Assembly (NCBI RefSeq): GCF_001413955.1
Contig: NZ_LCTZ01000002.1
Span: 1,784,501 to 1,848,500, forward strand
Source: Flagellimonas eckloniae
GTDB lineage: Bacteria > Bacteroidota > Bacteroidia > Flavobacteriales > Flavobacteriaceae
Direction of reading: 5' to 3'
Length of the DNA: 64,000 bases
The position numbers and the translations under genes were made by a program. Each line of letters begins with the position of its first letter. Position 1 is the first letter of the stretch. The notes below the pieces were generated by a model. It did no database searches. It was not told where the DNA came from and was given only the letters and a program-made list of their open reading frames with translations. Of the stretch, positions 1-64,000 are shown one piece after another.

Positions 1-1090
1 CAACTGATGGACCTCTGAAGAGATCACTTGAAATAGTTTGAATATTACCTATTGCAAATTGAAATCCAAATAAGGCTAATCCCGCTAGGTATATAAATGC
101 CATGAAATTATCTTCTTTCACGTATGTTATTATGCAGACAAAGGCAATTAAAATCAATAGCCCCCCAATTGCAATTGTAATTTTTCTGGAAGCATCCACA
201 GAAAGTTTTTTCATCAATGCTCCAGTAAACATTCCACCAATTATACTTCCGGCAGCAGCCATTAAATATGAAATCCAGATGGTTTGGGTCTCCTTAATGT
301 TCAAGCCAAATCTATCCCCTAAATAAATGGGCATCCAACCAACAAAAAACCACCAAATGGGTTCAATAAAAAATCTACAGGACAAAACTCCCCAAGATTC
401 TTTATAACTAAGGATTTTCAATACACTCAATCCTTTTTGTTTTTTATCTTCGTTCTCTTTTACTTTATCAATTCTGTCTTTAAGAATAAGTTCTTTTTCA
501 GCATCGGTTATCCACTTATGGTTCTCAGGTTTAGCCTTGTTTATAAAAAGCCATGGTATTACCCACAATAAGCCAACTACACCCAAGATAACATAGGTCA
601 TTTTCCATCCGTATCCAGTATATAAAAAGATAATAATGAACGGAGCTATGACATTCCCTATAGAGGCTCCCGAATTAAAAATACCCTGAGCTGTTGCACG
701 TTCTTTAACCGGAAACCATTCTCCATTGCTTTTTACGGCACCTGGCCAATTCCCTGCCTCTCCAAGTCCAAGTAACACCCTAAAAAGAGAAAGTGATCCT
801 AGACCCTTTGCAAATGCATGAAAGACACATGCTACGGACCAGACAACTATGGAAACTGTAAAACCCAAACGTGTTCCTATTTCATCATATAATTTTCCGG
901 AAGCAAACTTACCTATAGCATATGCCGCCATGAATAGGTTGAGCATAAAAGCATAGTCCGAGTTGTCCATACCCAAGTCCTTGCCCATCTCTGGCCATAA
1001 TAATGCAAAAGCCGTTCTGTCTATGTAATTTATAACAGTGGCTAAAAAAATAAGCATTATTATCCACCACCTTAATCCCTTTACTTTCAT
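1..1090 (-). CDS. MFS hexuronate-type transporter, 3' end cut by the window
   Basis: My reading from ATG at 1088-1090 gives 363 residues open to the window edge. The start MKVKGLRWWIIMLIFLATVI and the following NYIDR are typical of the ACS (anion:cation symporter, ExuT-like) branch of the major facilitator superfamily. Multiple hydrophobic segments follow, with a charged central loop around residues 180-215 (KAKPENHKW... KENEDKKQKG) between the two six-helix halves. Such carriers import hexuronates and sugar acids across the inner membrane. Downstream of an alginate regulator and lyases the likely cargo is unsaturated uronate or DEH; that is inference. It is tandem with the GntR gene (160 bp apart). 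The C-terminal helices lie outside the window. Confidence 0.88.
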   Translation of the reverse strand, partial: MKVKGLRWWIIMLIFLATVINYIDRTAFALLWPEMGKDLGMDNSDYAFMLNLFMAAYAIGKFASGKLYDEIGTRLGFTVSIVVWSVACVFHAFAKGLGSLSLFRVLLGLGEAGNWPGAVKSNGEWFPVKERATAQGIFNSGASIGNVIAPFIIIFLYTGYGWKMTYVILGVVGLLWVIPWLFINKAKPENHKWITDAEKELILKDRIDKVKENEDKKQKGLSVLKILSYKESWGVLSCRFFIEPIWWFFVGWMPIYLGDRFGLNIKETQTIWISYLMAAAGSIIGGMFTGALMKKLSVDASRKITIAIGGLLILIAFVCIITYVKEDNFMAFIYLAGLALFGFQFAIGNIQTISSDLFRGPSV

Positions 1091-1250
1091 AATTCTAATA
1101 TGTTTTTAGCACAAAAATCCTATCAGTGAGCCCAAAAATACTCTTGGAGACATCTGATCACAGTTTACAACACGACTTTAAAAGAAAATCCTTTAGTATT
1201 TGATTATTTATTGATTAAGCTTGGGTATTAGCTTTACTTGATATTATTTC

Positions 1251-1970
1251 CTATTTATCCTCTTCCCCTCCGGAATTGTAACAGTATTGGTACAACATTT
1301 TAAAATGAACCTTCATTTTCTCTTTTGCTGATTGTGGATCTTGATTTTTTATAGCTTCATAAATATCTTCATGCTCTTGAATGCCAATAAAAGATTGATT
1401 TGCATCGCACACGTGATATTTTTCAAAATTTGTAATAATCTCAGGTGTAATTATCAACATAAAGGTATTCATGGTACTGTTCTTACTTGCTTTTGCTATT
1501 GCCAAATGAAACAGCAAATCCTCCTCAACAGCATCCTTCCCATCCAACACTTTTTTATTGTATGCATCCAATGCTGCCCTTAATCCCTTCAAATCTTCAT
1601 CAGTTCTTCTCAACGATGCCAATCTGACTGTTTTTAACTCGAGTAAAATTCGAGTTTCAACCAATGATTTAAAATCTGGGTCTTCCAGACGTAAAATATC
1701 ATCGAACATCCCATTCATAGCTACTGTGCCAATATTTGCTATGAAAGTTCCGCTTTGTGGTCTTGATTTCAAAATGCCAAAAAACTCCAGTTTCTGAATA
1801 GCTTCGCGCACATTGTTTCTACTGACCCCAAACTTTTCTGACAGCATTCTCTCTGATGGCAACTTATCTCCAGGCTCCAGATTTTTATAATTTACCAAAT
1901 CCCTAAGCTTGGAGATTATATTCTTCTGAACGTCTTCATTTTCACTTTTAGTAAGTATTTCAACTCGCAT
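1251..1970 (-). CDS. FadR-subfamily GntR transcriptional regulator, probable alginate repressor (AusR-like)
   Basis: 239 residues. A winged helix-turn-helix occupies about residues 12-78 (LEPGDKLPSERMLSEKFGVS, then NNVREAIQKLEFFGILKSRP). An all-helical FCD ligand domain follows (about 95-230) with the family's histidines (FHLAIAKASKN; QEHEDIYEAI; KVHF) that usually bind a metal and a small acid. FadR-type GntR proteins bind TGGT-n-ACCA palindromes, and exactly such sequences occur just upstream of this gene and upstream of both alginate operons. The AusR repressor of Zobellia galactanivorans, relieved by 2-keto-3-deoxygluconate, is the closest known analogue. Autoregulation is inferred from the site at 1990-2015. 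Confidence 0.9.
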   Translation of the reverse strand: MRVEILTKSENEDVQKNIISKLRDLVNYKNLEPGDKLPSERMLSEKFGVSRNNVREAIQKLEFFGILKSRPQSGTFIANIGTVAMNGMFDDILRLEDPDFKSLVETRILLELKTVRLASLRRTDEDLKGLRAALDAYNKKVLDGKDAVEEDLLFHLAIAKASKNSTMNTFMLIITPEIITNFEKYHVCDANQSFIGIQEHEDIYEAIKNQDPQSAKEKMKVHFKMLYQYCYNSGGEEDK

Positions 1971-1989
1971 AAATCTCTTTAAGTTTAAA

Positions 1990-2015
1990 TTGGTTAACCA
2001 GATTGGTAATTTAAA
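1990..2015. promoter_or_regulatory. Predicted GntR operator upstream of its own gene
   Basis: Two adjacent 13-bp units: TTGGTTAACCAGA (1990-2002), a good palindrome, and TTGGTAATTTAAA (2003-2015), a degenerate half. They lie 20 bp upstream of the regulator's start codon. An AT-rich -7-like TAAATTTA (minus strand, 2019-2012) overlaps the upstream edge. The same motif occurs at 10303-10341 and 15417-15442, so autoregulation is likely. Confidence 0.65.
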
Positions 2016-2079
2016 TTTAACAAATTACATTAACAATGCACTGATTGTATTTTTTTATTATGCATATTTAGTTATTAGA

Positions 2080-2113
2080 GGACTATTGACCACCTTTTTA
2101 TGGACAATAGTCC
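2080..2113 (-). terminator. Hairpin between the PL7 and GntR genes
   Basis: GGACTATTG (2080-2088) pairs with CAATAGTCC (2105-2113). After a T-T mismatch three more base pairs (CCA/TGG) close an 8-nt loop. On the minus strand it lies about 35 bp after the PL7 stop codon, so it can end or attenuate the SusC-PL7 transcript before the regulator gene. No U-run follows, so it could instead be an RNA-stability stem. Confidence 0.5.
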
Positions 2114-2147
2114 CCATTTTTAACCAAACTAACTCAAAAAAATACTA

Positions 2148-3053
2148 TTAATGTTCAACCTGTAATTCATAAATTTTAACCTTGGCAAATGCTCCTTCAT
2201 CCCTTGTCTGAAAATAGTTTCCTGCTTTGAAGTAATTTTCAAACACACCCCATCTTCTAATACTTGCATCGTCATATACAGCGAATTCATTTTTATTTAA
2301 AGACACTACCATTTTGCCATCGGTAACCTTGACTTCTATATAAAATTTTCCAAATCCTACTTCCTCCTCAAACGTATGACCCTTATCATCACCCCATGCT
2401 TCCTCATGCAATATTCCTTCTTGGGTGGCCGCTAGAGATTTAAGTACTTTCGTCTTGACCCTAATTTTGCCCTTATCCCAGTAAATTTTCAAAATTGGAG
2501 GGGCATTATTGTCCTTTTGTCCTATCAAATCACGTTGCTCATTGGTCAATCTACCATGAATCTGCAAAATGATAACTTTATGGTATTTTCCATTCTTGTC
2601 TCTAGACACTTCATCCATGGCCATTTTGGCTTTTAAAACACCACCTTGGGCAAAAGTCCAGTTTACATTATCATCTCCAGGAACCATCTGCTCCCTCAAT
2701 TCGGACCTTGAATATTTTGTGTTAGCAGTTGTTGCTTCAGTTGGGTATGCATGGAAAACCAATGCTCCAGAAACAGAGTCATTATACATAAATGGCTTTA
2801 ATGTTTCATTCATTGCATAATCCAAAATCTCCGGTGGCTCCACACTTACAGCTCCTCCTTTTCCTTTTCCTTCAGGAATGGTAACTTTCCAATGGGATAA
2901 ATCAATATCAGGAAGCCTTAACTTCTTCTTTTTGCGCTTTTCAATTTTTGTCTTCGACTCTGCAACGCTACTTTTCTTTTTTTGAGAAGTAGCGTTAACA
3001 GATAGAAAAATTAGTACAGCAAATACCAATAAATCTTTTCGAAGTTTTTTCAT
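2148..3053 (-). CDS. PL7 family alginate lyase
   Basis: 301 residues with an N-terminal export signal (about 1-23, ending NATSQ). The three signature blocks of polysaccharide lyase family 7 are intact: RSELRE at 116-121, QIH at 164-166 and YFKAGNYFQ at 274-282. These supply the Arg, Gln, His and Tyr of the active site on a jelly-roll fold. The enzyme beta-eliminates alginate; the QIH rather than QVH variant has often gone with guluronate-containing links. No extra binding module is present. Oddly, residues 25-46 form a strongly basic linker (KKK...KIEKRKKKKLR). It is the last gene of the SusC-SusD-PKD-PKD-PL7 operon. Confidence 0.93.
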   Translation of the reverse strand: MKKLRKDLLVFAVLIFLSVNATSQKKKSSVAESKTKIEKRKKKKLRLPDIDLSHWKVTIPEGKGKGGAVSVEPPEILDYAMNETLKPFMYNDSVSGALVFHAYPTEATTANTKYSRSELREQMVPGDDNVNWTFAQGGVLKAKMAMDEVSRDKNGKYHKVIILQIHGRLTNEQRDLIGQKDNNAPPILKIYWDKGKIRVKTKVLKSLAATQEGILHEEAWGDDKGHTFEEEVGFGKFYIEVKVTDGKMVVSLNKNEFAVYDDASIRRWGVFENYFKAGNYFQTRDEGAFAKVKIYELQVEH

Positions 3054-3064
3054 TAAAATTGAAA

Positions 3065-4513
3065 TTATTGGGCAATGACCTTTACATTATCTATATAGGC
3101 ATCGACTGGAGTAACTGCATAAAACATTACAGCAACCTCACCGTTATCAGAAGCGGTAAATGGTATTTGAACCAATGTTCCAAAATCATCTGTAGTATCT
3201 GAGAATTTCCCTTCAGCTATAAACCCTTCATGATATCCTATATTATCTCCGATACTATCAACAGCATCTGCTCCATCGTCAAAATGTTCACCAAGTATTA
3301 AACCTACTACATTTCTTCCACCAATTGGATCGGTTCCGCTATCATCTTTAATTGCATATTGATACTCTAAAACATAATTAGCTCCAGGAGTTAGTATAAG
3401 TTCTTGATATGCATATCTGGAACTTGAAGATCTAAATTCTCCTCCAGATTGACTTGAAGACCACTTGGCTCCTCTTGTTTTGCCTCCAGTATCATTTCCA
3501 TCGATATCAAAATCAGAACCATCGGAACTTGAGCCGAAAGGATTGGTTTCCCCATCTGTAAATGTTTCCCATTTCCAGAAATCCTGACCATCTTCAAAAT
3601 CACCATTTATGACGGTTGAACCAGTTGTTCTTGGCATATAAATATTATCAACTGTTATAGTTGCATGATCATTTGCAGTTCCAGTAGCACCCAATTCAAA
3701 GATAATTGAATCAAACTGCGAAACTGGAGATGAGAAATCAGAGGCTAAATCAAAATCAAAGCTAGTCCATTCTCCATCTGTTAAATCTAAATCGTCTATT
3801 TCATAGTTTACCGTATTAGTACCGTCTACCAATGTTATTTTCAATTTATCGATACCCGTTGCAAAATCCGAATAAACATCAAAATGAATAACCTCAGCTC
3901 CAACACCATTATAAAATGCATCGGCAACTACAACTTCATCAGCCAATTCAACAACACCTGTATCACTATGTAGTCGTGAAAATTCAAGTAAGGTATTTCC
4001 AGAATCCAATGTTACTTCGTTACCACCTGACCCAGCAGAACCTATTGGATAGCCACTGTCCGTATAAATATTAAAAATATTATATAGTTTACCTGTTGGC
4101 GAGTCAGGAGCAATATCTATGGATTCTACCGTATGATCCACGGTTATATCTTGGGTTTTAACAATATCAGCATAACCATCTGCTTTGGTAGTAACCGTTA
4201 TGGTATAATCTGCCGTAGCTTCCACGTTTGAATAATCATGGGTTGTACTTTCTCCTTGTGCTGTGGTAACGGGACTACTTCCATCACCAAAATCCACAAC
4301 ATATGTATCAACACCAACCGTTAGAGGTGATACGGTTACAATAGTTCCATCACCACTTGCCTCCGCAGAAAAACTGGAAAACACAGCAGTTGTAGAACTA
4401 CCTGGACCAGATGAAGCCTCTGGAGCCACTCGTGTAAACTCGTCCTCTTCGTCACATGATATTATAAGCCCAATTACCAAGAGAGCTCCTATTCCTTTTT
4501 TTAATAAATTCAT
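3065..4513 (-). CDS. PKD-domain surface lipoprotein of the alginate PUL
   Basis: The start is set at the ATG at 4511-4513, giving MNLLKKGIGALLVIGLIISC, a lipoprotein signal with Cys20. A longer frame to 4579 would add 22 residues ahead of it without a signal character. Cys20 is followed by DEEDE, an acidic stretch like the surface-export signal of flavobacterial lipoproteins. A PKD-like Ig domain spans about 45-130 (VVDFGDGSSPVTT, then TTHDYSNVEATADYTITVTT). A middle beta-sandwich and a C-terminal beta-sandwich (about 305-480, starting NGDFEDGQDFWKWE) resemble carbohydrate-binding modules. No catalytic motif is seen. The role is probably alginate capture at the SusCD complex; that is inferred from position. 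Confidence 0.82.
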   Translation of the reverse strand: MNLLKKGIGALLVIGLIISCDEEDEFTRVAPEASSGPGSSTTAVFSSFSAEASGDGTIVTVSPLTVGVDTYVVDFGDGSSPVTTAQGESTTHDYSNVEATADYTITVTTKADGYADIVKTQDITVDHTVESIDIAPDSPTGKLYNIFNIYTDSGYPIGSAGSGGNEVTLDSGNTLLEFSRLHSDTGVVELADEVVVADAFYNGVGAEVIHFDVYSDFATGIDKLKITLVDGTNTVNYEIDDLDLTDGEWTSFDFDLASDFSSPVSQFDSIIFELGATGTANDHATITVDNIYMPRTTGSTVINGDFEDGQDFWKWETFTDGETNPFGSSSDGSDFDIDGNDTGGKTRGAKWSSSQSGGEFRSSSSRYAYQELILTPGANYVLEYQYAIKDDSGTDPIGGRNVVGLILGEHFDDGADAVDSIGDNIGYHEGFIAEGKFSDTTDDFGTLVQIPFTASDNGEVAVMFYAVTPVDAYIDNVKVIAQ

Positions 4514-4615
4514 AATCTTATTTATTTTTTGTTTGTTTATGTCTGCCAAAGTCTGTTGTACTTGATAAAGCATAAACATTATACTTATTCTGAGACATAT
4601 TACTATAGATATAAC

Positions 4616-5428
4616 TTAATCAAGTCTTTCTATACTAATTTTAGAGTATCTACATTCTGTACCATCATATTCAATATTGAACCTCATGTTTTCTGTGTCT
4701 ACACCTGTTGCAAATGAAACAGAGTATTCTACATATTCCGTAGATTGAGAAGTTAATGGAACATCTTCGCTTAAGAAGTCATCACCAGTATCTCCATCTT
4801 CAATTAAGAGCTGACCTGCAGACGTTCCAGTAGTTTTACTCACATACCAAAAAGTTATTCTATATTGCGCATCTGCAACTACACGAATAGTTTGATCAAG
4901 AAATTGTGAGGAACTACTTATTTTAGCTCCCCCATTATCCTCAGGTGGTGTTGGAGAAGAACTACCAGAATAAGAACTCGTGGTTCCTCTATCTACTCCT
5001 GCCCAAGGTGTTCTTGGGTCACATAAAAAGTCAGGACATTGAAAAGCTGCAACCAATTCGTCGACAACTTCAACATCCAAGGTAACTGTAGACGATTCTC
5101 CATTGGCATCAGATGCAGTTAAGCTAACAGGAAAAGTACCTTCTCTTTCAAAGGTGTGTGATGGATCTCTCTCCGTTGAAGTAACTCCACCTCCAAAATC
5201 CCATAAATACGTATTGGCTTCTGTGGAAAGATCAGTGAAATATATTATTGTAAATTCATCTTGATCAGCAGTATAATCAAAATTTGCCTCCGGAAATACG
5301 GTATCTGCTTTAGAACCTGTATCCGGTAAATCATCTCTAAAAAGATCAGTACCAACACAACTACCAGCAAAAATAGCTGTTAAGAGTACCAATGTTGTTT
5401 TTTGGAAAAATTTTACATTATTTTTCAT
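4616..5428 (-). CDS. PKD-domain lipoprotein of the alginate PUL
   Basis: 270 residues with a lipoprotein signal ending TAIFAGSC (Cys24). A PKD domain spans about 45-120 with the typical TYLWDFGGG and PSHTFEREGTFPVSLTASD blocks. The C-terminal half (about 150-270) is a predicted beta-sandwich rich in Ser and Asp (NGGAKISSSSQFLDQTIRVV and QYRITFWYVSKTTG), like the carbohydrate-binding end of its larger neighbour at 3065-4513. The gene sits 18 bp after SusD. It is probably a surface glycan-binding protein in the SusE/F position. No enzyme motif is visible. Confidence 0.8.
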   Translation of the reverse strand: MKNNVKFFQKTTLVLLTAIFAGSCVGTDLFRDDLPDTGSKADTVFPEANFDYTADQDEFTIIYFTDLSTEANTYLWDFGGGVTSTERDPSHTFEREGTFPVSLTASDANGESSTVTLDVEVVDELVAAFQCPDFLCDPRTPWAGVDRGTTSSYSGSSSPTPPEDNGGAKISSSSQFLDQTIRVVADAQYRITFWYVSKTTGTSAGQLLIEDGDTGDDFLSEDVPLTSQSTEYVEYSVSFATGVDTENMRFNIEYDGTECRYSKISIERLD

Positions 5429-5446
5429 AGTTTATATTTTTGAGTA

Positions 5447-6910
5447 TTAATATCCTGGATTTTGAGTTAAAAGGCCTCCACTAATGTTAATTTCACTGGC
5501 GGGTATTGGTAACAATAATTTTCTGGCATCAAAGACATAATCCATTTCAACTGCATGGGCACTTAATACAGCTTCTGCCACACCAAATCTTAACAAATCG
5601 AACCAACGTTGGTTTTCAAAAGCCAATTCTACCCTTCGCTCAAGTAAAAGATCATCCTGCGTAATATTAGTTACAACATCTGTTAAACCTGCCCTATTCC
5701 TAACTGCTTGGAATGAACTCAAGGCAGCAGCATTGTTTGTAGATGCTCCACCTGCCATAATAGCTTCAACATGCATTAACAATACATCAGCATAACGTAA
5801 AGCAATATAATCATTTCCAGCATCACGTCCCGCACCATAACTTGGAGGTACCGTGGTTATATCGGATCCTTCTGGCAAGAACTTAATTACCTCATTGGAT
5901 AGGCCAAAGGTAACATAAGAAAGTTCTGTTCTATCTCCTCCCGCCAATGCAAAATCAGCAACAAGATTATCATTAACAATATTTTGACCATCTTCTGCAC
6001 CAACACGTGTGGATGAAGTAAATTCAGCTGAAAAACCTTGGCTTTCCAACTGGTTACCGGAAATATATTGAATAGCAAATATGACTTCACTATTTGCAGA
6101 TGCATCATATTCCTCCTCGGTTCCTGAATAAAATACGTCATTAAAATCAGGCTCTAAAGAGAAATTCCCACTATTAACTATGTCTTCGCATAACTGCTGT
6201 GCACCGGTATAGTTAGGATTATCCTGAGTAAGATATACCTTTGCCAAAATGCCTTGTGCAGCCGCTCTAGAAGCTCTTATTACATTTGAATTATCCAAAA
6301 CACTTATTGCCTCTTGCAAATCTGCAATGATTTGAGCATAAATCTCTGACTCGGGCGTTCTAATAAATGGTGTCTCTTTATCATCTGGTGACACTACTTC
6401 TGTAACCAGAGGCACATCACTAAATAAGCGAACTAGTTTGAAGTACGCATAAGCTCTTAAAAATTTAGCTTCTGCAGTATATCTTGCTTGATTACCAGTA
6501 TCTGCAATATCAATAAAGTTCAAAACATTGTTTGCTCTAAAAATTACCTCGTACATAGAAGCGTAGTAATCCTCAACTTCTACGTTGTTAGCATTAACAA
6601 GATAACGGTGAAAATCAGCCTTTGAGCCTTCTGTGGTAGCGTTTCTTGTATTATCGGTTCTATGTTCTGTTAGAAGGTGCTCAAATTGCACTCCCCTATT
6701 TGTCGTTGCTTCATTTGAATTTGTAGCATCATTTACACCTTGAATGGCATCATAAATCCCCATAAGTCCAGAAAACACGTCAGCATCCGTTTGAAAGAAT
6801 GAATCTACAGTAACTACAGAGTCTGGAACTGGGTTTAAAAATTCTTCTGTATCACAGGAGAGAAAAAGAGACCCTGTGAAAGCAAAAATTAGATATTTTA
6901 TATTTTTCAT
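5447..6910 (-). CDS. susD: SusD-like outer-membrane glycan-binding lipoprotein (alginate)
   Basis: 487 residues. The signal FAFTGSLFLSC gives a lipid-anchored Cys19 followed by the SusD hallmark DTEEFLNPVPDSVVTVDSFF. TPR-like helices are visible (ARYTAEAKFLRAYAYFKLVR and LLERRVELAFENQRWFDLLR), and the C-terminus ends with LLPIPASEINISGG...QNPGY, typical of the RagB/SusD family. It caps the SusC pore 21 bp upstream and delivers oligosaccharides to it. The surrounding lyases point to alginate oligosaccharides as ligand. Confidence 0.94.
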   Translation of the reverse strand: MKNIKYLIFAFTGSLFLSCDTEEFLNPVPDSVVTVDSFFQTDADVFSGLMGIYDAIQGVNDATNSNEATTNRGVQFEHLLTEHRTDNTRNATTEGSKADFHRYLVNANNVEVEDYYASMYEVIFRANNVLNFIDIADTGNQARYTAEAKFLRAYAYFKLVRLFSDVPLVTEVVSPDDKETPFIRTPESEIYAQIIADLQEAISVLDNSNVIRASRAAAQGILAKVYLTQDNPNYTGAQQLCEDIVNSGNFSLEPDFNDVFYSGTEEEYDASANSEVIFAIQYISGNQLESQGFSAEFTSSTRVGAEDGQNIVNDNLVADFALAGGDRTELSYVTFGLSNEVIKFLPEGSDITTVPPSYGAGRDAGNDYIALRYADVLLMHVEAIMAGGASTNNAAALSSFQAVRNRAGLTDVVTNITQDDLLLERRVELAFENQRWFDLLRFGVAEAVLSAHAVEMDYVFDARKLLLPIPASEINISGGLLTQNPGY

Positions 6911-6931
6911 AATATATTTTCTTTACTAAAA

Positions 6932-9900
6932 TTAAAAGTCAATGTTCAAACCAAGTGTAACCGTTCTAAATATTGGTGTACCCGCTCTTTGTGATCCAAA
7001 AGCCCTTACATTACCATTATCATCATGCTCTGGATTAAAACCGTGATAATCATCAGCAGTGATGTAAATCAAATTCTGGCCAGTAACATAAAGTCTTACT
7101 CCATTCAATCCAATACGTGATACGATATCTTTTGAAAAGTTATACCCTACGTTTACATTACGTAGAGAAAAATAGTCTGAACTTGCTATTACATCACTGG
7201 TGACAACTTTTCTTTGAATGAAGGACACATCAGGGACAAGACCAGCTGCTACAGCCTCCTCAGCACCTGTGCCTCTAGTCGTATTACCAAACCAGTTAAA
7301 GAAGTACTCATCTCCAATATTATTTACTTGACCACCTAACTGACCTTGTACCATAAAAGAAATGTCGAAGTCGCCAATTTTAAATTCGTTCGTGAAACTG
7401 TAAATCAAATCTGGATAAGGATCCCCTAAAATGGTTTTATCCTCTTCAGTAATTAAGCCATCACCATTTAAATCTTTTACAATTGTGGCCCTTGACTCTC
7501 CATTTATTCTGTTCCAGGGACTGTCAACATACGTTGTTCTAAAAGAAGTTTCATCAAAAAGCTCTTCATCAACAACAAAACCCCAGTAAGATGAAATAGG
7601 TTCACCTATTCGGTTTATCCATTGTGAATTTCTACCATAAGTATCTGAGATCAAAGCATTGTTAGAATCACCAAAACTCAACAATTCATTTTGGTTAGTA
7701 GAAGCTATGAATGTAGAATTCCATCTGAAATTTTCAGTAACAATGTTCCTAGTTCTTAATTCAAATTCCAAACCTCGGTTCTGAACTTCTCCTAAGTTTA
7801 CAATACCTTGATTAAATCCAGTTAGATATGAAACAGGGTTGTTTAAAAGCAGCTCATCACTGTTTCTTTGATAATAATCAATTGAACCTGAAATTCTATT
7901 CCCTGCAAATCCATAGTCCAAACCTATGGTTAGTTCTTTGGAAGCCTCCCATTGTAGATCGGGATTCGCAATATTAAGTGGAGAAGCACCTTGAGTTACA
8001 CCATAGTTGGTATTTTGATTCAAGGCCAGGTAAGGCCATGCATTAGTTAGCGCATTTCCAACGTTAAAGTTCTCTGAACCTGTAAGTCCATAACTAGCTC
8101 TAAACTTTAAATTGCTTATCCAATCGGTATTAACCAAGAAATTTTCTTTGGCAACATTCCAACCAACTGACACTGCAGGGAAATTACCCCACTTTGAATC
8201 AACACCAAAAACCGAACTACCATCTCGTCTAAAAGATGCATTGAATAAGTACTTATCTGCAAAGGCATAATTAACTCGTGCAAAAAAACCTAGTTTGCTA
8301 CGATTTGTGTTAAATTCAGTTACAATAGTATTTTCTGGATCAGCCCCATTCATGTTCTTAAGCCTATCATCCGTAAATCCACTACCTGTAATTGTGCTAA
8401 ACTCAGATCTTCTTTTCTGAATAGTTGCACCTGCCAATAAATTAAGGTCATGCTTCCCAAAATTCTTACTATAATTTAAAGTGTTATCACTGATTAATCT
8501 TGTTCGATATCTATTTCTTAAAATATACTGGGACCTACTATCACCAGATTGATGATAATTTGTACCATCCCATCTTGTTTGTTTTCTTTGATCTATAGTT
8601 ACACCCAAAGATGTTTTTGCCGTTAGACCATCGATAATTTCATAACTTAAGTACGTGGAACCGTATAGTTTGGTATTAAAATCGTAATGCTCTCTCTCCA
8701 CATATTGTTGATACGGATTGGAGTCACCTGATGTACGAGGTCTGGCATCACTTCCATTCCCATCTAAATCCAGTTCAACCAAATGATCTTCCCAAAAGTA
8801 ATCTCCGACACCAACATTTGGGTATACATCTCGATTAATAAACTGCAATGATTCTTCTGTATGGTAAATAGGCAACCAAGGTGATTGACGAATTGGATTA
8901 TGAATCGACGTTGGCAAACGTCTTTGCTTTGTGTAAGAAGGAGTTACACTAACACCAAACTTAATTTTTTCGCCAATTTTTGAATTGACCTTTAAATTAC
9001 CTGTATACAATTTATAATCGTCAGTAATTACAACACCTTCATCATGCAGGTATCTCAAAGATGTACTGAAACTTGTATCCTCTGTTCCCCCTCTTGCTGA
9101 AAGTGAGTGACTGGTAACATTACCTCCATCAAAGAAAACATCTTGCCAATCTCTATTTACTCCTGTTGTCGCTACTAAAAGCTTTATATATTCCGATTCT
9201 TCCGAGAGTGTCCCAGTAACTGATTGCTCCAACGCCAACCATTCATCAATATTTTTTTTGTAATCCTCACTGCCATGTGCTTGCTTAAATCCTGTGTAGG
9301 TTTGGTAGCTAAATTTTGTTTTCCCTGCTTTACCACTTTTAGTAGTAATCAAAATAACACCATTTGCACCTTCACTACCATAAATAGCAGCCGAGGCAGC
9401 ATCCTTTAAAACTTCAAAAGACTCTACATCATTCATATCAAGATTTCCTAGAAAATCTGAGCTTACAACAATACCGTCAACCACTAATGCAGGACCTGAA
9501 TCCGCTGCAATTGACCCAACACCTCTAATGGTAATAGTGGGTGCCCCACCTGCTTCAGCATTGGTAGCTTGAATGTTTACACCGGATACCTGACCGATAA
9601 GGGCGTCATCTACCCTAGATACTGCAATCTGATCTAAAGTTTCATTCACTACTTTGGAAATAGACCCAGTAACCGTCGATTTTTTCTGGGTACCATACCC
9701 AACGACAACCACTTCATCCAGTTCGCTAAGATCTTCAGCCATAACAATGTTTACCGTGGTCTGGCCGTTTACGATAACTTGTTGTGTAGCATAACCAATA
9801 TAGGAGAAAACCAAAACGTCTCCATTGCTTACCTGAATCGTGTAGTTACCATCAAAATCTGTTTGAGTTCCCCTGGTTGTGTCAAAAACAACCACGTTCG

Positions 9901-10024
9901 CCCCGGGAATCGGGACATTGTTCTCATCTGATACATTACCCGACAGACTATAGTTGTCTTGGGCAAATAATTGAATATTGATCGACAATATTGCAATTAA
10001 AATTAGTTTTAATTTTAAATTCAT
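6932..10024 (-). CDS. susC: SusC-like TonB-dependent receptor (alginate)
   Basis: About 1030 residues. The ATG at 10022-10024 is chosen because the longer frame begins with TTG at 10045 and adds nothing recognisable. Signal peptide (MNLKLKLILIAILSINIQ), then a CarboxypepD_reg-like domain (about 20-100: SLSGNVSDENNVPIPGANVV), the SusC linker ELDEVVVVGYGTQKK, a plug domain (AVSRVDDALIGQVSGVNIQ; VLKDAASAAIYGSEGANGVI) and a long beta-barrel ending in an aromatic-rich strand (TVTLGLNIDF). It imports oligosaccharides across the outer membrane using TonB energy. It is the first gene of its operon, about 300 nt downstream of the predicted promoter and operator at 10303-10345. Confidence 0.95.
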   Translation of the reverse strand: MNLKLKLILIAILSINIQLFAQDNYSLSGNVSDENNVPIPGANVVVFDTTRGTQTDFDGNYTIQVSNGDVLVFSYIGYATQQVIVNGQTTVNIVMAEDLSELDEVVVVGYGTQKKSTVTGSISKVVNETLDQIAVSRVDDALIGQVSGVNIQATNAEAGGAPTITIRGVGSIAADSGPALVVDGIVVSSDFLGNLDMNDVESFEVLKDAASAAIYGSEGANGVILITTKSGKAGKTKFSYQTYTGFKQAHGSEDYKKNIDEWLALEQSVTGTLSEESEYIKLLVATTGVNRDWQDVFFDGGNVTSHSLSARGGTEDTSFSTSLRYLHDEGVVITDDYKLYTGNLKVNSKIGEKIKFGVSVTPSYTKQRRLPTSIHNPIRQSPWLPIYHTEESLQFINRDVYPNVGVGDYFWEDHLVELDLDGNGSDARPRTSGDSNPYQQYVEREHYDFNTKLYGSTYLSYEIIDGLTAKTSLGVTIDQRKQTRWDGTNYHQSGDSRSQYILRNRYRTRLISDNTLNYSKNFGKHDLNLLAGATIQKRRSEFSTITGSGFTDDRLKNMNGADPENTIVTEFNTNRSKLGFFARVNYAFADKYLFNASFRRDGSSVFGVDSKWGNFPAVSVGWNVAKENFLVNTDWISNLKFRASYGLTGSENFNVGNALTNAWPYLALNQNTNYGVTQGASPLNIANPDLQWEASKELTIGLDYGFAGNRISGSIDYYQRNSDELLLNNPVSYLTGFNQGIVNLGEVQNRGLEFELRTRNIVTENFRWNSTFIASTNQNELLSFGDSNNALISDTYGRNSQWINRIGEPISSYWGFVVDEELFDETSFRTTYVDSPWNRINGESRATIVKDLNGDGLITEEDKTILGDPYPDLIYSFTNEFKIGDFDISFMVQGQLGGQVNNIGDEYFFNWFGNTTRGTGAEEAVAAGLVPDVSFIQRKVVTSDVIASSDYFSLRNVNVGYNFSKDIVSRIGLNGVRLYVTGQNLIYITADDYHGFNPEHDDNGNVRAFGSQRAGTPIFRTVTLGLNIDF

Positions 10025-10302
10025 TTGATATTTAGTTAATTTCAAAAAAAGTTGAGTTAATTAATCCTTACTGTTGAGCATTTCCGGCAAGAATAATTTT
10101 CTTTACTGTTCTACATTTTCATTAGGATTCTTAAAACACAATCTAAAATTTGCCTTCCACTTTTTAGATCTCTTAAAAACATAATAAAAATGTTAAGGTT
10201 AGTGCTTACTTCAAAAAGAAGTAAATTTTAAGAGGACAATAGTAAACTTATCCCCTTTTCATTTAATCATGGTTCCATAGTTTTAGTTTGTTAATTTCTT
10301 TT

Positions 10303-10341
10303 TTGGTAATCCAATCTGGTTTACCAATTTGGTTTACCAAA
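10303..10341. promoter_or_regulatory. Triple tandem GntR operator of the alginate SusC operon
   Basis: Three head-to-tail 13-bp units: TTGGTAATCCAAT (10303-10315), CTGGTTTACCAAT (10316-10328) and TTGGTTTACCAAA (10329-10341). Each is a TTGGT/ACCAA-type palindrome. The third overlaps the -7 box, the expected arrangement for a repressor site. From 10317 to 10348 the sequence matches 15418-15449 at 31 of 32 bases by eye. Confidence 0.8.
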
Positions 10342-10345
10342 TATA
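10338..10345 (-). promoter_or_regulatory. -7 box of the alginate SusC operon
   Basis: On the minus strand the bases read TATATTTG, a perfect match to the Bacteroidetes TAnnTTTG consensus. No good TTG element is seen at the -33 distance. The start site would fall near 10331, inside the operator, giving a leader of about 300 nt. The same box sits at 15446-15439 before PL6. Confidence 0.6.
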
Positions 10346-10458
10346 TGTTATCTAAAAGTTAAATAAAAACTTAATTTGGATTTAAATGTTAAAATTTTAA
10401 GACTAGACACAATTTTGTGCCCAAAAAACACCAAGTATTTATTTTTATAGGTGCTTTT

Positions 10459-10812
10459 TTATCGGTTTTGCATGAAGTCTTCTCGGATTGGGCTAAAAAC
10501 ATCAATTAAAAACCCAGCTTCAAGGCATAGAGCACCGTGCATCACATGCGGAGGTATATAGAAAGAATCCCCCGCATTAAGTATTTTGGTTTCGTCCCCA
10601 ATAGTCAGTTTAAAGGAACCACTTACCACATAAGTTACTTGGGAATGATGGTGTTCGTGCATAACACCAATTGCCCCTTTGGCAAATTTTACGTTTACCA
10701 ACATTATCTTGTCATCATATCCCATAATTTGTCTTTCAAGACCTTCACCTACTGTTTCCCATGGGATTTCACTTCCTATTAAAAACTCCTTACTTGATCC
10801 AAAACTTTCCAT
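10459..10812 (-). CDS. kdgF: KdgF-type cupin, unsaturated monouronate linearisation
   Basis: 117 residues, a single small cupin without a signal peptide, so cytoplasmic. The metal site is visible as MHEHHHSQVTYVVSGSF (His52, His54, Gln58) and His92 in PPHVMHGALCLEAG. The ending LIDVFSPIREDF is characteristic of KdgF. KdgF converts the 4,5-unsaturated monouronate released by exolytic lyases into open-chain DEH. It lies 4 bp after the PL17 gene, the enzyme that makes its substrate. Length and motifs match the family. Confidence 0.9.
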   Translation of the reverse strand: MESFGSSKEFLIGSEIPWETVGEGLERQIMGYDDKIMLVNVKFAKGAIGVMHEHHHSQVTYVVSGSFKLTIGDETKILNAGDSFYIPPHVMHGALCLEAGFLIDVFSPIREDFMQNR

Positions 10813-10816
10813 AAAA

Positions 10817-13060
10817 TTATTTTTTTAGTTGGCCAAAATAGTATGGCCCTGTCCAATTATATTTGTTATTTTCAATTTCCAATTCGTGCTTCTGTTCTTT
10901 TGAAGCATTTACGTTTGACACAATAAGTAATTTTGTATTTCCTTTCTCACTTTCGATTTCCACAGCAGTAAAATCCACAGTATCCAATACAACTTGAAGC
11001 GCTGCAACACTACTAGAGGCATTCACGGCAAACTCCGAAACCGGACTATATGATCCATGTGACTCGATAACGGATACAAAAACAGTATTTGAGATGTCCT
11101 TTCTTCTCACAATCAAGGCAGGATCCCTTCTTAAATTAAAGCTGGGGTCATTTGCCCCAATTCTGGCGAATAGTAATTCATCCTGAAGATTTGCGGCCAT
11201 GGTTATACTATAAAACTTTTGATTGTTGAGCCAGGACAACTTTGTGTTCTTTGATTTTGGTTGCCCTTTTCCTTCCAGCCATAAATGTTGATATCCATTT
11301 GCTGCCCCTAATTGACCCAAGGTTTTGGGTACCTCGTAATCGAAGTTCACTTCCATAACCTGTCCCAGAAAATAAAAGGGAAGGTCATATTGATTATTGG
11401 TTTCGGAACTTATCTTCAATATATCCAGTATATAAGGTTTCTCATAGTCGTTATCCATGATTAAGGCAAATGTTCTGTGCATTTCCGTGCCAGGATAAGC
11501 ATTCTTTTCCTTTGCGCTAATAAGTTGTAGATTTTCATCTGAGGTATCAAAAAAATGTAAAACTGAATGGTTCTTACTTCCTATTTCATACTTTCCTTGA
11601 AAATGTGAGGTCTCATTTTGAACCAAAGTATTATGGGCTATTGTCTGCTTTGCCCAAGTGGTATTCTCCTTTAGATAATTTCCTCCACCTTTTTGTTCAA
11701 TATTGACAAACCTGGCCAATCCATAATCTTGAAGAACTTCATCTCCCTTTTCAAATACAGAAAATGAGAGTTTGTCATAGTGTCCATGGCTCAATCCTTG
11801 GGCAGCGTATTTAAAAATCAACTCCATATCATCCTTTCTCAAAATACCTATTCCACCTTCTGTCCCATCGGAACCATCCAATAAATTGACTGTTTTTTTG
11901 AGAAATGGCTCTGACCGTCCTTCCTTTATTCCAATAGCTATGGACAACCCTGCATCATTCAATACTACTCTATCCTGCTTTTCTGCAATACTCAATAATT
12001 GAGCATTTTCACCTCCAAAATGATATGCAATATCAACCGCAGTGACTAATTCCCTAGAATAATAGGACATTCCTTTTTGGCCATCATTTATTGGAAAGAA
12101 TTCACCATCAGCATCAGTAAGGTTGAGTAAGGTCTCTACACTCTTTAATAAAACCCCATCATTATATTCAAATATTTTCAGTTCTGGTTTAGCATTATGC
12201 AATGCCTGTCCAAAAATTAAAAAGGGATACATGGCGTAGCGTTGATAATAAGGTCCCTCCGTATAGTATCCATCCGGAGAGAATGGTTCATCCAAATTGC
12301 CAAAAAAACCAATCTTCTGATCCTTAGTCTTAATGAAGCCCCCATCATTGTCCTTCATATCCTCTGAAAGGTTATCCACTTTTAAACCATATAAGGCACG
12401 GTTCAACAATTGGTCATCATCCATCACCAAAGCAATCATACCTAATGCCACATTGCCCCAAGTACTATGATTATGAACACGATTAAAAAACTGTGGATTG
12501 CCTTTTGAAATGAAATCTGCAAAAGGTTTGAACAAGTCTTTTTCCAATTTTTTCCGCTCTTTTTTGGAGAGCCAATCATAGATGCAATCGTAAGCTTGAC
12601 TTGTGTATACCAACCAATTGGAATCATTCAAACATTGCCAAAACAATTTGCCCCGGGCATAAGACCGTTCTTTTGGATGCACTGGAAGTGTGGGATACAT
12701 TTCTGCATATGACATCAACACATCCCTAACATATACTGCATACTTTTCGTCATCCAATATTTGAAAGAGCACTCCCGATTTTTGAAGTATTAAAAAGTTT
12801 TTTTTATGCCGCTCATGTGTATACCCTCCAGAATAATCCTTGGGAATGGGCATATGAATCCCAGTCGCAATTTCGGCATCAACTTCATCCTTTATTTTAG
12901 ACAATGATGCATCAAATAAAGGAACAGTCCCTAGTTTGGCCCTAATAGCCTCAACTCCTTGTTTTGTAAGTATTAATTTGGGATGTTCCTGCGCCTGAAT
13001 CAGGGTGTGAAAACAAAAAACAAAAAGCAAACAAAAAAAATGATAGGTCTTTCGATTCAT
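10817..13060 (-). CDS. PL17 oligoalginate lyase (exolytic)
   Basis: About 747 residues. The ATG at 13058-13060 gives the signal peptide MNRKTYHFFCLLFVFCFHTL; another ATG at 13075 abuts the PL6 stop codon and is possible. An N-terminal alpha/alpha-toroid (about 60-370) carries NRVHNHSTWGN (Asn197, His198) and DGYYTEGPYYQRYA (Tyr265/266). A heparinase II/III-like beta-sandwich follows, with GLSHGHYDKLSFSVF near residue 425. These match the Asn, His, Tyr and His residues of characterised PL17 enzymes such as Alg17c. The enzyme removes unsaturated monouronates from alginate oligomers in the periplasm. It is the middle gene of PL6-PL17-kdgF. Confidence 0.93.
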   Translation of the reverse strand: MNRKTYHFFCLLFVFCFHTLIQAQEHPKLILTKQGVEAIRAKLGTVPLFDASLSKIKDEVDAEIATGIHMPIPKDYSGGYTHERHKKNFLILQKSGVLFQILDDEKYAVYVRDVLMSYAEMYPTLPVHPKERSYARGKLFWQCLNDSNWLVYTSQAYDCIYDWLSKKERKKLEKDLFKPFADFISKGNPQFFNRVHNHSTWGNVALGMIALVMDDDQLLNRALYGLKVDNLSEDMKDNDGGFIKTKDQKIGFFGNLDEPFSPDGYYTEGPYYQRYAMYPFLIFGQALHNAKPELKIFEYNDGVLLKSVETLLNLTDADGEFFPINDGQKGMSYYSRELVTAVDIAYHFGGENAQLLSIAEKQDRVVLNDAGLSIAIGIKEGRSEPFLKKTVNLLDGSDGTEGGIGILRKDDMELIFKYAAQGLSHGHYDKLSFSVFEKGDEVLQDYGLARFVNIEQKGGGNYLKENTTWAKQTIAHNTLVQNETSHFQGKYEIGSKNHSVLHFFDTSDENLQLISAKEKNAYPGTEMHRTFALIMDNDYEKPYILDILKISSETNNQYDLPFYFLGQVMEVNFDYEVPKTLGQLGAANGYQHLWLEGKGQPKSKNTKLSWLNNQKFYSITMAANLQDELLFARIGANDPSFNLRRDPALIVRRKDISNTVFVSVIESHGSYSPVSEFAVNASSSVAALQVVLDTVDFTAVEIESEKGNTKLLIVSNVNASKEQKHELEIENNKYNWTGPYYFGQLKK

Positions 13061-13075
13061 ATTTAGCGCATCCAT

Positions 13076-15409
13076 TTAATTAGAGATTACCCCTAAGTTA
13101 CTCCCATCTGTTGCCTTACCTATCAAAGCTGAATTCGATTTTAAGATATAGCTGATTTCAGAATCAAATGCCGGAGGCAAAGACCAGGAATTCCTTATCG
13201 TATACTTTTCATCTCCTGTTACACTGATGCTGGCACTATTAAAGAAATTGTTGTTCAATATATTGACAATGGGTTCCCCTACAACCAAATGCATTCCGAC
13301 ACCTTTACTTGCATTGAAAATATTATTTTTTATATCGATTACCTGAACCCCGTAAAGTGAAACTGACGCATCGTACTTGTTTCTTTTGTCATTTCCTACA
13401 TTATCAAATACGCAATGATCCATTTCCAAAAATGGTCCAAAAGTACTTTCATCTTTTCCTCCCCTATGCAAGCGTAAAGCAGCACCACCAACATGCGAAA
13501 AAACATTGTTCTTCATAATCACGTATTCTGAATTATAAATTCCAATATCATCAGTTTCCTTGTCCAAAGCGATTACATTACCGGAAATCGTTTTAAATTT
13601 TGAGTTTTTGATACTGATGGTATCCGCAAAAGTGTTTTTGTAAACCCGAATCGCATCATAGGAGTGGTTCACATCTAAATTAGTAAACTCACAATCCTCT
13701 ATGAACAATTTGTAATTTTTGTTCATAGAGTACTTGCTTGTTGTAATCACAGAATTACCTGTTCTATCCGGAGATTCTGCGCCATCAAAAATAAGGTCTT
13801 CTAATGATAGGCTACCTCCATTGCTAATTTCAAACAGTGATTTCTTCTCAAAAAGGATTGTGGGTTTTTGTGAATTTTTGGATTTTATAGTTAATGGATG
13901 ACCAACCGCTAGGGTTTTGGTCTGAGTGTATGTTCCGTTTTCCAGTTCCAAGATGTCTCCTGGTTTTGAGTTTTTTGCGGCATCGAACAAGGTATTCAAG
14001 CCTGGGGATACTACTATTGTTTTTCCAGATGATAGTTCCACTTCAATATCGTCCTTTGGATACCAACTTACCCCTGTATTTTCTTTTGTTGCCAACTTAT
14101 CGCTCAACACAGCTCCTTGGTTACCTTCCAGTTTTTTGGGAATTTTCAATCCGTATTTGTTCACCTCAAATTCCAATTCTCTCGCTGTAAAACCATTCTC
14201 CGAAATAGCGGATATATTTGGACTCAGAAGATTATTCTTAAAATCAATACCACTAATATCATCATACACCGTAAAAACATCATTCTTGTCTGGATTGTAG
14301 AAAATATTATTGGTCATGGATGAATTGATGGGAACAGCGCTTCTTTCAGCATCGCTCCCCGCACATAATTGAATATGGTCACATTCTATAAAGGTATTAT
14401 TGTGGATTTCGGCATCTTCAACCTGAAAATACCTGTTTAAAGGCGAATTTGGTACACCGTTCATAACTACAAAGGCTCCGCGGAAACGATATCCCTTCAA
14501 ACCAACCCCGTAATTGTTTCTAACTGTTTGTTGGCCGTTAATAACCCGAATCCCTCCTGTACTGGGTTTATTGTTACCTATAAAAACATTGCCTTCAACC
14601 AGGGTTTCATTTCCATGTCTCATGGTCAATGTTCCCGTACATTCGTAGAAAACATTATCTCGATATACATTATTATACGATTTATTGGAAATAATCTCAT
14701 GCTCTCCATTACATCGGTCAAAGTAATTAGATTCCACGACTGTCATGGAATTCACCAACGAATAATGACTTGTTCCTATCCTAAGTGTTTCTCCCCCATT
14801 TGAACCCAAATTGGGTCTATGCCCAAAATAATTATGATCTATTCTATTGTTGTTCTTCTCACTTTCTTTGGTATTTAACCTAACAATCATGGTCACTCCT
14901 CTATTTCCTTTACCAACTAGGTGGTTATGGTCTACCCGATTATTGTTCCCGTAAACAGCAACCCAAGTATCCGGTTCATGACGTTCGGGATTATTATAGC
15001 GATCAATTACACATTCAGTAATCCTGCTATGATTTGCCAATGTATTCTTATCTTTTTTAAAGGAAATCACCTCAGTAGTAGGTGTGAATCCATTTTTAAA
15101 AACCAATCCCTCGACCACCAAATAGCTACCAGCCAATCTTAAATTGGAATTTCCCTCCAATGTCACTTTCCCTTTTTCCTCAACAGTAAGTGTAATGGGG
15201 TTATCCTCGGTACCATTCCCTTCAAACAGAAGCTCTGCATTTTCCCATACACCATTGGCCAGTGTAATTACATCTCCAGGTTGTGCATTAGAAACGGCTT
15301 CGTTAAATTCATCAACGGAATTAATTATTCCCGAAGATGTATTGGACTGATTGCAAGACGCTAATAGAATGGAAAAAAGGCATAAAAAAAGCTTCCTTGA
15401 AATGTTCAT
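13076..15409 (-). CDS. PL6 alginate lyase, two-domain beta-helix lipoprotein
   Basis: 777 residues with a lipoprotein signal (FSILLASC, Cys19). The N-terminal parallel beta-helix (about 28-400) is of the chondroitinase-B/PL6 type. Catalytic Lys243 (EIISNKSYNN) and Arg264 (LTMRHGNET) are in the family's usual places, preceded by the acidic GEHEI block expected to bind calcium. A second beta-helix begins near residue 460 (SPGLNTLFDAAKNSKPGDIL) and runs to the end, so this is the long two-domain form known from AlyGC-like enzymes. It cuts alginate by beta-elimination. It is first in the PL6-PL17-kdgF operon, with its ATG only about 23 nt from the predicted transcription start. Confidence 0.93.
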   Translation of the reverse strand: MNISRKLFLCLFSILLASCNQSNTSSGIINSVDEFNEAVSNAQPGDVITLANGVWENAELLFEGNGTEDNPITLTVEEKGKVTLEGNSNLRLAGSYLVVEGLVFKNGFTPTTEVISFKKDKNTLANHSRITECVIDRYNNPERHEPDTWVAVYGNNNRVDHNHLVGKGNRGVTMIVRLNTKESEKNNNRIDHNYFGHRPNLGSNGGETLRIGTSHYSLVNSMTVVESNYFDRCNGEHEIISNKSYNNVYRDNVFYECTGTLTMRHGNETLVEGNVFIGNNKPSTGGIRVINGQQTVRNNYGVGLKGYRFRGAFVVMNGVPNSPLNRYFQVEDAEIHNNTFIECDHIQLCAGSDAERSAVPINSSMTNNIFYNPDKNDVFTVYDDISGIDFKNNLLSPNISAISENGFTARELEFEVNKYGLKIPKKLEGNQGAVLSDKLATKENTGVSWYPKDDIEVELSSGKTIVVSPGLNTLFDAAKNSKPGDILELENGTYTQTKTLAVGHPLTIKSKNSQKPTILFEKKSLFEISNGGSLSLEDLIFDGAESPDRTGNSVITTSKYSMNKNYKLFIEDCEFTNLDVNHSYDAIRVYKNTFADTISIKNSKFKTISGNVIALDKETDDIGIYNSEYVIMKNNVFSHVGGAALRLHRGGKDESTFGPFLEMDHCVFDNVGNDKRNKYDASVSLYGVQVIDIKNNIFNASKGVGMHLVVGEPIVNILNNNFFNSASISVTGDEKYTIRNSWSLPPAFDSEISYILKSNSALIGKATDGSNLGVISN

Positions 15410-15416
15410 TTAAAAA

Positions 15417-15442
15417 TTGGTTTACCAAATTGGTTTACCAAA
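15417..15442. promoter_or_regulatory. Double GntR operator between PL6 and the RraA-like gene
   Basis: Two perfect 13-bp copies of TTGGTTTACCAAA (15417-15429 and 15430-15442). They lie between divergent genes, 8 bp from the PL6 start codon and 66 bp from the RraA-like start codon. The copy at 15430 overlaps the PL6 -7 box. One regulator bound here could control both directions. Confidence 0.82.
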
Positions 15443-15446
15443 TATA
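15439..15446 (-). promoter_or_regulatory. -7 box of the PL6-PL17-kdgF operon
   Basis: The minus strand reads TATATTTG, a perfect TAnnTTTG match, embedded in the same sequence context as the SusC promoter (10345-10338). The start site would be near 15432 with a short leader of about 23 nt. On the plus strand TATATTTA at 15449-15456 may serve the RraA-like gene. Confidence 0.6.
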
Positions 15447-15507
15447 TGTATATTTACGACATTCACAAAAATATCCCTGACAAACGACCAAAATAACATA
15501 TATCGGC

Positions 15508-16227
15508 ATGAAAAATTACCAAGAATCCATTATTGAAAAATTAACCCAGGTAAGCACAGCTACCATCGCAACATGTCTATTTAAAAAAGGGTTGAAAAAT
15601 CAGTTTATACAAAAAGTCCGTCCATTAAAATCCCGAAACAAAACCATGGTAGGACTCGCCTATACCTTGCGTTATATTCCGGCCCGTGAGGATTTGAATC
15701 CGATTGAAGTTTTTAGGGATCCCAAACACCTGCAAAGAGTTGCCGTGGAGGAATGTCCGGAAAACCATGTAATGGTCATTGATAGTAGGAAGAATTCGAG
15801 AGCGGCATCCGCAGGTTCCATTTTAGTGACCCGACTTATGAAAAGGGGGGCGGCAGGTATTGTAACCGATGGTGGTTTTAGGGATTCAGCAGAAATTGCA
15901 GAACTCGATTTTGCATCCTATCATGTTACACCATCTGCTCCTACCAATTTAACACTTCACCAAGCCATTTCTATTAATGAACCCATTGGTTGTGGTGATG
16001 TTGCCGTTTTTCCTGGAGATTATATTGTAGGAGACAATGATGGGGTAATGGTAATTCCTCGAAACATTGCAGAAGTTGTTGCCGATGAATGCCTTCAAAT
16101 GACATTGTACGAGGAATTTGTGATGGAAAAAGTTGAAAATGGAACCTCAATTATTGGATTATATCCGTTAACCAACGATACATTCAAAACTGAGTTTGAA
16201 GCCTGGAAAGTTTCAAAGAAAAACTGA
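15508..16227 (+). CDS. RraA-like / HMG-aldolase family protein
   Basis: 239 residues, no signal peptide, cytoplasmic. The fold signature is present: SAGSILVTRLMKRGAAGIVT followed by DGGFRD (Arg125, Asp126), the pyruvate- and metal-binding arm of class II pyruvate aldolases such as 4-hydroxy-4-methyl-2-oxoglutarate aldolase. Genome annotations often call these proteins regulators of ribonuclease activity, but members outside enterobacteria are mostly aldolases or decarboxylases of keto acids. It shares an alginate operator with PL6, so a role on a keto-deoxy sugar acid is plausible but inferred. Its stop codon is 2 bp from the stop codon of the convergent GH92 gene. Confidence 0.8.
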   Translation: MKNYQESIIEKLTQVSTATIATCLFKKGLKNQFIQKVRPLKSRNKTMVGLAYTLRYIPAREDLNPIEVFRDPKHLQRVAVEECPENHVMVIDSRKNSRAASAGSILVTRLMKRGAAGIVTDGGFRDSAEIAELDFASYHVTPSAPTNLTLHQAISINEPIGCGDVAVFPGDYIVGDNDGVMVIPRNIAEVVADECLQMTLYEEFVMEKVENGTSIIGLYPLTNDTFKTEFEAWKVSKKN

Positions 16228-16229
16228 TT

Positions 16230-18509
16230 TTATTTTTTTGGATTCGGACTCAGTTCCAACTCTAAAACGCCTCCTTTTACAATCTCATCATGGGTTATCC
16301 AATACCGTTTCAATGATTCTCCGTTAAGTTTAATTGATTGTATGTAGTTATTTTCTTTGGAATTATTCTTGGTAATTATGGTGAATTTTTTTCCAGAATA
16401 GTACTTAGAATCCAAGCCTATTTCTACCTGATCAAATACAGGGCTTGTAATCTGATATTTATTATCCCCTATTGAAGCTGGATAAATTCCCATCATGGAA
16501 TACACCAACCAAGCAGACATGGTCCCCGTATCATCATTCCCAGGAAGTCCATCAGGCTTGTTCTGAAAATACTTGGTCACTAATTCCTCTACTGTTTTTT
16601 GGGTGCGCCATTCTTCACCGGCGACATAGTTAAACCAATACGGATATGCAATATCGGGTTCATTGGCCATATCAAATTGATTGTCGTCAAACACTTTTTG
16701 TAATTGGATTGTGAAGTTTTTATCACCTCCCATCAATTTTTTAAGTCCTTTTATGTCATGGGGCACCATAAAGGCATACTGCCAGGCGTTCCCCTCTATA
16801 TAACCCACATTTTTTTCAAAATTGGCCCCTGCCAATGGATTAAAAGGTTCATAAAAAGTTCCATCAGAATTTCGGGGTCTTAGTAGATTATACTCCTTAT
16901 CAAATAGTTTTTTATAGGATAATGACCGTTTTCTATAGGTTTTATAATCCTTCGTTTTTCCCAATGCTTTTGCCAAAACGGCAATAGAATAATCCGCTGC
17001 ATTGTATTCCTGTGTTGTTGAGACCGAGCCTACATCTTCAGTTGTCAAATATCCTTTTCCCAAATAATTTTTAAGCCCGGGGCGCAATGGATTATCCTCA
17101 ATTTGATTTGCACTTTTCAACATGGCCAAATACGATTTTTGAACATCAAAATCCTGAATACCTTTTAAATAGGTGTCAGCAATGACAATGCTTGCTGGGT
17201 CCCCAACCATGGTAAAGGTTTCTGTGGAGTTTAATTCCCATTTTGGCAACCAACCATTTTCGTCATACATGGCCAACATACTTTTTACCATATTTGATTG
17301 TTGTCTGGGATATACCAAGGACATGAATTGATGTAAGTTCCTATAGGTATCCCATAGTGAAAACACCGTATATCTAGTTCCAGTAGTATTCCCTATTTTC
17401 CCTGTATTTATTTCAGGATAATCACCATTAAAATCGTTCAAGGTATTGGGGTGAATCAATGTATGGTACAGTGCCGTATAAAAGTTAATCTTGTCCTCTT
17501 TTGAACCACCTTCCACTTTTACTTTTGATAGTATTTGATTCCATTCCCCAAGGGTTTCTTCATAAACGGTTTCAAGTGATTTATTGGATGTTTCTTCCTC
17601 TAGATTTTTCCTTGCATTTTCAATACTGACATAGGATACGCCAATTTTCACCTCAACTGTTTCCTGTTTACTGAAAGTATACTTGAAATACGTTCCAATG
17701 CTATCGCCAACAATCATTCTTGTGGCATTGTCCATCATTCGCGTTTTTCCATTGTAGGTCATCCATTGGGCTTCTTCTCCTTCATACTTTCTGGGTTTCT
17801 TCCAAACTCCAAAACTGTCCGCAGGCTTTGAAAATTTAGCCACAAAATATACTGGATAAGCCGACTCTGGATTGTTGTAACAAAATGCACCTACAGTTCG
17901 CATACCTTCAATTTCTGAAGATGATACGACTTTGACCATGGCACCTTCTTCATTGGTAAGCCCAAGTCCCAAATTCAAAAGGATGTTGGATTCTCCAGCG
18001 GGAAACGTAAACCTGTTCACCCCAACTCGTTTTGATGTTGTGAATTCAGTTTTGATATTGTATTTATCCAATGTATTGCTGTAATAACCCGCTTTTGCCA
18101 CCTCATTGGAATAGGTTGAGCCGTATGATAAATGGTCCGTTTCCACCATGCCAGTAGTTGGCATGACCAAAATCACGCCTAAGTCTGGACAGCCTACGCC
18201 ACTAAGGTTTACTTGGCTAAACCCTGTTAAGAAAGTGTTTTCATGAACATATGGGTTGGAAAGCCATCTACTATCTTTTTCCAAAACATTTTGCTTACCC
18301 GCCACATTAAAAGGTGCTATGCTAACCATGCCCCTTGGCGCGACCGGCCCAGGATATGTTGCACCGAAATTGGATGTGCCAATAAAAGGGTTTACGTAAT
18401 CTGAAACTTCTTGTCCCTTTAATCCTATACTACAAAATAGCAAACAGATAATAGTTCCTGTTTTTACTCCTGATATTAATTTTAAGGTTTTAAGTATACT
18501 TTCTGACAT
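16230..18509 (-). CDS. GH92 alpha-mannosidase (copy A)
   Basis: 759 residues with an N-terminal export signal (about residues 15-33). Family GH92 landmarks: VNPFIGTSNFGATYPGPVAP at the start of the mature protein, SLWDTYRNLHQFMSL, IEGNAWQYAFMVPHD with the Glu likely to be the catalytic acid, and GNDDTGTMSAW near residue 660, which holds the base carboxylates. GH92 enzymes are calcium-dependent inverting exo-alpha-mannosidases. This copy has NDD where the other three have NED, and GTMS instead of GQMS, so linkage preference may differ. Its C-terminus resembles copy C (30473-32785). It is the last gene of the long operon, 20 bp after the GHL10-like gene. Confidence 0.93.
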   Translation of the reverse strand: MSESILKTLKLISGVKTGTIICLLFCSIGLKGQEVSDYVNPFIGTSNFGATYPGPVAPRGMVSIAPFNVAGKQNVLEKDSRWLSNPYVHENTFLTGFSQVNLSGVGCPDLGVILVMPTTGMVETDHLSYGSTYSNEVAKAGYYSNTLDKYNIKTEFTTSKRVGVNRFTFPAGESNILLNLGLGLTNEEGAMVKVVSSSEIEGMRTVGAFCYNNPESAYPVYFVAKFSKPADSFGVWKKPRKYEGEEAQWMTYNGKTRMMDNATRMIVGDSIGTYFKYTFSKQETVEVKIGVSYVSIENARKNLEEETSNKSLETVYEETLGEWNQILSKVKVEGGSKEDKINFYTALYHTLIHPNTLNDFNGDYPEINTGKIGNTTGTRYTVFSLWDTYRNLHQFMSLVYPRQQSNMVKSMLAMYDENGWLPKWELNSTETFTMVGDPASIVIADTYLKGIQDFDVQKSYLAMLKSANQIEDNPLRPGLKNYLGKGYLTTEDVGSVSTTQEYNAADYSIAVLAKALGKTKDYKTYRKRSLSYKKLFDKEYNLLRPRNSDGTFYEPFNPLAGANFEKNVGYIEGNAWQYAFMVPHDIKGLKKLMGGDKNFTIQLQKVFDDNQFDMANEPDIAYPYWFNYVAGEEWRTQKTVEELVTKYFQNKPDGLPGNDDTGTMSAWLVYSMMGIYPASIGDNKYQITSPVFDQVEIGLDSKYYSGKKFTIITKNNSKENNYIQSIKLNGESLKRYWITHDEIVKGGVLELELSPNPKK

Positions 18510-18529
18510 AAATTTGCCGTATTAAACAA

Positions 18530-19636
18530 CTATTCTTTTGATGTTTTTATGACTTCGAACTGCTCATCGGTAAGGGTGTAATCATCGAAGAATGCAACTC
18601 CGGAAGCTCCATTGTCTTTTGCGTATTGTATTGCCAATTTTAGGTCCTCAGGACTGAGTTTAGGAGTATACAATCCTGTGTGCAAATCAGTTGGTCTTCC
18701 TTTCAAATCTTCTACCCCTTGTGCCGTTGCATAGCCTATCCAATCCAACTCCTCATTATAAAAATTATAATAAATCATGGGCAATACAATATCAATATTC
18801 CATTTATCCCAACGTTGACGTACCATATAATCTGCCATTTCAGGATATGGAAAAACAGCAGCACTTAGTTTTTTATCATATTTATGAACCAAGGTATAGG
18901 CCTCATTTACTAGGGATTTTATCTCGTTCAAGCGAAAATTCTTCCACTCAATGTCTATGGCCGGATTTTCCATTTTTCTCGGGTCTTTATGATGAAGTGC
19001 CATAAATTTCTCCACACTGGCATCGGAATAATCGAAATCAAAATCCGGTAGTTCCTCCTCTTGTTTTAAATTATACTTTGGAAGCAGGCCGATGGGCAAA
19101 TAGACATCTGGATAGCGTATATAGTCGAGGTGAACACTAGCAACGCCCTCAACCTTGGCAAGACCTTCAATCAAGCTTAAAATGTGTTTTCTTGCATCAG
19201 GATGACTGGGTGAAAGCCATTGGTAATAATTTACATACGGACGTTCATCAAAGCAAGACTTCCCACTCCTACTGACCATATACCAATCTGGGTGTTGCAA
19301 AGCAATGGAATCCCCCGGCCGGTTGGTGGTAAACATCCAAGCATGTACTTCCAGACCCTCTTCAGTTGCCAAAGGTGCCACCCGTGCCAACAATTTTGGA
19401 TCGGCACCAGAATTTATAAGCACCGCGTCAATACCATATCCCTTCAATTTTTTGAAATGGGCCGTATACGCCGAATCCGACTTTTTATGCCCCACCGTAA
19501 TCCAGTTCCAATACTTAAATTTTGGTTCTTTTATGGTTACATCTTCCACCCCAGTAGTTTCCTTTGACTTTTCCTGAGTGTTGCAAGACATCAAGCCTAG
19601 CAAAAAACAATAAACAACTATTCGTATAATCTTCAT
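18530..19636 (-). CDS. GHL10-like putative glycoside hydrolase, lipoprotein
   Basis: About 368 residues from the ATG at 19634-19636, which gives MKIIRIVVYCFLLGLMSC and a lipidated Cys. A longer frame to 19666 overlaps the preceding gene. A TIM-barrel of the glycosyl-hydrolase-like 10 type (DUF187-related) is indicated by KYWNWITVGHKKSDSAYTAH, EGLEVHAWMFTTNRPGD, QWLSPSHPDARKHILSLIEG and VHLDYIRYPD. The conserved Asp of LDYIRYPD and an acidic residue on a later strand are candidates for catalysis. The activity of close relatives is not established to my knowledge. In this locus it is the only candidate endo-acting glycosidase; that is inference. Confidence 0.75.
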   Translation of the reverse strand: MKIIRIVVYCFLLGLMSCNTQEKSKETTGVEDVTIKEPKFKYWNWITVGHKKSDSAYTAHFKKLKGYGIDAVLINSGADPKLLARVAPLATEEGLEVHAWMFTTNRPGDSIALQHPDWYMVSRSGKSCFDERPYVNYYQWLSPSHPDARKHILSLIEGLAKVEGVASVHLDYIRYPDVYLPIGLLPKYNLKQEEELPDFDFDYSDASVEKFMALHHKDPRKMENPAIDIEWKNFRLNEIKSLVNEAYTLVHKYDKKLSAAVFPYPEMADYMVRQRWDKWNIDIVLPMIYYNFYNEELDWIGYATAQGVEDLKGRPTDLHTGLYTPKLSPEDLKLAIQYAKDNGASGVAFFDDYTLTDEQFEVIKTSKE

Positions 19637-19643
19637 ATCCAAC

Positions 19644-20714
19644 TTATTTTGATATAAACTTTCCATCTTCTTTTACTATCAATATTTTATCCGTGAACGG
19701 ACTTTTAATGCTAAGGTTCCAACCCGTACTGTGGTTTTCCAATATGGGTTCTAAAACCTTACCTTCTACCTGTATTTCTGTAGCCATCAAACTGTCTATT
19801 GAAGTAAAATAGGCTTCATGTTCTTTGAAATGTGCATTTTGAACACGGTACATCTTATATAGTTCCCATTTTATTTTTTCATCTTGAGGAATACTGAAAC
19901 TATCTTGTTGCCCTACTTCATTTGATGAAAAATATACATAGCCCCATTTTTCCGGTTCATGCATATTGATAACCCCCATGGGAGACCATACCCAATTGTA
20001 TTCATGTAATAGCTTCCCATGTGCGTCCTGCTTTCTTTCATAATTACCATCGGAAATTTGAAAATCCCAATTCACTCTGGAAAAATTGACTCTCCAAAAT
20101 TTATCTAATGGTATATTTTTTTTAAAATATCCTTTTTTATAGACCGCCCACGGAATTGCCATCTCCAAAACCCAACCCGTGTCTGTATCATTTGGATTGT
20201 TCAGTGTTCCGTTTACTTTAACCGCAGACTTTAATCCTGAAATATTCCAATCATTTAAAACCACATTTTCATTCCGGTAGGGTTTTGTTACAAACAAGTC
20301 CCAAACAGTGTTTAGGGCATTTACCTCCAACTCATAATAATTGTGCGTATCACTATCTGGATCTATAAACACTTCAAAATCATTATTGTGAAAAATAATG
20401 GTATCCCTTATTTTTAGACTTGCCCAAACGTGGGGTTCTTCCAATTTGGCCAGAATATAGAAATAGGTGTTGTCCCAAAGCATCTTCACCTGTGTTTTGT
20501 ACTTCGGTAGCTTAACGCCTTCTATATCGATAAAAGAATCAGACCAATCTGTTTTGCTCCAAGAATTATCTGAACCATCACCATCAATTTTTATTTTTTC
20601 AAGTGTTTTATAGGCTATATAACTTTTGGGCGTTGGTTCGTTTTTTGACTGGGCACAGCCAAACATTGAAAACCCAGCACACAACAAAATCAAAAACTCA
20701 AATTTTAAATTCAT
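19644..20714 (-). CDS. CBM9-like carbohydrate-binding lipoprotein
   Basis: 356 residues with a lipoprotein signal (CAGFSMFGC, Cys20). Residues about 30-260 match the family-9-like (DOMON-type) sugar-binding fold: KIDGDGSDNSWSKTDWSDSF, LWDNTYFYILAKLEEPHVW, HNNDFEVFIDPDSDTHNYYE, LEMAIPW and FWRVNFSRVNW. About 100 further residues lack a recognised domain. No catalytic motif is seen. It immediately precedes the GHL10-like gene, a pairing I have the impression of seeing in other Bacteroidetes. It probably holds glycan at the cell surface or in the periplasm. Confidence 0.78.
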   Translation of the reverse strand: MNLKFEFLILLCAGFSMFGCAQSKNEPTPKSYIAYKTLEKIKIDGDGSDNSWSKTDWSDSFIDIEGVKLPKYKTQVKMLWDNTYFYILAKLEEPHVWASLKIRDTIIFHNNDFEVFIDPDSDTHNYYELEVNALNTVWDLFVTKPYRNENVVLNDWNISGLKSAVKVNGTLNNPNDTDTGWVLEMAIPWAVYKKGYFKKNIPLDKFWRVNFSRVNWDFQISDGNYERKQDAHGKLLHEYNWVWSPMGVINMHEPEKWGYVYFSSNEVGQQDSFSIPQDEKIKWELYKMYRVQNAHFKEHEAYFTSIDSLMATEIQVEGKVLEPILENHSTGWNLSIKSPFTDKILIVKEDGKFISK

Positions 20715-20747
20715 AGACTCCCTATTATCCTCTCACATTCAAAATAT

Positions 20748-23081
20748 TTAATAGACCACAATCTCATCTACTGCTATTTTTGAAGGAACTCCAGCTTGGT
20801 GGTGTCCTTCCGGTATTGGGTTTACACTTTTTGCTTTTATTTTTATGGATTTCGCTACTGTTTTGTCAAAATCCACTATGTATGTAACTTTATTACGTCC
20901 TTGAATGATGCTCTGTTCCGTTTTATGGATTTCGCCCAATTTTGAGTAAGATTCCCCATTTTCCGAACCATAAACCTCCACATATTCTGGAATATAAAGA
21001 CCTCCGATGGTAAACCGTAGACAAGTCATTTCCATTTTCTCAATCTTTGAGGGTTTCGCAAAAATCAAATCCACTTCCAAATCCCCTTTTATCGTTTGCC
21101 AATTGGAATCCCATCTATGGAGTTTTCCATAGTTTAAATCCACCAGTTTATCAATTTCGTCTTTTTCTTTAGGGTTCACAGCCTCTGAATGATACACTAC
21201 CTTGGCACCAAAAGCCATGTGTATAGGAAAATGTTTTTCTGATATATTTCCATCCTGTTTTCCATTTAAAAAACTGGTCGCCTTTAAGGTGGCGGTGCTA
21301 TCAACACTAAATTCCCCTTCATATTTGATTGAACTCAAGGTTGGTTCATTACCATCCAGGGTGTAATATATCTCCAAATCTTCCACCTCAGTTTTTAAGG
21401 AGATGTCAACAGCTCCTGTCCCAGTACCCTCATGGTCAATTTTTACATTAAAGGCACTTGTGGCATATCGTGTGCCTTGTTCATCAAAGCGTTTAAATTG
21501 ATAAAGTAAACGTGATGTAAACCCTTTCCAGTTTTTATGTTTCTCCTGCGTCCAGCCATTTTCTGCAATGGCATACAAGCGCGGAAATGTCATATAGGTA
21601 AGCTTGCCCCAATCGCTGATGGACTCCGTCCATAAATTTCCTTGCACTCCTAAAACATGTTTTCCTTGTGCTTCGGTTAAACTGTCTGATACAATATTAT
21701 AATAATAGGCATCTTTCAGAAAACTGTAGGCATACCCCAAATTAGGTTCTAGGTCGTCATCACCTTGTTTTAAATCGAGATAGCAATATTTAAAGGGTGT
21801 CATGATTACATCATGACCTGCTCTTGCAGCGGCAATACCTCCTTTTTCACCACGCCAAGACATTACTGTTGCATTCGGCGCTAGACCTCCTTCCAAAATC
21901 TCATCCCAACCAATCATTTTTTTATTGCGGGCATTGACCATCTTTTCCACACGCTTAATAAAATAGCTCTGTAGTTCATCTTCATTGGCAAGGTTTTCAT
22001 CTTTAATTCGCTTTTGACAATCTGGATCTGCTTTCCACGCTAGTTTATTACATTCATCACCTCCAATATGGACATATTCAAATGGGAAAAGTGTTGTGAC
22101 CTCATCCAACACACCTTCCACAAATTCATAAGTTACCTCCTTACCAGGGCAATAGGTGTTATCTTTTGAAACACCACCGGTCCCTACATAAAAAGGACCT
22201 CCTGTGCATGATATTTCTGGATAGGATGCAATAGCGGCCAAAGAATGTCCGGGCATATCAATCTCCGGAATTATTTCAACATAACGCTCTTTGGCATAGG
22301 CCACGATCTCCTTTATATCCTCCTGGGTATAAAAACCACCATAGGTGGCTTTATCCCCTTCTTTTTGAACAGGTCTTCCCCACCAATTGGAAACACTTTC
22401 ATCAGTTACATTGTAATCCACCCTCCAAGCTCCAATTTCTGTTAACTTGGGATACTTTTTAATTTCCAAACGCCATCCCTGGTCATCTGACAAATGCCAA
22501 TGAAAGCGATTCAATTTAATCTCGGCCATAAAGTCAATTACGTCCTTGATCTGTTCCTTATCAAAAAAATGACGGGAAACATCCAGCATATAACCTCTCC
22601 AGCCAAAAGCAGGTTTATCCTTTATAGTAACTGCAGGCACGCCCCAAACAACATTGGGCTGTTCTTTTGTTGAATAGAATGATGTGGGAAGTAGTTGTTT
22701 TAAACTCTGCAAAGCATAGAAAAAGCCTGCTCCCGAAGCAGCTTTTATCTGTATTTTGGTTGTATCCACTTGGAGCTTGTACGCTTCATTTTCCATGGAG
22801 GCATCAGTGCTTAAAGAAATAGTCCCTTTGTCCGTTCCTCGCTGAATTTCCGGAACCCATCTTGATACGGTTTCAAATTGGTTGAAAAACCTAGTAGCTA
22901 TTTCTTGTTGCTCTTCGTTTTCAACAGCAACAATAGTATTTGCATTGATTTCAAAATATCCTTGGCCCTCTATTAAATCAGCTGGTAAAGGGGTTATGGA
23001 AATTTCGCCTAAAAGCAATTCTTTATTAGCGCATGACGCAAGCAATAAAAACCCTATAAGCCCAAATACAAATCTCTTCAT
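20748..23081 (-). CDS. GH20 beta-N-acetylhexosaminidase with F5/8-type C-terminus
   Basis: 777 residues, lipoprotein signal (IGFLLLASC, Cys17). An N-terminal GH20b domain (about 25-150) precedes the TIM-barrel with RFHWHLSDDQGWR (about 192-204), EIIPEIDMPGH and the catalytic pair Asp342-Glu343 in HIGGDECNK. GH20 enzymes cleave terminal beta-GlcNAc or beta-GalNAc by substrate-assisted catalysis. After the barrel come a chitobiase-like Ig domain (IYYTLDGNEPT) and a discoidin-like module (about 640-777, LYIPEYVEVYGSENGESYSK). Its start overlaps the stop of the GH92 gene at 23078 by 4 bp, showing translational coupling. Confidence 0.94.
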   Translation of the reverse strand: MKRFVFGLIGFLLLASCANKELLLGEISITPLPADLIEGQGYFEINANTIVAVENEEQQEIATRFFNQFETVSRWVPEIQRGTDKGTISLSTDASMENEAYKLQVDTTKIQIKAASGAGFFYALQSLKQLLPTSFYSTKEQPNVVWGVPAVTIKDKPAFGWRGYMLDVSRHFFDKEQIKDVIDFMAEIKLNRFHWHLSDDQGWRLEIKKYPKLTEIGAWRVDYNVTDESVSNWWGRPVQKEGDKATYGGFYTQEDIKEIVAYAKERYVEIIPEIDMPGHSLAAIASYPEISCTGGPFYVGTGGVSKDNTYCPGKEVTYEFVEGVLDEVTTLFPFEYVHIGGDECNKLAWKADPDCQKRIKDENLANEDELQSYFIKRVEKMVNARNKKMIGWDEILEGGLAPNATVMSWRGEKGGIAAARAGHDVIMTPFKYCYLDLKQGDDDLEPNLGYAYSFLKDAYYYNIVSDSLTEAQGKHVLGVQGNLWTESISDWGKLTYMTFPRLYAIAENGWTQEKHKNWKGFTSRLLYQFKRFDEQGTRYATSAFNVKIDHEGTGTGAVDISLKTEVEDLEIYYTLDGNEPTLSSIKYEGEFSVDSTATLKATSFLNGKQDGNISEKHFPIHMAFGAKVVYHSEAVNPKEKDEIDKLVDLNYGKLHRWDSNWQTIKGDLEVDLIFAKPSKIEKMEMTCLRFTIGGLYIPEYVEVYGSENGESYSKLGEIHKTEQSIIQGRNKVTYIVDFDKTVAKSIKIKAKSVNPIPEGHHQAGVPSKIAVDEIVVY

Positions 23082-25300
23082 AATCCTAAATTTATTAACT
23101 CCCTATTCGGTTCAGCACCTAGTACAAAATGAAGTTCTCCACCATCAATAATTTGCTGATGGGTTATAGTTAGTTGCTGATAAGGTTTTCCGTTTAAGGT
23201 AATTTCTTGTATGTAACTATTAGTTTTGGATTGATTTTCCACACTTATCTTGAATTGCTTTCCATTTTCCAAATCAATTACGGCTTCTTCAAAAAGCGGT
23301 GATGTCAAACTATAGATACCATCTGCCGGGTTTGTTGGATACATGCCCAAAGATGAAAATACCAACCAGGCCGACATTTGTCCACAGTCCTCGTTACCGC
23401 AATACCCGTCAGGTTCCGTGCTATACTGGGTCTCAATAATCTTGCGAACCATTTGTTGCGTTTTCCAGGGTTTGCCAATAGCATTGTATAAGTACGATAC
23501 ATGATGACTAGGCTCGTTTCCATGTGCATACTGCCCAATCATTCCCGTACTAAAAATGGGCAATTTATCCCCAGCTGTTGGGTAATAGGTAAACATGGAG
23601 TCGAGTTTCTGTTCAAAACGTTTCTTGCCTAAAGTATCTATCAAGTCATTCATGTCATGGGGTACAAACCAGAAATACTGCCAGGCATTACTTTCACAAA
23701 ATTCCCTGGTATATGCTTTTGGAGAAAACGGAGAACTAAAATTTCCATCTTTATCTTTAGGGCGGAAAAATGTCGAAGAATCATCGTATAGGTTTTTCCA
23801 ATTATCCGCTCTTTTTAAAAATATTTTTTCCGTTTCATTTTCGCCAAGCGCTTTGGCCAACCGGGCTATACACCAGTCGTCATAGGCATATTCCAAGGTT
23901 TTTGAAACCGACCAATTTTCGTGGTCTTCACCAGTGGGAACATAACCCAGTTCCATATACATATCTATCTGCCTTCCTTTCTCAGTCGCCGAAGCCACGC
24001 AGACCCTCAATGCTTTTTCGGCATCCATGGGGATTCCTTTAAAATAGGCATCCACAATGACCGGAACTGCATGGTAACCGATCATCATATTGGTCTCATT
24101 TCCGGCCATGGACCAAACAGGGAGCAGGCCCGTTTCATCATAATGGGATAAAAACGACTTGATTATGTCCTCGGTTTCCCTTTGATTCAATAAGGTATAC
24201 AGCGGGTGTGTGGCCCTAAAGGTGTCCCAAAGGGAAAAGGTATCATATTTATTGTAGCCCTCAGCCTTATGTACCTTGCCATCTGCACCCTTATAGTCTC
24301 CATCCACATCACTGTGCAATGAAGGTGTTAGGTAGCAATGGTACATATTCGTATAAAAAAGTTCTTTTTGTGCTTTTGTCCCTTCCACCTTGATTTTTGA
24401 CAAATACCTTTCCCACATATTCTTGGCATTGGATACGGTTTGGTCAAAATCCCAATGTGGCATTTCTGCTTCCAGGTTTTTACGGGCTCCCTCAATACTT
24501 GCCGAGGAAAGTGCAACCTTGACCAATATTTCCTCACCCATTTCCGTACTATAATTTGCCGCAAATCGTGTGAACTTTCCATTTACCGAAGTGGTATCTT
24601 TTTGTTCTGAATTTTGGGACAATTGTATATTTTCAAATGGCTTTGAAAACTTGGCCACAAAAAACACCCGTTGATCCCTGGCCCAGCCCGTTGATTTTCG
24701 ATATCCTGAAATGGTTTGCCCATCTTCAATGGTTATCTTGGTATCCACAGGGGCATCCCAATTGAGACTATAGCCCAAATCAAGAATAAGTTGACTGTTT
24801 TTATCCTCTGGAAATGCATATCGATGGAATCCCACCCTGGAAGTGGTGGTAAGTTCTGCCTTGATCCCCGAACTCAATAAATCGACGGCATAGTATCCAG
24901 GGCTTGCTTCTTCCTTATCGTGTGAGAACTTAGAATAGGGTCGATATCTTCCTTCTTGGGTCAAGCTTTCGGTAAACCTACTGTTTAAGGGCATCAATAA
25001 TAAATCATACATATCCCCTGCACCAGTTCCGGACAAGTGGGTATGGCTAAATCCGGCTATGGTTGAATCCGGCCAATAATAGCCCGCAATCCTATCCCAT
25101 CCCGGAAGTCCATTATCCGGGCTCAATTGTACCATTCCAAAGGGCAAAACGGCACCTGGATAGGTGTTTCCAGGACCGTCCGTACCCGTGAATGTGTTCA
25201 CGTAGCCTGTTAATTTTTCCTTTTCAGGAACCACATCTTTTTCTTTACATGACCAATGGCCAAGCAGTAAAATGAAAACTATAAGTATGTGTTTTTTCAT
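23078..25300 (-). CDS. GH92 alpha-mannosidase (copy B), lipoprotein
   Basis: About 740 residues. The ATG at 25298-25300 is chosen because it gives a signal MKKHILIVFILLLGHWSC; the longer frame to 25432 runs into the preceding GH20 gene. Landmarks: GYVNTFTGTDGPGNTYPGAV, SLWDTFRATHPLYTLLN, CESNAWQYFWFVPHD (Glu as likely acid) and GNEDCGQMSAWLVFSSLGMYP near the C-terminus. The NEPSHHVSYLYN block is complete. This copy groups by eye with copy D (50223-52472), sharing DETGLLPVW-like and ITHQQI-GGELHFV blocks. It is an exo-alpha-mannosidase anchored to a membrane; the linkage cannot be read from sequence. Confidence 0.93.
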   Translation of the reverse strand: MKKHILIVFILLLGHWSCKEKDVVPEKEKLTGYVNTFTGTDGPGNTYPGAVLPFGMVQLSPDNGLPGWDRIAGYYWPDSTIAGFSHTHLSGTGAGDMYDLLLMPLNSRFTESLTQEGRYRPYSKFSHDKEEASPGYYAVDLLSSGIKAELTTTSRVGFHRYAFPEDKNSQLILDLGYSLNWDAPVDTKITIEDGQTISGYRKSTGWARDQRVFFVAKFSKPFENIQLSQNSEQKDTTSVNGKFTRFAANYSTEMGEEILVKVALSSASIEGARKNLEAEMPHWDFDQTVSNAKNMWERYLSKIKVEGTKAQKELFYTNMYHCYLTPSLHSDVDGDYKGADGKVHKAEGYNKYDTFSLWDTFRATHPLYTLLNQRETEDIIKSFLSHYDETGLLPVWSMAGNETNMMIGYHAVPVIVDAYFKGIPMDAEKALRVCVASATEKGRQIDMYMELGYVPTGEDHENWSVSKTLEYAYDDWCIARLAKALGENETEKIFLKRADNWKNLYDDSSTFFRPKDKDGNFSSPFSPKAYTREFCESNAWQYFWFVPHDMNDLIDTLGKKRFEQKLDSMFTYYPTAGDKLPIFSTGMIGQYAHGNEPSHHVSYLYNAIGKPWKTQQMVRKIIETQYSTEPDGYCGNEDCGQMSAWLVFSSLGMYPTNPADGIYSLTSPLFEEAVIDLENGKQFKISVENQSKTNSYIQEITLNGKPYQQLTITHQQIIDGGELHFVLGAEPNRELINLGL

Positions 25301-25314
25301 TTCCCTTTGTCCGT

Positions 25315-27618
25315 TTAGTGACCTGTTACCTGGCTGTCTATTGGTATTAATTGTTCTCCTTGTACGCCGTACCAAACATTGATCATCCGAGGATTTTGAC
25401 TGGGCTTGTATCGTATTGAGATGGGGTGCCACCCTTTTTTAAGTGCAACTTTTCCATAACGCTTTCGTGGACCATGATATCCGCCATTGTCGACAATCAA
25501 TTCATCATCAATATAAAGCAGATTCCCTCCATCCGATCGTGTCTCAAATTCATAAACAGCATCTTTTTCTGCTTTGAAATACCCTTGGTAGATCATAGAG
25601 AAGTTTTTTTCATCCTTAAAATCACCTAGAGCAATACTGTCCACTTTTGTATAATTGCCATTAATAGGTGTTTTAATATCTTCGACTTTTTTAAATTTCC
25701 CTCGAGTGATCCATCTTTTTAAACCGCTTTCTTTTGGGGTTTTGCCGGATGCCTCTTTATAGGTTTTCTGAATTACCTTTGCTTTTTTTAAATCATTGAA
25801 TTTTTCACCACGATACGCACGGGCCTTGATTTCAATCGTGTCATTCACCATAAAAGGGGCCTCATATTTTATGGCTTCTTTTGTTGGACTTCTTCCATCC
25901 AAAGAGTAATAAATTTCCACGTCCTTAAGAGGGTATGCCAGTTCCAAAGCCACTTTGGTGCTGTCCACATAAGCGATGTCCTTTTCAAGACCTTTTACGG
26001 CAGGAATGTAATAGTACACATCAAGGGCATCCAACCTACTATATTGTTTTTCCAATCTCGAATTGAACTCCCCAAAATCTTTTTCTTGCGTTGCCCATCC
26101 ATTTTCTGATACGGCCAACATTCTGGGAAAGGCCTGATACTGCAATCGTTTAAAACTCGGAATCCACTCCGACCAGAGATTTGCCTGTAATCCAAGAACC
26201 CGTTCTGTTTGCTTGGGCGTAAAATAATCTGGCACCGGTTCGTAGTTATATATCTTTTCTACCGGATTACCTTCATTTAAATAGTCAAAATAATAGGCAT
26301 CCGTGGTTGTAATAACAATATCGTTTCCATTGTCTGCTGCAATTCCAGGTGCTTCTGGTCTCCAACCCCGCCACCACATGACAGAGGCATCTTCTGTTAG
26401 GCCGCCTGTAACAATCTCATCCCAGCCCATTAACTGTTTTCCTTTGGATTGCAAAAACTTCTCTATATGTCTATTGAAATGTGATTGTAATTCATGTTCG
26501 TCTTCCAAGTGATGCTTCTTAATCATAACTTGACAATTGGGACATTTTTTCCAAGTCCTTATATTGACCTCATCACCTCCAATATGGATGTATTTACTTG
26601 GAAACAGTTCAGCCACTTCCGTCAATATGTTCTCCATAAACTTGTAAGTAGTATCCTCTGCCAAACAAGCGGGTTTGGTAAATACCGTATCAAAACCAGA
26701 TTCTTCTCCTTCACACAATAAAAAGGGATAATTATCAATTGCGGACATAAAATGACCAGGCATATCAATCTCAGGAATTACAGTAATATTGCGTTCATCC
26801 GCATAGCTTATAATTTCCTTGATCTGTTCTTGGGTAAAGAATCCTCCGTACTTTCGCTCCCCATCCATTTCCTTAAAATTGGATTCGTCTATTTTGTACA
26901 ATTCATTCTCAATGGCTCTCGTGTTACAAATCGTATCCTGGTTGTTAGGGGTTCGCCATGCTCCTTTTTCCGTCAACAATGGATATTTTTTTATTTCAAT
27001 GCGCCATCCTTGATCATCAGTAAGATGCATGTGATAGGTATTCAATTTATAGAGTGCCATATAATCCAAAAATGCCTTTACTTCATCAATATTGAAGAAA
27101 TGACGGCTAAAATCCATATGCATCCCTCGCCAAGAAAAACGTGGCTCATCTTCAATACTCACTGCAGGCACAAACCAATCTGAAGCTGTTTTTTTCGAAC
27201 TTTCTACTGCCACTGGTAAAAGTTGACGAATAGTTTGAACCGCATTAAAAAAACCACCTTCATCCGATGCTTCTATAACTATAGAAGTGGTATTAACTTC
27301 TAATGTATATGCGCCTTGTTTTAAGCCTTCTACATTTTTAAAAAAAAATGCTCCTTCTGCCAATGTATTTTTCAATTCCAAATTGTAGTCCGCAGCTTTT
27401 TCAAACATGCTTACCAAAAAGTCTGCTGCTTTTTCCTGATTTCTGCTATCGAGGATAATCGCTGTATTTTCTTTTATTTCAAAGGAACCTTCATTGAGTT
27501 TAAAATTTAAAGGCTTTGGAATTATTGATATATCCTCTTTTTTAAATGACGGATTGGGCTTTGAGCATGAAACCGAAAAAACCAAAATAAAAATTAAAAA
27601 TAGGCTATGCTTTTTCAT
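25315..27618 (-). CDS. GH20 beta-N-acetylhexosaminidase with PA14-like C-terminus
   Basis: 767 residues, lipoprotein signal (ILVFSVSC, Cys18). The GH20 barrel shows YHMHLTDDQGWR (about 195-206), VIPEIDMPGH and catalytic Asp349-Glu350 in HIGGDEVNI. The C-terminal part differs from the second GH20 gene: a chitobiase-like Ig domain (IYYSLDGRSPT) is followed by a PA14-like sugar-binding module (about 675-765, YEFETRSDGGNLLYIDDELI). Different add-on modules suggest different placement on the glycan. The start codon overlaps the stop of GH29 at 27615 by 4 bp. Confidence 0.93.
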   Translation of the reverse strand: MKKHSLFLIFILVFSVSCSKPNPSFKKEDISIIPKPLNFKLNEGSFEIKENTAIILDSRNQEKAADFLVSMFEKAADYNLELKNTLAEGAFFFKNVEGLKQGAYTLEVNTTSIVIEASDEGGFFNAVQTIRQLLPVAVESSKKTASDWFVPAVSIEDEPRFSWRGMHMDFSRHFFNIDEVKAFLDYMALYKLNTYHMHLTDDQGWRIEIKKYPLLTEKGAWRTPNNQDTICNTRAIENELYKIDESNFKEMDGERKYGGFFTQEQIKEIISYADERNITVIPEIDMPGHFMSAIDNYPFLLCEGEESGFDTVFTKPACLAEDTTYKFMENILTEVAELFPSKYIHIGGDEVNIRTWKKCPNCQVMIKKHHLEDEHELQSHFNRHIEKFLQSKGKQLMGWDEIVTGGLTEDASVMWWRGWRPEAPGIAADNGNDIVITTTDAYYFDYLNEGNPVEKIYNYEPVPDYFTPKQTERVLGLQANLWSEWIPSFKRLQYQAFPRMLAVSENGWATQEKDFGEFNSRLEKQYSRLDALDVYYYIPAVKGLEKDIAYVDSTKVALELAYPLKDVEIYYSLDGRSPTKEAIKYEAPFMVNDTIEIKARAYRGEKFNDLKKAKVIQKTYKEASGKTPKESGLKRWITRGKFKKVEDIKTPINGNYTKVDSIALGDFKDEKNFSMIYQGYFKAEKDAVYEFETRSDGGNLLYIDDELIVDNGGYHGPRKRYGKVALKKGWHPISIRYKPSQNPRMINVWYGVQGEQLIPIDSQVTGH

Positions 27619-28913
27619 TTTATGTTCAATTTTAAAACCTCATCTATCCCATCTATTTTTTTACTGTCCATGTAAATAAAAACACCTTCTTTTATTTGTT
27701 TGAATTTCACTCTTTTTCCGTCAAAAGTTTTTACCGAAACTATCTTTTCGTTTAGTTCCGGAATAAAGAAATAGGGTTTTGATGAAGGATTTAAAATATG
27801 CATGTACAGCGTTTTCCCTTTTCTGGTCATTGTGCCCCATTCTTGGCTTTTAATAACATTACCGCGTGTACCATAAATACTTTCTCCGTAAGTACTGGTC
27901 CACTCACCTATTTCACCTAAAGTATCAACAAATTCTGGCTGAATTTCCCCATTTGGCATTGGACCTACATTTAATAATAAGTTGCCATTTTTGCCTGCCG
28001 CATTTACAAGAAAGTGAATGAGTTGCTTTGTAGTTTTATACTTTTTGTCGTTTAAATTAAATCCCCACGCTTTTCCCATGGTGGCACAAGATTCCAATGG
28101 CAGCTGACTTACCTGAACTCCTGCACTATATCCTCCTTGATTTTCTCCCGGTAAATCGCGCTCAAAAGTTTGAATATCCTCTCCCGGTATGGGTTGAATG
28201 TGATGATTATTTGCGATTAACGTATTTGGGCTCAGCTCGTGGATTAAAGCATAAATCTCATCATAATGCCAATTGGCTTGTTTTCTGTCCCAATGTCCAT
28301 CAAACCAAATACATCCTATTTCGCCATAATTTGTAAGAAGTTCGGTGAGTTGGGTTTTCATGAATTTTATATAATCTTTCCAAGCTTCTTCATCACCTTT
28401 TCTACCATTTTTATAGTCCTCTCTTGCCCAATCTAAAAGTGAGTAATAGAAATTTAATTGTATTCCTTCTTTTTTACAGGCTTCAGCCAATTCTTTTAAA
28501 GGATCTCTATCAAACCGTGTAGCATCTATAATATCATAATCTGTAGCATTGGTATCGAACATACTAAAGCTATCATGGTGTCGAGAGGTAATTGTAATAT
28601 ACTTCATGCCTGCAGATTTGGCTATTTTAACCCACTCCTCGGCATTAAAATCTTCAGGGTCAAAAAACTTCGGTAATTTTTTATAGGTCTCCAGTGGTAT
28701 TTTTTGTTGATGCATTACCCATTCACCATCCCCTAAAACACTGTAAACACCCCAGTGAATAAACATACCAAATTTCATATCCTGAAAAGTAGCCCGTGCT
28801 TCTAAATTACCTTGGGTTGGTGTATACTCTGGCATTGGGTAATCGTAAAATTTTTGTGCATTTACTGTAAGTGTTGCCCAAAAACACATCAAAATCAAAA
28901 TCACTTTCTTCAT
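27615..28913 (-). CDS. GH29 alpha-L-fucosidase (copy 1)
   Basis: 432 residues with a cleavable signal peptide (MKKVILILMCFWATLTVNAQ). The family's active-site blocks are present: FGMFIHWGVYSVLGDGEW, YITITSRHHDSFSMFD and the nucleophile Asp205 in IGCIWFDGHWD. FNLNDKKYKT and AAGKNGNLLLNVGPMPNGEI mark the end of the barrel, followed by a short beta-domain. GH29 enzymes remove alpha-L-fucose with retention. The acid/base residue cannot be placed by eye. It is tightly coupled to the GH20 gene downstream (4-bp overlap). Confidence 0.93.
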   Translation of the reverse strand: MKKVILILMCFWATLTVNAQKFYDYPMPEYTPTQGNLEARATFQDMKFGMFIHWGVYSVLGDGEWVMHQQKIPLETYKKLPKFFDPEDFNAEEWVKIAKSAGMKYITITSRHHDSFSMFDTNATDYDIIDATRFDRDPLKELAEACKKEGIQLNFYYSLLDWAREDYKNGRKGDEEAWKDYIKFMKTQLTELLTNYGEIGCIWFDGHWDRKQANWHYDEIYALIHELSPNTLIANNHHIQPIPGEDIQTFERDLPGENQGGYSAGVQVSQLPLESCATMGKAWGFNLNDKKYKTTKQLIHFLVNAAGKNGNLLLNVGPMPNGEIQPEFVDTLGEIGEWTSTYGESIYGTRGNVIKSQEWGTMTRKGKTLYMHILNPSSKPYFFIPELNEKIVSVKTFDGKRVKFKQIKEGVFIYMDSKKIDGIDEVLKLNIK

Positions 28914-28947
28914 TGTCTCATTAATTTGGTATACTTAATTTTTGCTG

Positions 28948-30450
28948 TTATCTGTCTGTTTTATAAATATCGATGGACACATCATTGGACTGTGCTTCCC
29001 CTTGGGTAGAACGTCCTTTATTCACTACCGCTACCAATTCATCTGTAAGTTCTTTTACCAGTTCAGGATATTTGTCGTGCACATTATGTTGCTCTTCTTC
29101 ATCTGCCATCATATCGTATAATTGCACTTCTGGCATTCCCATTTTTCGGGCCTTGGGGTCTTTTATATTGGACCATCCGCCAGAACCAGGATTAAGTTCC
29201 AATTTCCACTTTCCCTTTCGTATGGAAAATTTTCCATGAATCGAATGGTGTACTACAACATCATGATTGGTACTGGCAGTAGCATCGGTAAGTAAGGGTA
29301 AAATGTTAAAAGAGTCCTCACCCGCAGTATCGGGAATCTCAGCTCCTGTTATCTCCGCAACCGTTGCCATCAAACTGGTAAGACAAACCAATTCATCGTT
29401 TTCAGAATTGGGTGGCACCTTGCCAGGCCATTTGACTATAAAGGGAATGCGATGACCTCCCTCCCATATATCCGATTTGGAACCTCTAAACTGTGCACTT
29501 GGAAAATGACCCTGTTCTTCCAACTGCTTTCCTTTGGCTGCTGGATAAGAACAGCCATTATCGCTCGTAAAAAAAACCAAGGTGTTATTTGCAATTCCAT
29601 TTTTCTCCAAAGCTTTTATCACCTGGCCAACTACATCATCAGTCTGCATTACAAAATCTGCATATGGTCCCATACCGCTTTTCCCTTTCCATTCTGCCGT
29701 GGGAACAACTGGACTATGGGGTGAGTTTAATGCCAGATACAGAAAGAAAGGGGCATCTTTTTTTGATTGTTCTTCGATATATTCTGCAGTATTCTTAGCC
29801 AAAAGGGGTAACATTTCCACTTCTGGCATATGGTCCACCACCTTATCATTTTGAATCACGGTTTTCATAACTCGGGAATGATGAAAACCAAAATAGGAAT
29901 CAAATCCCCTGCTAATTGGTCCATTAGGAACCGTGGAACCCACGGGTGCCAAAAGCGCTTTTTTTCCATCGTATAATTTTACAGCTTTTCCACTATCGTC
30001 CACAAAATCAAATCCCAAATGCCATTTTCCGATAATGGCTGTACTATATCCTTGTTTTTTTAGTAAGGTTGGGACGGTCAATCTGTCCTTGTCAATCAAT
30101 GGTTCCCGTTCGGCACCACCTGCCAAAACACCTTCTTGTAGACGACTGCGCCATGCGTAGCGTCCGGTTAGAATACCATAGCGAGTGGGTGTACATACCG
30201 AGGATCCAGAATGCGCATCGGTAAAAGTCATTCCTTCCCGAGCCAGACCATCAATATTGGGTGTTGGAATTTTACCTCTTTCAGGATTTAGCACCTGCAC
30301 ATCCCCATACCCTAAATCATCGCAAAGAATATAGACAATATTGGGAGCAGTTTTTGCTGCCTGCACTTTGGGTTCAACCGTTTTTTTCTGCGCACATGAA
30401 ATCAAGGTAGCGGCCAAAAAAAGTACTGGAACCAACCGTTTTAAAATCAT
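28948..30450 (-). CDS. Sulfatase S1 family, CTPTR type (sulfatase 1)
   Basis: About 500 residues. The ATG at 30448-30450 gives a lipoprotein signal (LVPVLFLAATLISC); an in-frame ATG at 30468 is the alternative. The formylglycine Cys86 lies in VCTPTRYGILTGRYAWRSRL. The metal-binding pairs are in ILCDDLGYGD (Asp-Asp) and FFTSDNGC (Asp-Asn). The CTPTR-YGILTGRYAW form resembles galactose/GalNAc-6-sulfatase-like members, but subfamily assignment needs a profile search. It hydrolyses sulfate esters after Cys is converted to formylglycine. It sits between a GH92 and a GH29 gene. Confidence 0.92.
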   Translation of the reverse strand: MILKRLVPVLFLAATLISCAQKKTVEPKVQAAKTAPNIVYILCDDLGYGDVQVLNPERGKIPTPNIDGLAREGMTFTDAHSGSSVCTPTRYGILTGRYAWRSRLQEGVLAGGAEREPLIDKDRLTVPTLLKKQGYSTAIIGKWHLGFDFVDDSGKAVKLYDGKKALLAPVGSTVPNGPISRGFDSYFGFHHSRVMKTVIQNDKVVDHMPEVEMLPLLAKNTAEYIEEQSKKDAPFFLYLALNSPHSPVVPTAEWKGKSGMGPYADFVMQTDDVVGQVIKALEKNGIANNTLVFFTSDNGCSYPAAKGKQLEEQGHFPSAQFRGSKSDIWEGGHRIPFIVKWPGKVPPNSENDELVCLTSLMATVAEITGAEIPDTAGEDSFNILPLLTDATASTNHDVVVHHSIHGKFSIRKGKWKLELNPGSGGWSNIKDPKARKMGMPEVQLYDMMADEEEQHNVHDKYPELVKELTDELVAVVNKGRSTQGEAQSNDVSIDIYKTDR

Positions 30451-30472
30451 ATACCTGTGGTAGTTCATATTT

Positions 30473-32785
30473 TTAATTTATGATAGGTTCTGGCCCCATC
30501 TCCATTTCTAAAATTCCACCCTTAACAATTTCTTGGTGTGTAATCCAAAAGCGGTCCAAGGGTTTTCCATTCAGTTTTATCGATTGGATATAGATATTGT
30601 CTTTGGAATTGTTATTTGCTTGGATTTTAAATTTCTTTCCTGAATAATAATCTTGGTCTAATTTTATTTCGATTTCATTGAAAACCGGACTTGTAATTTG
30701 ATATACATTATCCCCAGGGTTTATGGGGTGAATTCCCATTGAGGCCAACACATACCATGCGGACATTTGTCCTACATCTTCATTGCCACACAAACCGTAC
30801 GCGTCTGTTCCATAGGCGGATTCGCATATTTTCCGTGTCCATTTTTGGGTCAAATGTGGAACTCCAGCGGTATTTAGCATAAATGGAACATGGTGCACTG
30901 GTTCATTTGGATGATTGTAATAGTTATTCCAAAGGAAATCTTCCGGAGTATTTTCAAAGAAAGAAATAAGTTCATTTTTAAAGGCTTCCTTACCTCCCAT
31001 CAAAGTTTTTAAACCTTCAATATCATGGGGTACAAACCATCCTTGTTGGTAGGGGTTGCTTTCGATACACCCCTGTCCGTGAACAGTTTTTCCTTTCCAT
31101 TCCAACCAATTTCCAGTGCTGTCCTTAGCTCTAAACCAATTTACTTCATCATTCCAAATATTAGCATAGTTCTTACTTTTCTTAAAGTACTCCTCTGCAA
31201 TTTCTTTTTTACCCAGAGATTTTGCAAATGTTGCCAGTGCCCAATCCGAATATGCATATTCCAAGGTTTTGGAAATGTGCTTATGGGCATATCCCAATTC
31301 ACCATTTCCAGTATTGTTGACCGTATTTAAAGAATATTGAAAAGCCTTCTCTATATCATAATTCCGAATTCCTTTTTGATAAGCATCATTGATTACGGAA
31401 ACGGCAGGATTCCCCAGCATACACCCCGAATAGGAATTCAACATTTCCCATCTAGGCAGGTATTCGCGTCCGCTTAACTCAGCCATCTGTAATAAGGAAT
31501 TGACCTCATCATTTACCAATTTTGGGTTGATTATTGTCTGTAAGGGGAATTGCGACCGAAATACATCCCAGCCACTAAAAATGGTTCTATAGGTAAAGTC
31601 TTTGGTTTGATGTACTTTTTTATCAGCACCAATATAATTCCCATTAACATCTGAAAATGTACGTGGATCTATCATGGTATGGTATAGGGCGGTATAAAAA
31701 ATAGTTTTTTCTACCTCGGTTGCCCCTGTAACAGAAATATCTTTTATAGAGTCATTCCACAAAATGTGCGCATCTTCACTGACTTTATCAAAATCCCAAT
31801 GGTCAATGTCATGCTCCAAGTTTGCCTTTGCTCCTTCCTCATTTACAAATGAAATACCACTCTTTACCAAAACCTGTTCCCCTTCCGTGGTACTGAAATT
31901 GGTATAAAACCCTATATGTTTTCCTTGAAGTTCCTTTTTGCCTTCAAAAATTTGGGCATTTTCCACAGCTAGTTGATAGTCATCTTGCCTTATAAAGCGC
32001 ATTTTTCGGGGCACATCAGGAATATTGGCACTCCAAAATCCATAATCCTTAAGTGGTTTACTGAACTGGCAATAAAAATAGACTGTGTAATCGGCATTTC
32101 CGGCCCCAGCACCCCAGCCTCCTCCTTCGGGTGGACATTTCATCCAACCAGAAATGGCATTTTCATTTACAACTTTGATATACTGCTCTGTGGACGTTCC
32201 TCCCACCCTTCGGGATAGATCTATTTGTATTCTGGAGCTATCATTTTCGGGGAAGGTAAAACGTATAATCCCCGCCCTTGGTGCAGCTGTCAATTCTGCT
32301 TTCACATGATAATCATCCAGCGTAACAGCATAATAACCCGCTTTTGTGACTTCTGTCTCGTGTGAAAATCGGGAACGATACCCGCCTTCGGGATTCTTGG
32401 GAAAACCTCTATTTGTTTTTAACTTCCCTGTTGTTGGTGTAACTAAAAAGTTTCCTAAATCCCCAAACCATCCCACACCACTCATATGTGTAAAGCTAAA
32501 ACCCTCCAAAGTTTCGTGTTCATATGAATACCCCGAACCATTGTCACCTCCTGTAAAGGTATCTGGACTTAGCTGTACTAAGCCAAAAGGCGTGGCCGCC
32601 CCAGGAAATGTTTTTCCAAAACCATGTGTATCTTTTGTCTTTTTACCATAGGTAACCGCTCCAATAATAGGATTGATATAATCCACAGGCTGTTTTTGCT
32701 GGACACTTGGAGTACAGGAATTGGCAAAAACTACCAGCCAATAAATGGTAGCCAAAAATCCCAAATTTAATTTCCGTATCCCCAT
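30473..32785 (-). CDS. GH92 alpha-mannosidase (copy C), lipoprotein
   Basis: 770 residues, lipoprotein signal ending WLVVFANSC (Cys24). Landmarks: DYINPIIGAVTYGKKTKDTH with an insertion relative to the other copies, SGWDVFRSQFPLQTIIN, and GNEDVGQMSAWYVLASMGIHP. The usual EGNAWQY block is ESNPYQQGWFVPHD: the Glu is kept but the Ala-Trp-Gln-Tyr following it is Pro-Tyr-Gln-Gln, suggesting an altered sugar subsite. The C-terminus (IQSIKLNGKPLDRFWITHQE) matches copy A. It is an exo-alpha-mannosidase by family; the linkage or modified sugar it prefers is unknown. Confidence 0.92.
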   Translation of the reverse strand: MGIRKLNLGFLATIYWLVVFANSCTPSVQQKQPVDYINPIIGAVTYGKKTKDTHGFGKTFPGAATPFGLVQLSPDTFTGGDNGSGYSYEHETLEGFSFTHMSGVGWFGDLGNFLVTPTTGKLKTNRGFPKNPEGGYRSRFSHETEVTKAGYYAVTLDDYHVKAELTAAPRAGIIRFTFPENDSSRIQIDLSRRVGGTSTEQYIKVVNENAISGWMKCPPEGGGWGAGAGNADYTVYFYCQFSKPLKDYGFWSANIPDVPRKMRFIRQDDYQLAVENAQIFEGKKELQGKHIGFYTNFSTTEGEQVLVKSGISFVNEEGAKANLEHDIDHWDFDKVSEDAHILWNDSIKDISVTGATEVEKTIFYTALYHTMIDPRTFSDVNGNYIGADKKVHQTKDFTYRTIFSGWDVFRSQFPLQTIINPKLVNDEVNSLLQMAELSGREYLPRWEMLNSYSGCMLGNPAVSVINDAYQKGIRNYDIEKAFQYSLNTVNNTGNGELGYAHKHISKTLEYAYSDWALATFAKSLGKKEIAEEYFKKSKNYANIWNDEVNWFRAKDSTGNWLEWKGKTVHGQGCIESNPYQQGWFVPHDIEGLKTLMGGKEAFKNELISFFENTPEDFLWNNYYNHPNEPVHHVPFMLNTAGVPHLTQKWTRKICESAYGTDAYGLCGNEDVGQMSAWYVLASMGIHPINPGDNVYQITSPVFNEIEIKLDQDYYSGKKFKIQANNNSKDNIYIQSIKLNGKPLDRFWITHQEIVKGGILEMEMGPEPIIN

Positions 32786-32791
32786 ACTATT

Positions 32792-35482
32792 TTAATTCAC
32801 ATGCAATTTCCCTCTTAACCTTATATCTTTTGATGATGCCCCAATCATAATTCTAAAATCTCCAGATTCTACAACTCGTTTTAAATCTTTATCCAACATA
32901 GAGAGTTCTTCTGGTCCTATTTGAAAAGTTACTTGTTTTTGTTCTCCTGCTTTTAGCGAAATTCTTTGAAAGCCTTTAAGTTCTTTAATGGGACGTACTA
33001 CTGAAGCCAATTCATCTCGAATGTATAGTTGAATGACCTCATCACCATCAATTTCTCCAGTATTCTTTACCATACACGAAACTTGGACCGTTTCGCTAGT
33101 TGCGATATTATTTTTACTGAATTCTAAATTGGAATATTCGAAAGTGGTATAACTCAACCCAAAACCAAATGGGAACAACGGTTGCCCGGTAAGATTATGG
33201 TAATTATCACCCCGTCCTGTGGGCTTATTGTTATAATACAATGGACATTGTGCTGCATCAACTGGAAATGTAATGGGTAAACGTCCTGCAGGATTTTCAT
33301 CCCCAAACAGTATATCTGCCAATCCGTTTCCTCCATTTTCACCAGAATACCAAGACATTACAATACCATCTACATTGGGCTTCCAATTAGCCATAGTTAT
33401 GGCACTACCACCAACTAATATAACAACTGTTGGTTTGCCTGTTTTAGCAACTGCTTTAATTAAGGCTTCTTGATGTCCTGGAAGGTCTAATAAGGCCCTA
33501 TCTTGAAATTCGCCTTCGTGAATTCCTGCTACTACTACAGCAATATCACTTTGTTTAGCGATTGCAACTGCGTTGCCAATTTGTTCATCAACCATATCTT
33601 CTACACCGTAATCCCAAATCATTTTGAATTTTGCATTTCCTGCCGATTCAAAATACTCTAGTTTGATGTCGTAGGTTTTTCCTGCCTGAAACTTGAATGG
33701 TTTTACAATAGTATTATAAGATTGTTTTTGCCAGTTATCAATAAGCAACTCGTCATCCAAGTACAAACGATAGCCGTCATTTCCCTCGATACCAATATTG
33801 AAAACACCTGTTTCTGGAGCTTTTAATTTCCCTGTCCATCTTGCTGAAAACCAATCATACGGCAAATCTTTATGTGGAGAAAAGAGGGTCCAACCAAATT
33901 GAATTTTCTTATCAATGCGTTCTACTTTAGCTTCTCCACTTAATTTTATATTATCAAAATATTCTGCTTGTAAACCAACTTCTTCTTTTCCGTGTTTTGT
34001 ATTTGATAAAAAGTCTGATGCAACTACTTTGTACGATTGTTCTTTAAATGGCACACCTTCTGCATATGATACATTTGCTTCCCCAATTTTATTGATTATA
34101 CCATCATACACGGACACTTTATCATTACCTGGACCACTATAGCCCCCTAAACGTGCTGCTTTAGCATCATAACCAATCAATGCTACTTTCATTGATTTTT
34201 CTAATGGCAATACGTTATCGTTATTTTGTAACAATACCATAGATTTAGATGCAGCTGTTCTGGCTAATTCACGATGAGTTTTATGTCCGTTCCATTTAGC
34301 AGCTTCTTCAACATCAACATAAGGATTTTCAAATAGGCCCAATTCAAACTTCACTTTTAAAATACGCCTAACGGCTTCATCTATGGCCTTTTCATCTACC
34401 ATTCCATTTTCAAAAGCTTCCCAAAACAATGGTTTATGATTGTAATTGGTTTGAAACATAACATCCAATCCCGCTTCCACGGCATCCTCTGTAGCTTCGG
34501 CATAATCTTTAGCTGTAAAATGTAATACATTGGCGCCTCCTGTTGCTCCTGCATCGGAAATCACAAAACCATCAAAACCCCATTCTTCTTTCAGTTTTTT
34601 ACTCAGTAACCATTCGTTGGAAGTACATGGTGTGCCATCAACAGAATTATAAGAGGTCATTACAGACCGCGCGCCTGTTTTTTGGAATACCGTTTTAAAT
34701 GCTGGAAAGTAGACTTCTTCCAATAAACGCTCGTTAAAGCTGATAGGGTAACTGTCCCGGCCCCCAGCTCCCACATTGGCCACAAAATGTTTTGGTGTTG
34801 TAATAACATCCTCCCGTTCAAAAGCTCCAATAAATGCCGATGCCATTTGCGTGGTCAAATACGGGTCTTCCCCATAAGTTTCTTCGGTACGCCCCCAACG
34901 TACATCACGTGCAATGTTTAATACTGGTGATAGAATTTGACGTATCCCTCTTGTTTTAGTCTCTTTGGTAATGGCCTTGGCTACCTTACCCACCAAAGTG
35001 GTGTCCCAGGTTGCAGCAAGGGCTATGGCTTGTGGGTATGCTGTTGCCCCATCACGTGCCAAACCATGTAAGGCTTCATTAAATGGGATTATGGGTATGC
35101 CCAAACGTGATTCTTCCAAAAAATAACGTTGAATTTCGTTGATATCCTGAGCCATTTGTTCGGCACTTCCCGTGGAACCATAATCCATGATTTGTTCTGC
35201 GGCATTGTCATTCTTTCCTTTAGATGATATTTGAAACCCGAAAATGCCGTGTTTAAGCTTGTCCTTGCCAATGCTTAAATCGCCGGGAATCATAAACATT
35301 TGCCAGAACTTTTCTTCCAGAGTCATTCTTCCCATAAGATCGTCTACACGTTCCTGTACCGAAAGTTTTGGGTTTTTATACCCTAGATTTTCATCGTTCG
35401 ATTTCTTGGAACATGCCCATATGCACAAGCCTGAAAAGGTGATTATCACTATCTTTTTTAAGTACTCCAATTTTTCAATCAA
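32792..35482 (-). CDS. GH3 beta-glycosidase with inserted PA14 domain
   Basis: 896 residues with a lipoprotein signal (FSGLCIWAC, Cys24). The GH3 barrel (about 40-390) holds IPFNEALHGLARDGATAYPQ, KHFVANVGAGGRDS and nucleophile Asp310 in FDGFVISDAGATGG. The alpha/beta sandwich is interrupted by a PA14 domain (about 490-640, YRLYLDDELLIDNW), and a fibronectin-III-like domain ends the protein. This layout is typical of beta-glucosidase/beta-xylosidase-type GH3 enzymes, not the short bacterial NagZ type. In this context it may remove a beta-linked hexose or pentose cap; the sugar is not readable from sequence. Confidence 0.92.
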   Translation of the reverse strand: MIEKLEYLKKIVIITFSGLCIWACSKKSNDENLGYKNPKLSVQERVDDLMGRMTLEEKFWQMFMIPGDLSIGKDKLKHGIFGFQISSKGKNDNAAEQIMDYGSTGSAEQMAQDINEIQRYFLEESRLGIPIIPFNEALHGLARDGATAYPQAIALAATWDTTLVGKVAKAITKETKTRGIRQILSPVLNIARDVRWGRTEETYGEDPYLTTQMASAFIGAFEREDVITTPKHFVANVGAGGRDSYPISFNERLLEEVYFPAFKTVFQKTGARSVMTSYNSVDGTPCTSNEWLLSKKLKEEWGFDGFVISDAGATGGANVLHFTAKDYAEATEDAVEAGLDVMFQTNYNHKPLFWEAFENGMVDEKAIDEAVRRILKVKFELGLFENPYVDVEEAAKWNGHKTHRELARTAASKSMVLLQNNDNVLPLEKSMKVALIGYDAKAARLGGYSGPGNDKVSVYDGIINKIGEANVSYAEGVPFKEQSYKVVASDFLSNTKHGKEEVGLQAEYFDNIKLSGEAKVERIDKKIQFGWTLFSPHKDLPYDWFSARWTGKLKAPETGVFNIGIEGNDGYRLYLDDELLIDNWQKQSYNTIVKPFKFQAGKTYDIKLEYFESAGNAKFKMIWDYGVEDMVDEQIGNAVAIAKQSDIAVVVAGIHEGEFQDRALLDLPGHQEALIKAVAKTGKPTVVILVGGSAITMANWKPNVDGIVMSWYSGENGGNGLADILFGDENPAGRLPITFPVDAAQCPLYYNNKPTGRGDNYHNLTGQPLFPFGFGLSYTTFEYSNLEFSKNNIATSETVQVSCMVKNTGEIDGDEVIQLYIRDELASVVRPIKELKGFQRISLKAGEQKQVTFQIGPEELSMLDKDLKRVVESGDFRIMIGASSKDIRLRGKLHVN

Positions 35483-36847
35483 TTAAAATCGATGTGTATT
35501 TTGTTTTAAATCGGCATCAAAATCCTCGAGTTTTTCACGTAATTTTCTTACTACTTTAGGATTGCCTTCCGCAACATTATTTTCTTCTGAAATATCTTTG
35601 GACAGATTGTATAATTCTATTTTATCTTTTACTACGCGTAGCTTCCAGTCTTTATATCGTATAGCCTCGGCAATTGTGTCCTTATAATAGAAAAAGCCTT
35701 CTTTTTCATGAGGTGATTTTGTCTTCTTACCTGATAATAATTTCCAAATATTCTTTCCATCTATGGGTTTACCCGACATTTCACCATCGGTTAAATAAGC
35801 TATGGTAGGCAGAAAATCTATGGTAGAAGCAACTTGACTGCACACACTCCCTGCAGCTATTTTTCCTTTCCATTGAGCAATCATGGGTACACGCATACCA
35901 CCTTCATACGTTTGAAATTTAAATCCTCTTAATGGCAAAGCACTACCACCACGACCGTTGTCCAATTTCCATGGACCATTATCCGAAGTATAGATGACCA
36001 GCGTAGTATCATCAATGCCCAAAATTTCCAAAGTCCTTAAAATTTTACCTACGCTCCAATCTACTTCTTCAATAACATCACCATATAGACCTCTTTTACT
36101 TTTTCCCTTAAAACCTTTGGAGGCATACAGAGGAATGTGGGGCATTGTATGGGCCAAGTATAAAAAGAAGGGGGCGTCTTTGTTTTCAGTTATAAAATCA
36201 ACTGCACTTTCCGTGTAACGCTTTGTAAGTGTGGTTTGGTCTACTGGATATTCTACTACCGCATCTTGCTTCATTAGTGGAACTTTACTTTTACGCCACT
36301 TTTTCTCACGAAGACTATCCAAAGTCATTCCTTCCCTAAAAATAATGTTTTCCGCTACCTTGCAATTTGGGTTAACTGACATATCATTGCTGAAGGGGAT
36401 TCCAAAATATGAGTCGAAACCTTGTTTTGTTGGCAAATAGTGTAGCTCATCCCCTAAATGCCATTTACCTATGCAAGCCGTAGCATATTGCTGGGCTTTG
36501 AGCATATCCGCTATAGTCCATTCCTGGTTGGACAATCCTCCAGGCCTATTTGGCCATAGCACCTTGGGTACTCCAACTCTAGTAGGGTACGAACCCGTCA
36601 GCAAGGCTGCACGTGATGGGGAACATACCGGTGAAGCAGAATAAAAATCAGTAAAGCGTATACCGTCTGCGGCCATTTGGTCAAGATTTGGTGTTTTTAT
36701 AAGCGGAGAACCAAAAACACCCACATCCTGATAGCCCTGGTCATCTGTAAAGATGATAATTACATTGGGCATAGAACTCTTATTTTGTGCAACCATAACG
36801 GTATTACAACTCAAAAGAAAGATTATTACAATTAGTTTTCTCGTCAT
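35483..36847 (-). CDS. Sulfatase S1 family, CSPSR type (sulfatase 2)
   Basis: 454 residues, the shortest sulfatase here. The signal peptide is MTRKLIVIIFLLSCNTVMVA. Formylglycine Cys75 is in PVCSPSRAALLTGSYPTRVG; metal residues are IFTDDQGYQD and YTSDNGPW; KWHLGDELHYLP carries the sulfate-binding Lys and His. The sequence resembles the GALNS/arylsulfatase A-like S1 groups. Its start overlaps the GH95 stop by 4 bp, and it abuts the GH3 gene with no gap, so the three are probably translated in concert. Confidence 0.92.
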   Translation of the reverse strand: MTRKLIVIIFLLSCNTVMVAQNKSSMPNVIIIFTDDQGYQDVGVFGSPLIKTPNLDQMAADGIRFTDFYSASPVCSPSRAALLTGSYPTRVGVPKVLWPNRPGGLSNQEWTIADMLKAQQYATACIGKWHLGDELHYLPTKQGFDSYFGIPFSNDMSVNPNCKVAENIIFREGMTLDSLREKKWRKSKVPLMKQDAVVEYPVDQTTLTKRYTESAVDFITENKDAPFFLYLAHTMPHIPLYASKGFKGKSKRGLYGDVIEEVDWSVGKILRTLEILGIDDTTLVIYTSDNGPWKLDNGRGGSALPLRGFKFQTYEGGMRVPMIAQWKGKIAAGSVCSQVASTIDFLPTIAYLTDGEMSGKPIDGKNIWKLLSGKKTKSPHEKEGFFYYKDTIAEAIRYKDWKLRVVKDKIELYNLSKDISEENNVAEGNPKVVRKLREKLEDFDADLKQNTHRF

Positions 36848-39174
36848 TTTTGTTTATTTAAAAAACCATCAAACTTGTATTTTTTTCCGGGCTTTGTATT
36901 AAATTCAACCATTTTGTTATTATAAACCAAAGTGCAGTTTTCCCCACTTTTTGAAAGCACCTCAACCTCTTGTAAAACTGAATTTTTCCAGGTAAAGGAC
37001 AGCTCAAAACCACCTCTTGCGCAAACACCTGAAACAGTACCATCTGCCAATGCATCAGGTAAGGCGGGCAATAATTCTATTTTATCCAAATGACTTTGTA
37101 GTAGCATTTCAACAATTCCCGAGGCCCCTCCAAAATTTCCATCGATTTGAAATGGTGGATGTGCATCAAAAAGGTTGGGGTAAGACCCTCCCCTAATTTT
37201 ACGTTCGGGAACCTCAGCCGGGCTCAATAAAATATTCAATAGCTTATACGCTCTATTTCCATCCTTAAATCGTGACCAAAAATTTATTTTCCAAGCCAAA
37301 CTCCAGCCCGTACCATTATCCCCTCGGTATTCCAATGATTGCTTTGCAGCTTTCATCAGCTCTGGCGTTTCTTCATAATTAATTCCTTTTCCGGGATAGA
37401 CGGCCCATAAATGCGATACGTGCCTGTGATGATTTTCAGGATCATCCCTATCTTCCATCCACTCCTGTAATTGCCCGTGCTTTCCTATTTTATTTGGAGC
37501 AATTTGTGGAAGTATTGTTTTTAACTTTTCTGAAAAATCATGGTCCGTCTCTAGAATAGCTGACGCTTCCACAATCGTTTTAAATAAGGCGCGTATGATT
37601 TGATGGTCCATGGTTGGGCCCGCAACCAAGCCTCCAATTTCAGGAGAATTTGATGGTGAACTTATCAGGTAGCCTGTGTTGGGATCCTTATATAAAAATT
37701 GAGAATAAAACAATGCCGCATCACGCATGAGCGGATAATTTTCTTTTAAAAATTCTTTGTCCTTGGTAAACAAATAGTGTTCCCAGATATGTGAACAAAG
37801 CCATGCGCCGCCTGAAAGCCATATTCCGTGGTTGGATGCATTTACCGGAGCCGCCCCTCTCCAAATATCCACATTGTGATGAACGATCCACCCCTCTGCA
37901 TTATAATGTTCCTTGGCCACGATGCTTCCCGTTTTTGAAATATCCTCGATAAAATCAAACAAGGGTTCGTGGCATTCGCTCAAGTTGGTCACTTCCACAG
38001 GCCAATAGTTCATTTCCAAATTTATATTGGTCGTATAACTACTGAACCATGGTGGTTTTATCTTATCGTTCCAAAGCCCTTGAAGTGTAGGTGGTTTGCT
38101 TCCTGGTCGACTTGAGGCAATCATCAAGTACCGTGCGTATTGCACATATAAAGCAATTAATTGGGGGTCATTGGGGTCTTTCCAAAAGTCATAAATCCTT
38201 TTATTGGTAGTCACTTTCGATTTTCCGTTATCCCCAAAGTCCAACTGAAAACGATTATATAAAGACTGATAATCTTTGATATGTCTTTTCTTTATTTTAC
38301 CAAACTTTTTGGATTCAATACCTTTTAAGGTTTCACTTACCTGTTGATAAGGATTGCCCGATACATCTTTAAAATTGATATAATTAGTTGCTGCCGACAT
38401 ATAGATAGTGGCTTTGGATGCATCAACTATTTTTAGCTTACCATCTTCAACTTCTACAATACCATCAGTATCTACTTTTATTGTTGAAACACCCTTTAAA
38501 ACCCCGTCTTTTATTTTTACTTCTAGTGTTTGGGATTTACCACTTGTTTTCAGTTGTTTATCTTCATGAATAGCATCTAACCAAATTTTAAAACTTAATG
38601 CTTTTGATTTGCTTGAGGTTAGATGTACAACCATGACTTTGTCCGGAAAACTAGAGAACACTTCACGTTCAAAAGCAACATCATTTACTTTGTATGATAC
38701 GTTGCTGATTGCATTTTCTATATCTAAAGTCCTTGAATAATTTGAATACTTTTCATGTCCATCAAAATTGATGTGAATGTCACCAAAAGGCTGATAATGA
38801 ATTTGTTTTAGCGGTTCGCTCATAAACTCTTTTGTAGCCAGGTCTTGAGCTTCCCGCTGTTTCCCATCGGTTAACAATTGCCTTATTTCCGCTAGATAAT
38901 TTCCTGCACCTTTATTGGAATAATCATGTGGTTGCCCCCTCCATAAGGTTTCTTCATTAAACTGAATATGTTCTTGTTCCACACCACCATAGACCATCGC
39001 ACCCAAATTTCCATTTCCAATGGGTAGTGCCTCAGTCCATTTTTTCGCGGGAACATCATAAGCAAGCTTCATACCTTCCTGTGACAACAAATCATATTGG
39101 ACCAAGAAAAGTAATGCAGCGATACCAATCAATTTTGTCATTTTCATGTAGGGTAATTTCATCTTTCTATTCAA
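36844..39174 (-). CDS. GH95 alpha-L-fucosidase
   Basis: 776 residues. The N-terminal hydrophobic segment (about 12-31) is an export signal; the first ATG overlaps the preceding stop by 4 bp, and ATGs at codons 5, 10 and 12 are alternatives. The N-terminal beta-domain carries ALPIGNGNLGAMVYGGV and FNEETLWRG. The (alpha/alpha)6 barrel carries TNINLEMNYW (Asn383, Asn385), LQEWMED (Glu571, probable acid) and FQIDGNFGG (Asp678), matching the residues of the Bifidobacterium AfcA enzyme. GH95 enzymes are inverting and mostly cut alpha-1,2-fucose; some cut alpha-L-galactose. This complements the two GH29 fucosidases. Confidence 0.92.
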   Translation of the reverse strand: MNRKMKLPYMKMTKLIGIAALLFLVQYDLLSQEGMKLAYDVPAKKWTEALPIGNGNLGAMVYGGVEQEHIQFNEETLWRGQPHDYSNKGAGNYLAEIRQLLTDGKQREAQDLATKEFMSEPLKQIHYQPFGDIHINFDGHEKYSNYSRTLDIENAISNVSYKVNDVAFEREVFSSFPDKVMVVHLTSSKSKALSFKIWLDAIHEDKQLKTSGKSQTLEVKIKDGVLKGVSTIKVDTDGIVEVEDGKLKIVDASKATIYMSAATNYINFKDVSGNPYQQVSETLKGIESKKFGKIKKRHIKDYQSLYNRFQLDFGDNGKSKVTTNKRIYDFWKDPNDPQLIALYVQYARYLMIASSRPGSKPPTLQGLWNDKIKPPWFSSYTTNINLEMNYWPVEVTNLSECHEPLFDFIEDISKTGSIVAKEHYNAEGWIVHHNVDIWRGAAPVNASNHGIWLSGGAWLCSHIWEHYLFTKDKEFLKENYPLMRDAALFYSQFLYKDPNTGYLISSPSNSPEIGGLVAGPTMDHQIIRALFKTIVEASAILETDHDFSEKLKTILPQIAPNKIGKHGQLQEWMEDRDDPENHHRHVSHLWAVYPGKGINYEETPELMKAAKQSLEYRGDNGTGWSLAWKINFWSRFKDGNRAYKLLNILLSPAEVPERKIRGGSYPNLFDAHPPFQIDGNFGGASGIVEMLLQSHLDKIELLPALPDALADGTVSGVCARGGFELSFTWKNSVLQEVEVLSKSGENCTLVYNNKMVEFNTKPGKKYKFDGFLNKQK

Positions 39175-40937
39175 CCTTTTATTTCTAAATAAAATGGATA
39201 CACGTATACCAATGTTCCGTTTCTTTCAACATATAGCTTGGGCATGATTTTAACATCCCCTTTGTTCAACAGTATATTTTTAAAACTGAGCTGGGTTTGC
39301 CCCTTTCCTTCAAACTCCATTTTTCTACTATCATCTCCAATAACCAATTCTAAATTGCCGTTATGGTTTAGGCCTTTGTCAAGGTGTATGGTTATATCAA
39401 AAGACTTTGTTTCATCAATTTTGGCATCCCAATAAATAAAATCCTTCTTGATGCCCACTACTTTTTCAAAATGAGCATCGTTCTGATTAAGCATAACCGG
39501 GTTTTCAAAAGTTGTTCCGATAATCGGTTTAGGAGATTCCACAATATGTTTGGATGATTCCATTGTAGTAAGCCAAATGTCCATTTCAGACTTCAATTCT
39601 TTTACGATGGCTTCATTCTCACCTGAAATATCATTTTGTTCAAAATAATCTTTGCTCAAATCAAATAATTCGAACTTATCATTTCCTTCATCATCCTGAC
39701 CTACGCCCACAAGTTTTAGGTTTCCTTTTCGGGTAGATACATTTCTGTACCTCACGGGAGCGGTTCTTGACCAGTATCGATTTATTATACGATTAGGAAA
39801 ATTGTCTTCCGCCTTGGTCAACAGGGGCATTAAACTTTCTCCTTCAATTTCCAGGCCTACAGGTATTTTTGCTCCTGCAAGTTCTGCCAATGTTGGTAAG
39901 ATATCGTAATGGGCGGCGGGAGCTTTAATATCCCGAGCTTCTTTAAACATCTTGGGATAATACCAAAAACTGGGGACTCTTACGCCTCCTTGAAATACGG
40001 AACCTTTTCTTCCCCGCATACCAGAAATATATCTTGGATGCTGCGGGCCATTGTCCGTCATGAAAATAACCAAGGTGTTTTCCTCTATACCCAAACTTTC
40101 CAGTTTATTGAAAAGTAATCTTAGGTTGTCATCAATGTTGGTCACCATACCATATACCTTTCTGGCATTCTCCCTACTATGCTCGGTCACTTTTGGATAC
40201 GGATTACCCTGATCTATTAATCCTTCATCTGGATCCGTATCCTTATACATATCATAATACTCCTGTGGAAGTTGTAAAGGACCGTGAGGGGCATTAAAAG
40301 ACAGGTATAGAAAAAATGGATTGTCTTTGTTCTCTTCCACATACTCCATCGCAGCTTTTGTAAACACATCTGTACAATATCCCTTGGTCTGAAGCTGTTT
40401 TCCATTGTTCCAAAGAATAGGATTAAAGTAACTGCTGTCCCTTTTTAATGTATTTGGCCAGTCTCCATATTGTCCAATTCCTCCTGAAAGATGATTTAAT
40501 GTATATTCAAAACCTTGGTCTTGCGGACGCATTGGGTAATTATCACCTAAGTGCCATTTACCTATCATTCCTGTTTTGTAGTTAGCTTCCTTAAGCAGCT
40601 CAGCTATGGTGACCTCTTCAGTTGCCATCATGGCACCTCCCCTGTAGGTGTCGTGTACGCCTGTGCTCATAGAGTATTTACCAGTCATTAATGCAGATCG
40701 AGTGGGAGCGCAAACCGGGTTTACCAAAAATTCATCAAAACGTACACTGCGTTCTGCTAGACTATCCAAAACTGGGGTCTTAATATTTGGGTTTCCATAA
40801 TATCCCAAATCTCCAAAACCTTGGTCATCCGCTATAATTAGAATTATATTTGGTTTTTCTTGAGTTTTATCAACTTTTTCAGCACAAGACATCATATTTA
40901 AACCTATAGTAAATAGGCTTATTATTACTAACTTCAT
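39171..40937 (-). CDS. Sulfatase S1 family, CAPTR type with C-terminal beta-domain (sulfatase 3)
   Basis: About 588 residues from the ATG at 40935-40937, which gives the lipoprotein signal MKLVIISLFTIGLNMMSC; a start at 40964 adds nine residues. Formylglycine Cys76 is in NPVCAPTRSALMTGKY, with metal residues in IIADDQGFGD and FMTDNGPQHP. About 120 residues beyond the normal sulfatase end (after TTMESSKHIV) form a predicted beta-rich extension (DITIHLDKGLNHNGNLELVI) that may bind carbohydrate. Such a tail is absent from the other five sulfatases here. The stop overlaps the GH95 start. Confidence 0.92.
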   Translation of the reverse strand: MKLVIISLFTIGLNMMSCAEKVDKTQEKPNIILIIADDQGFGDLGYYGNPNIKTPVLDSLAERSVRFDEFLVNPVCAPTRSALMTGKYSMSTGVHDTYRGGAMMATEEVTIAELLKEANYKTGMIGKWHLGDNYPMRPQDQGFEYTLNHLSGGIGQYGDWPNTLKRDSSYFNPILWNNGKQLQTKGYCTDVFTKAAMEYVEENKDNPFFLYLSFNAPHGPLQLPQEYYDMYKDTDPDEGLIDQGNPYPKVTEHSRENARKVYGMVTNIDDNLRLLFNKLESLGIEENTLVIFMTDNGPQHPRYISGMRGRKGSVFQGGVRVPSFWYYPKMFKEARDIKAPAAHYDILPTLAELAGAKIPVGLEIEGESLMPLLTKAEDNFPNRIINRYWSRTAPVRYRNVSTRKGNLKLVGVGQDDEGNDKFELFDLSKDYFEQNDISGENEAIVKELKSEMDIWLTTMESSKHIVESPKPIIGTTFENPVMLNQNDAHFEKVVGIKKDFIYWDAKIDETKSFDITIHLDKGLNHNGNLELVIGDDSRKMEFEGKGQTQLSFKNILLNKGDVKIMPKLYVERNGTLVYVYPFYLEIKG

Positions 40938-40973
40938 TACCGTCGTGTACTGTAAAAACTTCATTATTTACCT

Positions 40974-42566
40974 TTAACTATTCCAATGATCTTCCATAAT
41001 TTGTAACACTTCAGGATTGTCCTTATCCGTATCACCAAGTGTTTCACGTTGCCTTAAAATTTCAGCTTTCATTTCTTTGATGACATCTTGATATTCTTCA
41101 TCATTATAAGCATTGTGTGTTTCGTTGGGATCTTTTTCCAAATCGAAGAAGTCCCAAAATTTTGTGGGTTGATTTTCCTTGGTGTACCCGTTAACTTTTA
41201 ATGCATTTCCATAATAGAATGCCAACTTGAATCGTTGACCCCGTATTCCAAAATGCCCTGGACGATCACTTGAATGGTCCCAATAGCGATAATAACCGTA
41301 CTCGCGCCAGTCGGCTGGTGTATTTCCTTTCAAGTTTTCTCGAAAGCTACGTCCTTGCATGGTTTTTGGATATTCCAATCCAGCATAGTCTGCAAACAAG
41401 GCAGAGAAATCAGCATTTTCAATTAAATCTGAATTTCGTTGACCTGCTGGTATTTCCTTTGGATATCGGATAACGAATGGCATATGGATAGACTCTTCAT
41501 AAATCAATCGCTTATCAAACCAACCATGTTCCCCCAAGAAATACCCTTGATCCGCCGTATAGATAACTATGGTATTTTCTGCCAGCCCTGATTCATCTAG
41601 ATATTTTAAAAGTTTTCCTATGTTATCATCAATCGCAGCCCCGCAACGCATAAAATCCTTTACGTACTTTTGATAGGTTTTGTAACGTGCTTCCATTTTG
41701 GTTAACCCATCAACAGTCAATGGTAATTCTGGATATTTCATATAACCAGGCACATTTTCTGGGTCTTTGGAAGCCCTTAGATACCTTGCTTTTAAACTGT
41801 CTATTGATTGTCCACGGAAAGACCTTCCCGTTGTTTCAGGCCCCTCATCATAAAATGTATCGGGAATTGGGATATCCCCATCTCTATATAAATGACTGAA
41901 TCTTTCCGGATAATCAAATGGCTCATGGGTGGCCTTAAAATGACACATGGCCATAAAGGGTTTGGATGTATCCCTATTTTCTATCCAATCGATGGTTTTA
42001 TCAGCAATTACATCGGTGCTAAAGCCTTTGTATGGCATACCCCCTTCGGTGTAATCTTTCCAATTTTCTTTAGTTTTCATTATCGGGTCCCAATATCTTC
42101 CTTGTCCGGGCAATACACAGTAATAATCGAAATCATCTGTAGGTTCCTGTTTTAAGTGCCACTTTCCTATTACCGAGGTTTGGTAGCCGCCTCTTTGCAA
42201 TACACCGGCAATTGTCGGGTGCTTTGGCGATAGTCCTGCTCCCAAGGTGATAACTCCGTTAATATGGCTATACTGACCTGTAAGCACCGTTGCCCTACTC
42301 GGAGTACAAATGGAGTTTGACACTAAACAATTGTCCAGTACAGTGCCCTCTTTGGCCAACCTTTTAATATTGGGTGTATGCACATAATTTTCCAAGATAC
42401 CTCCGTAGATTCCCCAGGCTTGCGAGGTATGATCATCGGACATAATGTAAAGAATGTTCGGTCTTTCCTGCTCAACCATTTCTACCTTTCCCTCTACCTT
42501 ATTTTTACAGCTGAAATTTGCCAAAAACAAGATTGAAAGAACAGTAAAGTAAAATTTTGTCTTCAT
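40974..42566 (-). CDS. Sulfatase S1 family, CTPSR type (sulfatase 4)
   Basis: 530 residues with a lipoprotein signal (SILFLANFSC, Cys20). Formylglycine Cys87 lies in SNSICTPSRATVLTGQYSH; metal residues are in IMSDDHTSQA and YTADQGYFLGEHGWFDKR. The blocks LPGQGRYWDP and DQGYFLGEHGWFDKR are shared with sulfatase 6 (45722-47329), so the two are paralogues, probably related to GlcNAc-6-sulfatase-like S1 groups (a tentative placement). DQG instead of DNG at the second metal site is a feature of this branch. Confidence 0.92.
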   Translation of the reverse strand: MKTKFYFTVLSILFLANFSCKNKVEGKVEMVEQERPNILYIMSDDHTSQAWGIYGGILENYVHTPNIKRLAKEGTVLDNCLVSNSICTPSRATVLTGQYSHINGVITLGAGLSPKHPTIAGVLQRGGYQTSVIGKWHLKQEPTDDFDYYCVLPGQGRYWDPIMKTKENWKDYTEGGMPYKGFSTDVIADKTIDWIENRDTSKPFMAMCHFKATHEPFDYPERFSHLYRDGDIPIPDTFYDEGPETTGRSFRGQSIDSLKARYLRASKDPENVPGYMKYPELPLTVDGLTKMEARYKTYQKYVKDFMRCGAAIDDNIGKLLKYLDESGLAENTIVIYTADQGYFLGEHGWFDKRLIYEESIHMPFVIRYPKEIPAGQRNSDLIENADFSALFADYAGLEYPKTMQGRSFRENLKGNTPADWREYGYYRYWDHSSDRPGHFGIRGQRFKLAFYYGNALKVNGYTKENQPTKFWDFFDLEKDPNETHNAYNDEEYQDVIKEMKAEILRQRETLGDTDKDNPEVLQIMEDHWNS

Positions 42567-42589
42567 TTTCTTTTAATTAAAATACTAGG

Positions 42590-44188
42590 TTAAAAAATCG
42601 CTTTTAGAACCATGGGATAACTTCTTCCATTAATGGTAGGAACAGCAAGAGACAAAGCCGTTCTTGTCTGTTTGAACTTTACTTTAGTTCCATTATCCAA
42701 CCTTGATAATTTCTTTAATCTTCCCGGGTTCAACTCATTATTTAACCCAAATGTCGATATTTTAATTTCACCCTTTTTAGGGTTCATAATCATAATGTAT
42801 AAATTATCACCCTTTTTGGTAAATCTCACTTCATCAGATGCATAAGCATCCGAAGCTGTTGTTCTTTGGTTATAGTGCTCACCAGTTTTTTTCTTGGCCA
42901 CAATATCATCACCTGCATTTCTGACTTCACCTTGCCCGTTTTGTTCATTTTCCCCACGTACGCTCTTGCCATCACCATAAACTTTCCAAGGCCTGGTCCC
43001 ATAAATGGCTTCTCCGTTTATCTTTAGCCAATCCCCAACGGTTTCTATAATTATCTTTTGTTCAGCAGGGATAGATCCATCCGGATGTAATTCTATGTTT
43101 AGCAATAGGTTTCCATTTTTACTTGTAGCTTCTATCAACATTTCTAAAATGGTTCGAGCATTGTGGGTCAGGTGGCGATCTTTTTTGTAGAACCAATCCG
43201 TAAATGTGATTTCGGATTGCCACGGATATTCCCTCAATGTATTGCTACCGCCAGACTCCACTTCATTCACAGTACCCTTAGCCTTTCTTTTTAGCAGCAT
43301 AACCGCTTCAATGGACCCATGTTGCTTAAGGCTATTGTTATATAATTTACGGCTTACTTCCTTACCATATTCCCCATAGGTAAAATTGAATCCATCATTA
43401 TAGAGCAGGTCTGGTTTGTATTTGTTCACAAGCTCTATATGCCGTTCTTGCCAATTCTTTTTTATTGCTTCAATGCGCTCAGGGGTTCTGTTTTCTGGAA
43501 TGGGTCCATACAAATCCGCAGGATCTAGACCTTCCCACCATTTTCCTTTTCCATCTTCCTTAGCGAGTCTTCCATCATAAGGCACACCTACTTTTTCTCC
43601 TGTTTTATCAGCACCAAAGGCCGGTTTCCACCAATTCAGGAAACGATCATCGTGGCTTGTTACCCCAAATTTCAAACCAGCTTTACGGGTTGCCGCCTCA
43701 AACTCCCCGATAATATCTCTTTTTGGACCAACGTTTACTGAGTTCCAGGGGTGGTGCGAAGAATCAAAAAGGTCAAAATGGTCATGATGGTTTGCTAAAG
43801 CGACTATATATTTCGCACCATTTTCTTTGGAAAATTTAATTAAGGCATCAGCCTCAAATTTTTCAGCTTTCCATAAATTAATGACATCCTTAAAACCAAA
43901 TTCTGAAGGGTGTCCGTAGGTCTGCAAATGATAAGGATTTGCCATTTTTCCGAATTTTTGTTTCCCGACATCCTTCATGTACATATGGCGCGCATACCAC
44001 CCTCCGCCTTGCTCCGGAACACTTTGTGGTCCCCAGTGAAACCAAATTCCAAACTTGGCATCCCTGAACCATTCTGGGCATTCGTACTGCGCTGCAAGTT
44101 CATCCCATGTTAATTCCTGTCGTTGCGAAAAAACGGCATTTGCAACAGACACAAACAGAAGAAAGCTTAAAACACCAAAATACTTCAT
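42590..44188 (-). CDS. GH29 alpha-L-fucosidase (copy 2)
   Basis: 532 residues. The start is the ATG at 44186-44188 giving MKYFGVLSFLLFVSVANAVF; the frame reaches a TTG at 44200. Blocks: AKFGIWFHWGPQSVPEQGGG, YIVALANHHDHFDLFDS and nucleophile Asp265 in PDLLYNDGFNFTYG. It is about 100 residues longer than copy 1, with an insertion around 195-245 (GADKTGEKVGVPYDG; GLDPADLYGPIP). The two GH29 proteins are only distantly alike, so they are likely to cut different fucose linkages. It lies between two sulfatase genes. Confidence 0.9.
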   Translation of the reverse strand: MKYFGVLSFLLFVSVANAVFSQRQELTWDELAAQYECPEWFRDAKFGIWFHWGPQSVPEQGGGWYARHMYMKDVGKQKFGKMANPYHLQTYGHPSEFGFKDVINLWKAEKFEADALIKFSKENGAKYIVALANHHDHFDLFDSSHHPWNSVNVGPKRDIIGEFEAATRKAGLKFGVTSHDDRFLNWWKPAFGADKTGEKVGVPYDGRLAKEDGKGKWWEGLDPADLYGPIPENRTPERIEAIKKNWQERHIELVNKYKPDLLYNDGFNFTYGEYGKEVSRKLYNNSLKQHGSIEAVMLLKRKAKGTVNEVESGGSNTLREYPWQSEITFTDWFYKKDRHLTHNARTILEMLIEATSKNGNLLLNIELHPDGSIPAEQKIIIETVGDWLKINGEAIYGTRPWKVYGDGKSVRGENEQNGQGEVRNAGDDIVAKKKTGEHYNQRTTASDAYASDEVRFTKKGDNLYIMIMNPKKGEIKISTFGLNNELNPGRLKKLSRLDNGTKVKFKQTRTALSLAVPTINGRSYPMVLKAIF

Positions 44189-44200
44189 GCCAAATATCAA

Positions 44201-45715
44201 TTATCTAAATCTATATGCTTCAGGATTATCAAAAAGTCCAAACTCCTTTTTAGTCAAGTCCGCTGGATCCCCTGTTTCTGCGATTAGCTTTTTCAACTCA
44301 TTCATTAAATCATCTTTTACAGCAGCATAATTTTCATCTTCAATTAAGTTAGATAGCTCCCAAGGATCGTTTTTTAAATCGAACAACTGATAGGTATATA
44401 CATCATGCTTTGCGCTTACTATTAGTTTATAGTCTCCTTTTCTAACAGCTCTATGTCCTCCTCCCGGATTGTGCTTACGACCTTTACCTTCAATAAGATC
44501 TCCTGGCCATGAATTGTAGGCATACATCATACTGTTTCTCACTGTTCTGGTCTCGCCCTTTATCACCTGTGTTAAATCTTTGGTTTGAACGGACTCTGGA
44601 ATTTCCAATCCCGTTAAACCGCAAAGTGTTGGGAAAACATCGTGTAGATAAGCCAAGGCATCGACCTTTGTGTTTTGCGGTATATTAGGACCACAGAAAA
44701 CCAATGGAACACCCACACTATGCTCATATACATTTTGTTTGCCCAATAACCCATGCTGGCCAACTGCCAGTCCATTATCTCCAGAGAAAACAATGATAGT
44801 ATTTTTACTTTGTCCTGAATCTTCCAATGCTTTTACTATGCGTCCAATTTGAGCATCGGTAGCTGTAATCATAGCATAATAATCAGAAATTTCTTTTTTC
44901 ACAATAGAATCCGTTCTTGGAAAAGGTGCTAAACGCTCATCCCTAATTTTTTCATCAGCAATTTCAAAAGGATGTTCCGGCATAAAGTTTTTTGGTAGCT
45001 CAATGGAGTCGGAAGGGTACAGTTCATTATATTCTTGTGGAGCCGTTCTGGGATCATGGGGAGCAGTGAAGGATACATACATTAAAAAGGGATTTTCTCC
45101 CGAATAACTCCCAAGGAAATCAACAGCAGCATCAGCAAAGACTTCACTACTAAACTTTTCCTTTTGTTGATAGGGTTCTGACCAACCTGTTTCTGGTTTA
45201 TAATCCTTCACTTTTGTCCCAAAATGTGTCGTCATACCTCCTAAAAAAGCTGATTTCACATGGTGAAAACCTCTTTCCACCCAATCCTTACCATTATGTT
45301 GTTTACCCGTAGCAAATGTGTTATATCCGTTAGCCTTGAAATACTCAGGAAAGGTAAGCTTATTACTTTTTCCCCTGTCTTCCAACGGGAAAGCAAATTG
45401 GGCATATACGTTTGGTTCTATATTAAAATAGTGCCTCCCTGTCATTAACATGGCCCTACTTGGAGAACAGACTGCAGCCGTGGTAGCTCCAAGAATATAA
45501 GCGTTGGTAAATGATGTTCCGTTTTCAACCAATGTATCCATATTTGGAGTTAGAACATCATATGTATTCATGGCTCCAATAATGCCCGCACGTTGATCAT
45601 CTGTAAATAGAAATAGAATATTTGGTTTTTTTGCTATTTCCGGAACCCTTTGTTCTTTGCACCCAACAAGTAAAATGAAAATCGACAAAGCCAAGAATTT
45701 CATTACGTATTGCAT
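44201..45715 (-). CDS. Sulfatase S1 family, CSPSR type (sulfatase 5)
   Basis: 504 residues with a lipoprotein signal (LALSIFILLVGC, Cys19); an ATG four codons in, at 45703, is an alternative start. Formylglycine Cys83 is in TTAAVCSPSRAMLMTGRHYF. Metal residues are in LFTDDQRAG and FSGDNGLAVGQHGLLGKQN. GKQHNG replaces the more usual GKWHLG, and the protein resembles iduronate- or choline-sulfatase-like S1 members more than its neighbours. That comparison is by eye. It is 6 bp from the preceding sulfatase gene. Confidence 0.91.
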   Translation of the reverse strand: MQYVMKFLALSIFILLVGCKEQRVPEIAKKPNILFLFTDDQRAGIIGAMNTYDVLTPNMDTLVENGTSFTNAYILGATTAAVCSPSRAMLMTGRHYFNIEPNVYAQFAFPLEDRGKSNKLTFPEYFKANGYNTFATGKQHNGKDWVERGFHHVKSAFLGGMTTHFGTKVKDYKPETGWSEPYQQKEKFSSEVFADAAVDFLGSYSGENPFLMYVSFTAPHDPRTAPQEYNELYPSDSIELPKNFMPEHPFEIADEKIRDERLAPFPRTDSIVKKEISDYYAMITATDAQIGRIVKALEDSGQSKNTIIVFSGDNGLAVGQHGLLGKQNVYEHSVGVPLVFCGPNIPQNTKVDALAYLHDVFPTLCGLTGLEIPESVQTKDLTQVIKGETRTVRNSMMYAYNSWPGDLIEGKGRKHNPGGGHRAVRKGDYKLIVSAKHDVYTYQLFDLKNDPWELSNLIEDENYAAVKDDLMNELKKLIAETGDPADLTKKEFGLFDNPEAYRFR

Positions 45716-45721
45716 TGTTCC

Positions 45722-47329
45722 TTATTTTTTTAAGTTTTTTGATTTTAAGAATTTCTCCAAATGCATTTCATCCAACTCGTCGCTATCGCCGTATTTTGTT
45801 CGCATTTCTTTCAGACGTTCGTGCATAACTTTCTGGACATCTGAATAGGATACATCATTATAAACATTGGTCATTTCTGAAGGGTCCTTTTCAAGGTCAT
45901 ACAATTCCCAATGATCTATGTCATAATAAAAATGAATTAATTTGTAGCGATCTGTCCTAACCCCATAATGACGTTTCACGTGGTGTTCTGCCGGAAACTC
46001 ATAGTAAGTATAATAAATGGCATCCCTCCATTCACTTACTTTGCCATTGACCAATTGTCTAAACGATTCTCCTTGAATCTCTTCCGAGATCTCTGCTCCT
46101 GCATAATCCAGAAATGTTGGGGCAAAATCCAAGTTTTGAACCATCTCATCAACAACAGTTCCAGGTTCTATTTCTTTGGGATATTTCATGAGCAGGGGTG
46201 TTCGAAAAGATTCTTCGTACATAAAGCGCTTATCGAACCAACCATGCTCTCCTAAATAGAAACCTTGGTCCGAAGTGTACACAACTATTGTGTTCTCCTC
46301 CAATCCATTTTCTTTTAGATAATCCAGAACCTCTCCAACTCCATCATCCACCGACTGAATAGTCCGGAGGTAATCCTGCATATATCTATTGTATTTCCAG
46401 AGAGCCAACTCTCTTCCTTCTAGATTTCTTGATTTAAAGTCGGCAATAACAGGGTCGTAATAGGCATCCCAAGCTTCTTTCTGCTTCTCATCCATCCTAT
46501 TATATCTTCCTTGAAAAGAATTTCGGTATTTGGTTTGTATTTTCCCTTCTTTATCCAACATTTTCAAATCATACACCAAATCCATATCCTTGAAAATTCC
46601 CATTTCATGGGCAGCTGCGGCAGGCCTTCCTTCATAATCATCAAAAAAGTTTGCTGGGGGATCAAAAGTCTTATCATCAAACAGGCTAAAGTATTTTTCC
46701 TCAGGCATCCATGTTCTGTGTGGTGCTTTTTGGTGATATAACAATAGAAAGGGCTTATCCATCTCTCGTTTGTTTTCAAGCCAATCCAAGGCAATATTCG
46801 TTGTCACATTGGTTACATAGCCTGGGTAATTTTTTTTTACGCCGTTTTCGATAAAATCTGGGGAGTAATATTGTCCTTGTCCTGGGAGTACATTGCTGTA
46901 ATCAAATCCCTGGGGCAGTCCCTTTAGATGAATTTTACCTATCAAAGCTGTTTCGTAACCTGACTTTTGCAATGTTTTTGCAAAATTTTCCTGGTCCCAA
47001 TTAAAAGCATTGATATTGTCCACCTTTCCATTTACATGGCTATGTTTTCCTGTAAGCATAACTGCCCTACTTGGTGCACAAATAGAATTCGTAACAAATC
47101 CTTTGTTAAAAATAGCTCCTTCTTTTGCAATCCTATCAATATTGGGGGTATCGTTAAGTCCATGTCCGTAGGCACTAATGGCTTGATAGGCATGATCATC
47201 ACTCATGATAAATACAATATTGGGTCTTTGCGTTTTTTCCTCTTTAACCGTTTTGCAAGACATAAAGGTCAAGGCAAAACATAAAATGATGAAGGGTTTT
47301 TCTAGGATTGATTGCCATAAACTTTTCAT
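45722..47329 (-). CDS. Sulfatase S1 family, CAPSR type (sulfatase 6)
   Basis: About 535 residues from the ATG at 47327-47329, which precedes a lipoprotein signal (FIILCFALTFMSC); an ATG at 47356 adds nine residues. Formylglycine Cys84 is in TNSICAPSRAVMLTGKHSH, with metal residues in IMSDDHAYQA and YTSDQGFYLGEHGWFDKR. FVTNSICAPSRA and LPGQGQYYSP are typical of GlcNAc-6-sulfatase-like S1 proteins (tentative). It is a paralogue of sulfatase 4. It directly follows the GH130 gene. Confidence 0.92.
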   Translation of the reverse strand: MKSLWQSILEKPFIILCFALTFMSCKTVKEEKTQRPNIVFIMSDDHAYQAISAYGHGLNDTPNIDRIAKEGAIFNKGFVTNSICAPSRAVMLTGKHSHVNGKVDNINAFNWDQENFAKTLQKSGYETALIGKIHLKGLPQGFDYSNVLPGQGQYYSPDFIENGVKKNYPGYVTNVTTNIALDWLENKREMDKPFLLLYHQKAPHRTWMPEEKYFSLFDDKTFDPPANFFDDYEGRPAAAAHEMGIFKDMDLVYDLKMLDKEGKIQTKYRNSFQGRYNRMDEKQKEAWDAYYDPVIADFKSRNLEGRELALWKYNRYMQDYLRTIQSVDDGVGEVLDYLKENGLEENTIVVYTSDQGFYLGEHGWFDKRFMYEESFRTPLLMKYPKEIEPGTVVDEMVQNLDFAPTFLDYAGAEISEEIQGESFRQLVNGKVSEWRDAIYYTYYEFPAEHHVKRHYGVRTDRYKLIHFYYDIDHWELYDLEKDPSEMTNVYNDVSYSDVQKVMHERLKEMRTKYGDSDELDEMHLEKFLKSKNLKK

Positions 47330-47359
47330 ATTGGAATCTTTACATTTTTCGTTCACTTA

Positions 47360-48325
47360 CTAAAGACTATTTTCCTTGGTAAACTGAATTACCTCGCTCA
47401 ATCTTCCAAAAACGAGGGCAACAACGGTATCAGCCGCTCCATAATAGATTGCGAGTTTATCCTCCTCGCTATCGTGAAGTGCAGCACACGGGAAAACTAC
47501 GTTGGGTACATCCCCAATTTGCTCATATAATTCTGACGGCCCCAACAAATAGGGTTGTGTTCTATATTTCACTATATCTGGTTGATGTTCATCCAAAATG
47601 GCAGCTCCCATAGCATATCGAAATCCATTACATGTATTTATAACTCCATGATACAGCATTAACCAACCATCGTTTGTGAGAATAGGAATTGGGCCTGCTC
47701 CTACTTTTGTACATTGCCAAGCACTATCCTCAAAATTCGTTGCCTTCATCACGCAGCGATGCTCCCCCCAATATTTCATATCTGGGCTGTAACTTATATA
47801 GATATCTCCAAATGGGGTATGACCATTATCACTTGGTCGACTCAACATGGCATATTTGCCATTGATTTTTTTGGGAAACAATACTCCATTTCTATTGAAA
47901 GGTAGAAAAGCATTCTCACACTGAAAAAATTCCTTGAAATCGAAGGTATAGCCAATTCCAATAGTGGGGCCATGATAACCGTTGCACCAGGTAATCCAAT
48001 ACCTGTCCTCTATAAAAACAACCCGTGGATCGTATTTATAATCAGAATCTATCATTTGGGTATTCCCAGCTTTCATCTGTATGGGGTCGTGGTTTATATC
48101 CCAATGGATACCATCCTTACTAAAACCAGCAAAAATGTTCATCTGAACGGCTTTGTTGTCGCATCTAAAAACACCTGCAAAGCCATCTTTATATTCTACA
48201 ACAGCACTGTTGAAAATGCTATTGGATGAAGGAATTGCATATCTATCTATTATAGGGTTGGCACTGTAGCGCCATAAAATATCTTTCCAATTATTTGGCT
48301 TATCCTGCCAAGGAATCAAATTCAT
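47360..48325 (-). CDS. GH130 beta-mannoside phosphorylase
   Basis: 321 residues, no signal peptide, hence cytoplasmic. The five-bladed propeller of GH130 is indicated by [36 protein letters not shown] (Asp99, candidate catalytic acid), [20 protein letters not shown] and [22 protein letters not shown]130 enzymes phosphorolyse beta-1,4-mannosides. In N-glycan loci such as that of Bacteroides thetaiotaomicron the substrate is Man-beta-1,4-GlcNAc, giving mannose-1-phosphate and GlcNAc. The next gene upstream, 8 bp away, is a sodium symporter that could bring the disaccharide in. Confidence 0.92.
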
Positions 48326-48333
48326 ATGTGTTT

Positions 48334-50211
48334 TTAATTGCTATACTTTCTTACTTTATCCAACCAAGTATATTTTAAAATAATTGAGCTTATAATAAAT
48401 ACCCCTAAAGCTATCCATGTCTTTGGATAATCCCTAATCATAAAATAAATTGGCAACAATATCATACTGGATTGCCAAATAATGCCAATTGCACAATTAA
48501 GCATATCCTTTGTAAAATCTCTATTCTTTTTAAAATTCTTGTCTTCTTTTTTTAGTACAACATAGACTGGATGCCACCATCCCCATGGTCTAACATTAAC
48601 ATAAAAGTTTTTTAATGTTTCCATTTTAGTAGCAGGGGTAAGTAATGTTCCTAAAAAAGAGCCTAGAAGTGATACAATAAAAATAATGGGAAATAAGTAG
48701 ATGGCGGGAATTTGAGAAAAATAAAACAGATTGGAATCTATCTCAAAATTACCTTTATTTTGATATAGTAAAAACTGGACGGTTGCAATAACCAATCCAG
48801 AGGCCATTCCCCAGAAATAGCCCCAACCGTTGAAGCGCCACCAAATCCATTTTAAAAAATTGGCAGCAACATACCCACCATAAAGTGCACTGGTAATCCA
48901 AAGCGTAATGGAGTTTATAGAATCGGCAAAAAAGCCCATGGTGACTCCCAAGAGGACCACAGCAAAAGATGCAATATGACTGGCCTTGATATAATGCTTT
49001 GGTTCCGCGATTGGTTTAAAGTATTTCTTGTAAATATCATTAACGATATAGGCGGGTCCAGAATTTACGAAAGCAGAAAAAGTGGACATAAATGCAGCAA
49101 GAAGTCCTGCCAAGAGTAATCCCTTTATACCAACTGGAATGTGATGATTTATGACCTTGGGCAGTATTATCTCTAAATCTCCCAAGGAGAGTTCTGATGA
49201 CATTGCCATTGAGGGAGCAAGATATACAAGTGCCAAAACAACAATCCCTGAAATAAGTAGGTAACGGGGAATAAACAAAATTAAATTGGTAAATCCACTC
49301 ATGTAAGCAGCTTCCTTTACGGACCTGGTTGATAGGATTCGTTGCATATCGAAACTTGGAATAGGACCGGCTACGCTCGCAAAAAATCCCTTAAAGAGCG
49401 ACATTCCAATAAAAGCACCGAACATTTTATAACCGTGGGAATCAATGAGGCCATTAAAGGCCTCATATTTTTCGCCCCATGAACCGTTAAGCTGATTGGA
49501 AAAGAAAATATTGGTCCATTCTGTCGAAATAACATTATTTATTTCAACATCTGTCACGGAAACAAATGCATATATGGCCACCAAAATTCCTGCAACCACC
49601 ATAATCAAGTATTGTAAAACTTCTGTTGCCACTACCGAGAACATCCCCCCCTTAATCGTATACAGCGTTGTTAGGAATATAATAAGAAATGCATAGCTCT
49701 GGTCAGAACTAAGCAATACCTCTCCATTGATGACAAATGCCAAATCCCATGGTAAAATTATGGTCATAAATTTCCCTACTCCTTCAAAAAAATAAGCGAT
49801 GAAACCAATGGTTGCCACAATTGCAAAAATAGCCACGATAAGATGGGAGGCCCTACCCGATTTGTCGTCTCCAAATCGTGTCAAAATCCACTCAGAACCG
49901 GTCATTATGTTCGAACGTCTGATCCAAGCGGCCAAAAAAACCATGATGAAAATCTGGTTAAAAACCGGCCACATCCACATGAACATAAAACTCTTTGTCC
50001 CATAAAGAAACAATATGCCCACCATCCAGGCCGTACCGGATATATCGAACATCCCCGAGCCATTACTCAATCCTAAATAATACCACTTGATACTTTTACC
50101 TCCTAAGAAATAAGAGTTTAGCCCTTTTGAAGCCCGTTTGGAAACCCAAATACCAACACCAAGTGTCAATACAATATAAAGCGCTATTATTAAAATATCT
50201 ATATGATGCAT
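48334..50211 (-). CDS. Sodium:solute symporter (SSF) family transporter
   Basis: 625 residues with about 14 hydrophobic segments. The family start [20 protein letters not shown] is followed by [20 protein letters not shown] and [20 protein letters not shown], which matches the sodium-site helix of SSF proteins (SGLT/PutP fold). A long hydrophilic loop around 540-575 precedes the last helices. It is the only inner-membrane transporter of this PUL. Placed between GH92 and the cytoplasmic GH130, it probably imports the end product, perhaps Man-beta-GlcNAc or mannose; the cargo is inferred from position. Confidence 0.9.
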
Positions 50212-50222
50212 TTTTGGTTTGG

Positions 50223-52472
50223 CTATTTAGTAATTCCCCAATTTTCATTAGGGATATTTCCCATAACAAAATGAAGCTTCCCTCCCTCTGTTATTTGTTG
50301 GTGTGAAATTGTTGTTTGATTAAACGGGTTTCCATTGAGTGTTGCCGATTGTATGTAAATATTATCCTTGGAAACATTCTCAGCTTCAATTGTAAATTTT
50401 TTGTCTTTGGAAACACGTATAGTTGCCTTTTCAAAAATTGGGCTTCCAATCTCATATTCCGTTGAAGCCGGGTTCATGGGATACAGACCTATTGAACTCA
50501 ATACGTACCATGCACTCATTTGACCGCAATCCTCATTACCACTCAAACCATTTGGAGTGGTATTGTACTGCGTATTCAAAATATGGTGTGCCCAATATTG
50601 TGTTCGCCATGGTTTATTGGCATGATTAAATAAATAAGCGATATGGTGACTTGGTTCATTACCATGTGCATACTGGCCAATTAAACCTGAGATATCCACT
50701 GAGGCATTATTCCCTGTTATCTCAGAACTTTCGGTAAAAAGTTGTTCTAAGCGTTCCGAAAAAATTTCATTGTTTCCATGGAGGGACACGAAATCTTTAG
50801 GGTCATGTGGCACAAACCAGCTATGTTGCCATGCATTACCTTCTGTATAATCCGTATGTTCTCTATGGTTTGAATATTTTGGGTCGAAAGGTTCGTTCCA
50901 TGAATTTCCGTCAACCGATTTACCTCTCATAAACCCGGTCTCTTCATCAAATAAATGTTGATACGCCCTGGAACGGTTTAAAAAGAACTTATAATCTTCC
51001 TCTTTACCCAAAGCTTTTGCCATTTGTGCAATACACCAATCATCATAGGCATATTCCAAAGTAATTGTCACTGATTCGTCCATTGCTGTGTACGGGATAT
51101 AACCGTGCTTTTTATAATATTCCAATCCCCGCTCATCTTGCATCATGGTCGTTTTCATCGCTTCATAGGCTTTTTTGGCATCAAAACCCTTAATTCCTTT
51201 TAGGTATGCCTCAACAATCACTGGAATGGAATGATAGCCCGTCATTGTATTTGTTTCATTGGCATAAAGTGTCCAAACAGGAAGTATCTTTTTTGTCTCA
51301 TAATAAGAGAGCATGGTATTCACCATATCCGAAACCCTATCTGGCGCAACCAATATGAGTAATGGGTGCTCTGCTCTAAATGTATCCCAAAGGGATAAGG
51401 TTGAATATGCTGTATAATTTTCTGCTGTAACTATACTGTCATCTTCTTTTCTGAATTGGCCATTTTTGTCGCTAAATGTCACAGGTGCCAATTGAGAATG
51501 GTACAACGAAGTATAAAAGATAGTTTTGAGGGAATCTATTGCGGTTTCCACCTCAATTTTTGATAACGCGCTTTTCCAGGTATTTTCTGCCTCTGCTTTT
51601 ACTTTTTCAAAATTGAAACCTCTACCATCCAAATTCTCTTTTGCATTGTCAATACTTACTGAGGAAAGGGCCACTTTCACAAAGAGTTCATTGTCCTCTT
51701 TTTCGTTAAAAAATAACTGTACGGCTGTTTTTGTACCCATACCCATATTGGCATTTACAGCTCTTTTATCTACATACACATTGTGTTCAGCAATAGCTTT
51801 GGAAAACTTGGCAACAAAAAACACTTTTTGATTTTTTGCCCATCCAGTACTAAACCGGTAACCACTTATGGTAGAATCATTTTCAACTTGAAAAGAAGTT
51901 TTGGTTGCCTTATCCCAATTGATGCCAAAACCCAAATCCACAACAACTGATTGTATATCTTTTGGTTGATATGAATATTTATGTATTGCCGTTCGCTTGG
52001 ATGTTGTTAATTCAACATTTATATGATGATCTTCAAGAAAGACTTGATAATAGCCGGGGTGTGCTTCTTCGTTTGTGTGGCTGTAAGATGATTTATAGGA
52101 CAGTGAATCGCGAGAAATGGGCATTGTTGACAAATCCACTTTTTTGTTTATAGGCATAAACAATACATCCGCTAAATCTCCAATACCTGTTCCACTTAAA
52201 CTTAAATGACTGAAACCAATGGCTATAGAATCTGAATAATGATATCCCGAACACCAGTCCCAACCACTTATCCCATTTACCGGACTAACCTGAAGCATTC
52301 CAAAAGGAACGGTTGCCCCTGGATACGTATGTCCATGTCCACCTGTTCCAATAAAAGGATCCACAAAATCAACCAAAGATTTTTGATTGCGATTTTTTTG
52401 TGCCGTTTTTTCGTTACAGCCCAAAAAGAAAAGAACCAATATCAATAAACAGAATAACGAAGTGTATTTCAT
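50223..52472 (-). CDS. GH92 alpha-mannosidase (copy D), lipoprotein
   Basis: 749 residues, lipoprotein signal (LILVLFFLGC, Cys19). Landmarks: DFVDPFIGTGGHGHTYPGAT, SLWDTFRAEHPLLILV, YTEGNAWQHSWFVPHD (Glu as likely acid), NEPSHHIAYLFN and GNEDCGQMSAWYVLSSIGLYP. It groups by eye with copy B. As the first gene after the SusCD hairpin it heads the twenty-gene run. Exo-alpha-mannosidase by family; linkage unknown. Confidence 0.93.
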   Translation of the reverse strand: MKYTSLFCLLILVLFFLGCNEKTAQKNRNQKSLVDFVDPFIGTGGHGHTYPGATVPFGMLQVSPVNGISGWDWCSGYHYSDSIAIGFSHLSLSGTGIGDLADVLFMPINKKVDLSTMPISRDSLSYKSSYSHTNEEAHPGYYQVFLEDHHINVELTTSKRTAIHKYSYQPKDIQSVVVDLGFGINWDKATKTSFQVENDSTISGYRFSTGWAKNQKVFFVAKFSKAIAEHNVYVDKRAVNANMGMGTKTAVQLFFNEKEDNELFVKVALSSVSIDNAKENLDGRGFNFEKVKAEAENTWKSALSKIEVETAIDSLKTIFYTSLYHSQLAPVTFSDKNGQFRKEDDSIVTAENYTAYSTLSLWDTFRAEHPLLILVAPDRVSDMVNTMLSYYETKKILPVWTLYANETNTMTGYHSIPVIVEAYLKGIKGFDAKKAYEAMKTTMMQDERGLEYYKKHGYIPYTAMDESVTITLEYAYDDWCIAQMAKALGKEEDYKFFLNRSRAYQHLFDEETGFMRGKSVDGNSWNEPFDPKYSNHREHTDYTEGNAWQHSWFVPHDPKDFVSLHGNNEIFSERLEQLFTESSEITGNNASVDISGLIGQYAHGNEPSHHIAYLFNHANKPWRTQYWAHHILNTQYNTTPNGLSGNEDCGQMSAWYVLSSIGLYPMNPASTEYEIGSPIFEKATIRVSKDKKFTIEAENVSKDNIYIQSATLNGNPFNQTTISHQQITEGGKLHFVMGNIPNENWGITK

Positions 52473-52773
52473 AAAATCAATCTGTTATGCACTTATTATT
52501 ATTGTCATACACTAATTCTCATATTGTTTCAAACGCTTCTAGATATCATCAGTGACAATTTTCATTTAAATAGCTTCATTTTCCATACGCTAAATAATTT
52601 CAATACACTAATTGGGAGAAGCTTCAATTGGATTATAAAATCTTATATAGAAGAATTAGAATAAAGAGCTCCGAGGTAACACCGCCGGAGCCCTTGCTTG
52701 AACTGCTCTAAACTAAACTAACTCTAACTATTTCTTTTAATCAAACAACAAACATTGCAAAGAGCACTATTTA
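52473..52773. other. Intergenic region between SusD and the GH92-led gene run
   Basis: 301 bp without a gene. It carries a GC-rich hairpin at 52668-52691 and an 11-base repeat ATACACTAATT at 52507-52517 and 52603-52613, with a looser copy (CCATACGCTAAAT) near 52584. No perfect TAnnTTTG box was found on the minus strand, so an internal promoter is uncertain. Confidence 0.6.
52668..52691 (-). terminator. Hairpin after SusD, possible attenuator
   Basis: GCTCCG (52668-52673) pairs with CGGAGC (52686-52691), with an inner GGT/ACC stem separated by unpaired bases and a 3-base loop. On the minus strand the stem is followed by TCTTTATTCTTC, a T-rich run. It lies about 80 bp after the SusD stop codon. 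It probably ends most SusCD transcripts while letting some continue into the enzyme genes, a common arrangement in PULs. Confidence 0.6.
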
Positions 52774-54486
52774 TTACCAACCTGGGTTTTGATCCAGGTT
52801 TGGATTAAGGATTAATTCATCTAATGGTATAGGCAATAAATAAACTCTAGTCTCGTCAAAATTGAAATTTCCTGTTGCTGCGAAAGGTAAAATATAACCA
52901 TCCGCATCCAGCGTTACACTTGTTGGAGCCAATTCAACATTCACAATGCCATCGTCATAAAAAGCTCCTCTAGGTTGATCACCATCAATAAGCGCATGCG
53001 CTCTCCATCTATATATGTCATTGGCCCTAAACCCTTCTGCCATAAGTTCAACAGAACGTTCTCTTCTTATCTCATAGAGAACATCCGATAAAGTATAGCC
53101 ATAGTTAGGCCAATCTGGATCCGCAGTAATTGCTCCCAAAGTCATGCTTGGCATACTTACACGGGCTCGTAATAGATTTATGGATTTATCCAAATCTCCC
53201 TGGGTGATTGATCCTAATTCTGCCTTGGCTTCTGCAAAAATTAATAGGACCTCAGCATAACGCATTATTATTCTAGAGGTCTCTCTAGTAAAGTTGCTAC
53301 GATCAGCATCAATATTCACATCCCTGTATTTTTGGGACTCATATCCAGTAAGACCTGCGTTGGCAGTAGTAAAATCTGGATTAGCCCAAAGAATTTCACT
53401 ATCATCGGTATCTTTCACCAAAACATCACCAGGCACCATAATAGTGGCCGCAAGTCTTGGGTCCCTATTGTCCTCTATAGTTGATAGGTCCTGATCTCCT
53501 TGATAAAGAGGACTTACCGAAATAGGATCACCATCGGTACATAAATAACTACGGACGGCAAATCTTGTATAGCCACATCTGTTTGGCCAAGACAGTTGAA
53601 GAACATTATTAATGCCCAAGTTTAGATCATCATAGTCTCTCCAAAGCATTACCTCACTGTTGCCACTCAATCCAATTTGATTAAAAAGCGAACCATAGTC
53701 ACTATGCAATGAAAACACACCACTATCCATTATATCTTCTGCAGTTTCAGCGGCAATTTGTAAATAAGAGGTGCCATCGGAGCCGACAACGCCGAAATCA
53801 GTTCCATTATGATACTTTTCCCAAGTACCTTCATAAAGGGCTACCCTGGCTTTTAGCAGTTGCGCAGCTTCCTTACTTATGCGGGGATTCCCATCAATTT
53901 CTGGAAAAGATTGTAGCATAGATATGGCCATGTCCAAATCAGCAATGATAAAATCCGCCACTTCATTTCGAGGGTTTCTTGGTGCAAAAACAAATTCTTC
54001 ATCTTGATCCGTAAAATATTGGTCAAAAATTGGTGCTGCACCATAGCGTTCCAATAAATTAACATAGTGATAAGCTCTAAAGAAAAAACCTTCACCCCTG
54101 TATTGATTAATCAGTACTTCATCCCCTTCAGCTTGTAATGAACGGTCTAAAAAAAAGTTGGTCTCTCGAACCTCATCAAAACTCCATACTGTATTGCTAG
54201 CTGACGTAGGGACATCTAAACTTATACCACTGAGTCTATTACTGGGATTTTCAGCAGTACCCATGTCCTCACTCATATCTGGCAGCACATTGAAGCCAAC
54301 ACTTGTGGACTGCCATCCAGGAAGATCGGCATAAAAGGCATTAGCGGCGGTTCTTAAATCTTGAGGCGTTTTATAGAAGGAAGCTTCCGTTATAGTATCT
54401 AAAGGTGTTCTTTCCAAGAAGTCGTCATCGCAAGACGAAAGACAAATCAGTGAACACAAAACGAATGTCTTAAATATATTTTTCAT
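52774..54486 (-). CDS. susD: SusD-like glycan-binding lipoprotein of the mannose/HexNAc PUL
   Basis: 570 residues, lipoprotein signal (LCSLICLSSC, Cys19) followed by DDDFLERTPLDTITEASFYK, the hallmark SusD start with an acidic surface-export-like stretch. Helical repeat blocks (YRGEGFFFRAYHYVNLLERY, LYEIRRERSVELMAEGFRAN) and the ending LLPIPLDELILNPNLDQNPGW are typical. It covers the SusC pore encoded 10 bp upstream and binds the incoming glycan. It shows little likeness to the alginate SusD apart from family motifs. Confidence 0.94.
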   Translation of the reverse strand: MKNIFKTFVLCSLICLSSCDDDFLERTPLDTITEASFYKTPQDLRTAANAFYADLPGWQSTSVGFNVLPDMSEDMGTAENPSNRLSGISLDVPTSASNTVWSFDEVRETNFFLDRSLQAEGDEVLINQYRGEGFFFRAYHYVNLLERYGAAPIFDQYFTDQDEEFVFAPRNPRNEVADFIIADLDMAISMLQSFPEIDGNPRISKEAAQLLKARVALYEGTWEKYHNGTDFGVVGSDGTSYLQIAAETAEDIMDSGVFSLHSDYGSLFNQIGLSGNSEVMLWRDYDDLNLGINNVLQLSWPNRCGYTRFAVRSYLCTDGDPISVSPLYQGDQDLSTIEDNRDPRLAATIMVPGDVLVKDTDDSEILWANPDFTTANAGLTGYESQKYRDVNIDADRSNFTRETSRIIMRYAEVLLIFAEAKAELGSITQGDLDKSINLLRARVSMPSMTLGAITADPDWPNYGYTLSDVLYEIRRERSVELMAEGFRANDIYRWRAHALIDGDQPRGAFYDDGIVNVELAPTSVTLDADGYILPFAATGNFNFDETRVYLLPIPLDELILNPNLDQNPGW

Positions 54487-54496
54487 GATTTTTTTT

Positions 54497-57400
54497 TTAA
54501 AATGATACGTTTAGACCTAGTGAGACAATCTTGGACAATGGGTAGGACTGTGCACTACCAAATGTACCCGCTGTAACTATTTCAGGGTCAAAAAACAAGA
54601 GATCATCAATAGTGATAAGGTTTTCACCCGTTGCAAATAACCTAATCGTGTTAATACCAAACTTTTCAGTAGTTTCCCTAGGGATAGTATATCCTATTTG
54701 CAAACTCTTTAATCGTGCATAAGCTCCATTTTGTATATACCTATCTACAGCATACCGATAATTTCTGTTATTTCTGCCCGGATTTGCCGTATATGGAGCT
54801 GGAAAATAGGCATCGGTATTTGGTCCTAAAGGGCTTTCTGTGTCAGCAGCTCTAAAATAATCCAAATGTTCTTCCCACACGTTAATATGGAATGGACCCT
54901 GTCCAGGACCTCTAAATCTTTGGTGATTTGACAACAATACATCGCGTTTTCCCACACCTTGAACCAACATATTAAAATCAAAGTTTTTGTAATTCATAGC
55001 CAAGGTTGCAGAATATTGATATCGCGGCGTGGAATTTCCAATAATATCCCAATCTCCAGTGTCACCCACAACAAATTCCCCTCTGTCAATTACACCATCA
55101 TCATTAAGGTCTTTGTATTTGGTATCTCCTGCTTCAAAATCTCCATTTACAAAAGATTGATCTATGGGATAGGTATCATACTCATCATCTGTTTGGAACC
55201 AACCATCCCACTGTAATCCCCAAATTTCTCCAAGATCTTGACCTTCATAAAATGATTGTGCCAAAGAGCCTGTTTCGTTAGGATATTCTACCATTGTTCT
55301 TTGGTAATCTGATAATACTCCTCTTATGCTAAAACCAAAATCCCCGAATTGCTGTCTCCACGAAGCTTCCACTTCCCATCCTTCAACTCGCGATGTTCCT
55401 ATATTTGTCAAAGCAGCAGAGGTACCTAGCTGAGAAGGTAAATCCAACCCTTGCGCCGCTATACCCTCAATATCCGTTCTATACCAAGAAAAGGCTACAT
55501 CGAGTTTATTGAACGCTTGAAGGTCAAAGCCAATGTCAGTGGTTTTGACTGTCTCCCATGTTAAATTTTGGGTAACTAAATCTGGCGTATCAGAGGATAC
55601 TTCTTGCTGCCCATTAAATAAGAAAGACCCTCCTGGTGAATTTATATCTATGGTAGATAAATATTGGTTAAGAGGAACATTTTGATTCCCCAAAGTACCA
55701 TAGGACCCCCTCAACTTAAAGGTTTGTATGGCATCAATAGGCCAAAAATCCTCTCTTGCAACATTGTATCCAGCAGAATAACTAGGGAAGCCAGACCATC
55801 TGTTATCTGGTTCAAATCTTGATGAGCCATCCCTTCGATAACTAAATTCCAATAAATACTTTTCTTTGTAATTATATCTGAACCTACTAAAAACACTTTG
55901 GGTTGCCCAATGTGTTATAGTTTCATTTACTTCTTGAAGATCATCTAATGAAGCATTTAAAGAGACTATGTTATTCGTAACTAAAAAATCCGTTTGTCCG
56001 TTTAAGGCATGGAATTTATTTACCTCACTTTGATAACCAGCAAGTACGTCTATATTATGATTTCCAAGTGACGCATTGTATGTGGCAAAAAGGTTTGGGG
56101 AAAAATATTCTTGGTTTTGAAACGTTACACCATAAAAAGTACTGGCTTGAACGGGCGCATCAATTAAGCCTTGAGGCCTTATCACTTGATTTGATAGAAT
56201 GCTTGACTCCAGGGTATTATTGTCTCTTCTGTAATTTAAGTTGGCATTAAACTTTAAATTTTTAATAGGTTCAATAATAATTCGAGGCAATAAAACAAGT
56301 TGATCGTTCTCCGTTGTAGAACGCTGCGTATCCCAAAACATGAAATAATTATGTTGCAATTGACCCGAACCGTATATTGGGTCTACTAAAGGAATACCTG
56401 GCTTTAATTTTGAAATTAAATCCAATGCCCTAGATTTATTTCTTGCATTCGTATCTCCAGCCGATGCTATAGGAAAATCAGAATTGCTTTTTCTTAATTT
56501 AGTCAAAAGTTCTAAGGTCAACCAATCTTTAGGCTTGGCTGAAATTTTGGCATCCACATTATATCTCTGGAAAGATTCATCACCAACCTTTAAGAGCCCA
56601 TCTTCATCATAAGCACCAACCGATAAGTAATAATTCAATTCTTCGGTTCCTCCACTAAGACTTAGATTATGCTTGGTACGTTGTGCCCACTTCTTTAGAA
56701 TAACTTCCTCCCAGTTTGTGGCACCTGTTGCATCAATCCCAATAGAAGAATAACTCCAGTTCGTATTTGCCGCATTTGCTGTAATACTAGGAGCACTTCC
56801 AGGGTTTTCCATATTTGCCAGAATATTCGCCAAATCCGTTTCATCATGATATGGATTTTGATTATTGTTTATTCGAGCATCATTTACTGCATAGGCAAAG
56901 TTGATTGGACTTGCATTTTTTGGCCATCTTGTAGGTTTGGTAAATGAAACACTTGTACTGTAATTTACTCTCATTTTTCCATTACTGTTCTTACCACTTT
57001 TGGTTATAACCAATACGGCTCCACCTGCAGCACGGGAACCATATATAGAAGCGGCTGCAGCATCTTTAAGTACAGAAACAGATTCTATATCCTCTGGATC
57101 AATATCATTTAAGCTTTGTTCAATACCATCAATAAGTACTAATGGACCGGCATTACTTATACCACTGTTTTCAGTAAGATCCGTAGTTATAAAACCACGA
57201 ATATTAATGTTTGATGGTGCACCAGGTTCACCACCAGACGAAGAGTTGGTAATCTGCAGACCAGGCACAGTTCCTTGTAACGATCTAAAAGCGTTAGCTG
57301 TAGGTCTGTTTTGAAAAACCTCAGCTCCCACTTGAGATACGGCTGCAGTTAAATTCACCTTCTTCTGTGTACCATATCCTACAACCACAACTTCATCAAG

Positions 57401-57787
57401 TATGGATGTATCTTCTTCAAGCGTTACATTTAGATTTGTTTGATTGCTTATTGCTATTTCCTTGGTAGCAAAACCTATATAGGTAAATACCAGAGTAGCT
57501 CCGTCCGGTACGGAAATGGTATAGTTACCATCAAAATCTGTTTGGGTACCATTAACAGTACCTTTTTCAACAATACTGGCTCCCGGAAGTGGATTGCCAT
57601 CCGCATCTGTTACAACACCTGTAACTTGCTGTTGCACTGTTTTAGCTTTGTTCAACATTTTCCCATCTTCAACATCATTGGGCATAAACCCAAATACCGT
57701 TGTAAAACTGAGAAAAACAAAGACTTTCGTAAAAATCAATACTCTTCTTCTAAGATAAGGAAGAGCGCTGTTTGGTTTGGTTCTCAT
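54497..57787 (-). CDS. susC: SusC-like TonB-dependent receptor of the mannose/HexNAc PUL
   Basis: 1096 residues. A longer than usual N-terminus with a hydrophobic signal (about 14-35) precedes a CarboxypepD_reg-like domain (about 54-130, VTGVVTDADGNPLPGASIVE), the linker ILDEVVVVGYGTQKK, a plug domain (FRSLQGTVPGLQI; VSVLKDAAAASIYGSRAAGG) and a 22-strand-type barrel ending LSKIVSLGLNVSF. It is the outer-membrane importer for the glycan attacked by the twenty enzymes downstream. A 549-bp upstream region separates it from the LytTR regulator gene and carries the candidate activator site. Confidence 0.95.
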   Translation of the reverse strand: MRTKPNSALPYLRRRVLIFTKVFVFLSFTTVFGFMPNDVEDGKMLNKAKTVQQQVTGVVTDADGNPLPGASIVEKGTVNGTQTDFDGNYTISVPDGATLVFTYIGFATKEIAISNQTNLNVTLEEDTSILDEVVVVGYGTQKKVNLTAAVSQVGAEVFQNRPTANAFRSLQGTVPGLQITNSSSGGEPGAPSNINIRGFITTDLTENSGISNAGPLVLIDGIEQSLNDIDPEDIESVSVLKDAAAASIYGSRAAGGAVLVITKSGKNSNGKMRVNYSTSVSFTKPTRWPKNASPINFAYAVNDARINNNQNPYHDETDLANILANMENPGSAPSITANAANTNWSYSSIGIDATGATNWEEVILKKWAQRTKHNLSLSGGTEELNYYLSVGAYDEDGLLKVGDESFQRYNVDAKISAKPKDWLTLELLTKLRKSNSDFPIASAGDTNARNKSRALDLISKLKPGIPLVDPIYGSGQLQHNYFMFWDTQRSTTENDQLVLLPRIIIEPIKNLKFNANLNYRRDNNTLESSILSNQVIRPQGLIDAPVQASTFYGVTFQNQEYFSPNLFATYNASLGNHNIDVLAGYQSEVNKFHALNGQTDFLVTNNIVSLNASLDDLQEVNETITHWATQSVFSRFRYNYKEKYLLEFSYRRDGSSRFEPDNRWSGFPSYSAGYNVAREDFWPIDAIQTFKLRGSYGTLGNQNVPLNQYLSTIDINSPGGSFLFNGQQEVSSDTPDLVTQNLTWETVKTTDIGFDLQAFNKLDVAFSWYRTDIEGIAAQGLDLPSQLGTSAALTNIGTSRVEGWEVEASWRQQFGDFGFSIRGVLSDYQRTMVEYPNETGSLAQSFYEGQDLGEIWGLQWDGWFQTDDEYDTYPIDQSFVNGDFEAGDTKYKDLNDDGVIDRGEFVVGDTGDWDIIGNSTPRYQYSATLAMNYKNFDFNMLVQGVGKRDVLLSNHQRFRGPGQGPFHINVWEEHLDYFRAADTESPLGPNTDAYFPAPYTANPGRNNRNYRYAVDRYIQNGAYARLKSLQIGYTIPRETTEKFGINTIRLFATGENLITIDDLLFFDPEIVTAGTFGSAQSYPLSKIVSLGLNVSF

Positions 57788-58059
57788 AAACTTGTCTAGT
57801 TAACAATTGGTAATAAATTAGTTAAGTTTTTTAGGAATTAAATCCTCTCATTATAATAGCCTTGGTCTTACTAAAACTTAAGATGTTTGGACTATTCTAT
57901 CTTTGTTAAAGCCTTTGAAACTTCTTCAATACAAATTCCTATTGGGCTTTAGCAATATGTCAATCTAAATTGTCAAAAATCCGTAGTTATAAAATTGTAA
58001 AGCAAAACCAATTTTAAGTGGTAGCCTTACAATTTTTTTCACTACTCTTAATGATAAGT

Positions 58060-58067
58060 TAAACTTA
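58060..58067 (-). promoter_or_regulatory. Candidate -7 box of the second SusC gene
   Basis: The minus strand reads TAAGTTTA, one base off TAnnTTTG, with no clear -33 element. It lies 29 bp downstream of the proximal TTGGTCGA repeat, the spacing expected for an activator placed next to the -33 region. The same octamer occurs in the leader of the alginate SusC (10250-10243). Confidence 0.35.
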
Positions 58068-58096
58068 GATATTTGATTTTCCTGCATCTTAAAATT

Positions 58097-58125
58097 TCGA
58101 CCAACAACTTTTCTCAATCGACCAA
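58097..58125. promoter_or_regulatory. Direct repeat pair, candidate LytTR binding site
   Basis: TCGACCAA occurs at 58097-58104 and 58118-58125, a 21-bp period, i.e. two helical turns on the same face. On the minus strand, in the direction of SusC, it reads TTGGTCGA twice. LytTR-domain regulators such as AgrA bind 9-bp direct repeats about 21 bp apart, and the adjacent gene encodes a LytTR regulator. The link is inference. Confidence 0.5.
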
Positions 58126-58336
58126 AATTGTGAGAATTTTATGAAAAAATTTTCTTAAAAAGATTGTTGAGGCGTAATTCTTACAACTCTGGAGCGAATT
58201 GATTTTTTACGTTTTCGCAACACCATCTGTTTGGATTAACATGCCTTTTTATTCCTTTTAAAAGAAAAATAAGGAGTATTCGCAAAGCCTTCTGAAAGTA
58301 ATCCTTTATGATTTTAAAAGACTAGTATTCCTTAAA

Positions 58337-59050
58337 CTATATGGAAGAATTCAGGATTTTTTGTTTAGCCTCATCCAGATAAGATCTACCTATCACATAT
58401 CTTAGGCCTTCAATTTCAACACTATTTCCTTCAACCGCATCTATTTTATCCAGAGCTATGGTATATGATCTATGAATCCGGATAAAATCCCGTTCCGGCA
58501 ACAAATTGGTGAAATCAGATAGGGTACTGTGAATTATGTATTTACCGGTAGTAGTGTTGATCCGTAAATAATCCTTTAACGATTCCACTACCAATATTTC
58601 ATCTAAAAAAATCTTTTTCATCTTCTTCTTGTCAATCTTGACAAAAATATATGGACGGTCTTTATTACTTTCAGCTGAAGCCTTGGAACCATCAAGCCTT
58701 CTATTTATCTTGTTCAATGCCTTCATAAACCTGGGAAACTCGATAGGCTTGATCAAATAGTCCAATACATCCAGTTCGTAGGTCTCAATTGCAAATTCAT
58801 CATATGCACTAGTAATAATCAATAAGGGAGGAGATTCTAGGCTTTTAATAAAACTGATGCCATCCAATACTGGCATGTTGATATCCAAGAAAATAACATC
58901 TACTTCATTGCTCTTAAGAAAATTTAGTCCGTCAATTCCATTACTAAATGTATCCGTAACCTCAAAATCTTCAATTTGTTCCAAATACTTTTTAATAATG
59001 CTGATGGCCAACGGTTCATCATCAATAATTAAGCACTTTATTTTCATCAA
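58337..59050 (-). CDS. LytTR-family response regulator
   Basis: 237 residues. The receiver domain (1-120) has the acidic pocket at Asp10-Asp11-Glu12 (IIDDEP), phosphoacceptor Asp56 (IFLDINMP), the switch Thr/Ser in LLIITSAYDE and Lys100 (DYLIKPIEF). A LytTR DNA-binding domain follows (about 135-235: YIFVKIDKKKMKKIFLDEIL, VESLKDYLRINTTTGKY, FIRIHRSYTIALDKID). Its partner kinase lies 51 bp upstream. It probably activates the neighbouring SusC operon through the repeats at 58097-58125, instead of the hybrid two-component systems or ECF sigma factors more often found at PULs. Confidence 0.93.
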   Translation of the reverse strand: MMKIKCLIIDDEPLAISIIKKYLEQIEDFEVTDTFSNGIDGLNFLKSNEVDVIFLDINMPVLDGISFIKSLESPPLLIITSAYDEFAIETYELDVLDYLIKPIEFPRFMKALNKINRRLDGSKASAESNKDRPYIFVKIDKKKMKKIFLDEILVVESLKDYLRINTTTGKYIIHSTLSDFTNLLPERDFIRIHRSYTIALDKIDAVEGNSVEIEGLRYVIGRSYLDEAKQKILNSSI

Positions 59051-59101
59051 TCTAAATTTTCTTTTTCCAAGACCAACCTTATGCAGTTCTTTTGAACAGT
59101 C

Positions 59102-60157
59102 TTAAACCTTGATCTTAAGTTTAACCACAAACATATTGTTCGTATTGTTAATGGTTAATTTATAATCACTTCGTTTGTATCCTAAAGCAAGTCTTTTTTT
59201 AACATTTTCCAAACCTATGCCATTGGATTGACTAAAGCGTTTTTCATCCTTAACCGGAGCCGGCATGGGATTGGAAATTTTAAAATACAGAAAATCATTT
59301 TTAACAGCTAGGTCAATATCAATTTTAACTTTTCCTATATTCTTGTTCACTCCATGCTTGAAAGCGTTTTCTACAAACGACAGCAACAATATGGGCGCAA
59401 TCTTTTTATCTTGGATATCTCCAGAAATGGACATGTCAATTTCCAACAGTTCGTTATGGCGAACTTTTTCCAAATCCAAATAATTTTGAATGCATAAGAT
59501 TTCATTTTCCAACGTCTGCTTCCTGTTTTTGGTTTCGTAAAGCAAATAACGCATCAGCTCAGATAACTTAAGGATAATTTTGGGAGTGTTTTTTGACTTT
59601 TCAACGGCAAGAGAATAAATGTTGTTCAGCGTATTAAAAAAGAAGTGTGGTGAAATCTGCGTTTTTAAAAACAACAATTCCGTTTCCAATTGTGCTTTTT
59701 CAAGATCCGTGACCCTTTTATGCTCTGCTAAAAAATCCAGTGTTATTTTAATTGCCGTAACAAAGGTCACCACATATAATTCCCCAATCATCATATCAAT
59801 GGTATAATTGAGTGTTATCTTATTAATCGTTGCCGGTCCTTCTGGCCAAACATCTTGACTTACCAAAAAGTACGTAAGATTAAACTTGACCAATACCATT
59901 AAAAATATAGCGGACAAAATGAATATAATGTAGGACAAATACCTTTTCTTGAAAACCAACTTTGGCATCAAAAAATAAATATTGAAGTAACACAGAGCCA
60001 TGTGGATAGGGAAACCCAATAAATTGGTCTTAAAGGAATATCCATAATCGTCAAAATAGCTTCCCCATCTAAAAACATTGAACAGAAAATATACGGACCA
60101 AAAGGTAATGTGATGTACCAATGATACCTTATATAGTTGTCTGGAGTCAAAATTCAT
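59102..60157 (-). CDS. LytS/YehU-type sensor histidine kinase
   Basis: 351 residues. Four hydrophobic segments (about 12-30, 45-65, 72-98, 120-142) form an integral-membrane sensor without an extracytoplasmic ligand domain. A short coiled coil leads to the His_kinase domain with ISPHFFFNTLNNIYSLAVEK (His171). The ATPase domain shows FVENAFKHGVNKN (N-box) and NGIGLENVKKRLALGY (G-box). It phosphorylates the LytTR regulator encoded next. The inducing signal is unclear because no sugar-binding domain is visible. Confidence 0.92.
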   Translation of the reverse strand: MNFDSRQLYKVSLVHHITFWSVYFLFNVFRWGSYFDDYGYSFKTNLLGFPIHMALCYFNIYFLMPKLVFKKRYLSYIIFILSAIFLMVLVKFNLTYFLVSQDVWPEGPATINKITLNYTIDMMIGELYVVTFVTAIKITLDFLAEHKRVTDLEKAQLETELLFLKTQISPHFFFNTLNNIYSLAVEKSKNTPKIILKLSELMRYLLYETKNRKQTLENEILCIQNYLDLEKVRHNELLEIDMSISGDIQDKKIAPILLLSFVENAFKHGVNKNIGKVKIDIDLAVKNDFLYFKISNPMPAPVKDEKRFSQSNGIGLENVKKRLALGYKRSDYKLTINNTNNMFVVKLKIKV

Positions 60158-60196
60158 TTTTGAGAGATGCTTGGTTGGTTGGCCTTATTGGCTTCA

Positions 60197-60224
60197 AATC
60201 AGCTGATTCTTTGTTCACCTGATT
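60197..60224. promoter_or_regulatory. Palindrome and repeated half-site upstream of the sensor kinase
   Basis: AATCAGCTGATT at 60197-60208 is a perfect 12-bp palindrome. A related half, TTCACCTGATT, follows at 60214-60224. They sit 40-67 bp upstream of the kinase start. A regulator site is possible, but the motif was not found elsewhere in the window. Confidence 0.3.
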
Positions 60225-60395
60225 TCGTTTTCCTGCAGTTAAATTTATGAATTTTTAAATACTGAAATTTTTTTTTCATTTAGAAGGTAAACTCTTTTTA
60301 TCAAAATTCATTCTCCGTTCTCCAATCGGAACTACACAAACCACCAACTTTTTGTACATCAATTCAACCTTATAAAAAGTCCAATTTAATACCAT

Positions 60396-61937
60396 TTATG
60401 ATCTTTGGTAGTCATAAAAAGTTCTGGACATTTTTTCCAGTTTTTGCTTGATTACTGGTTTACTGACAGATGAAAAACCCATTACCAATCCTTTTTCCTT
60501 TTCGTTTCTCAAAAAGTACTTGCTATATGGAAAAGATACAATTCCATCATCCATCAATACTTTGGTTATCTCAATATCATTCATATCATCAGGAAGTCTG
60601 GCCATAAGATGAAGGCCTTGGTTGGCCGGTTGAATCTTTATGTTTTTGTCAAAAAGATTTTGAAACTGATCTACAAAAAATAGCTTACGCTCATTAACAA
60701 CTTGAATGACTTTTCTTAAATGCTGATTAATATAGTCCTTCTCAATAAAATCTGACATAACCTTTTGGGTAACCGGAGAGATAAATCGAAAGGATTGTTC
60801 AAACATGGCTTTAATGCTATCCACAAAATGTGGAGGTGCAATTAAATACCCCAATCTTATTGAAGGATGCAATATTTTATTAAACGTTCCCTGATAAAAA
60901 ACCCGATGCCCCTTATCCAAACCAAATATGGAGGTAATTGGACTTTCCCAGTTGCTAAATTCATTATCATAATCGTCTTCAATAATCATCATCTTATTTT
61001 CCTTGGCCCAATCCAAAAGTTCCAATCTCCTTTTTAAACTCATTTGAACACCAGTGGGATATTGATTTGAAGGCGTAGTATAAATCAGCTTCCCTTTCTT
61101 AAGTTTAACCTTGTCCAAGCTTGAAATTGATAGTCCTTCTGAATCGATTTGAGTTGGAATAACCCTTGCTTTCAAACTTTTAAAAACAGCAAGCGCATTT
61201 GCATATGTAGGATTTTCAACAACTACTTCATCATCTGCATTTATAAGTAAATCCCCTATAATGGATAGGGAATGTAATGAGCCCGTAACTATGATGATCT
61301 GTGAATAGTCGCACTGAATATTCCTGTAGAGTTTTAAATAATCCGCTATATTTTTTCTTAAACAGTCTAAACCAAGTGTATGCTTATAGGACATATCGGA
61401 ATATTTGATATCTCTCCAATAATTATTGGTCAACTTTTGCCATTGTCTTACCGGAAAAACATCTAAAGGCGGTAAACCTGGTCTAAAAGCAATGCCCCGC
61501 TCATGTCCTCTGTTCATTAAGGTGACATTGGCACTAAATTGGGTTGCCCTCTTTGAGATATCGGGATACTTCGTTGCTTCCTTTTGGGTTCTTAGACTAT
61601 ACTTTATTTTCTTGTTCCTTATATCATTTACATAAAATCCAGAACCCTGCACTGAATAAACGTAATTTTCCAAGCACAGTATTTCATAGGCCTTCACTAC
61701 CGTGCTTCGCGATAAGCCCATATCCTGGGCTAGCAATCGGGTTGGGGGTAACTGATATCCTTGCACCAGTTTTTTTTTGTTGATGGCGTTTATGAAAGAG
61801 TTTGAAAGTTTCACATAGAGACTTTGTCCTCCTTCCGTTGAACTAAAGCCATGTGAAATAAGTAAGCTGTTAAGTTTGGTCTTCAAAATTGAAACGCTGT
61901 AAAAAATAAAATTGGTATGGGAAAGGTAGAAAAACAT
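60396..61937 (-). CDS. MocR/PdxR-type GntR regulator with aminotransferase domain
   Basis: 513 residues. The winged helix (about 38-105) shows QLPPTRLLAQDMGLSRSTVV and NYVYSVQGSGFYVND. A linker leads to a type-I PLP-dependent aminotransferase-like domain: TGSLHSLSIIGDLL, ENPTYANALAVF, IIEDDYDNEF and YQGTFNKILHPSIRLGY with PLP-binding Lys354. MocR proteins sense PLP or amino-acid adducts and regulate adjacent genes. The first 37 residues are unusually hydrophobic (MFFYLSHTNFIFYSV), so a later non-ATG start is possible. It is divergent from the aminotransferase at 62150, its likely target. Confidence 0.9.
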   Translation of the reverse strand: MFFYLSHTNFIFYSVSILKTKLNSLLISHGFSSTEGGQSLYVKLSNSFINAINKKKLVQGYQLPPTRLLAQDMGLSRSTVVKAYEILCLENYVYSVQGSGFYVNDIRNKKIKYSLRTQKEATKYPDISKRATQFSANVTLMNRGHERGIAFRPGLPPLDVFPVRQWQKLTNNYWRDIKYSDMSYKHTLGLDCLRKNIADYLKLYRNIQCDYSQIIIVTGSLHSLSIIGDLLINADDEVVVENPTYANALAVFKSLKARVIPTQIDSEGLSISSLDKVKLKKGKLIYTTPSNQYPTGVQMSLKRRLELLDWAKENKMMIIEDDYDNEFSNWESPITSIFGLDKGHRVFYQGTFNKILHPSIRLGYLIAPPHFVDSIKAMFEQSFRFISPVTQKVMSDFIEKDYINQHLRKVIQVVNERKLFFVDQFQNLFDKNIKIQPANQGLHLMARLPDDMNDIEITKVLMDDGIVSFPYSKYFLRNEKEKGLVMGFSSVSKPVIKQKLEKMSRTFYDYQRS

Positions 61938-62029
61938 TTCATAATATTGATTTGGTCATTTAAATAACTAAATATTAAATATTTAATTGAAAATAATGAT
62001 TCAAATAACCCAAATCGATTGAATTCCTC

Positions 62030-62058
62030 TTGACAATAAAATAGAGGCTTTACTTTTA
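62030..62058 (+). promoter_or_regulatory. Candidate promoter of the aminotransferase gene
   Basis: TTGACA at 62030-62035 and TACTTTTA at 62051-62058 fit a Bacteroidetes TTG/TAnnTTTG-type promoter with one mismatch in the -7 box. The leader would be about 85 nt. The 212-bp gap is shared with the divergent MocR gene, so its operator should lie here; no clear repeat was recognised. Confidence 0.4.
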
Positions 62059-62149
62059 GAAAAAAGACTCTAAAACCCTTACCTGCCTATGTTGGTCACA
62101 ATGCACCCGGATACCCATTGCAAATGCAACATATACTTTCATTCTTACT

Positions 62150-63022
62150 ATGAATAATTATCCTGAAAACGTATATATAAATGGAAAAATAGTTCCTCAT
62201 GAAGAAGCTAAAATCTCCATTTTTGATAGAGGTTTTTTATTTGGAGATGGTGTATATGAAGTAATGGTTCAAATTGGCAAAAACTTTTTTTATGGCGAAG
62301 AACATCTGGATAGGCTTGCGGGGTGTCTTAAAAAAATAGGCTTGGATTTTAATGTCTCCACCCTATTTAAAGAAATTGAAAATTTATTACTTGCTACAAA
62401 ACTAGATGATAAAAGTTGTATGGTCTACATTCAAATTACAAGAGGAGTTGCCATTAGGTCGCATGCTTTTCCAAAAGCTCCACAACCAACAATTGTAATG
62501 TATGCAGTTCCATTTACATTGCCGGACATCAACCAAAAGAGTATTGCTACAGTTACGACTGTTGACAATAGATGGCACCGATGCGATATTAAAACCACTT
62601 CCCTACTGGGAAATGTAATGGCAAACAATCTAGCAGCTGAGCAAGGAATGTACGAATCAATTTTTATACGAAATGGAAATGTAACAGAAGCATCCCATAG
62701 CAATGTTTTTTTTGTGAAAGACAAGATTGTTTATACCCACCCTGCCAACGCATACATATTGAATGGCATTACGAGACAGCTTGTTATACAGCTATGTAAA
62801 AAGCTTGAAATAGAGGTTAAAGAAGATGCAATCCCAGCGGAAAATATCAGTAAAATGGATGAGGCTTTTCTAACGGGTACCGCTACGCAAATAGCATCTA
62901 TTGGTAGTATTGATAGCCATTTTTATACTTCTGATGGAACTATTGGCCCCATCACACAAAGACTTCAAAATGCTTTTTTAGAATTAAAACAAAATCTGAA
63001 CAGAAAATCCATAACCATTTAG
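62150..63022 (+). CDS. Class IV aminotransferase, D-amino-acid transaminase type
   Basis: 290 residues, cytoplasmic. Fold-type IV PLP enzyme: FDRGFLFGDGVYEV (about 25-38), NRWHRCDIKTTSLLGNVMAN with PLP-binding Lys148, and VTEASHSNVFFV. The RW-x-RCDIK form is characteristic of D-alanine/D-amino-acid transaminases and differs from branched-chain enzymes. It interconverts D-amino acids and keto acids. It is divergent from the MocR regulator and 55 bp ahead of the M20 peptidase, with which it may form an operon. Confidence 0.9.
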   Translation: MNNYPENVYINGKIVPHEEAKISIFDRGFLFGDGVYEVMVQIGKNFFYGEEHLDRLAGCLKKIGLDFNVSTLFKEIENLLLATKLDDKSCMVYIQITRGVAIRSHAFPKAPQPTIVMYAVPFTLPDINQKSIATVTTVDNRWHRCDIKTTSLLGNVMANNLAAEQGMYESIFIRNGNVTEASHSNVFFVKDKIVYTHPANAYILNGITRQLVIQLCKKLEIEVKEDAIPAENISKMDEAFLTGTATQIASIGSIDSHFYTSDGTIGPITQRLQNAFLELKQNLNRKSITI

Positions 63023-63077
63023 CACTACTTTTATGAATGGGAAGCTCTAATATGTTTATGAACCAAAACTAAATTCA

Positions 63078-64000
63078 ATGAAAATAATCAACCTTACGAG
63101 TATCCTAATTGTATTGATAACCAATATTCATTTTGTCCTTGGTCAAGAAATACCTCAACCTGAAAAATCTTATATAAAGGAGATTATAAAGCTTGGCGAA
63201 AGAAAAGCTGTAAAAAAAGCTTTTGCCATTGTGGATGATATTGAGAACGAAACCAATAAGGATCTTATCGTATTAACGGAAATTCCTGCCCCACCGTTTA
63301 AAGAAAGTGTGAGAGCGGAAAAGTTTAAATCCATGCTTGAAGATGCTGGAGCAGATAAAGTATGGATTGATGAAATAGGAAACGTAATTGGGTTAAAAAA
63401 AGGTTCGGAAGAAGGTAAAGTAGTTGCTTTGGACGCTCACTTGGACACGGTTTTTCCTGAAGACACAGATGTTACTGTCAAACAAAAAGGAGATACACTC
63501 TATGCCCCTGGAATTGGAGATGATACAAGAGGACTCGCAATGATCATTGCAACTGTAAAAGCAATCAAAAAAGCAGAAGTAAGAACAAAATCCGATATTT
63601 TATTCATCGGATCTGTTGGTGAAGAAGGTTTAGGTGATCTTAGAGGTGTAAAACATCTATTTAAAAAAGGTAAAACTAAAATTGATTCTTGGATTTCCAT
63701 AGATGGTGGAAAAATGGGAAGGGTTAACAACGCTGGTTTGGGTTCTGTGAGGTACAAAGCCGTTTTTTCTGGAAAAGGAGGACATTCATGGGGTGCGTTT
63801 GGCTTGGCCAATCCGCATCATGCCTTAGGAGCCTCCATTAAGGAGTTTACTTTACACGCATCGGAATTTACTTCAAAAGGCCCAAAAACAAGTTTTAATA
63901 TTGGTCGTATCGGGGGTGGCACCTCAGTAAATTCCATTCCTTTTGAATCTTGGATGGAAGTAGACATGAGGTCTATCAGTGCGGAAAGACTCAAACAAAT
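63078..64000 (+). CDS. M20-family metallopeptidase, exported, 3' end cut by the window
   Basis: My reading from ATG at 63078 gives 307 residues open to the window end. A cleavable signal peptide (about 1-22, ending HFVLGQ) is followed by the peptidase T/M20-like domain. The two-zinc site is visible: DAHLDT (His121, Asp123), GIGDDTRG (Asp148/149) and SVGEEGLGDLRG (Glu182 catalytic, Glu183 metal). The dimerisation lid begins at GKGGHSWGAFG and includes the His of GGHS. It should cleave di- or tripeptides or N-acyl amino acids in the periplasm. The remaining metal ligand lies beyond the edge. Confidence 0.88.
   Translation, partial: MKIINLTSILIVLITNIHFVLGQEIPQPEKSYIKEIIKLGERKAVKKAFAIVDDIENETNKDLIVLTEIPAPPFKESVRAEKFKSMLEDAGADKVWIDEIGNVIGLKKGSEEGKVVALDAHLDTVFPEDTDVTVKQKGDTLYAPGIGDDTRGLAMIIATVKAIKKAEVRTKSDILFIGSVGEEGLGDLRGVKHLFKKGKTKIDSWISIDGGKMGRVNNAGLGSVRYKAVFSGKGGHSWGAFGLANPHHALGASIKEFTLHASEFTSKGPKTSFNIGRIGGGTSVNSIPFESWMEVDMRSISAERLKQ

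Follow-up and report, generated by a model that had tools for sequence, protein, structure and literature searches.

A locus of Flagellimonas eckloniae that joins two gene modules and is probably directed at a sulfated N-glycan

In gut Bacteroides, the plant N-glycan system outlined in PMC9522356 combines GH92, GH20, GH29, GH3 and GH130 enzymes with SusCD, one of its loci carrying a sulfatase and its GH3 being a beta-1,2-xylosidase. Marine systems in which GH92 enzymes stand alongside sulfatases are the type A PULs of North Sea Flavobacteriia, the account of which in PMC6298971 already suggests that GH92-rich PULs may target N-glycosylated glycoproteins, and the diatom mannan PUL of PMC13063451. 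The locus of F. eckloniae analyzed here resembles both. However, the Bacteroides loci are scattered, as far as PMC9522356 presents them, whereas those genes form a single run in our locus, which adds six sulfatases, a GH95 and a GHL10-CBM9 pair and has neither PNGase nor GH18. Compared with the type A and diatom mannan PULs as portrayed in PMC6298971 and PMC13063451, it additionally has GH20, two GH29, GH95, GH130 and GHL10, and no GH99-like endo-mannanase by Pfam. No description of such a locus was found in the literature on sulfated N-glycan PULs and algal sulfated N-glycans that we searched, which lay mostly outside subscription journals. We consider it probable that two modules have merged here into a PUL whose target is a sulfated N-glycan with fucose and/or L-galactose. 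The N-glycan-like, sulfated and fucosylated target proposed in a preliminary description of this DNA is thereby retained, but the structure of the glycan, which was thought to be possibly undescribed, need not be new, since sulfated N-glycans are already known from invertebrates and Dictyostelium, going by PMC6994554 and PMC8724618.

We called open reading frames in a 64-kb window (the whole stretch of DNA analyzed, 64,000 nucleotides) and ran Pfam on the 35 window ORFs of at least 150 aa. Twenty genes run on the minus strand from 16230 to 52472 with intergenic gaps of at most 34 bp throughout, and 301 bp separate this run from SusD, which is followed by SusC. Pfam assigned four GH92, two GH20, two GH29, one GH95, one GH3, one GH130 and six S1 sulfatases, among them the alpha-mannosidases (GH92) and beta-hexosaminidases (GH20) expected of a locus for N-glycan use, and found no GH18, GH85, GH76, GH99, GH2, GH35 or sialidase family in the window. 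The gene arrangement, family counts and absences given in the preliminary description were all borne out. The remaining three genes of the run encode an SSF symporter, a GHL10 (PF02638) protein and a CBM9 (PF06452) protein, the latter two (18530-19666 and 19644-20714) having been left unnamed there. An alginate PUL neighbours the locus within the window, which belongs to a marine, probably seaweed-associated bacterium. A tRNA scan found none, and the Rfam scan of the window at gathering thresholds gave no match. Between 52300 and 60400, the promoter scan returned 29 hits (29.6 expected) and the terminator scan 8 (5.9 expected). None of ten proteins scored above the curated cut-off in an NCBIfam scan. 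The features of the locus are the following:

16230..18509, minus strand: GH92a alpha-mannosidase, last gene of the putative N-glycan module (PF07971/PF17678; position kept in relatives)
18530..19666, minus strand: GHL10 protein with lipobox-like N-terminus and TIM barrel, candidate core-cleaving enzyme (PF02638)
19644..20714, minus strand: CBM9 protein with lipobox-like N-terminus, GHL10 partner (PF06452; AF2 model; upstream of GHL10 in relatives)
20748..23081, minus strand: GH20a beta-hexosaminidase (PF00728)
23078..25432, minus strand: GH92b alpha-mannosidase (PF07971)
25315..27618, minus strand: GH20b beta-hexosaminidase with PA14, sulfated-glycan module (PF00728, PF07691)
27615..28913, minus strand: GH29a (PF01120)
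28948..30468, minus strand: S1a sulfatase, closest solved structure 9bas (S1_15), GalNAc-6-O-sulfatase 6s20 also near (Pfam and solved-structure comparison)
30473..32785, minus strand: GH92c alpha-mannosidase, sulfated-glycan module (PF07971)
32792..35482, minus strand: GH3 with PA14, closest solved structure beta-xylosidase 7zb3 (Pfam and solved-structure comparison)
35483..36847, minus strand: S1b sulfatase, closest solved structure arylsulfatase A (Pfam and solved-structure comparison)
36844..39174, minus strand: GH95 (PF22124)
39171..40964, minus strand: S1c sulfatase, closest solved structures 6bia and iota-carrageenan sulfatase 6b0k (Pfam and solved-structure comparison)
40974..42566, minus strand: S1d sulfatase, closest solved structure exo-L-galactose-6-sulfatase 7lha (Pfam and solved-structure comparison)
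42590..44200, minus strand: GH29b, closest solved structure exo-alpha-L-galactosidase 7lnp (Pfam and solved-structure comparison)
44201..45715, minus strand: S1e sulfatase, without a close solved relative, top 156 bits (Pfam and solved-structure comparison)
45722..47356, minus strand: S1f sulfatase, closest solved structure mucin-desulfating sulfatase 7p24, then 9s03 and GlcNAc-6-sulfatase 5g2v (Pfam and solved-structure comparison)
47360..48325, minus strand: GH130, closest solved structure UHGB_MP, signal peptide not apparent (Pfam and solved-structure comparison)
48334..50211, minus strand: SSF symporter, proposed Man-GlcNAc importer (PF00474; adjoins GH130 in relatives)
50223..52472, minus strand: GH92d alpha-mannosidase, first gene of the putative N-glycan module (PF07971)
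52774..54486, minus strand: SusD (PF07980/PF14322)
54497..57787, minus strand: SusC (Pfam)
58337..59050, minus strand: LytTR response regulator (Pfam; homologue in 60 of the best 80 of 311 loci)
59102..60157, minus strand: His_kinase sensor (Pfam; homologue in 66 of the best 80 of 311 loci)

The GTG start listed for GH92b is probably too far upstream, as it produces a 118 bp overlap. All six S1 sulfatases carry the C-X-P-[ST]-R activation motif; the maturase anSME (TIGR03942) gave no match in four genomes, including that of F. eckloniae itself, while 12 of 14 controls matched, two of them above the cut-off. GH29b and S1d are adjacent genes. The former scores 252 bits against the L-galactosidase group (7lnp, 7ljj) versus 147 for the best fucosidase-named GH29 outside it, and the latter 408 bits against 7lha versus 367 and 342 for the next solved structures. 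Among solved structures, the two are thus closest to 7lnp/7ljj, a GH29 exo-alpha-L-galactosidase, and 7lha, an exo-L-galactose-6-sulfatase, enzymes linked to porphyran (see in part PMC13063451). The homology is moderate, however, and no porphyranase or agarase (GH16, GH86) turned up when the 35 window ORFs were scanned with Pfam, although Pfam may not cover GH86; on this ground we set a porphyran PUL aside. The GH130 protein matches UHGB_MP best (494 bits over 318 residues), but GH130 alone is not diagnostic, because a beta-1,4-mannooligosaccharide phosphorylase follows closely at 451 bits. UHGB_MP presumably acts on Man-beta-GlcNAc. Some GH130 enzymes split this link, according to PMC10154615.

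The known releasing enzymes (PNGase F, GH18 and GH85) are absent from both locus and genome by profile search. Genome-wide, we found no GH18 (PF00704; 6 of 14 control genomes matched), no GH85 (PF03644; one control genome matched) and no DUF4838/GH163 (PF16126; one control matched, under the cut-off). The PNGase F profile PF09112 was present in 8 of 14 genomes searched and not in this one, and PF09113 matched neither this genome nor any control. No glycosylasparaginase is encoded in the PUL, the sole PF01112 match of the genome lying about 0.33 Mb away. Because the genome has no match to GH18, GH85, DUF4838 or PNGase F, the GHL10 protein becomes a candidate for cutting the GlcNAc-GlcNAc core. 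It scores 45 bits against PF02638 (curated cut-off 27.9), and its model has the fold of the characterised member Cwp19. This model also matches PgaB, solved with GlcNAc and GlcN, and is fitted equally well by GH42 enzymes; a PDB sequence search reached a best E of 0.019. Residues D181, D187, D210 and D292 are invariant across 43 sequences, down to 33% identity. The AF2 model of its neighbour matches CBM9 structures.

We compared the locus with relatives in the best 80 loci of 311 GHL10 candidates. Neighbours were counted within flanks of 10 kb and by their identity to window or example proteins above set thresholds, which makes absences lower bounds. In 79 of these 80 loci a CBM9 gene precedes GHL10 by no more than two ORFs on the upstream side, and in 64 a GH130 gene does so by no more than three; in 20 further loci chosen across the identity range, CBM9 stood beside GHL10 in 18 and GH130 in 13. 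In 21 of the best 80 loci GHL10 has PNGase F or GH18 for company, a coexistence that weakens the idea of a mere substitute for these enzymes, and it is therefore not a simple replacement. Comparison with other Flavobacteriaceae resolved two modules. Module 1, a conserved operon, comprises GH92d, SSF and GH130, then CBM9, GHL10 and GH92a, and the HK/LytTR pair. Module 2, the cassette, holds SusCD, the six sulfatases, two GH29, GH95, GH3, GH92c and GH20b. In the window, module 1 encloses module 2. Since nearly the same order of this gene set recurs in other genera, it is not a chance assembly: the cassette lies next to or inside the core in G173, G121 and G229, and of the 11 genera that make up the clade with high-identity GHL10, 8 have cassette genes adjoining the core, within the flank. 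S1f homologues flank 16 of 21 loci with GHL10 at least 73% identical and 0 of the 59 others (best 80 of 311); the Fisher test on these counts disregards relatedness, and the tally by genus is the 8 of 11 given above. The survey of S1e scored at most five candidates per genome.

The sulfatase/fucosidase set is separable, which had gone unnoticed in the preliminary description. Three other genomes (G236, G011 and G212) carry module 2 at a distance from module 1 or without it, with GH20b counterparts of 67-70% identity and GH92c counterparts of 79-85%; SusD is 59 and 62% identical in G236 and G011 and 39% in G212, and SusC 62% in the former two and 36% in the latter. An ECF sigma/FecR pair precedes the G236 cassette upstream. 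G236 has no GH130, GHL10 or PNGase F match, G011 has a GH130 match of just 33% and no PNGase F, and G212 has an 81% GH130 elsewhere in the genome, no PNGase F, and a core operon without GHL10 between CBM9 and GH92a. The cassette can therefore exist without module 1, and because neither PNGase F nor a close GH130 is present in G236 and G011, its glycan need not be N-linked. As for module 1, glycosylasparaginase homologues occur in 52, PNGase F in 15 and GH18 in 6 of the best 80 of 311 loci, one to two examples of each being confirmed by Pfam; in 14 loci the flank has none of these and no GH130, in L057 from flank length alone. As relatives often carry one of these enzymes, an N-glycan operon seems, from gene content, the best reading of module 1. 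The preliminary description, which hesitated over an N-glycan for want of releasing enzymes, was right that these are missing.

Two substrates could also be served by one operon: the cassette would act on a free sulfated algal polysaccharide or exudate with fucose and mannose, its only tie to the N-glycan module being shared location or regulation. The separate cassettes with their SusCD, the ECF sigma/FecR pair of G236, the missing or distant GH130 of G236 and G011, the lack of PNGase F in all three genomes and the nearby alginate PUL, a mark of algal lifestyle, speak for this arrangement, which we nevertheless hold to be unlikely: the window cassette has no endo-acting polysaccharide depolymerase by Pfam, core and cassette adjoin in most genera of the high-identity clade, and the GH20 and GH92 of the cassette suit N-glycan antennae. 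A type-A sulfated alpha-mannan PUL, as in Polaribacter and Formosa on diatom mannan, appears very improbable. Although GH92 occurs alongside sulfatases here, as in the type A PULs described in PMC6298971, and the S1_11 subfamily includes a mannose-6-sulfate sulfatase according to PMC13063451, the four-enzyme cascade in the latter account uses an S1_51 sulfatase and a GH195 endo-mannanase, distant kin of GH99. The window has no GH99-like Pfam match, GH195 possibly lacking a Pfam model, and GH20, GH29, GH95, GH130 and GHL10 would be left unexplained. We rejected a plain high-mannose N-glycan PUL, which leaves six sulfatases, GH95 and two GH29 unexplained, and a plain fucoidan PUL, which does so with GH92, GH20 and GH130. 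Endo-fucanases of GH107, GH168 and similar families gave no Pfam match in the window, though they may lack a Pfam model.

A further alternative touches the core-cutting step only and fits the rest of the sulfated N-glycan reading: the substrate of GHL10 and CBM9 might be peptidoglycan or some other polymer of HexNAc, to which we give a small but real chance. DigH is, we assume, a GHL10 member like Cwp19. Cwp19 cleaves peptidoglycan, as PMC6016235 reports, DigH acts on it according to PMC12288456, and some CBM9-GHL10 pairs have no GH130 nearby (e.g., L042, L050, L051, L052 and L053). The window protein shares its Pfam family and fold with Cwp19; however, identity is 15-19% over the aligned part, it belongs to a glycan-use operon beside CBM9 whereas Cwp19 has cell-wall binding repeats, and the GH130 so frequently found upstream argues against a peptidoglycan role. 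Our literature search returned no paper joining GHL10 with an N-glycan.

The analysis shows which genes and families the locus holds, how they are ordered and grouped into modules in this and other genomes, and which families have no match genome-wide; what we infer are all substrates and compartments and, chiefly, the core cut by GHL10. In the proposed pathway for a sulfated N-glycan, SusCD would import an anionic glycan, from which the six sulfatases, two GH29, GH95, GH3 and two GH20 would remove sulfate, deoxy- or L-sugars, xylose and HexNAc, the GH3 target being perhaps beta-xylose, while the four GH92 would trim alpha-mannose. GHL10, helped by CBM9, may cut the GlcNAc-beta-1,4-GlcNAc core, either freeing the chain from protein or splitting chitobiose after release. 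SSF would carry Man-beta-1,4-GlcNAc over the inner membrane, and a cytoplasmic GH130 would phosphorolyse it.

The locus links specific genes to a carbon source that has received little study, the sulfated glycoprotein glycans of the sea, and would show a sulfatase-free N-glycan operon combined with a sulfated-glycan PUL. CBM9-GHL10 is a candidate enzyme pair, kept together in nearly all of the best loci, and a GHL10 that does cut the core of N-glycans would add a tool enzyme for work on glycoproteins not handled by PNGase F and GH18 enzymes. More tentatively, and with considerable doubt, the pair could represent a new kind of N-glycan core cleavage, unlike GH18, GH85 and PNGase, joined to a cassette that removes 6-sulfated alpha-L-galactose caps, fucose, xylose and sulfated GlcNAc from an undescribed type of N-glycan; marine Flavobacteriaceae would thus eat sulfated glycoprotein glycans via an operon of two movable modules.

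ORF calling and Pfam scans of the window (G000:C2:1784501-1848500, in an own genome of 4.13 Mb and two contigs) bore out the gene list of the preliminary description: four GH92, two GH20, two GH29, one GH95, one GH3, one GH130 and six S1 sulfatases, all six with the activation motif. They also placed SSF symporter, GHL10 and CBM9 genes in the PUL, the last two of which had gone unnamed. Intergenic gaps do not exceed 34 bp across the 20-gene run, with 301 bp before SusD. Among the activities listed, the only cues to compartment are GH130, SSF as an inner-membrane protein, and N-termini of lipobox or signal-like type in the other proteins. An alginate PUL adjoins at 1251-16227, with a PL7-type alginate lyase, SusCD, a PKD protein, PL17-like and PL6-like genes by Pfam, and a 504 aa protein (3065-4579) without a Pfam match even at E 1. 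Pfam also identified at its two ends:

1251-1970, FCD-GntR regulator
15508-16227, RraA-like gene

GHL10 relatives were found in 70 of 299 genomes of the same family, two of them weakly. Among the best 80 of 311 candidate loci, in named genomes, the conserved order was HK/LytTR, GH92d, SSF, GH130, CBM9, GHL10, often followed by GH92b, glycosylasparaginase, GH20a and GH92a. In these best 80, CBM9 lies upstream of GHL10 in 79 and GH130 close to it in 64, while homologs of glycosylasparaginase occur in 52, PNGase F in 15 and GH18 in 6; CBM9-GHL10 without any of GH130, glycosylasparaginase, PNGase F or GH18 accounts for 14. Twenty further hand-picked loci from other genomes had CBM9 in 18 cases and GH130 in 13. 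Pfam assigned example proteins from relatives' loci to the glycosylasparaginase family (PF01112, two proteins), GH125, GH2, GH18 (two, one of which matches the EndoS TIM barrel as well) and PNGase F (one, matching both PF09112 and PF09113). Since the GlcNAc-Asn link is the target of both PNGase F and glycosylasparaginase, this first module is read as a putative N-glycan operon. An N-glycan-like substrate had been proposed before; with these two enzymes in the relatives' module, that class stands more strongly than was then allowed. The best solved match of the window GH130 is UHGB_MP, and the second a beta-1,4-mannooligosaccharide phosphorylase. In one Yeosuana aromativorans genome, loci L120 and L045 suggest that GH130-CBM9-GHL10 has been duplicated in tandem, one GHL10 copy being a short piece. 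Loci L052 and L053 carry CBM9-GHL10 pairs of about 42-44% identity, and the remaining window PUL genes have no relatives there within 20 kb; the pair thus also exists independently.

The second module is a recurring set of SusCD with S1f, S1e, GH29b, S1d, S1c, GH95, S1b, GH3, GH92c, S1a, GH29a and GH20b. All 14 genes stand together, away from module 1, in genome G236 (SusC 62% and SusD 59% identical to the window), where an ECF sigma/FecR pair lies upstream and GDSL-type, sulfatase and DUF2961 genes are added. The cassette regions of G011 and G212 hold 11 and 9 of the 22 window PUL genes, respectively, at 55% identity or more. The genes are arranged as in the window but for one difference, shared by the five other genera compared: S1a and GH92c have traded places. 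PNGase F was found in none of G236, G011 and G212. No GH130 match was found in G236, and that of G011 reaches only 33%; G212 has one of 81% in a separate core N-glycan operon (L174, G212:C33:15000-34999), which also has CBM9 and SSF but no GHL10 between CBM9 and GH92a. Within the sulfatase region of other loci, a DUF5703 protein with weak GH95 similarity lies between S1f and S1e (L063:16100-18403) and is possibly a distant GH95-like enzyme; L066, L067 and L145 have ORFs of similar length in that position. A 710 aa protein without a Pfam match (L059:17155-19287) resembles a 710 aa copy at L074:18094-20226, only the L059 copy having been scanned. The own genome also has a second sulfatase PUL (L167, G000:C2:326000-345999), with an S1e paralog of 47% identity beside S1a- and S1b-like sulfatases, and a PUL with SusCD, a GH115-type gene, the genome's fifth GH92 and a GH29-like gene (L138, G000:C2:1465000-1484900).

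The two modules are joined in two ways. In G173 and G121, module 1 is followed on its own strand by module 2, with SusCD on the opposite strand past the regulators; in the window and in G229, of the same genus, module 2 lies inside module 1 and everything runs in one direction from SusC onward. G229 shares all 22 PUL genes in identical order at 90-99% identity (GHL10, 98%). The combined PUL appears to be uncommon, since S1e at 64% identity or more occurs in 7 of 299 family genomes, own genome counted.

The nearest solved structures are a mucin-desulfating sulfatase, then 9s03 and a GlcNAc-6-sulfatase, for S1f; an L-galactose-6-sulfatase for S1d; an S1_15 sulfatase for S1a; arylsulfatase A for S1b; 6bia and an iota-carrageenan sulfatase for S1c; a beta-xylosidase for GH3; and an exo-alpha-L-galactosidase for GH29b. 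S1e has no close relative among solved structures. As the S1_11 subfamily (members 5g2v and 7lj2) is reported also to include a mannose-6-sulfate sulfatase (PMC13063451), S1f and S1d may act on GlcNAc-6S, L-Gal-6S or Man-6S. Plant N-glycans are described as the substrate of a GH3 beta-1,2-xylosidase in a gut Bacteroides (PMC9522356). These sugar assignments for the sulfatases, GH3 and GH29b should be approached as homology leads.

N-glycan sulfate occurs on mannose or core fucose in arthropods and Dictyostelium, and on galactose in oyster (PMC6994554). Earlier papers describe GH92/sulfatase PULs in marine Flavobacteriia and connect them with glycoproteins, with glucuronomannan or with host glycans (PMC6298971, PMC9723552, PMC10877868). 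Our literature searches found no paper on the two-module locus, the novel parts of which, judged from sequence, would be the GHL10-CBM9 pair and the hint of L-galactose.
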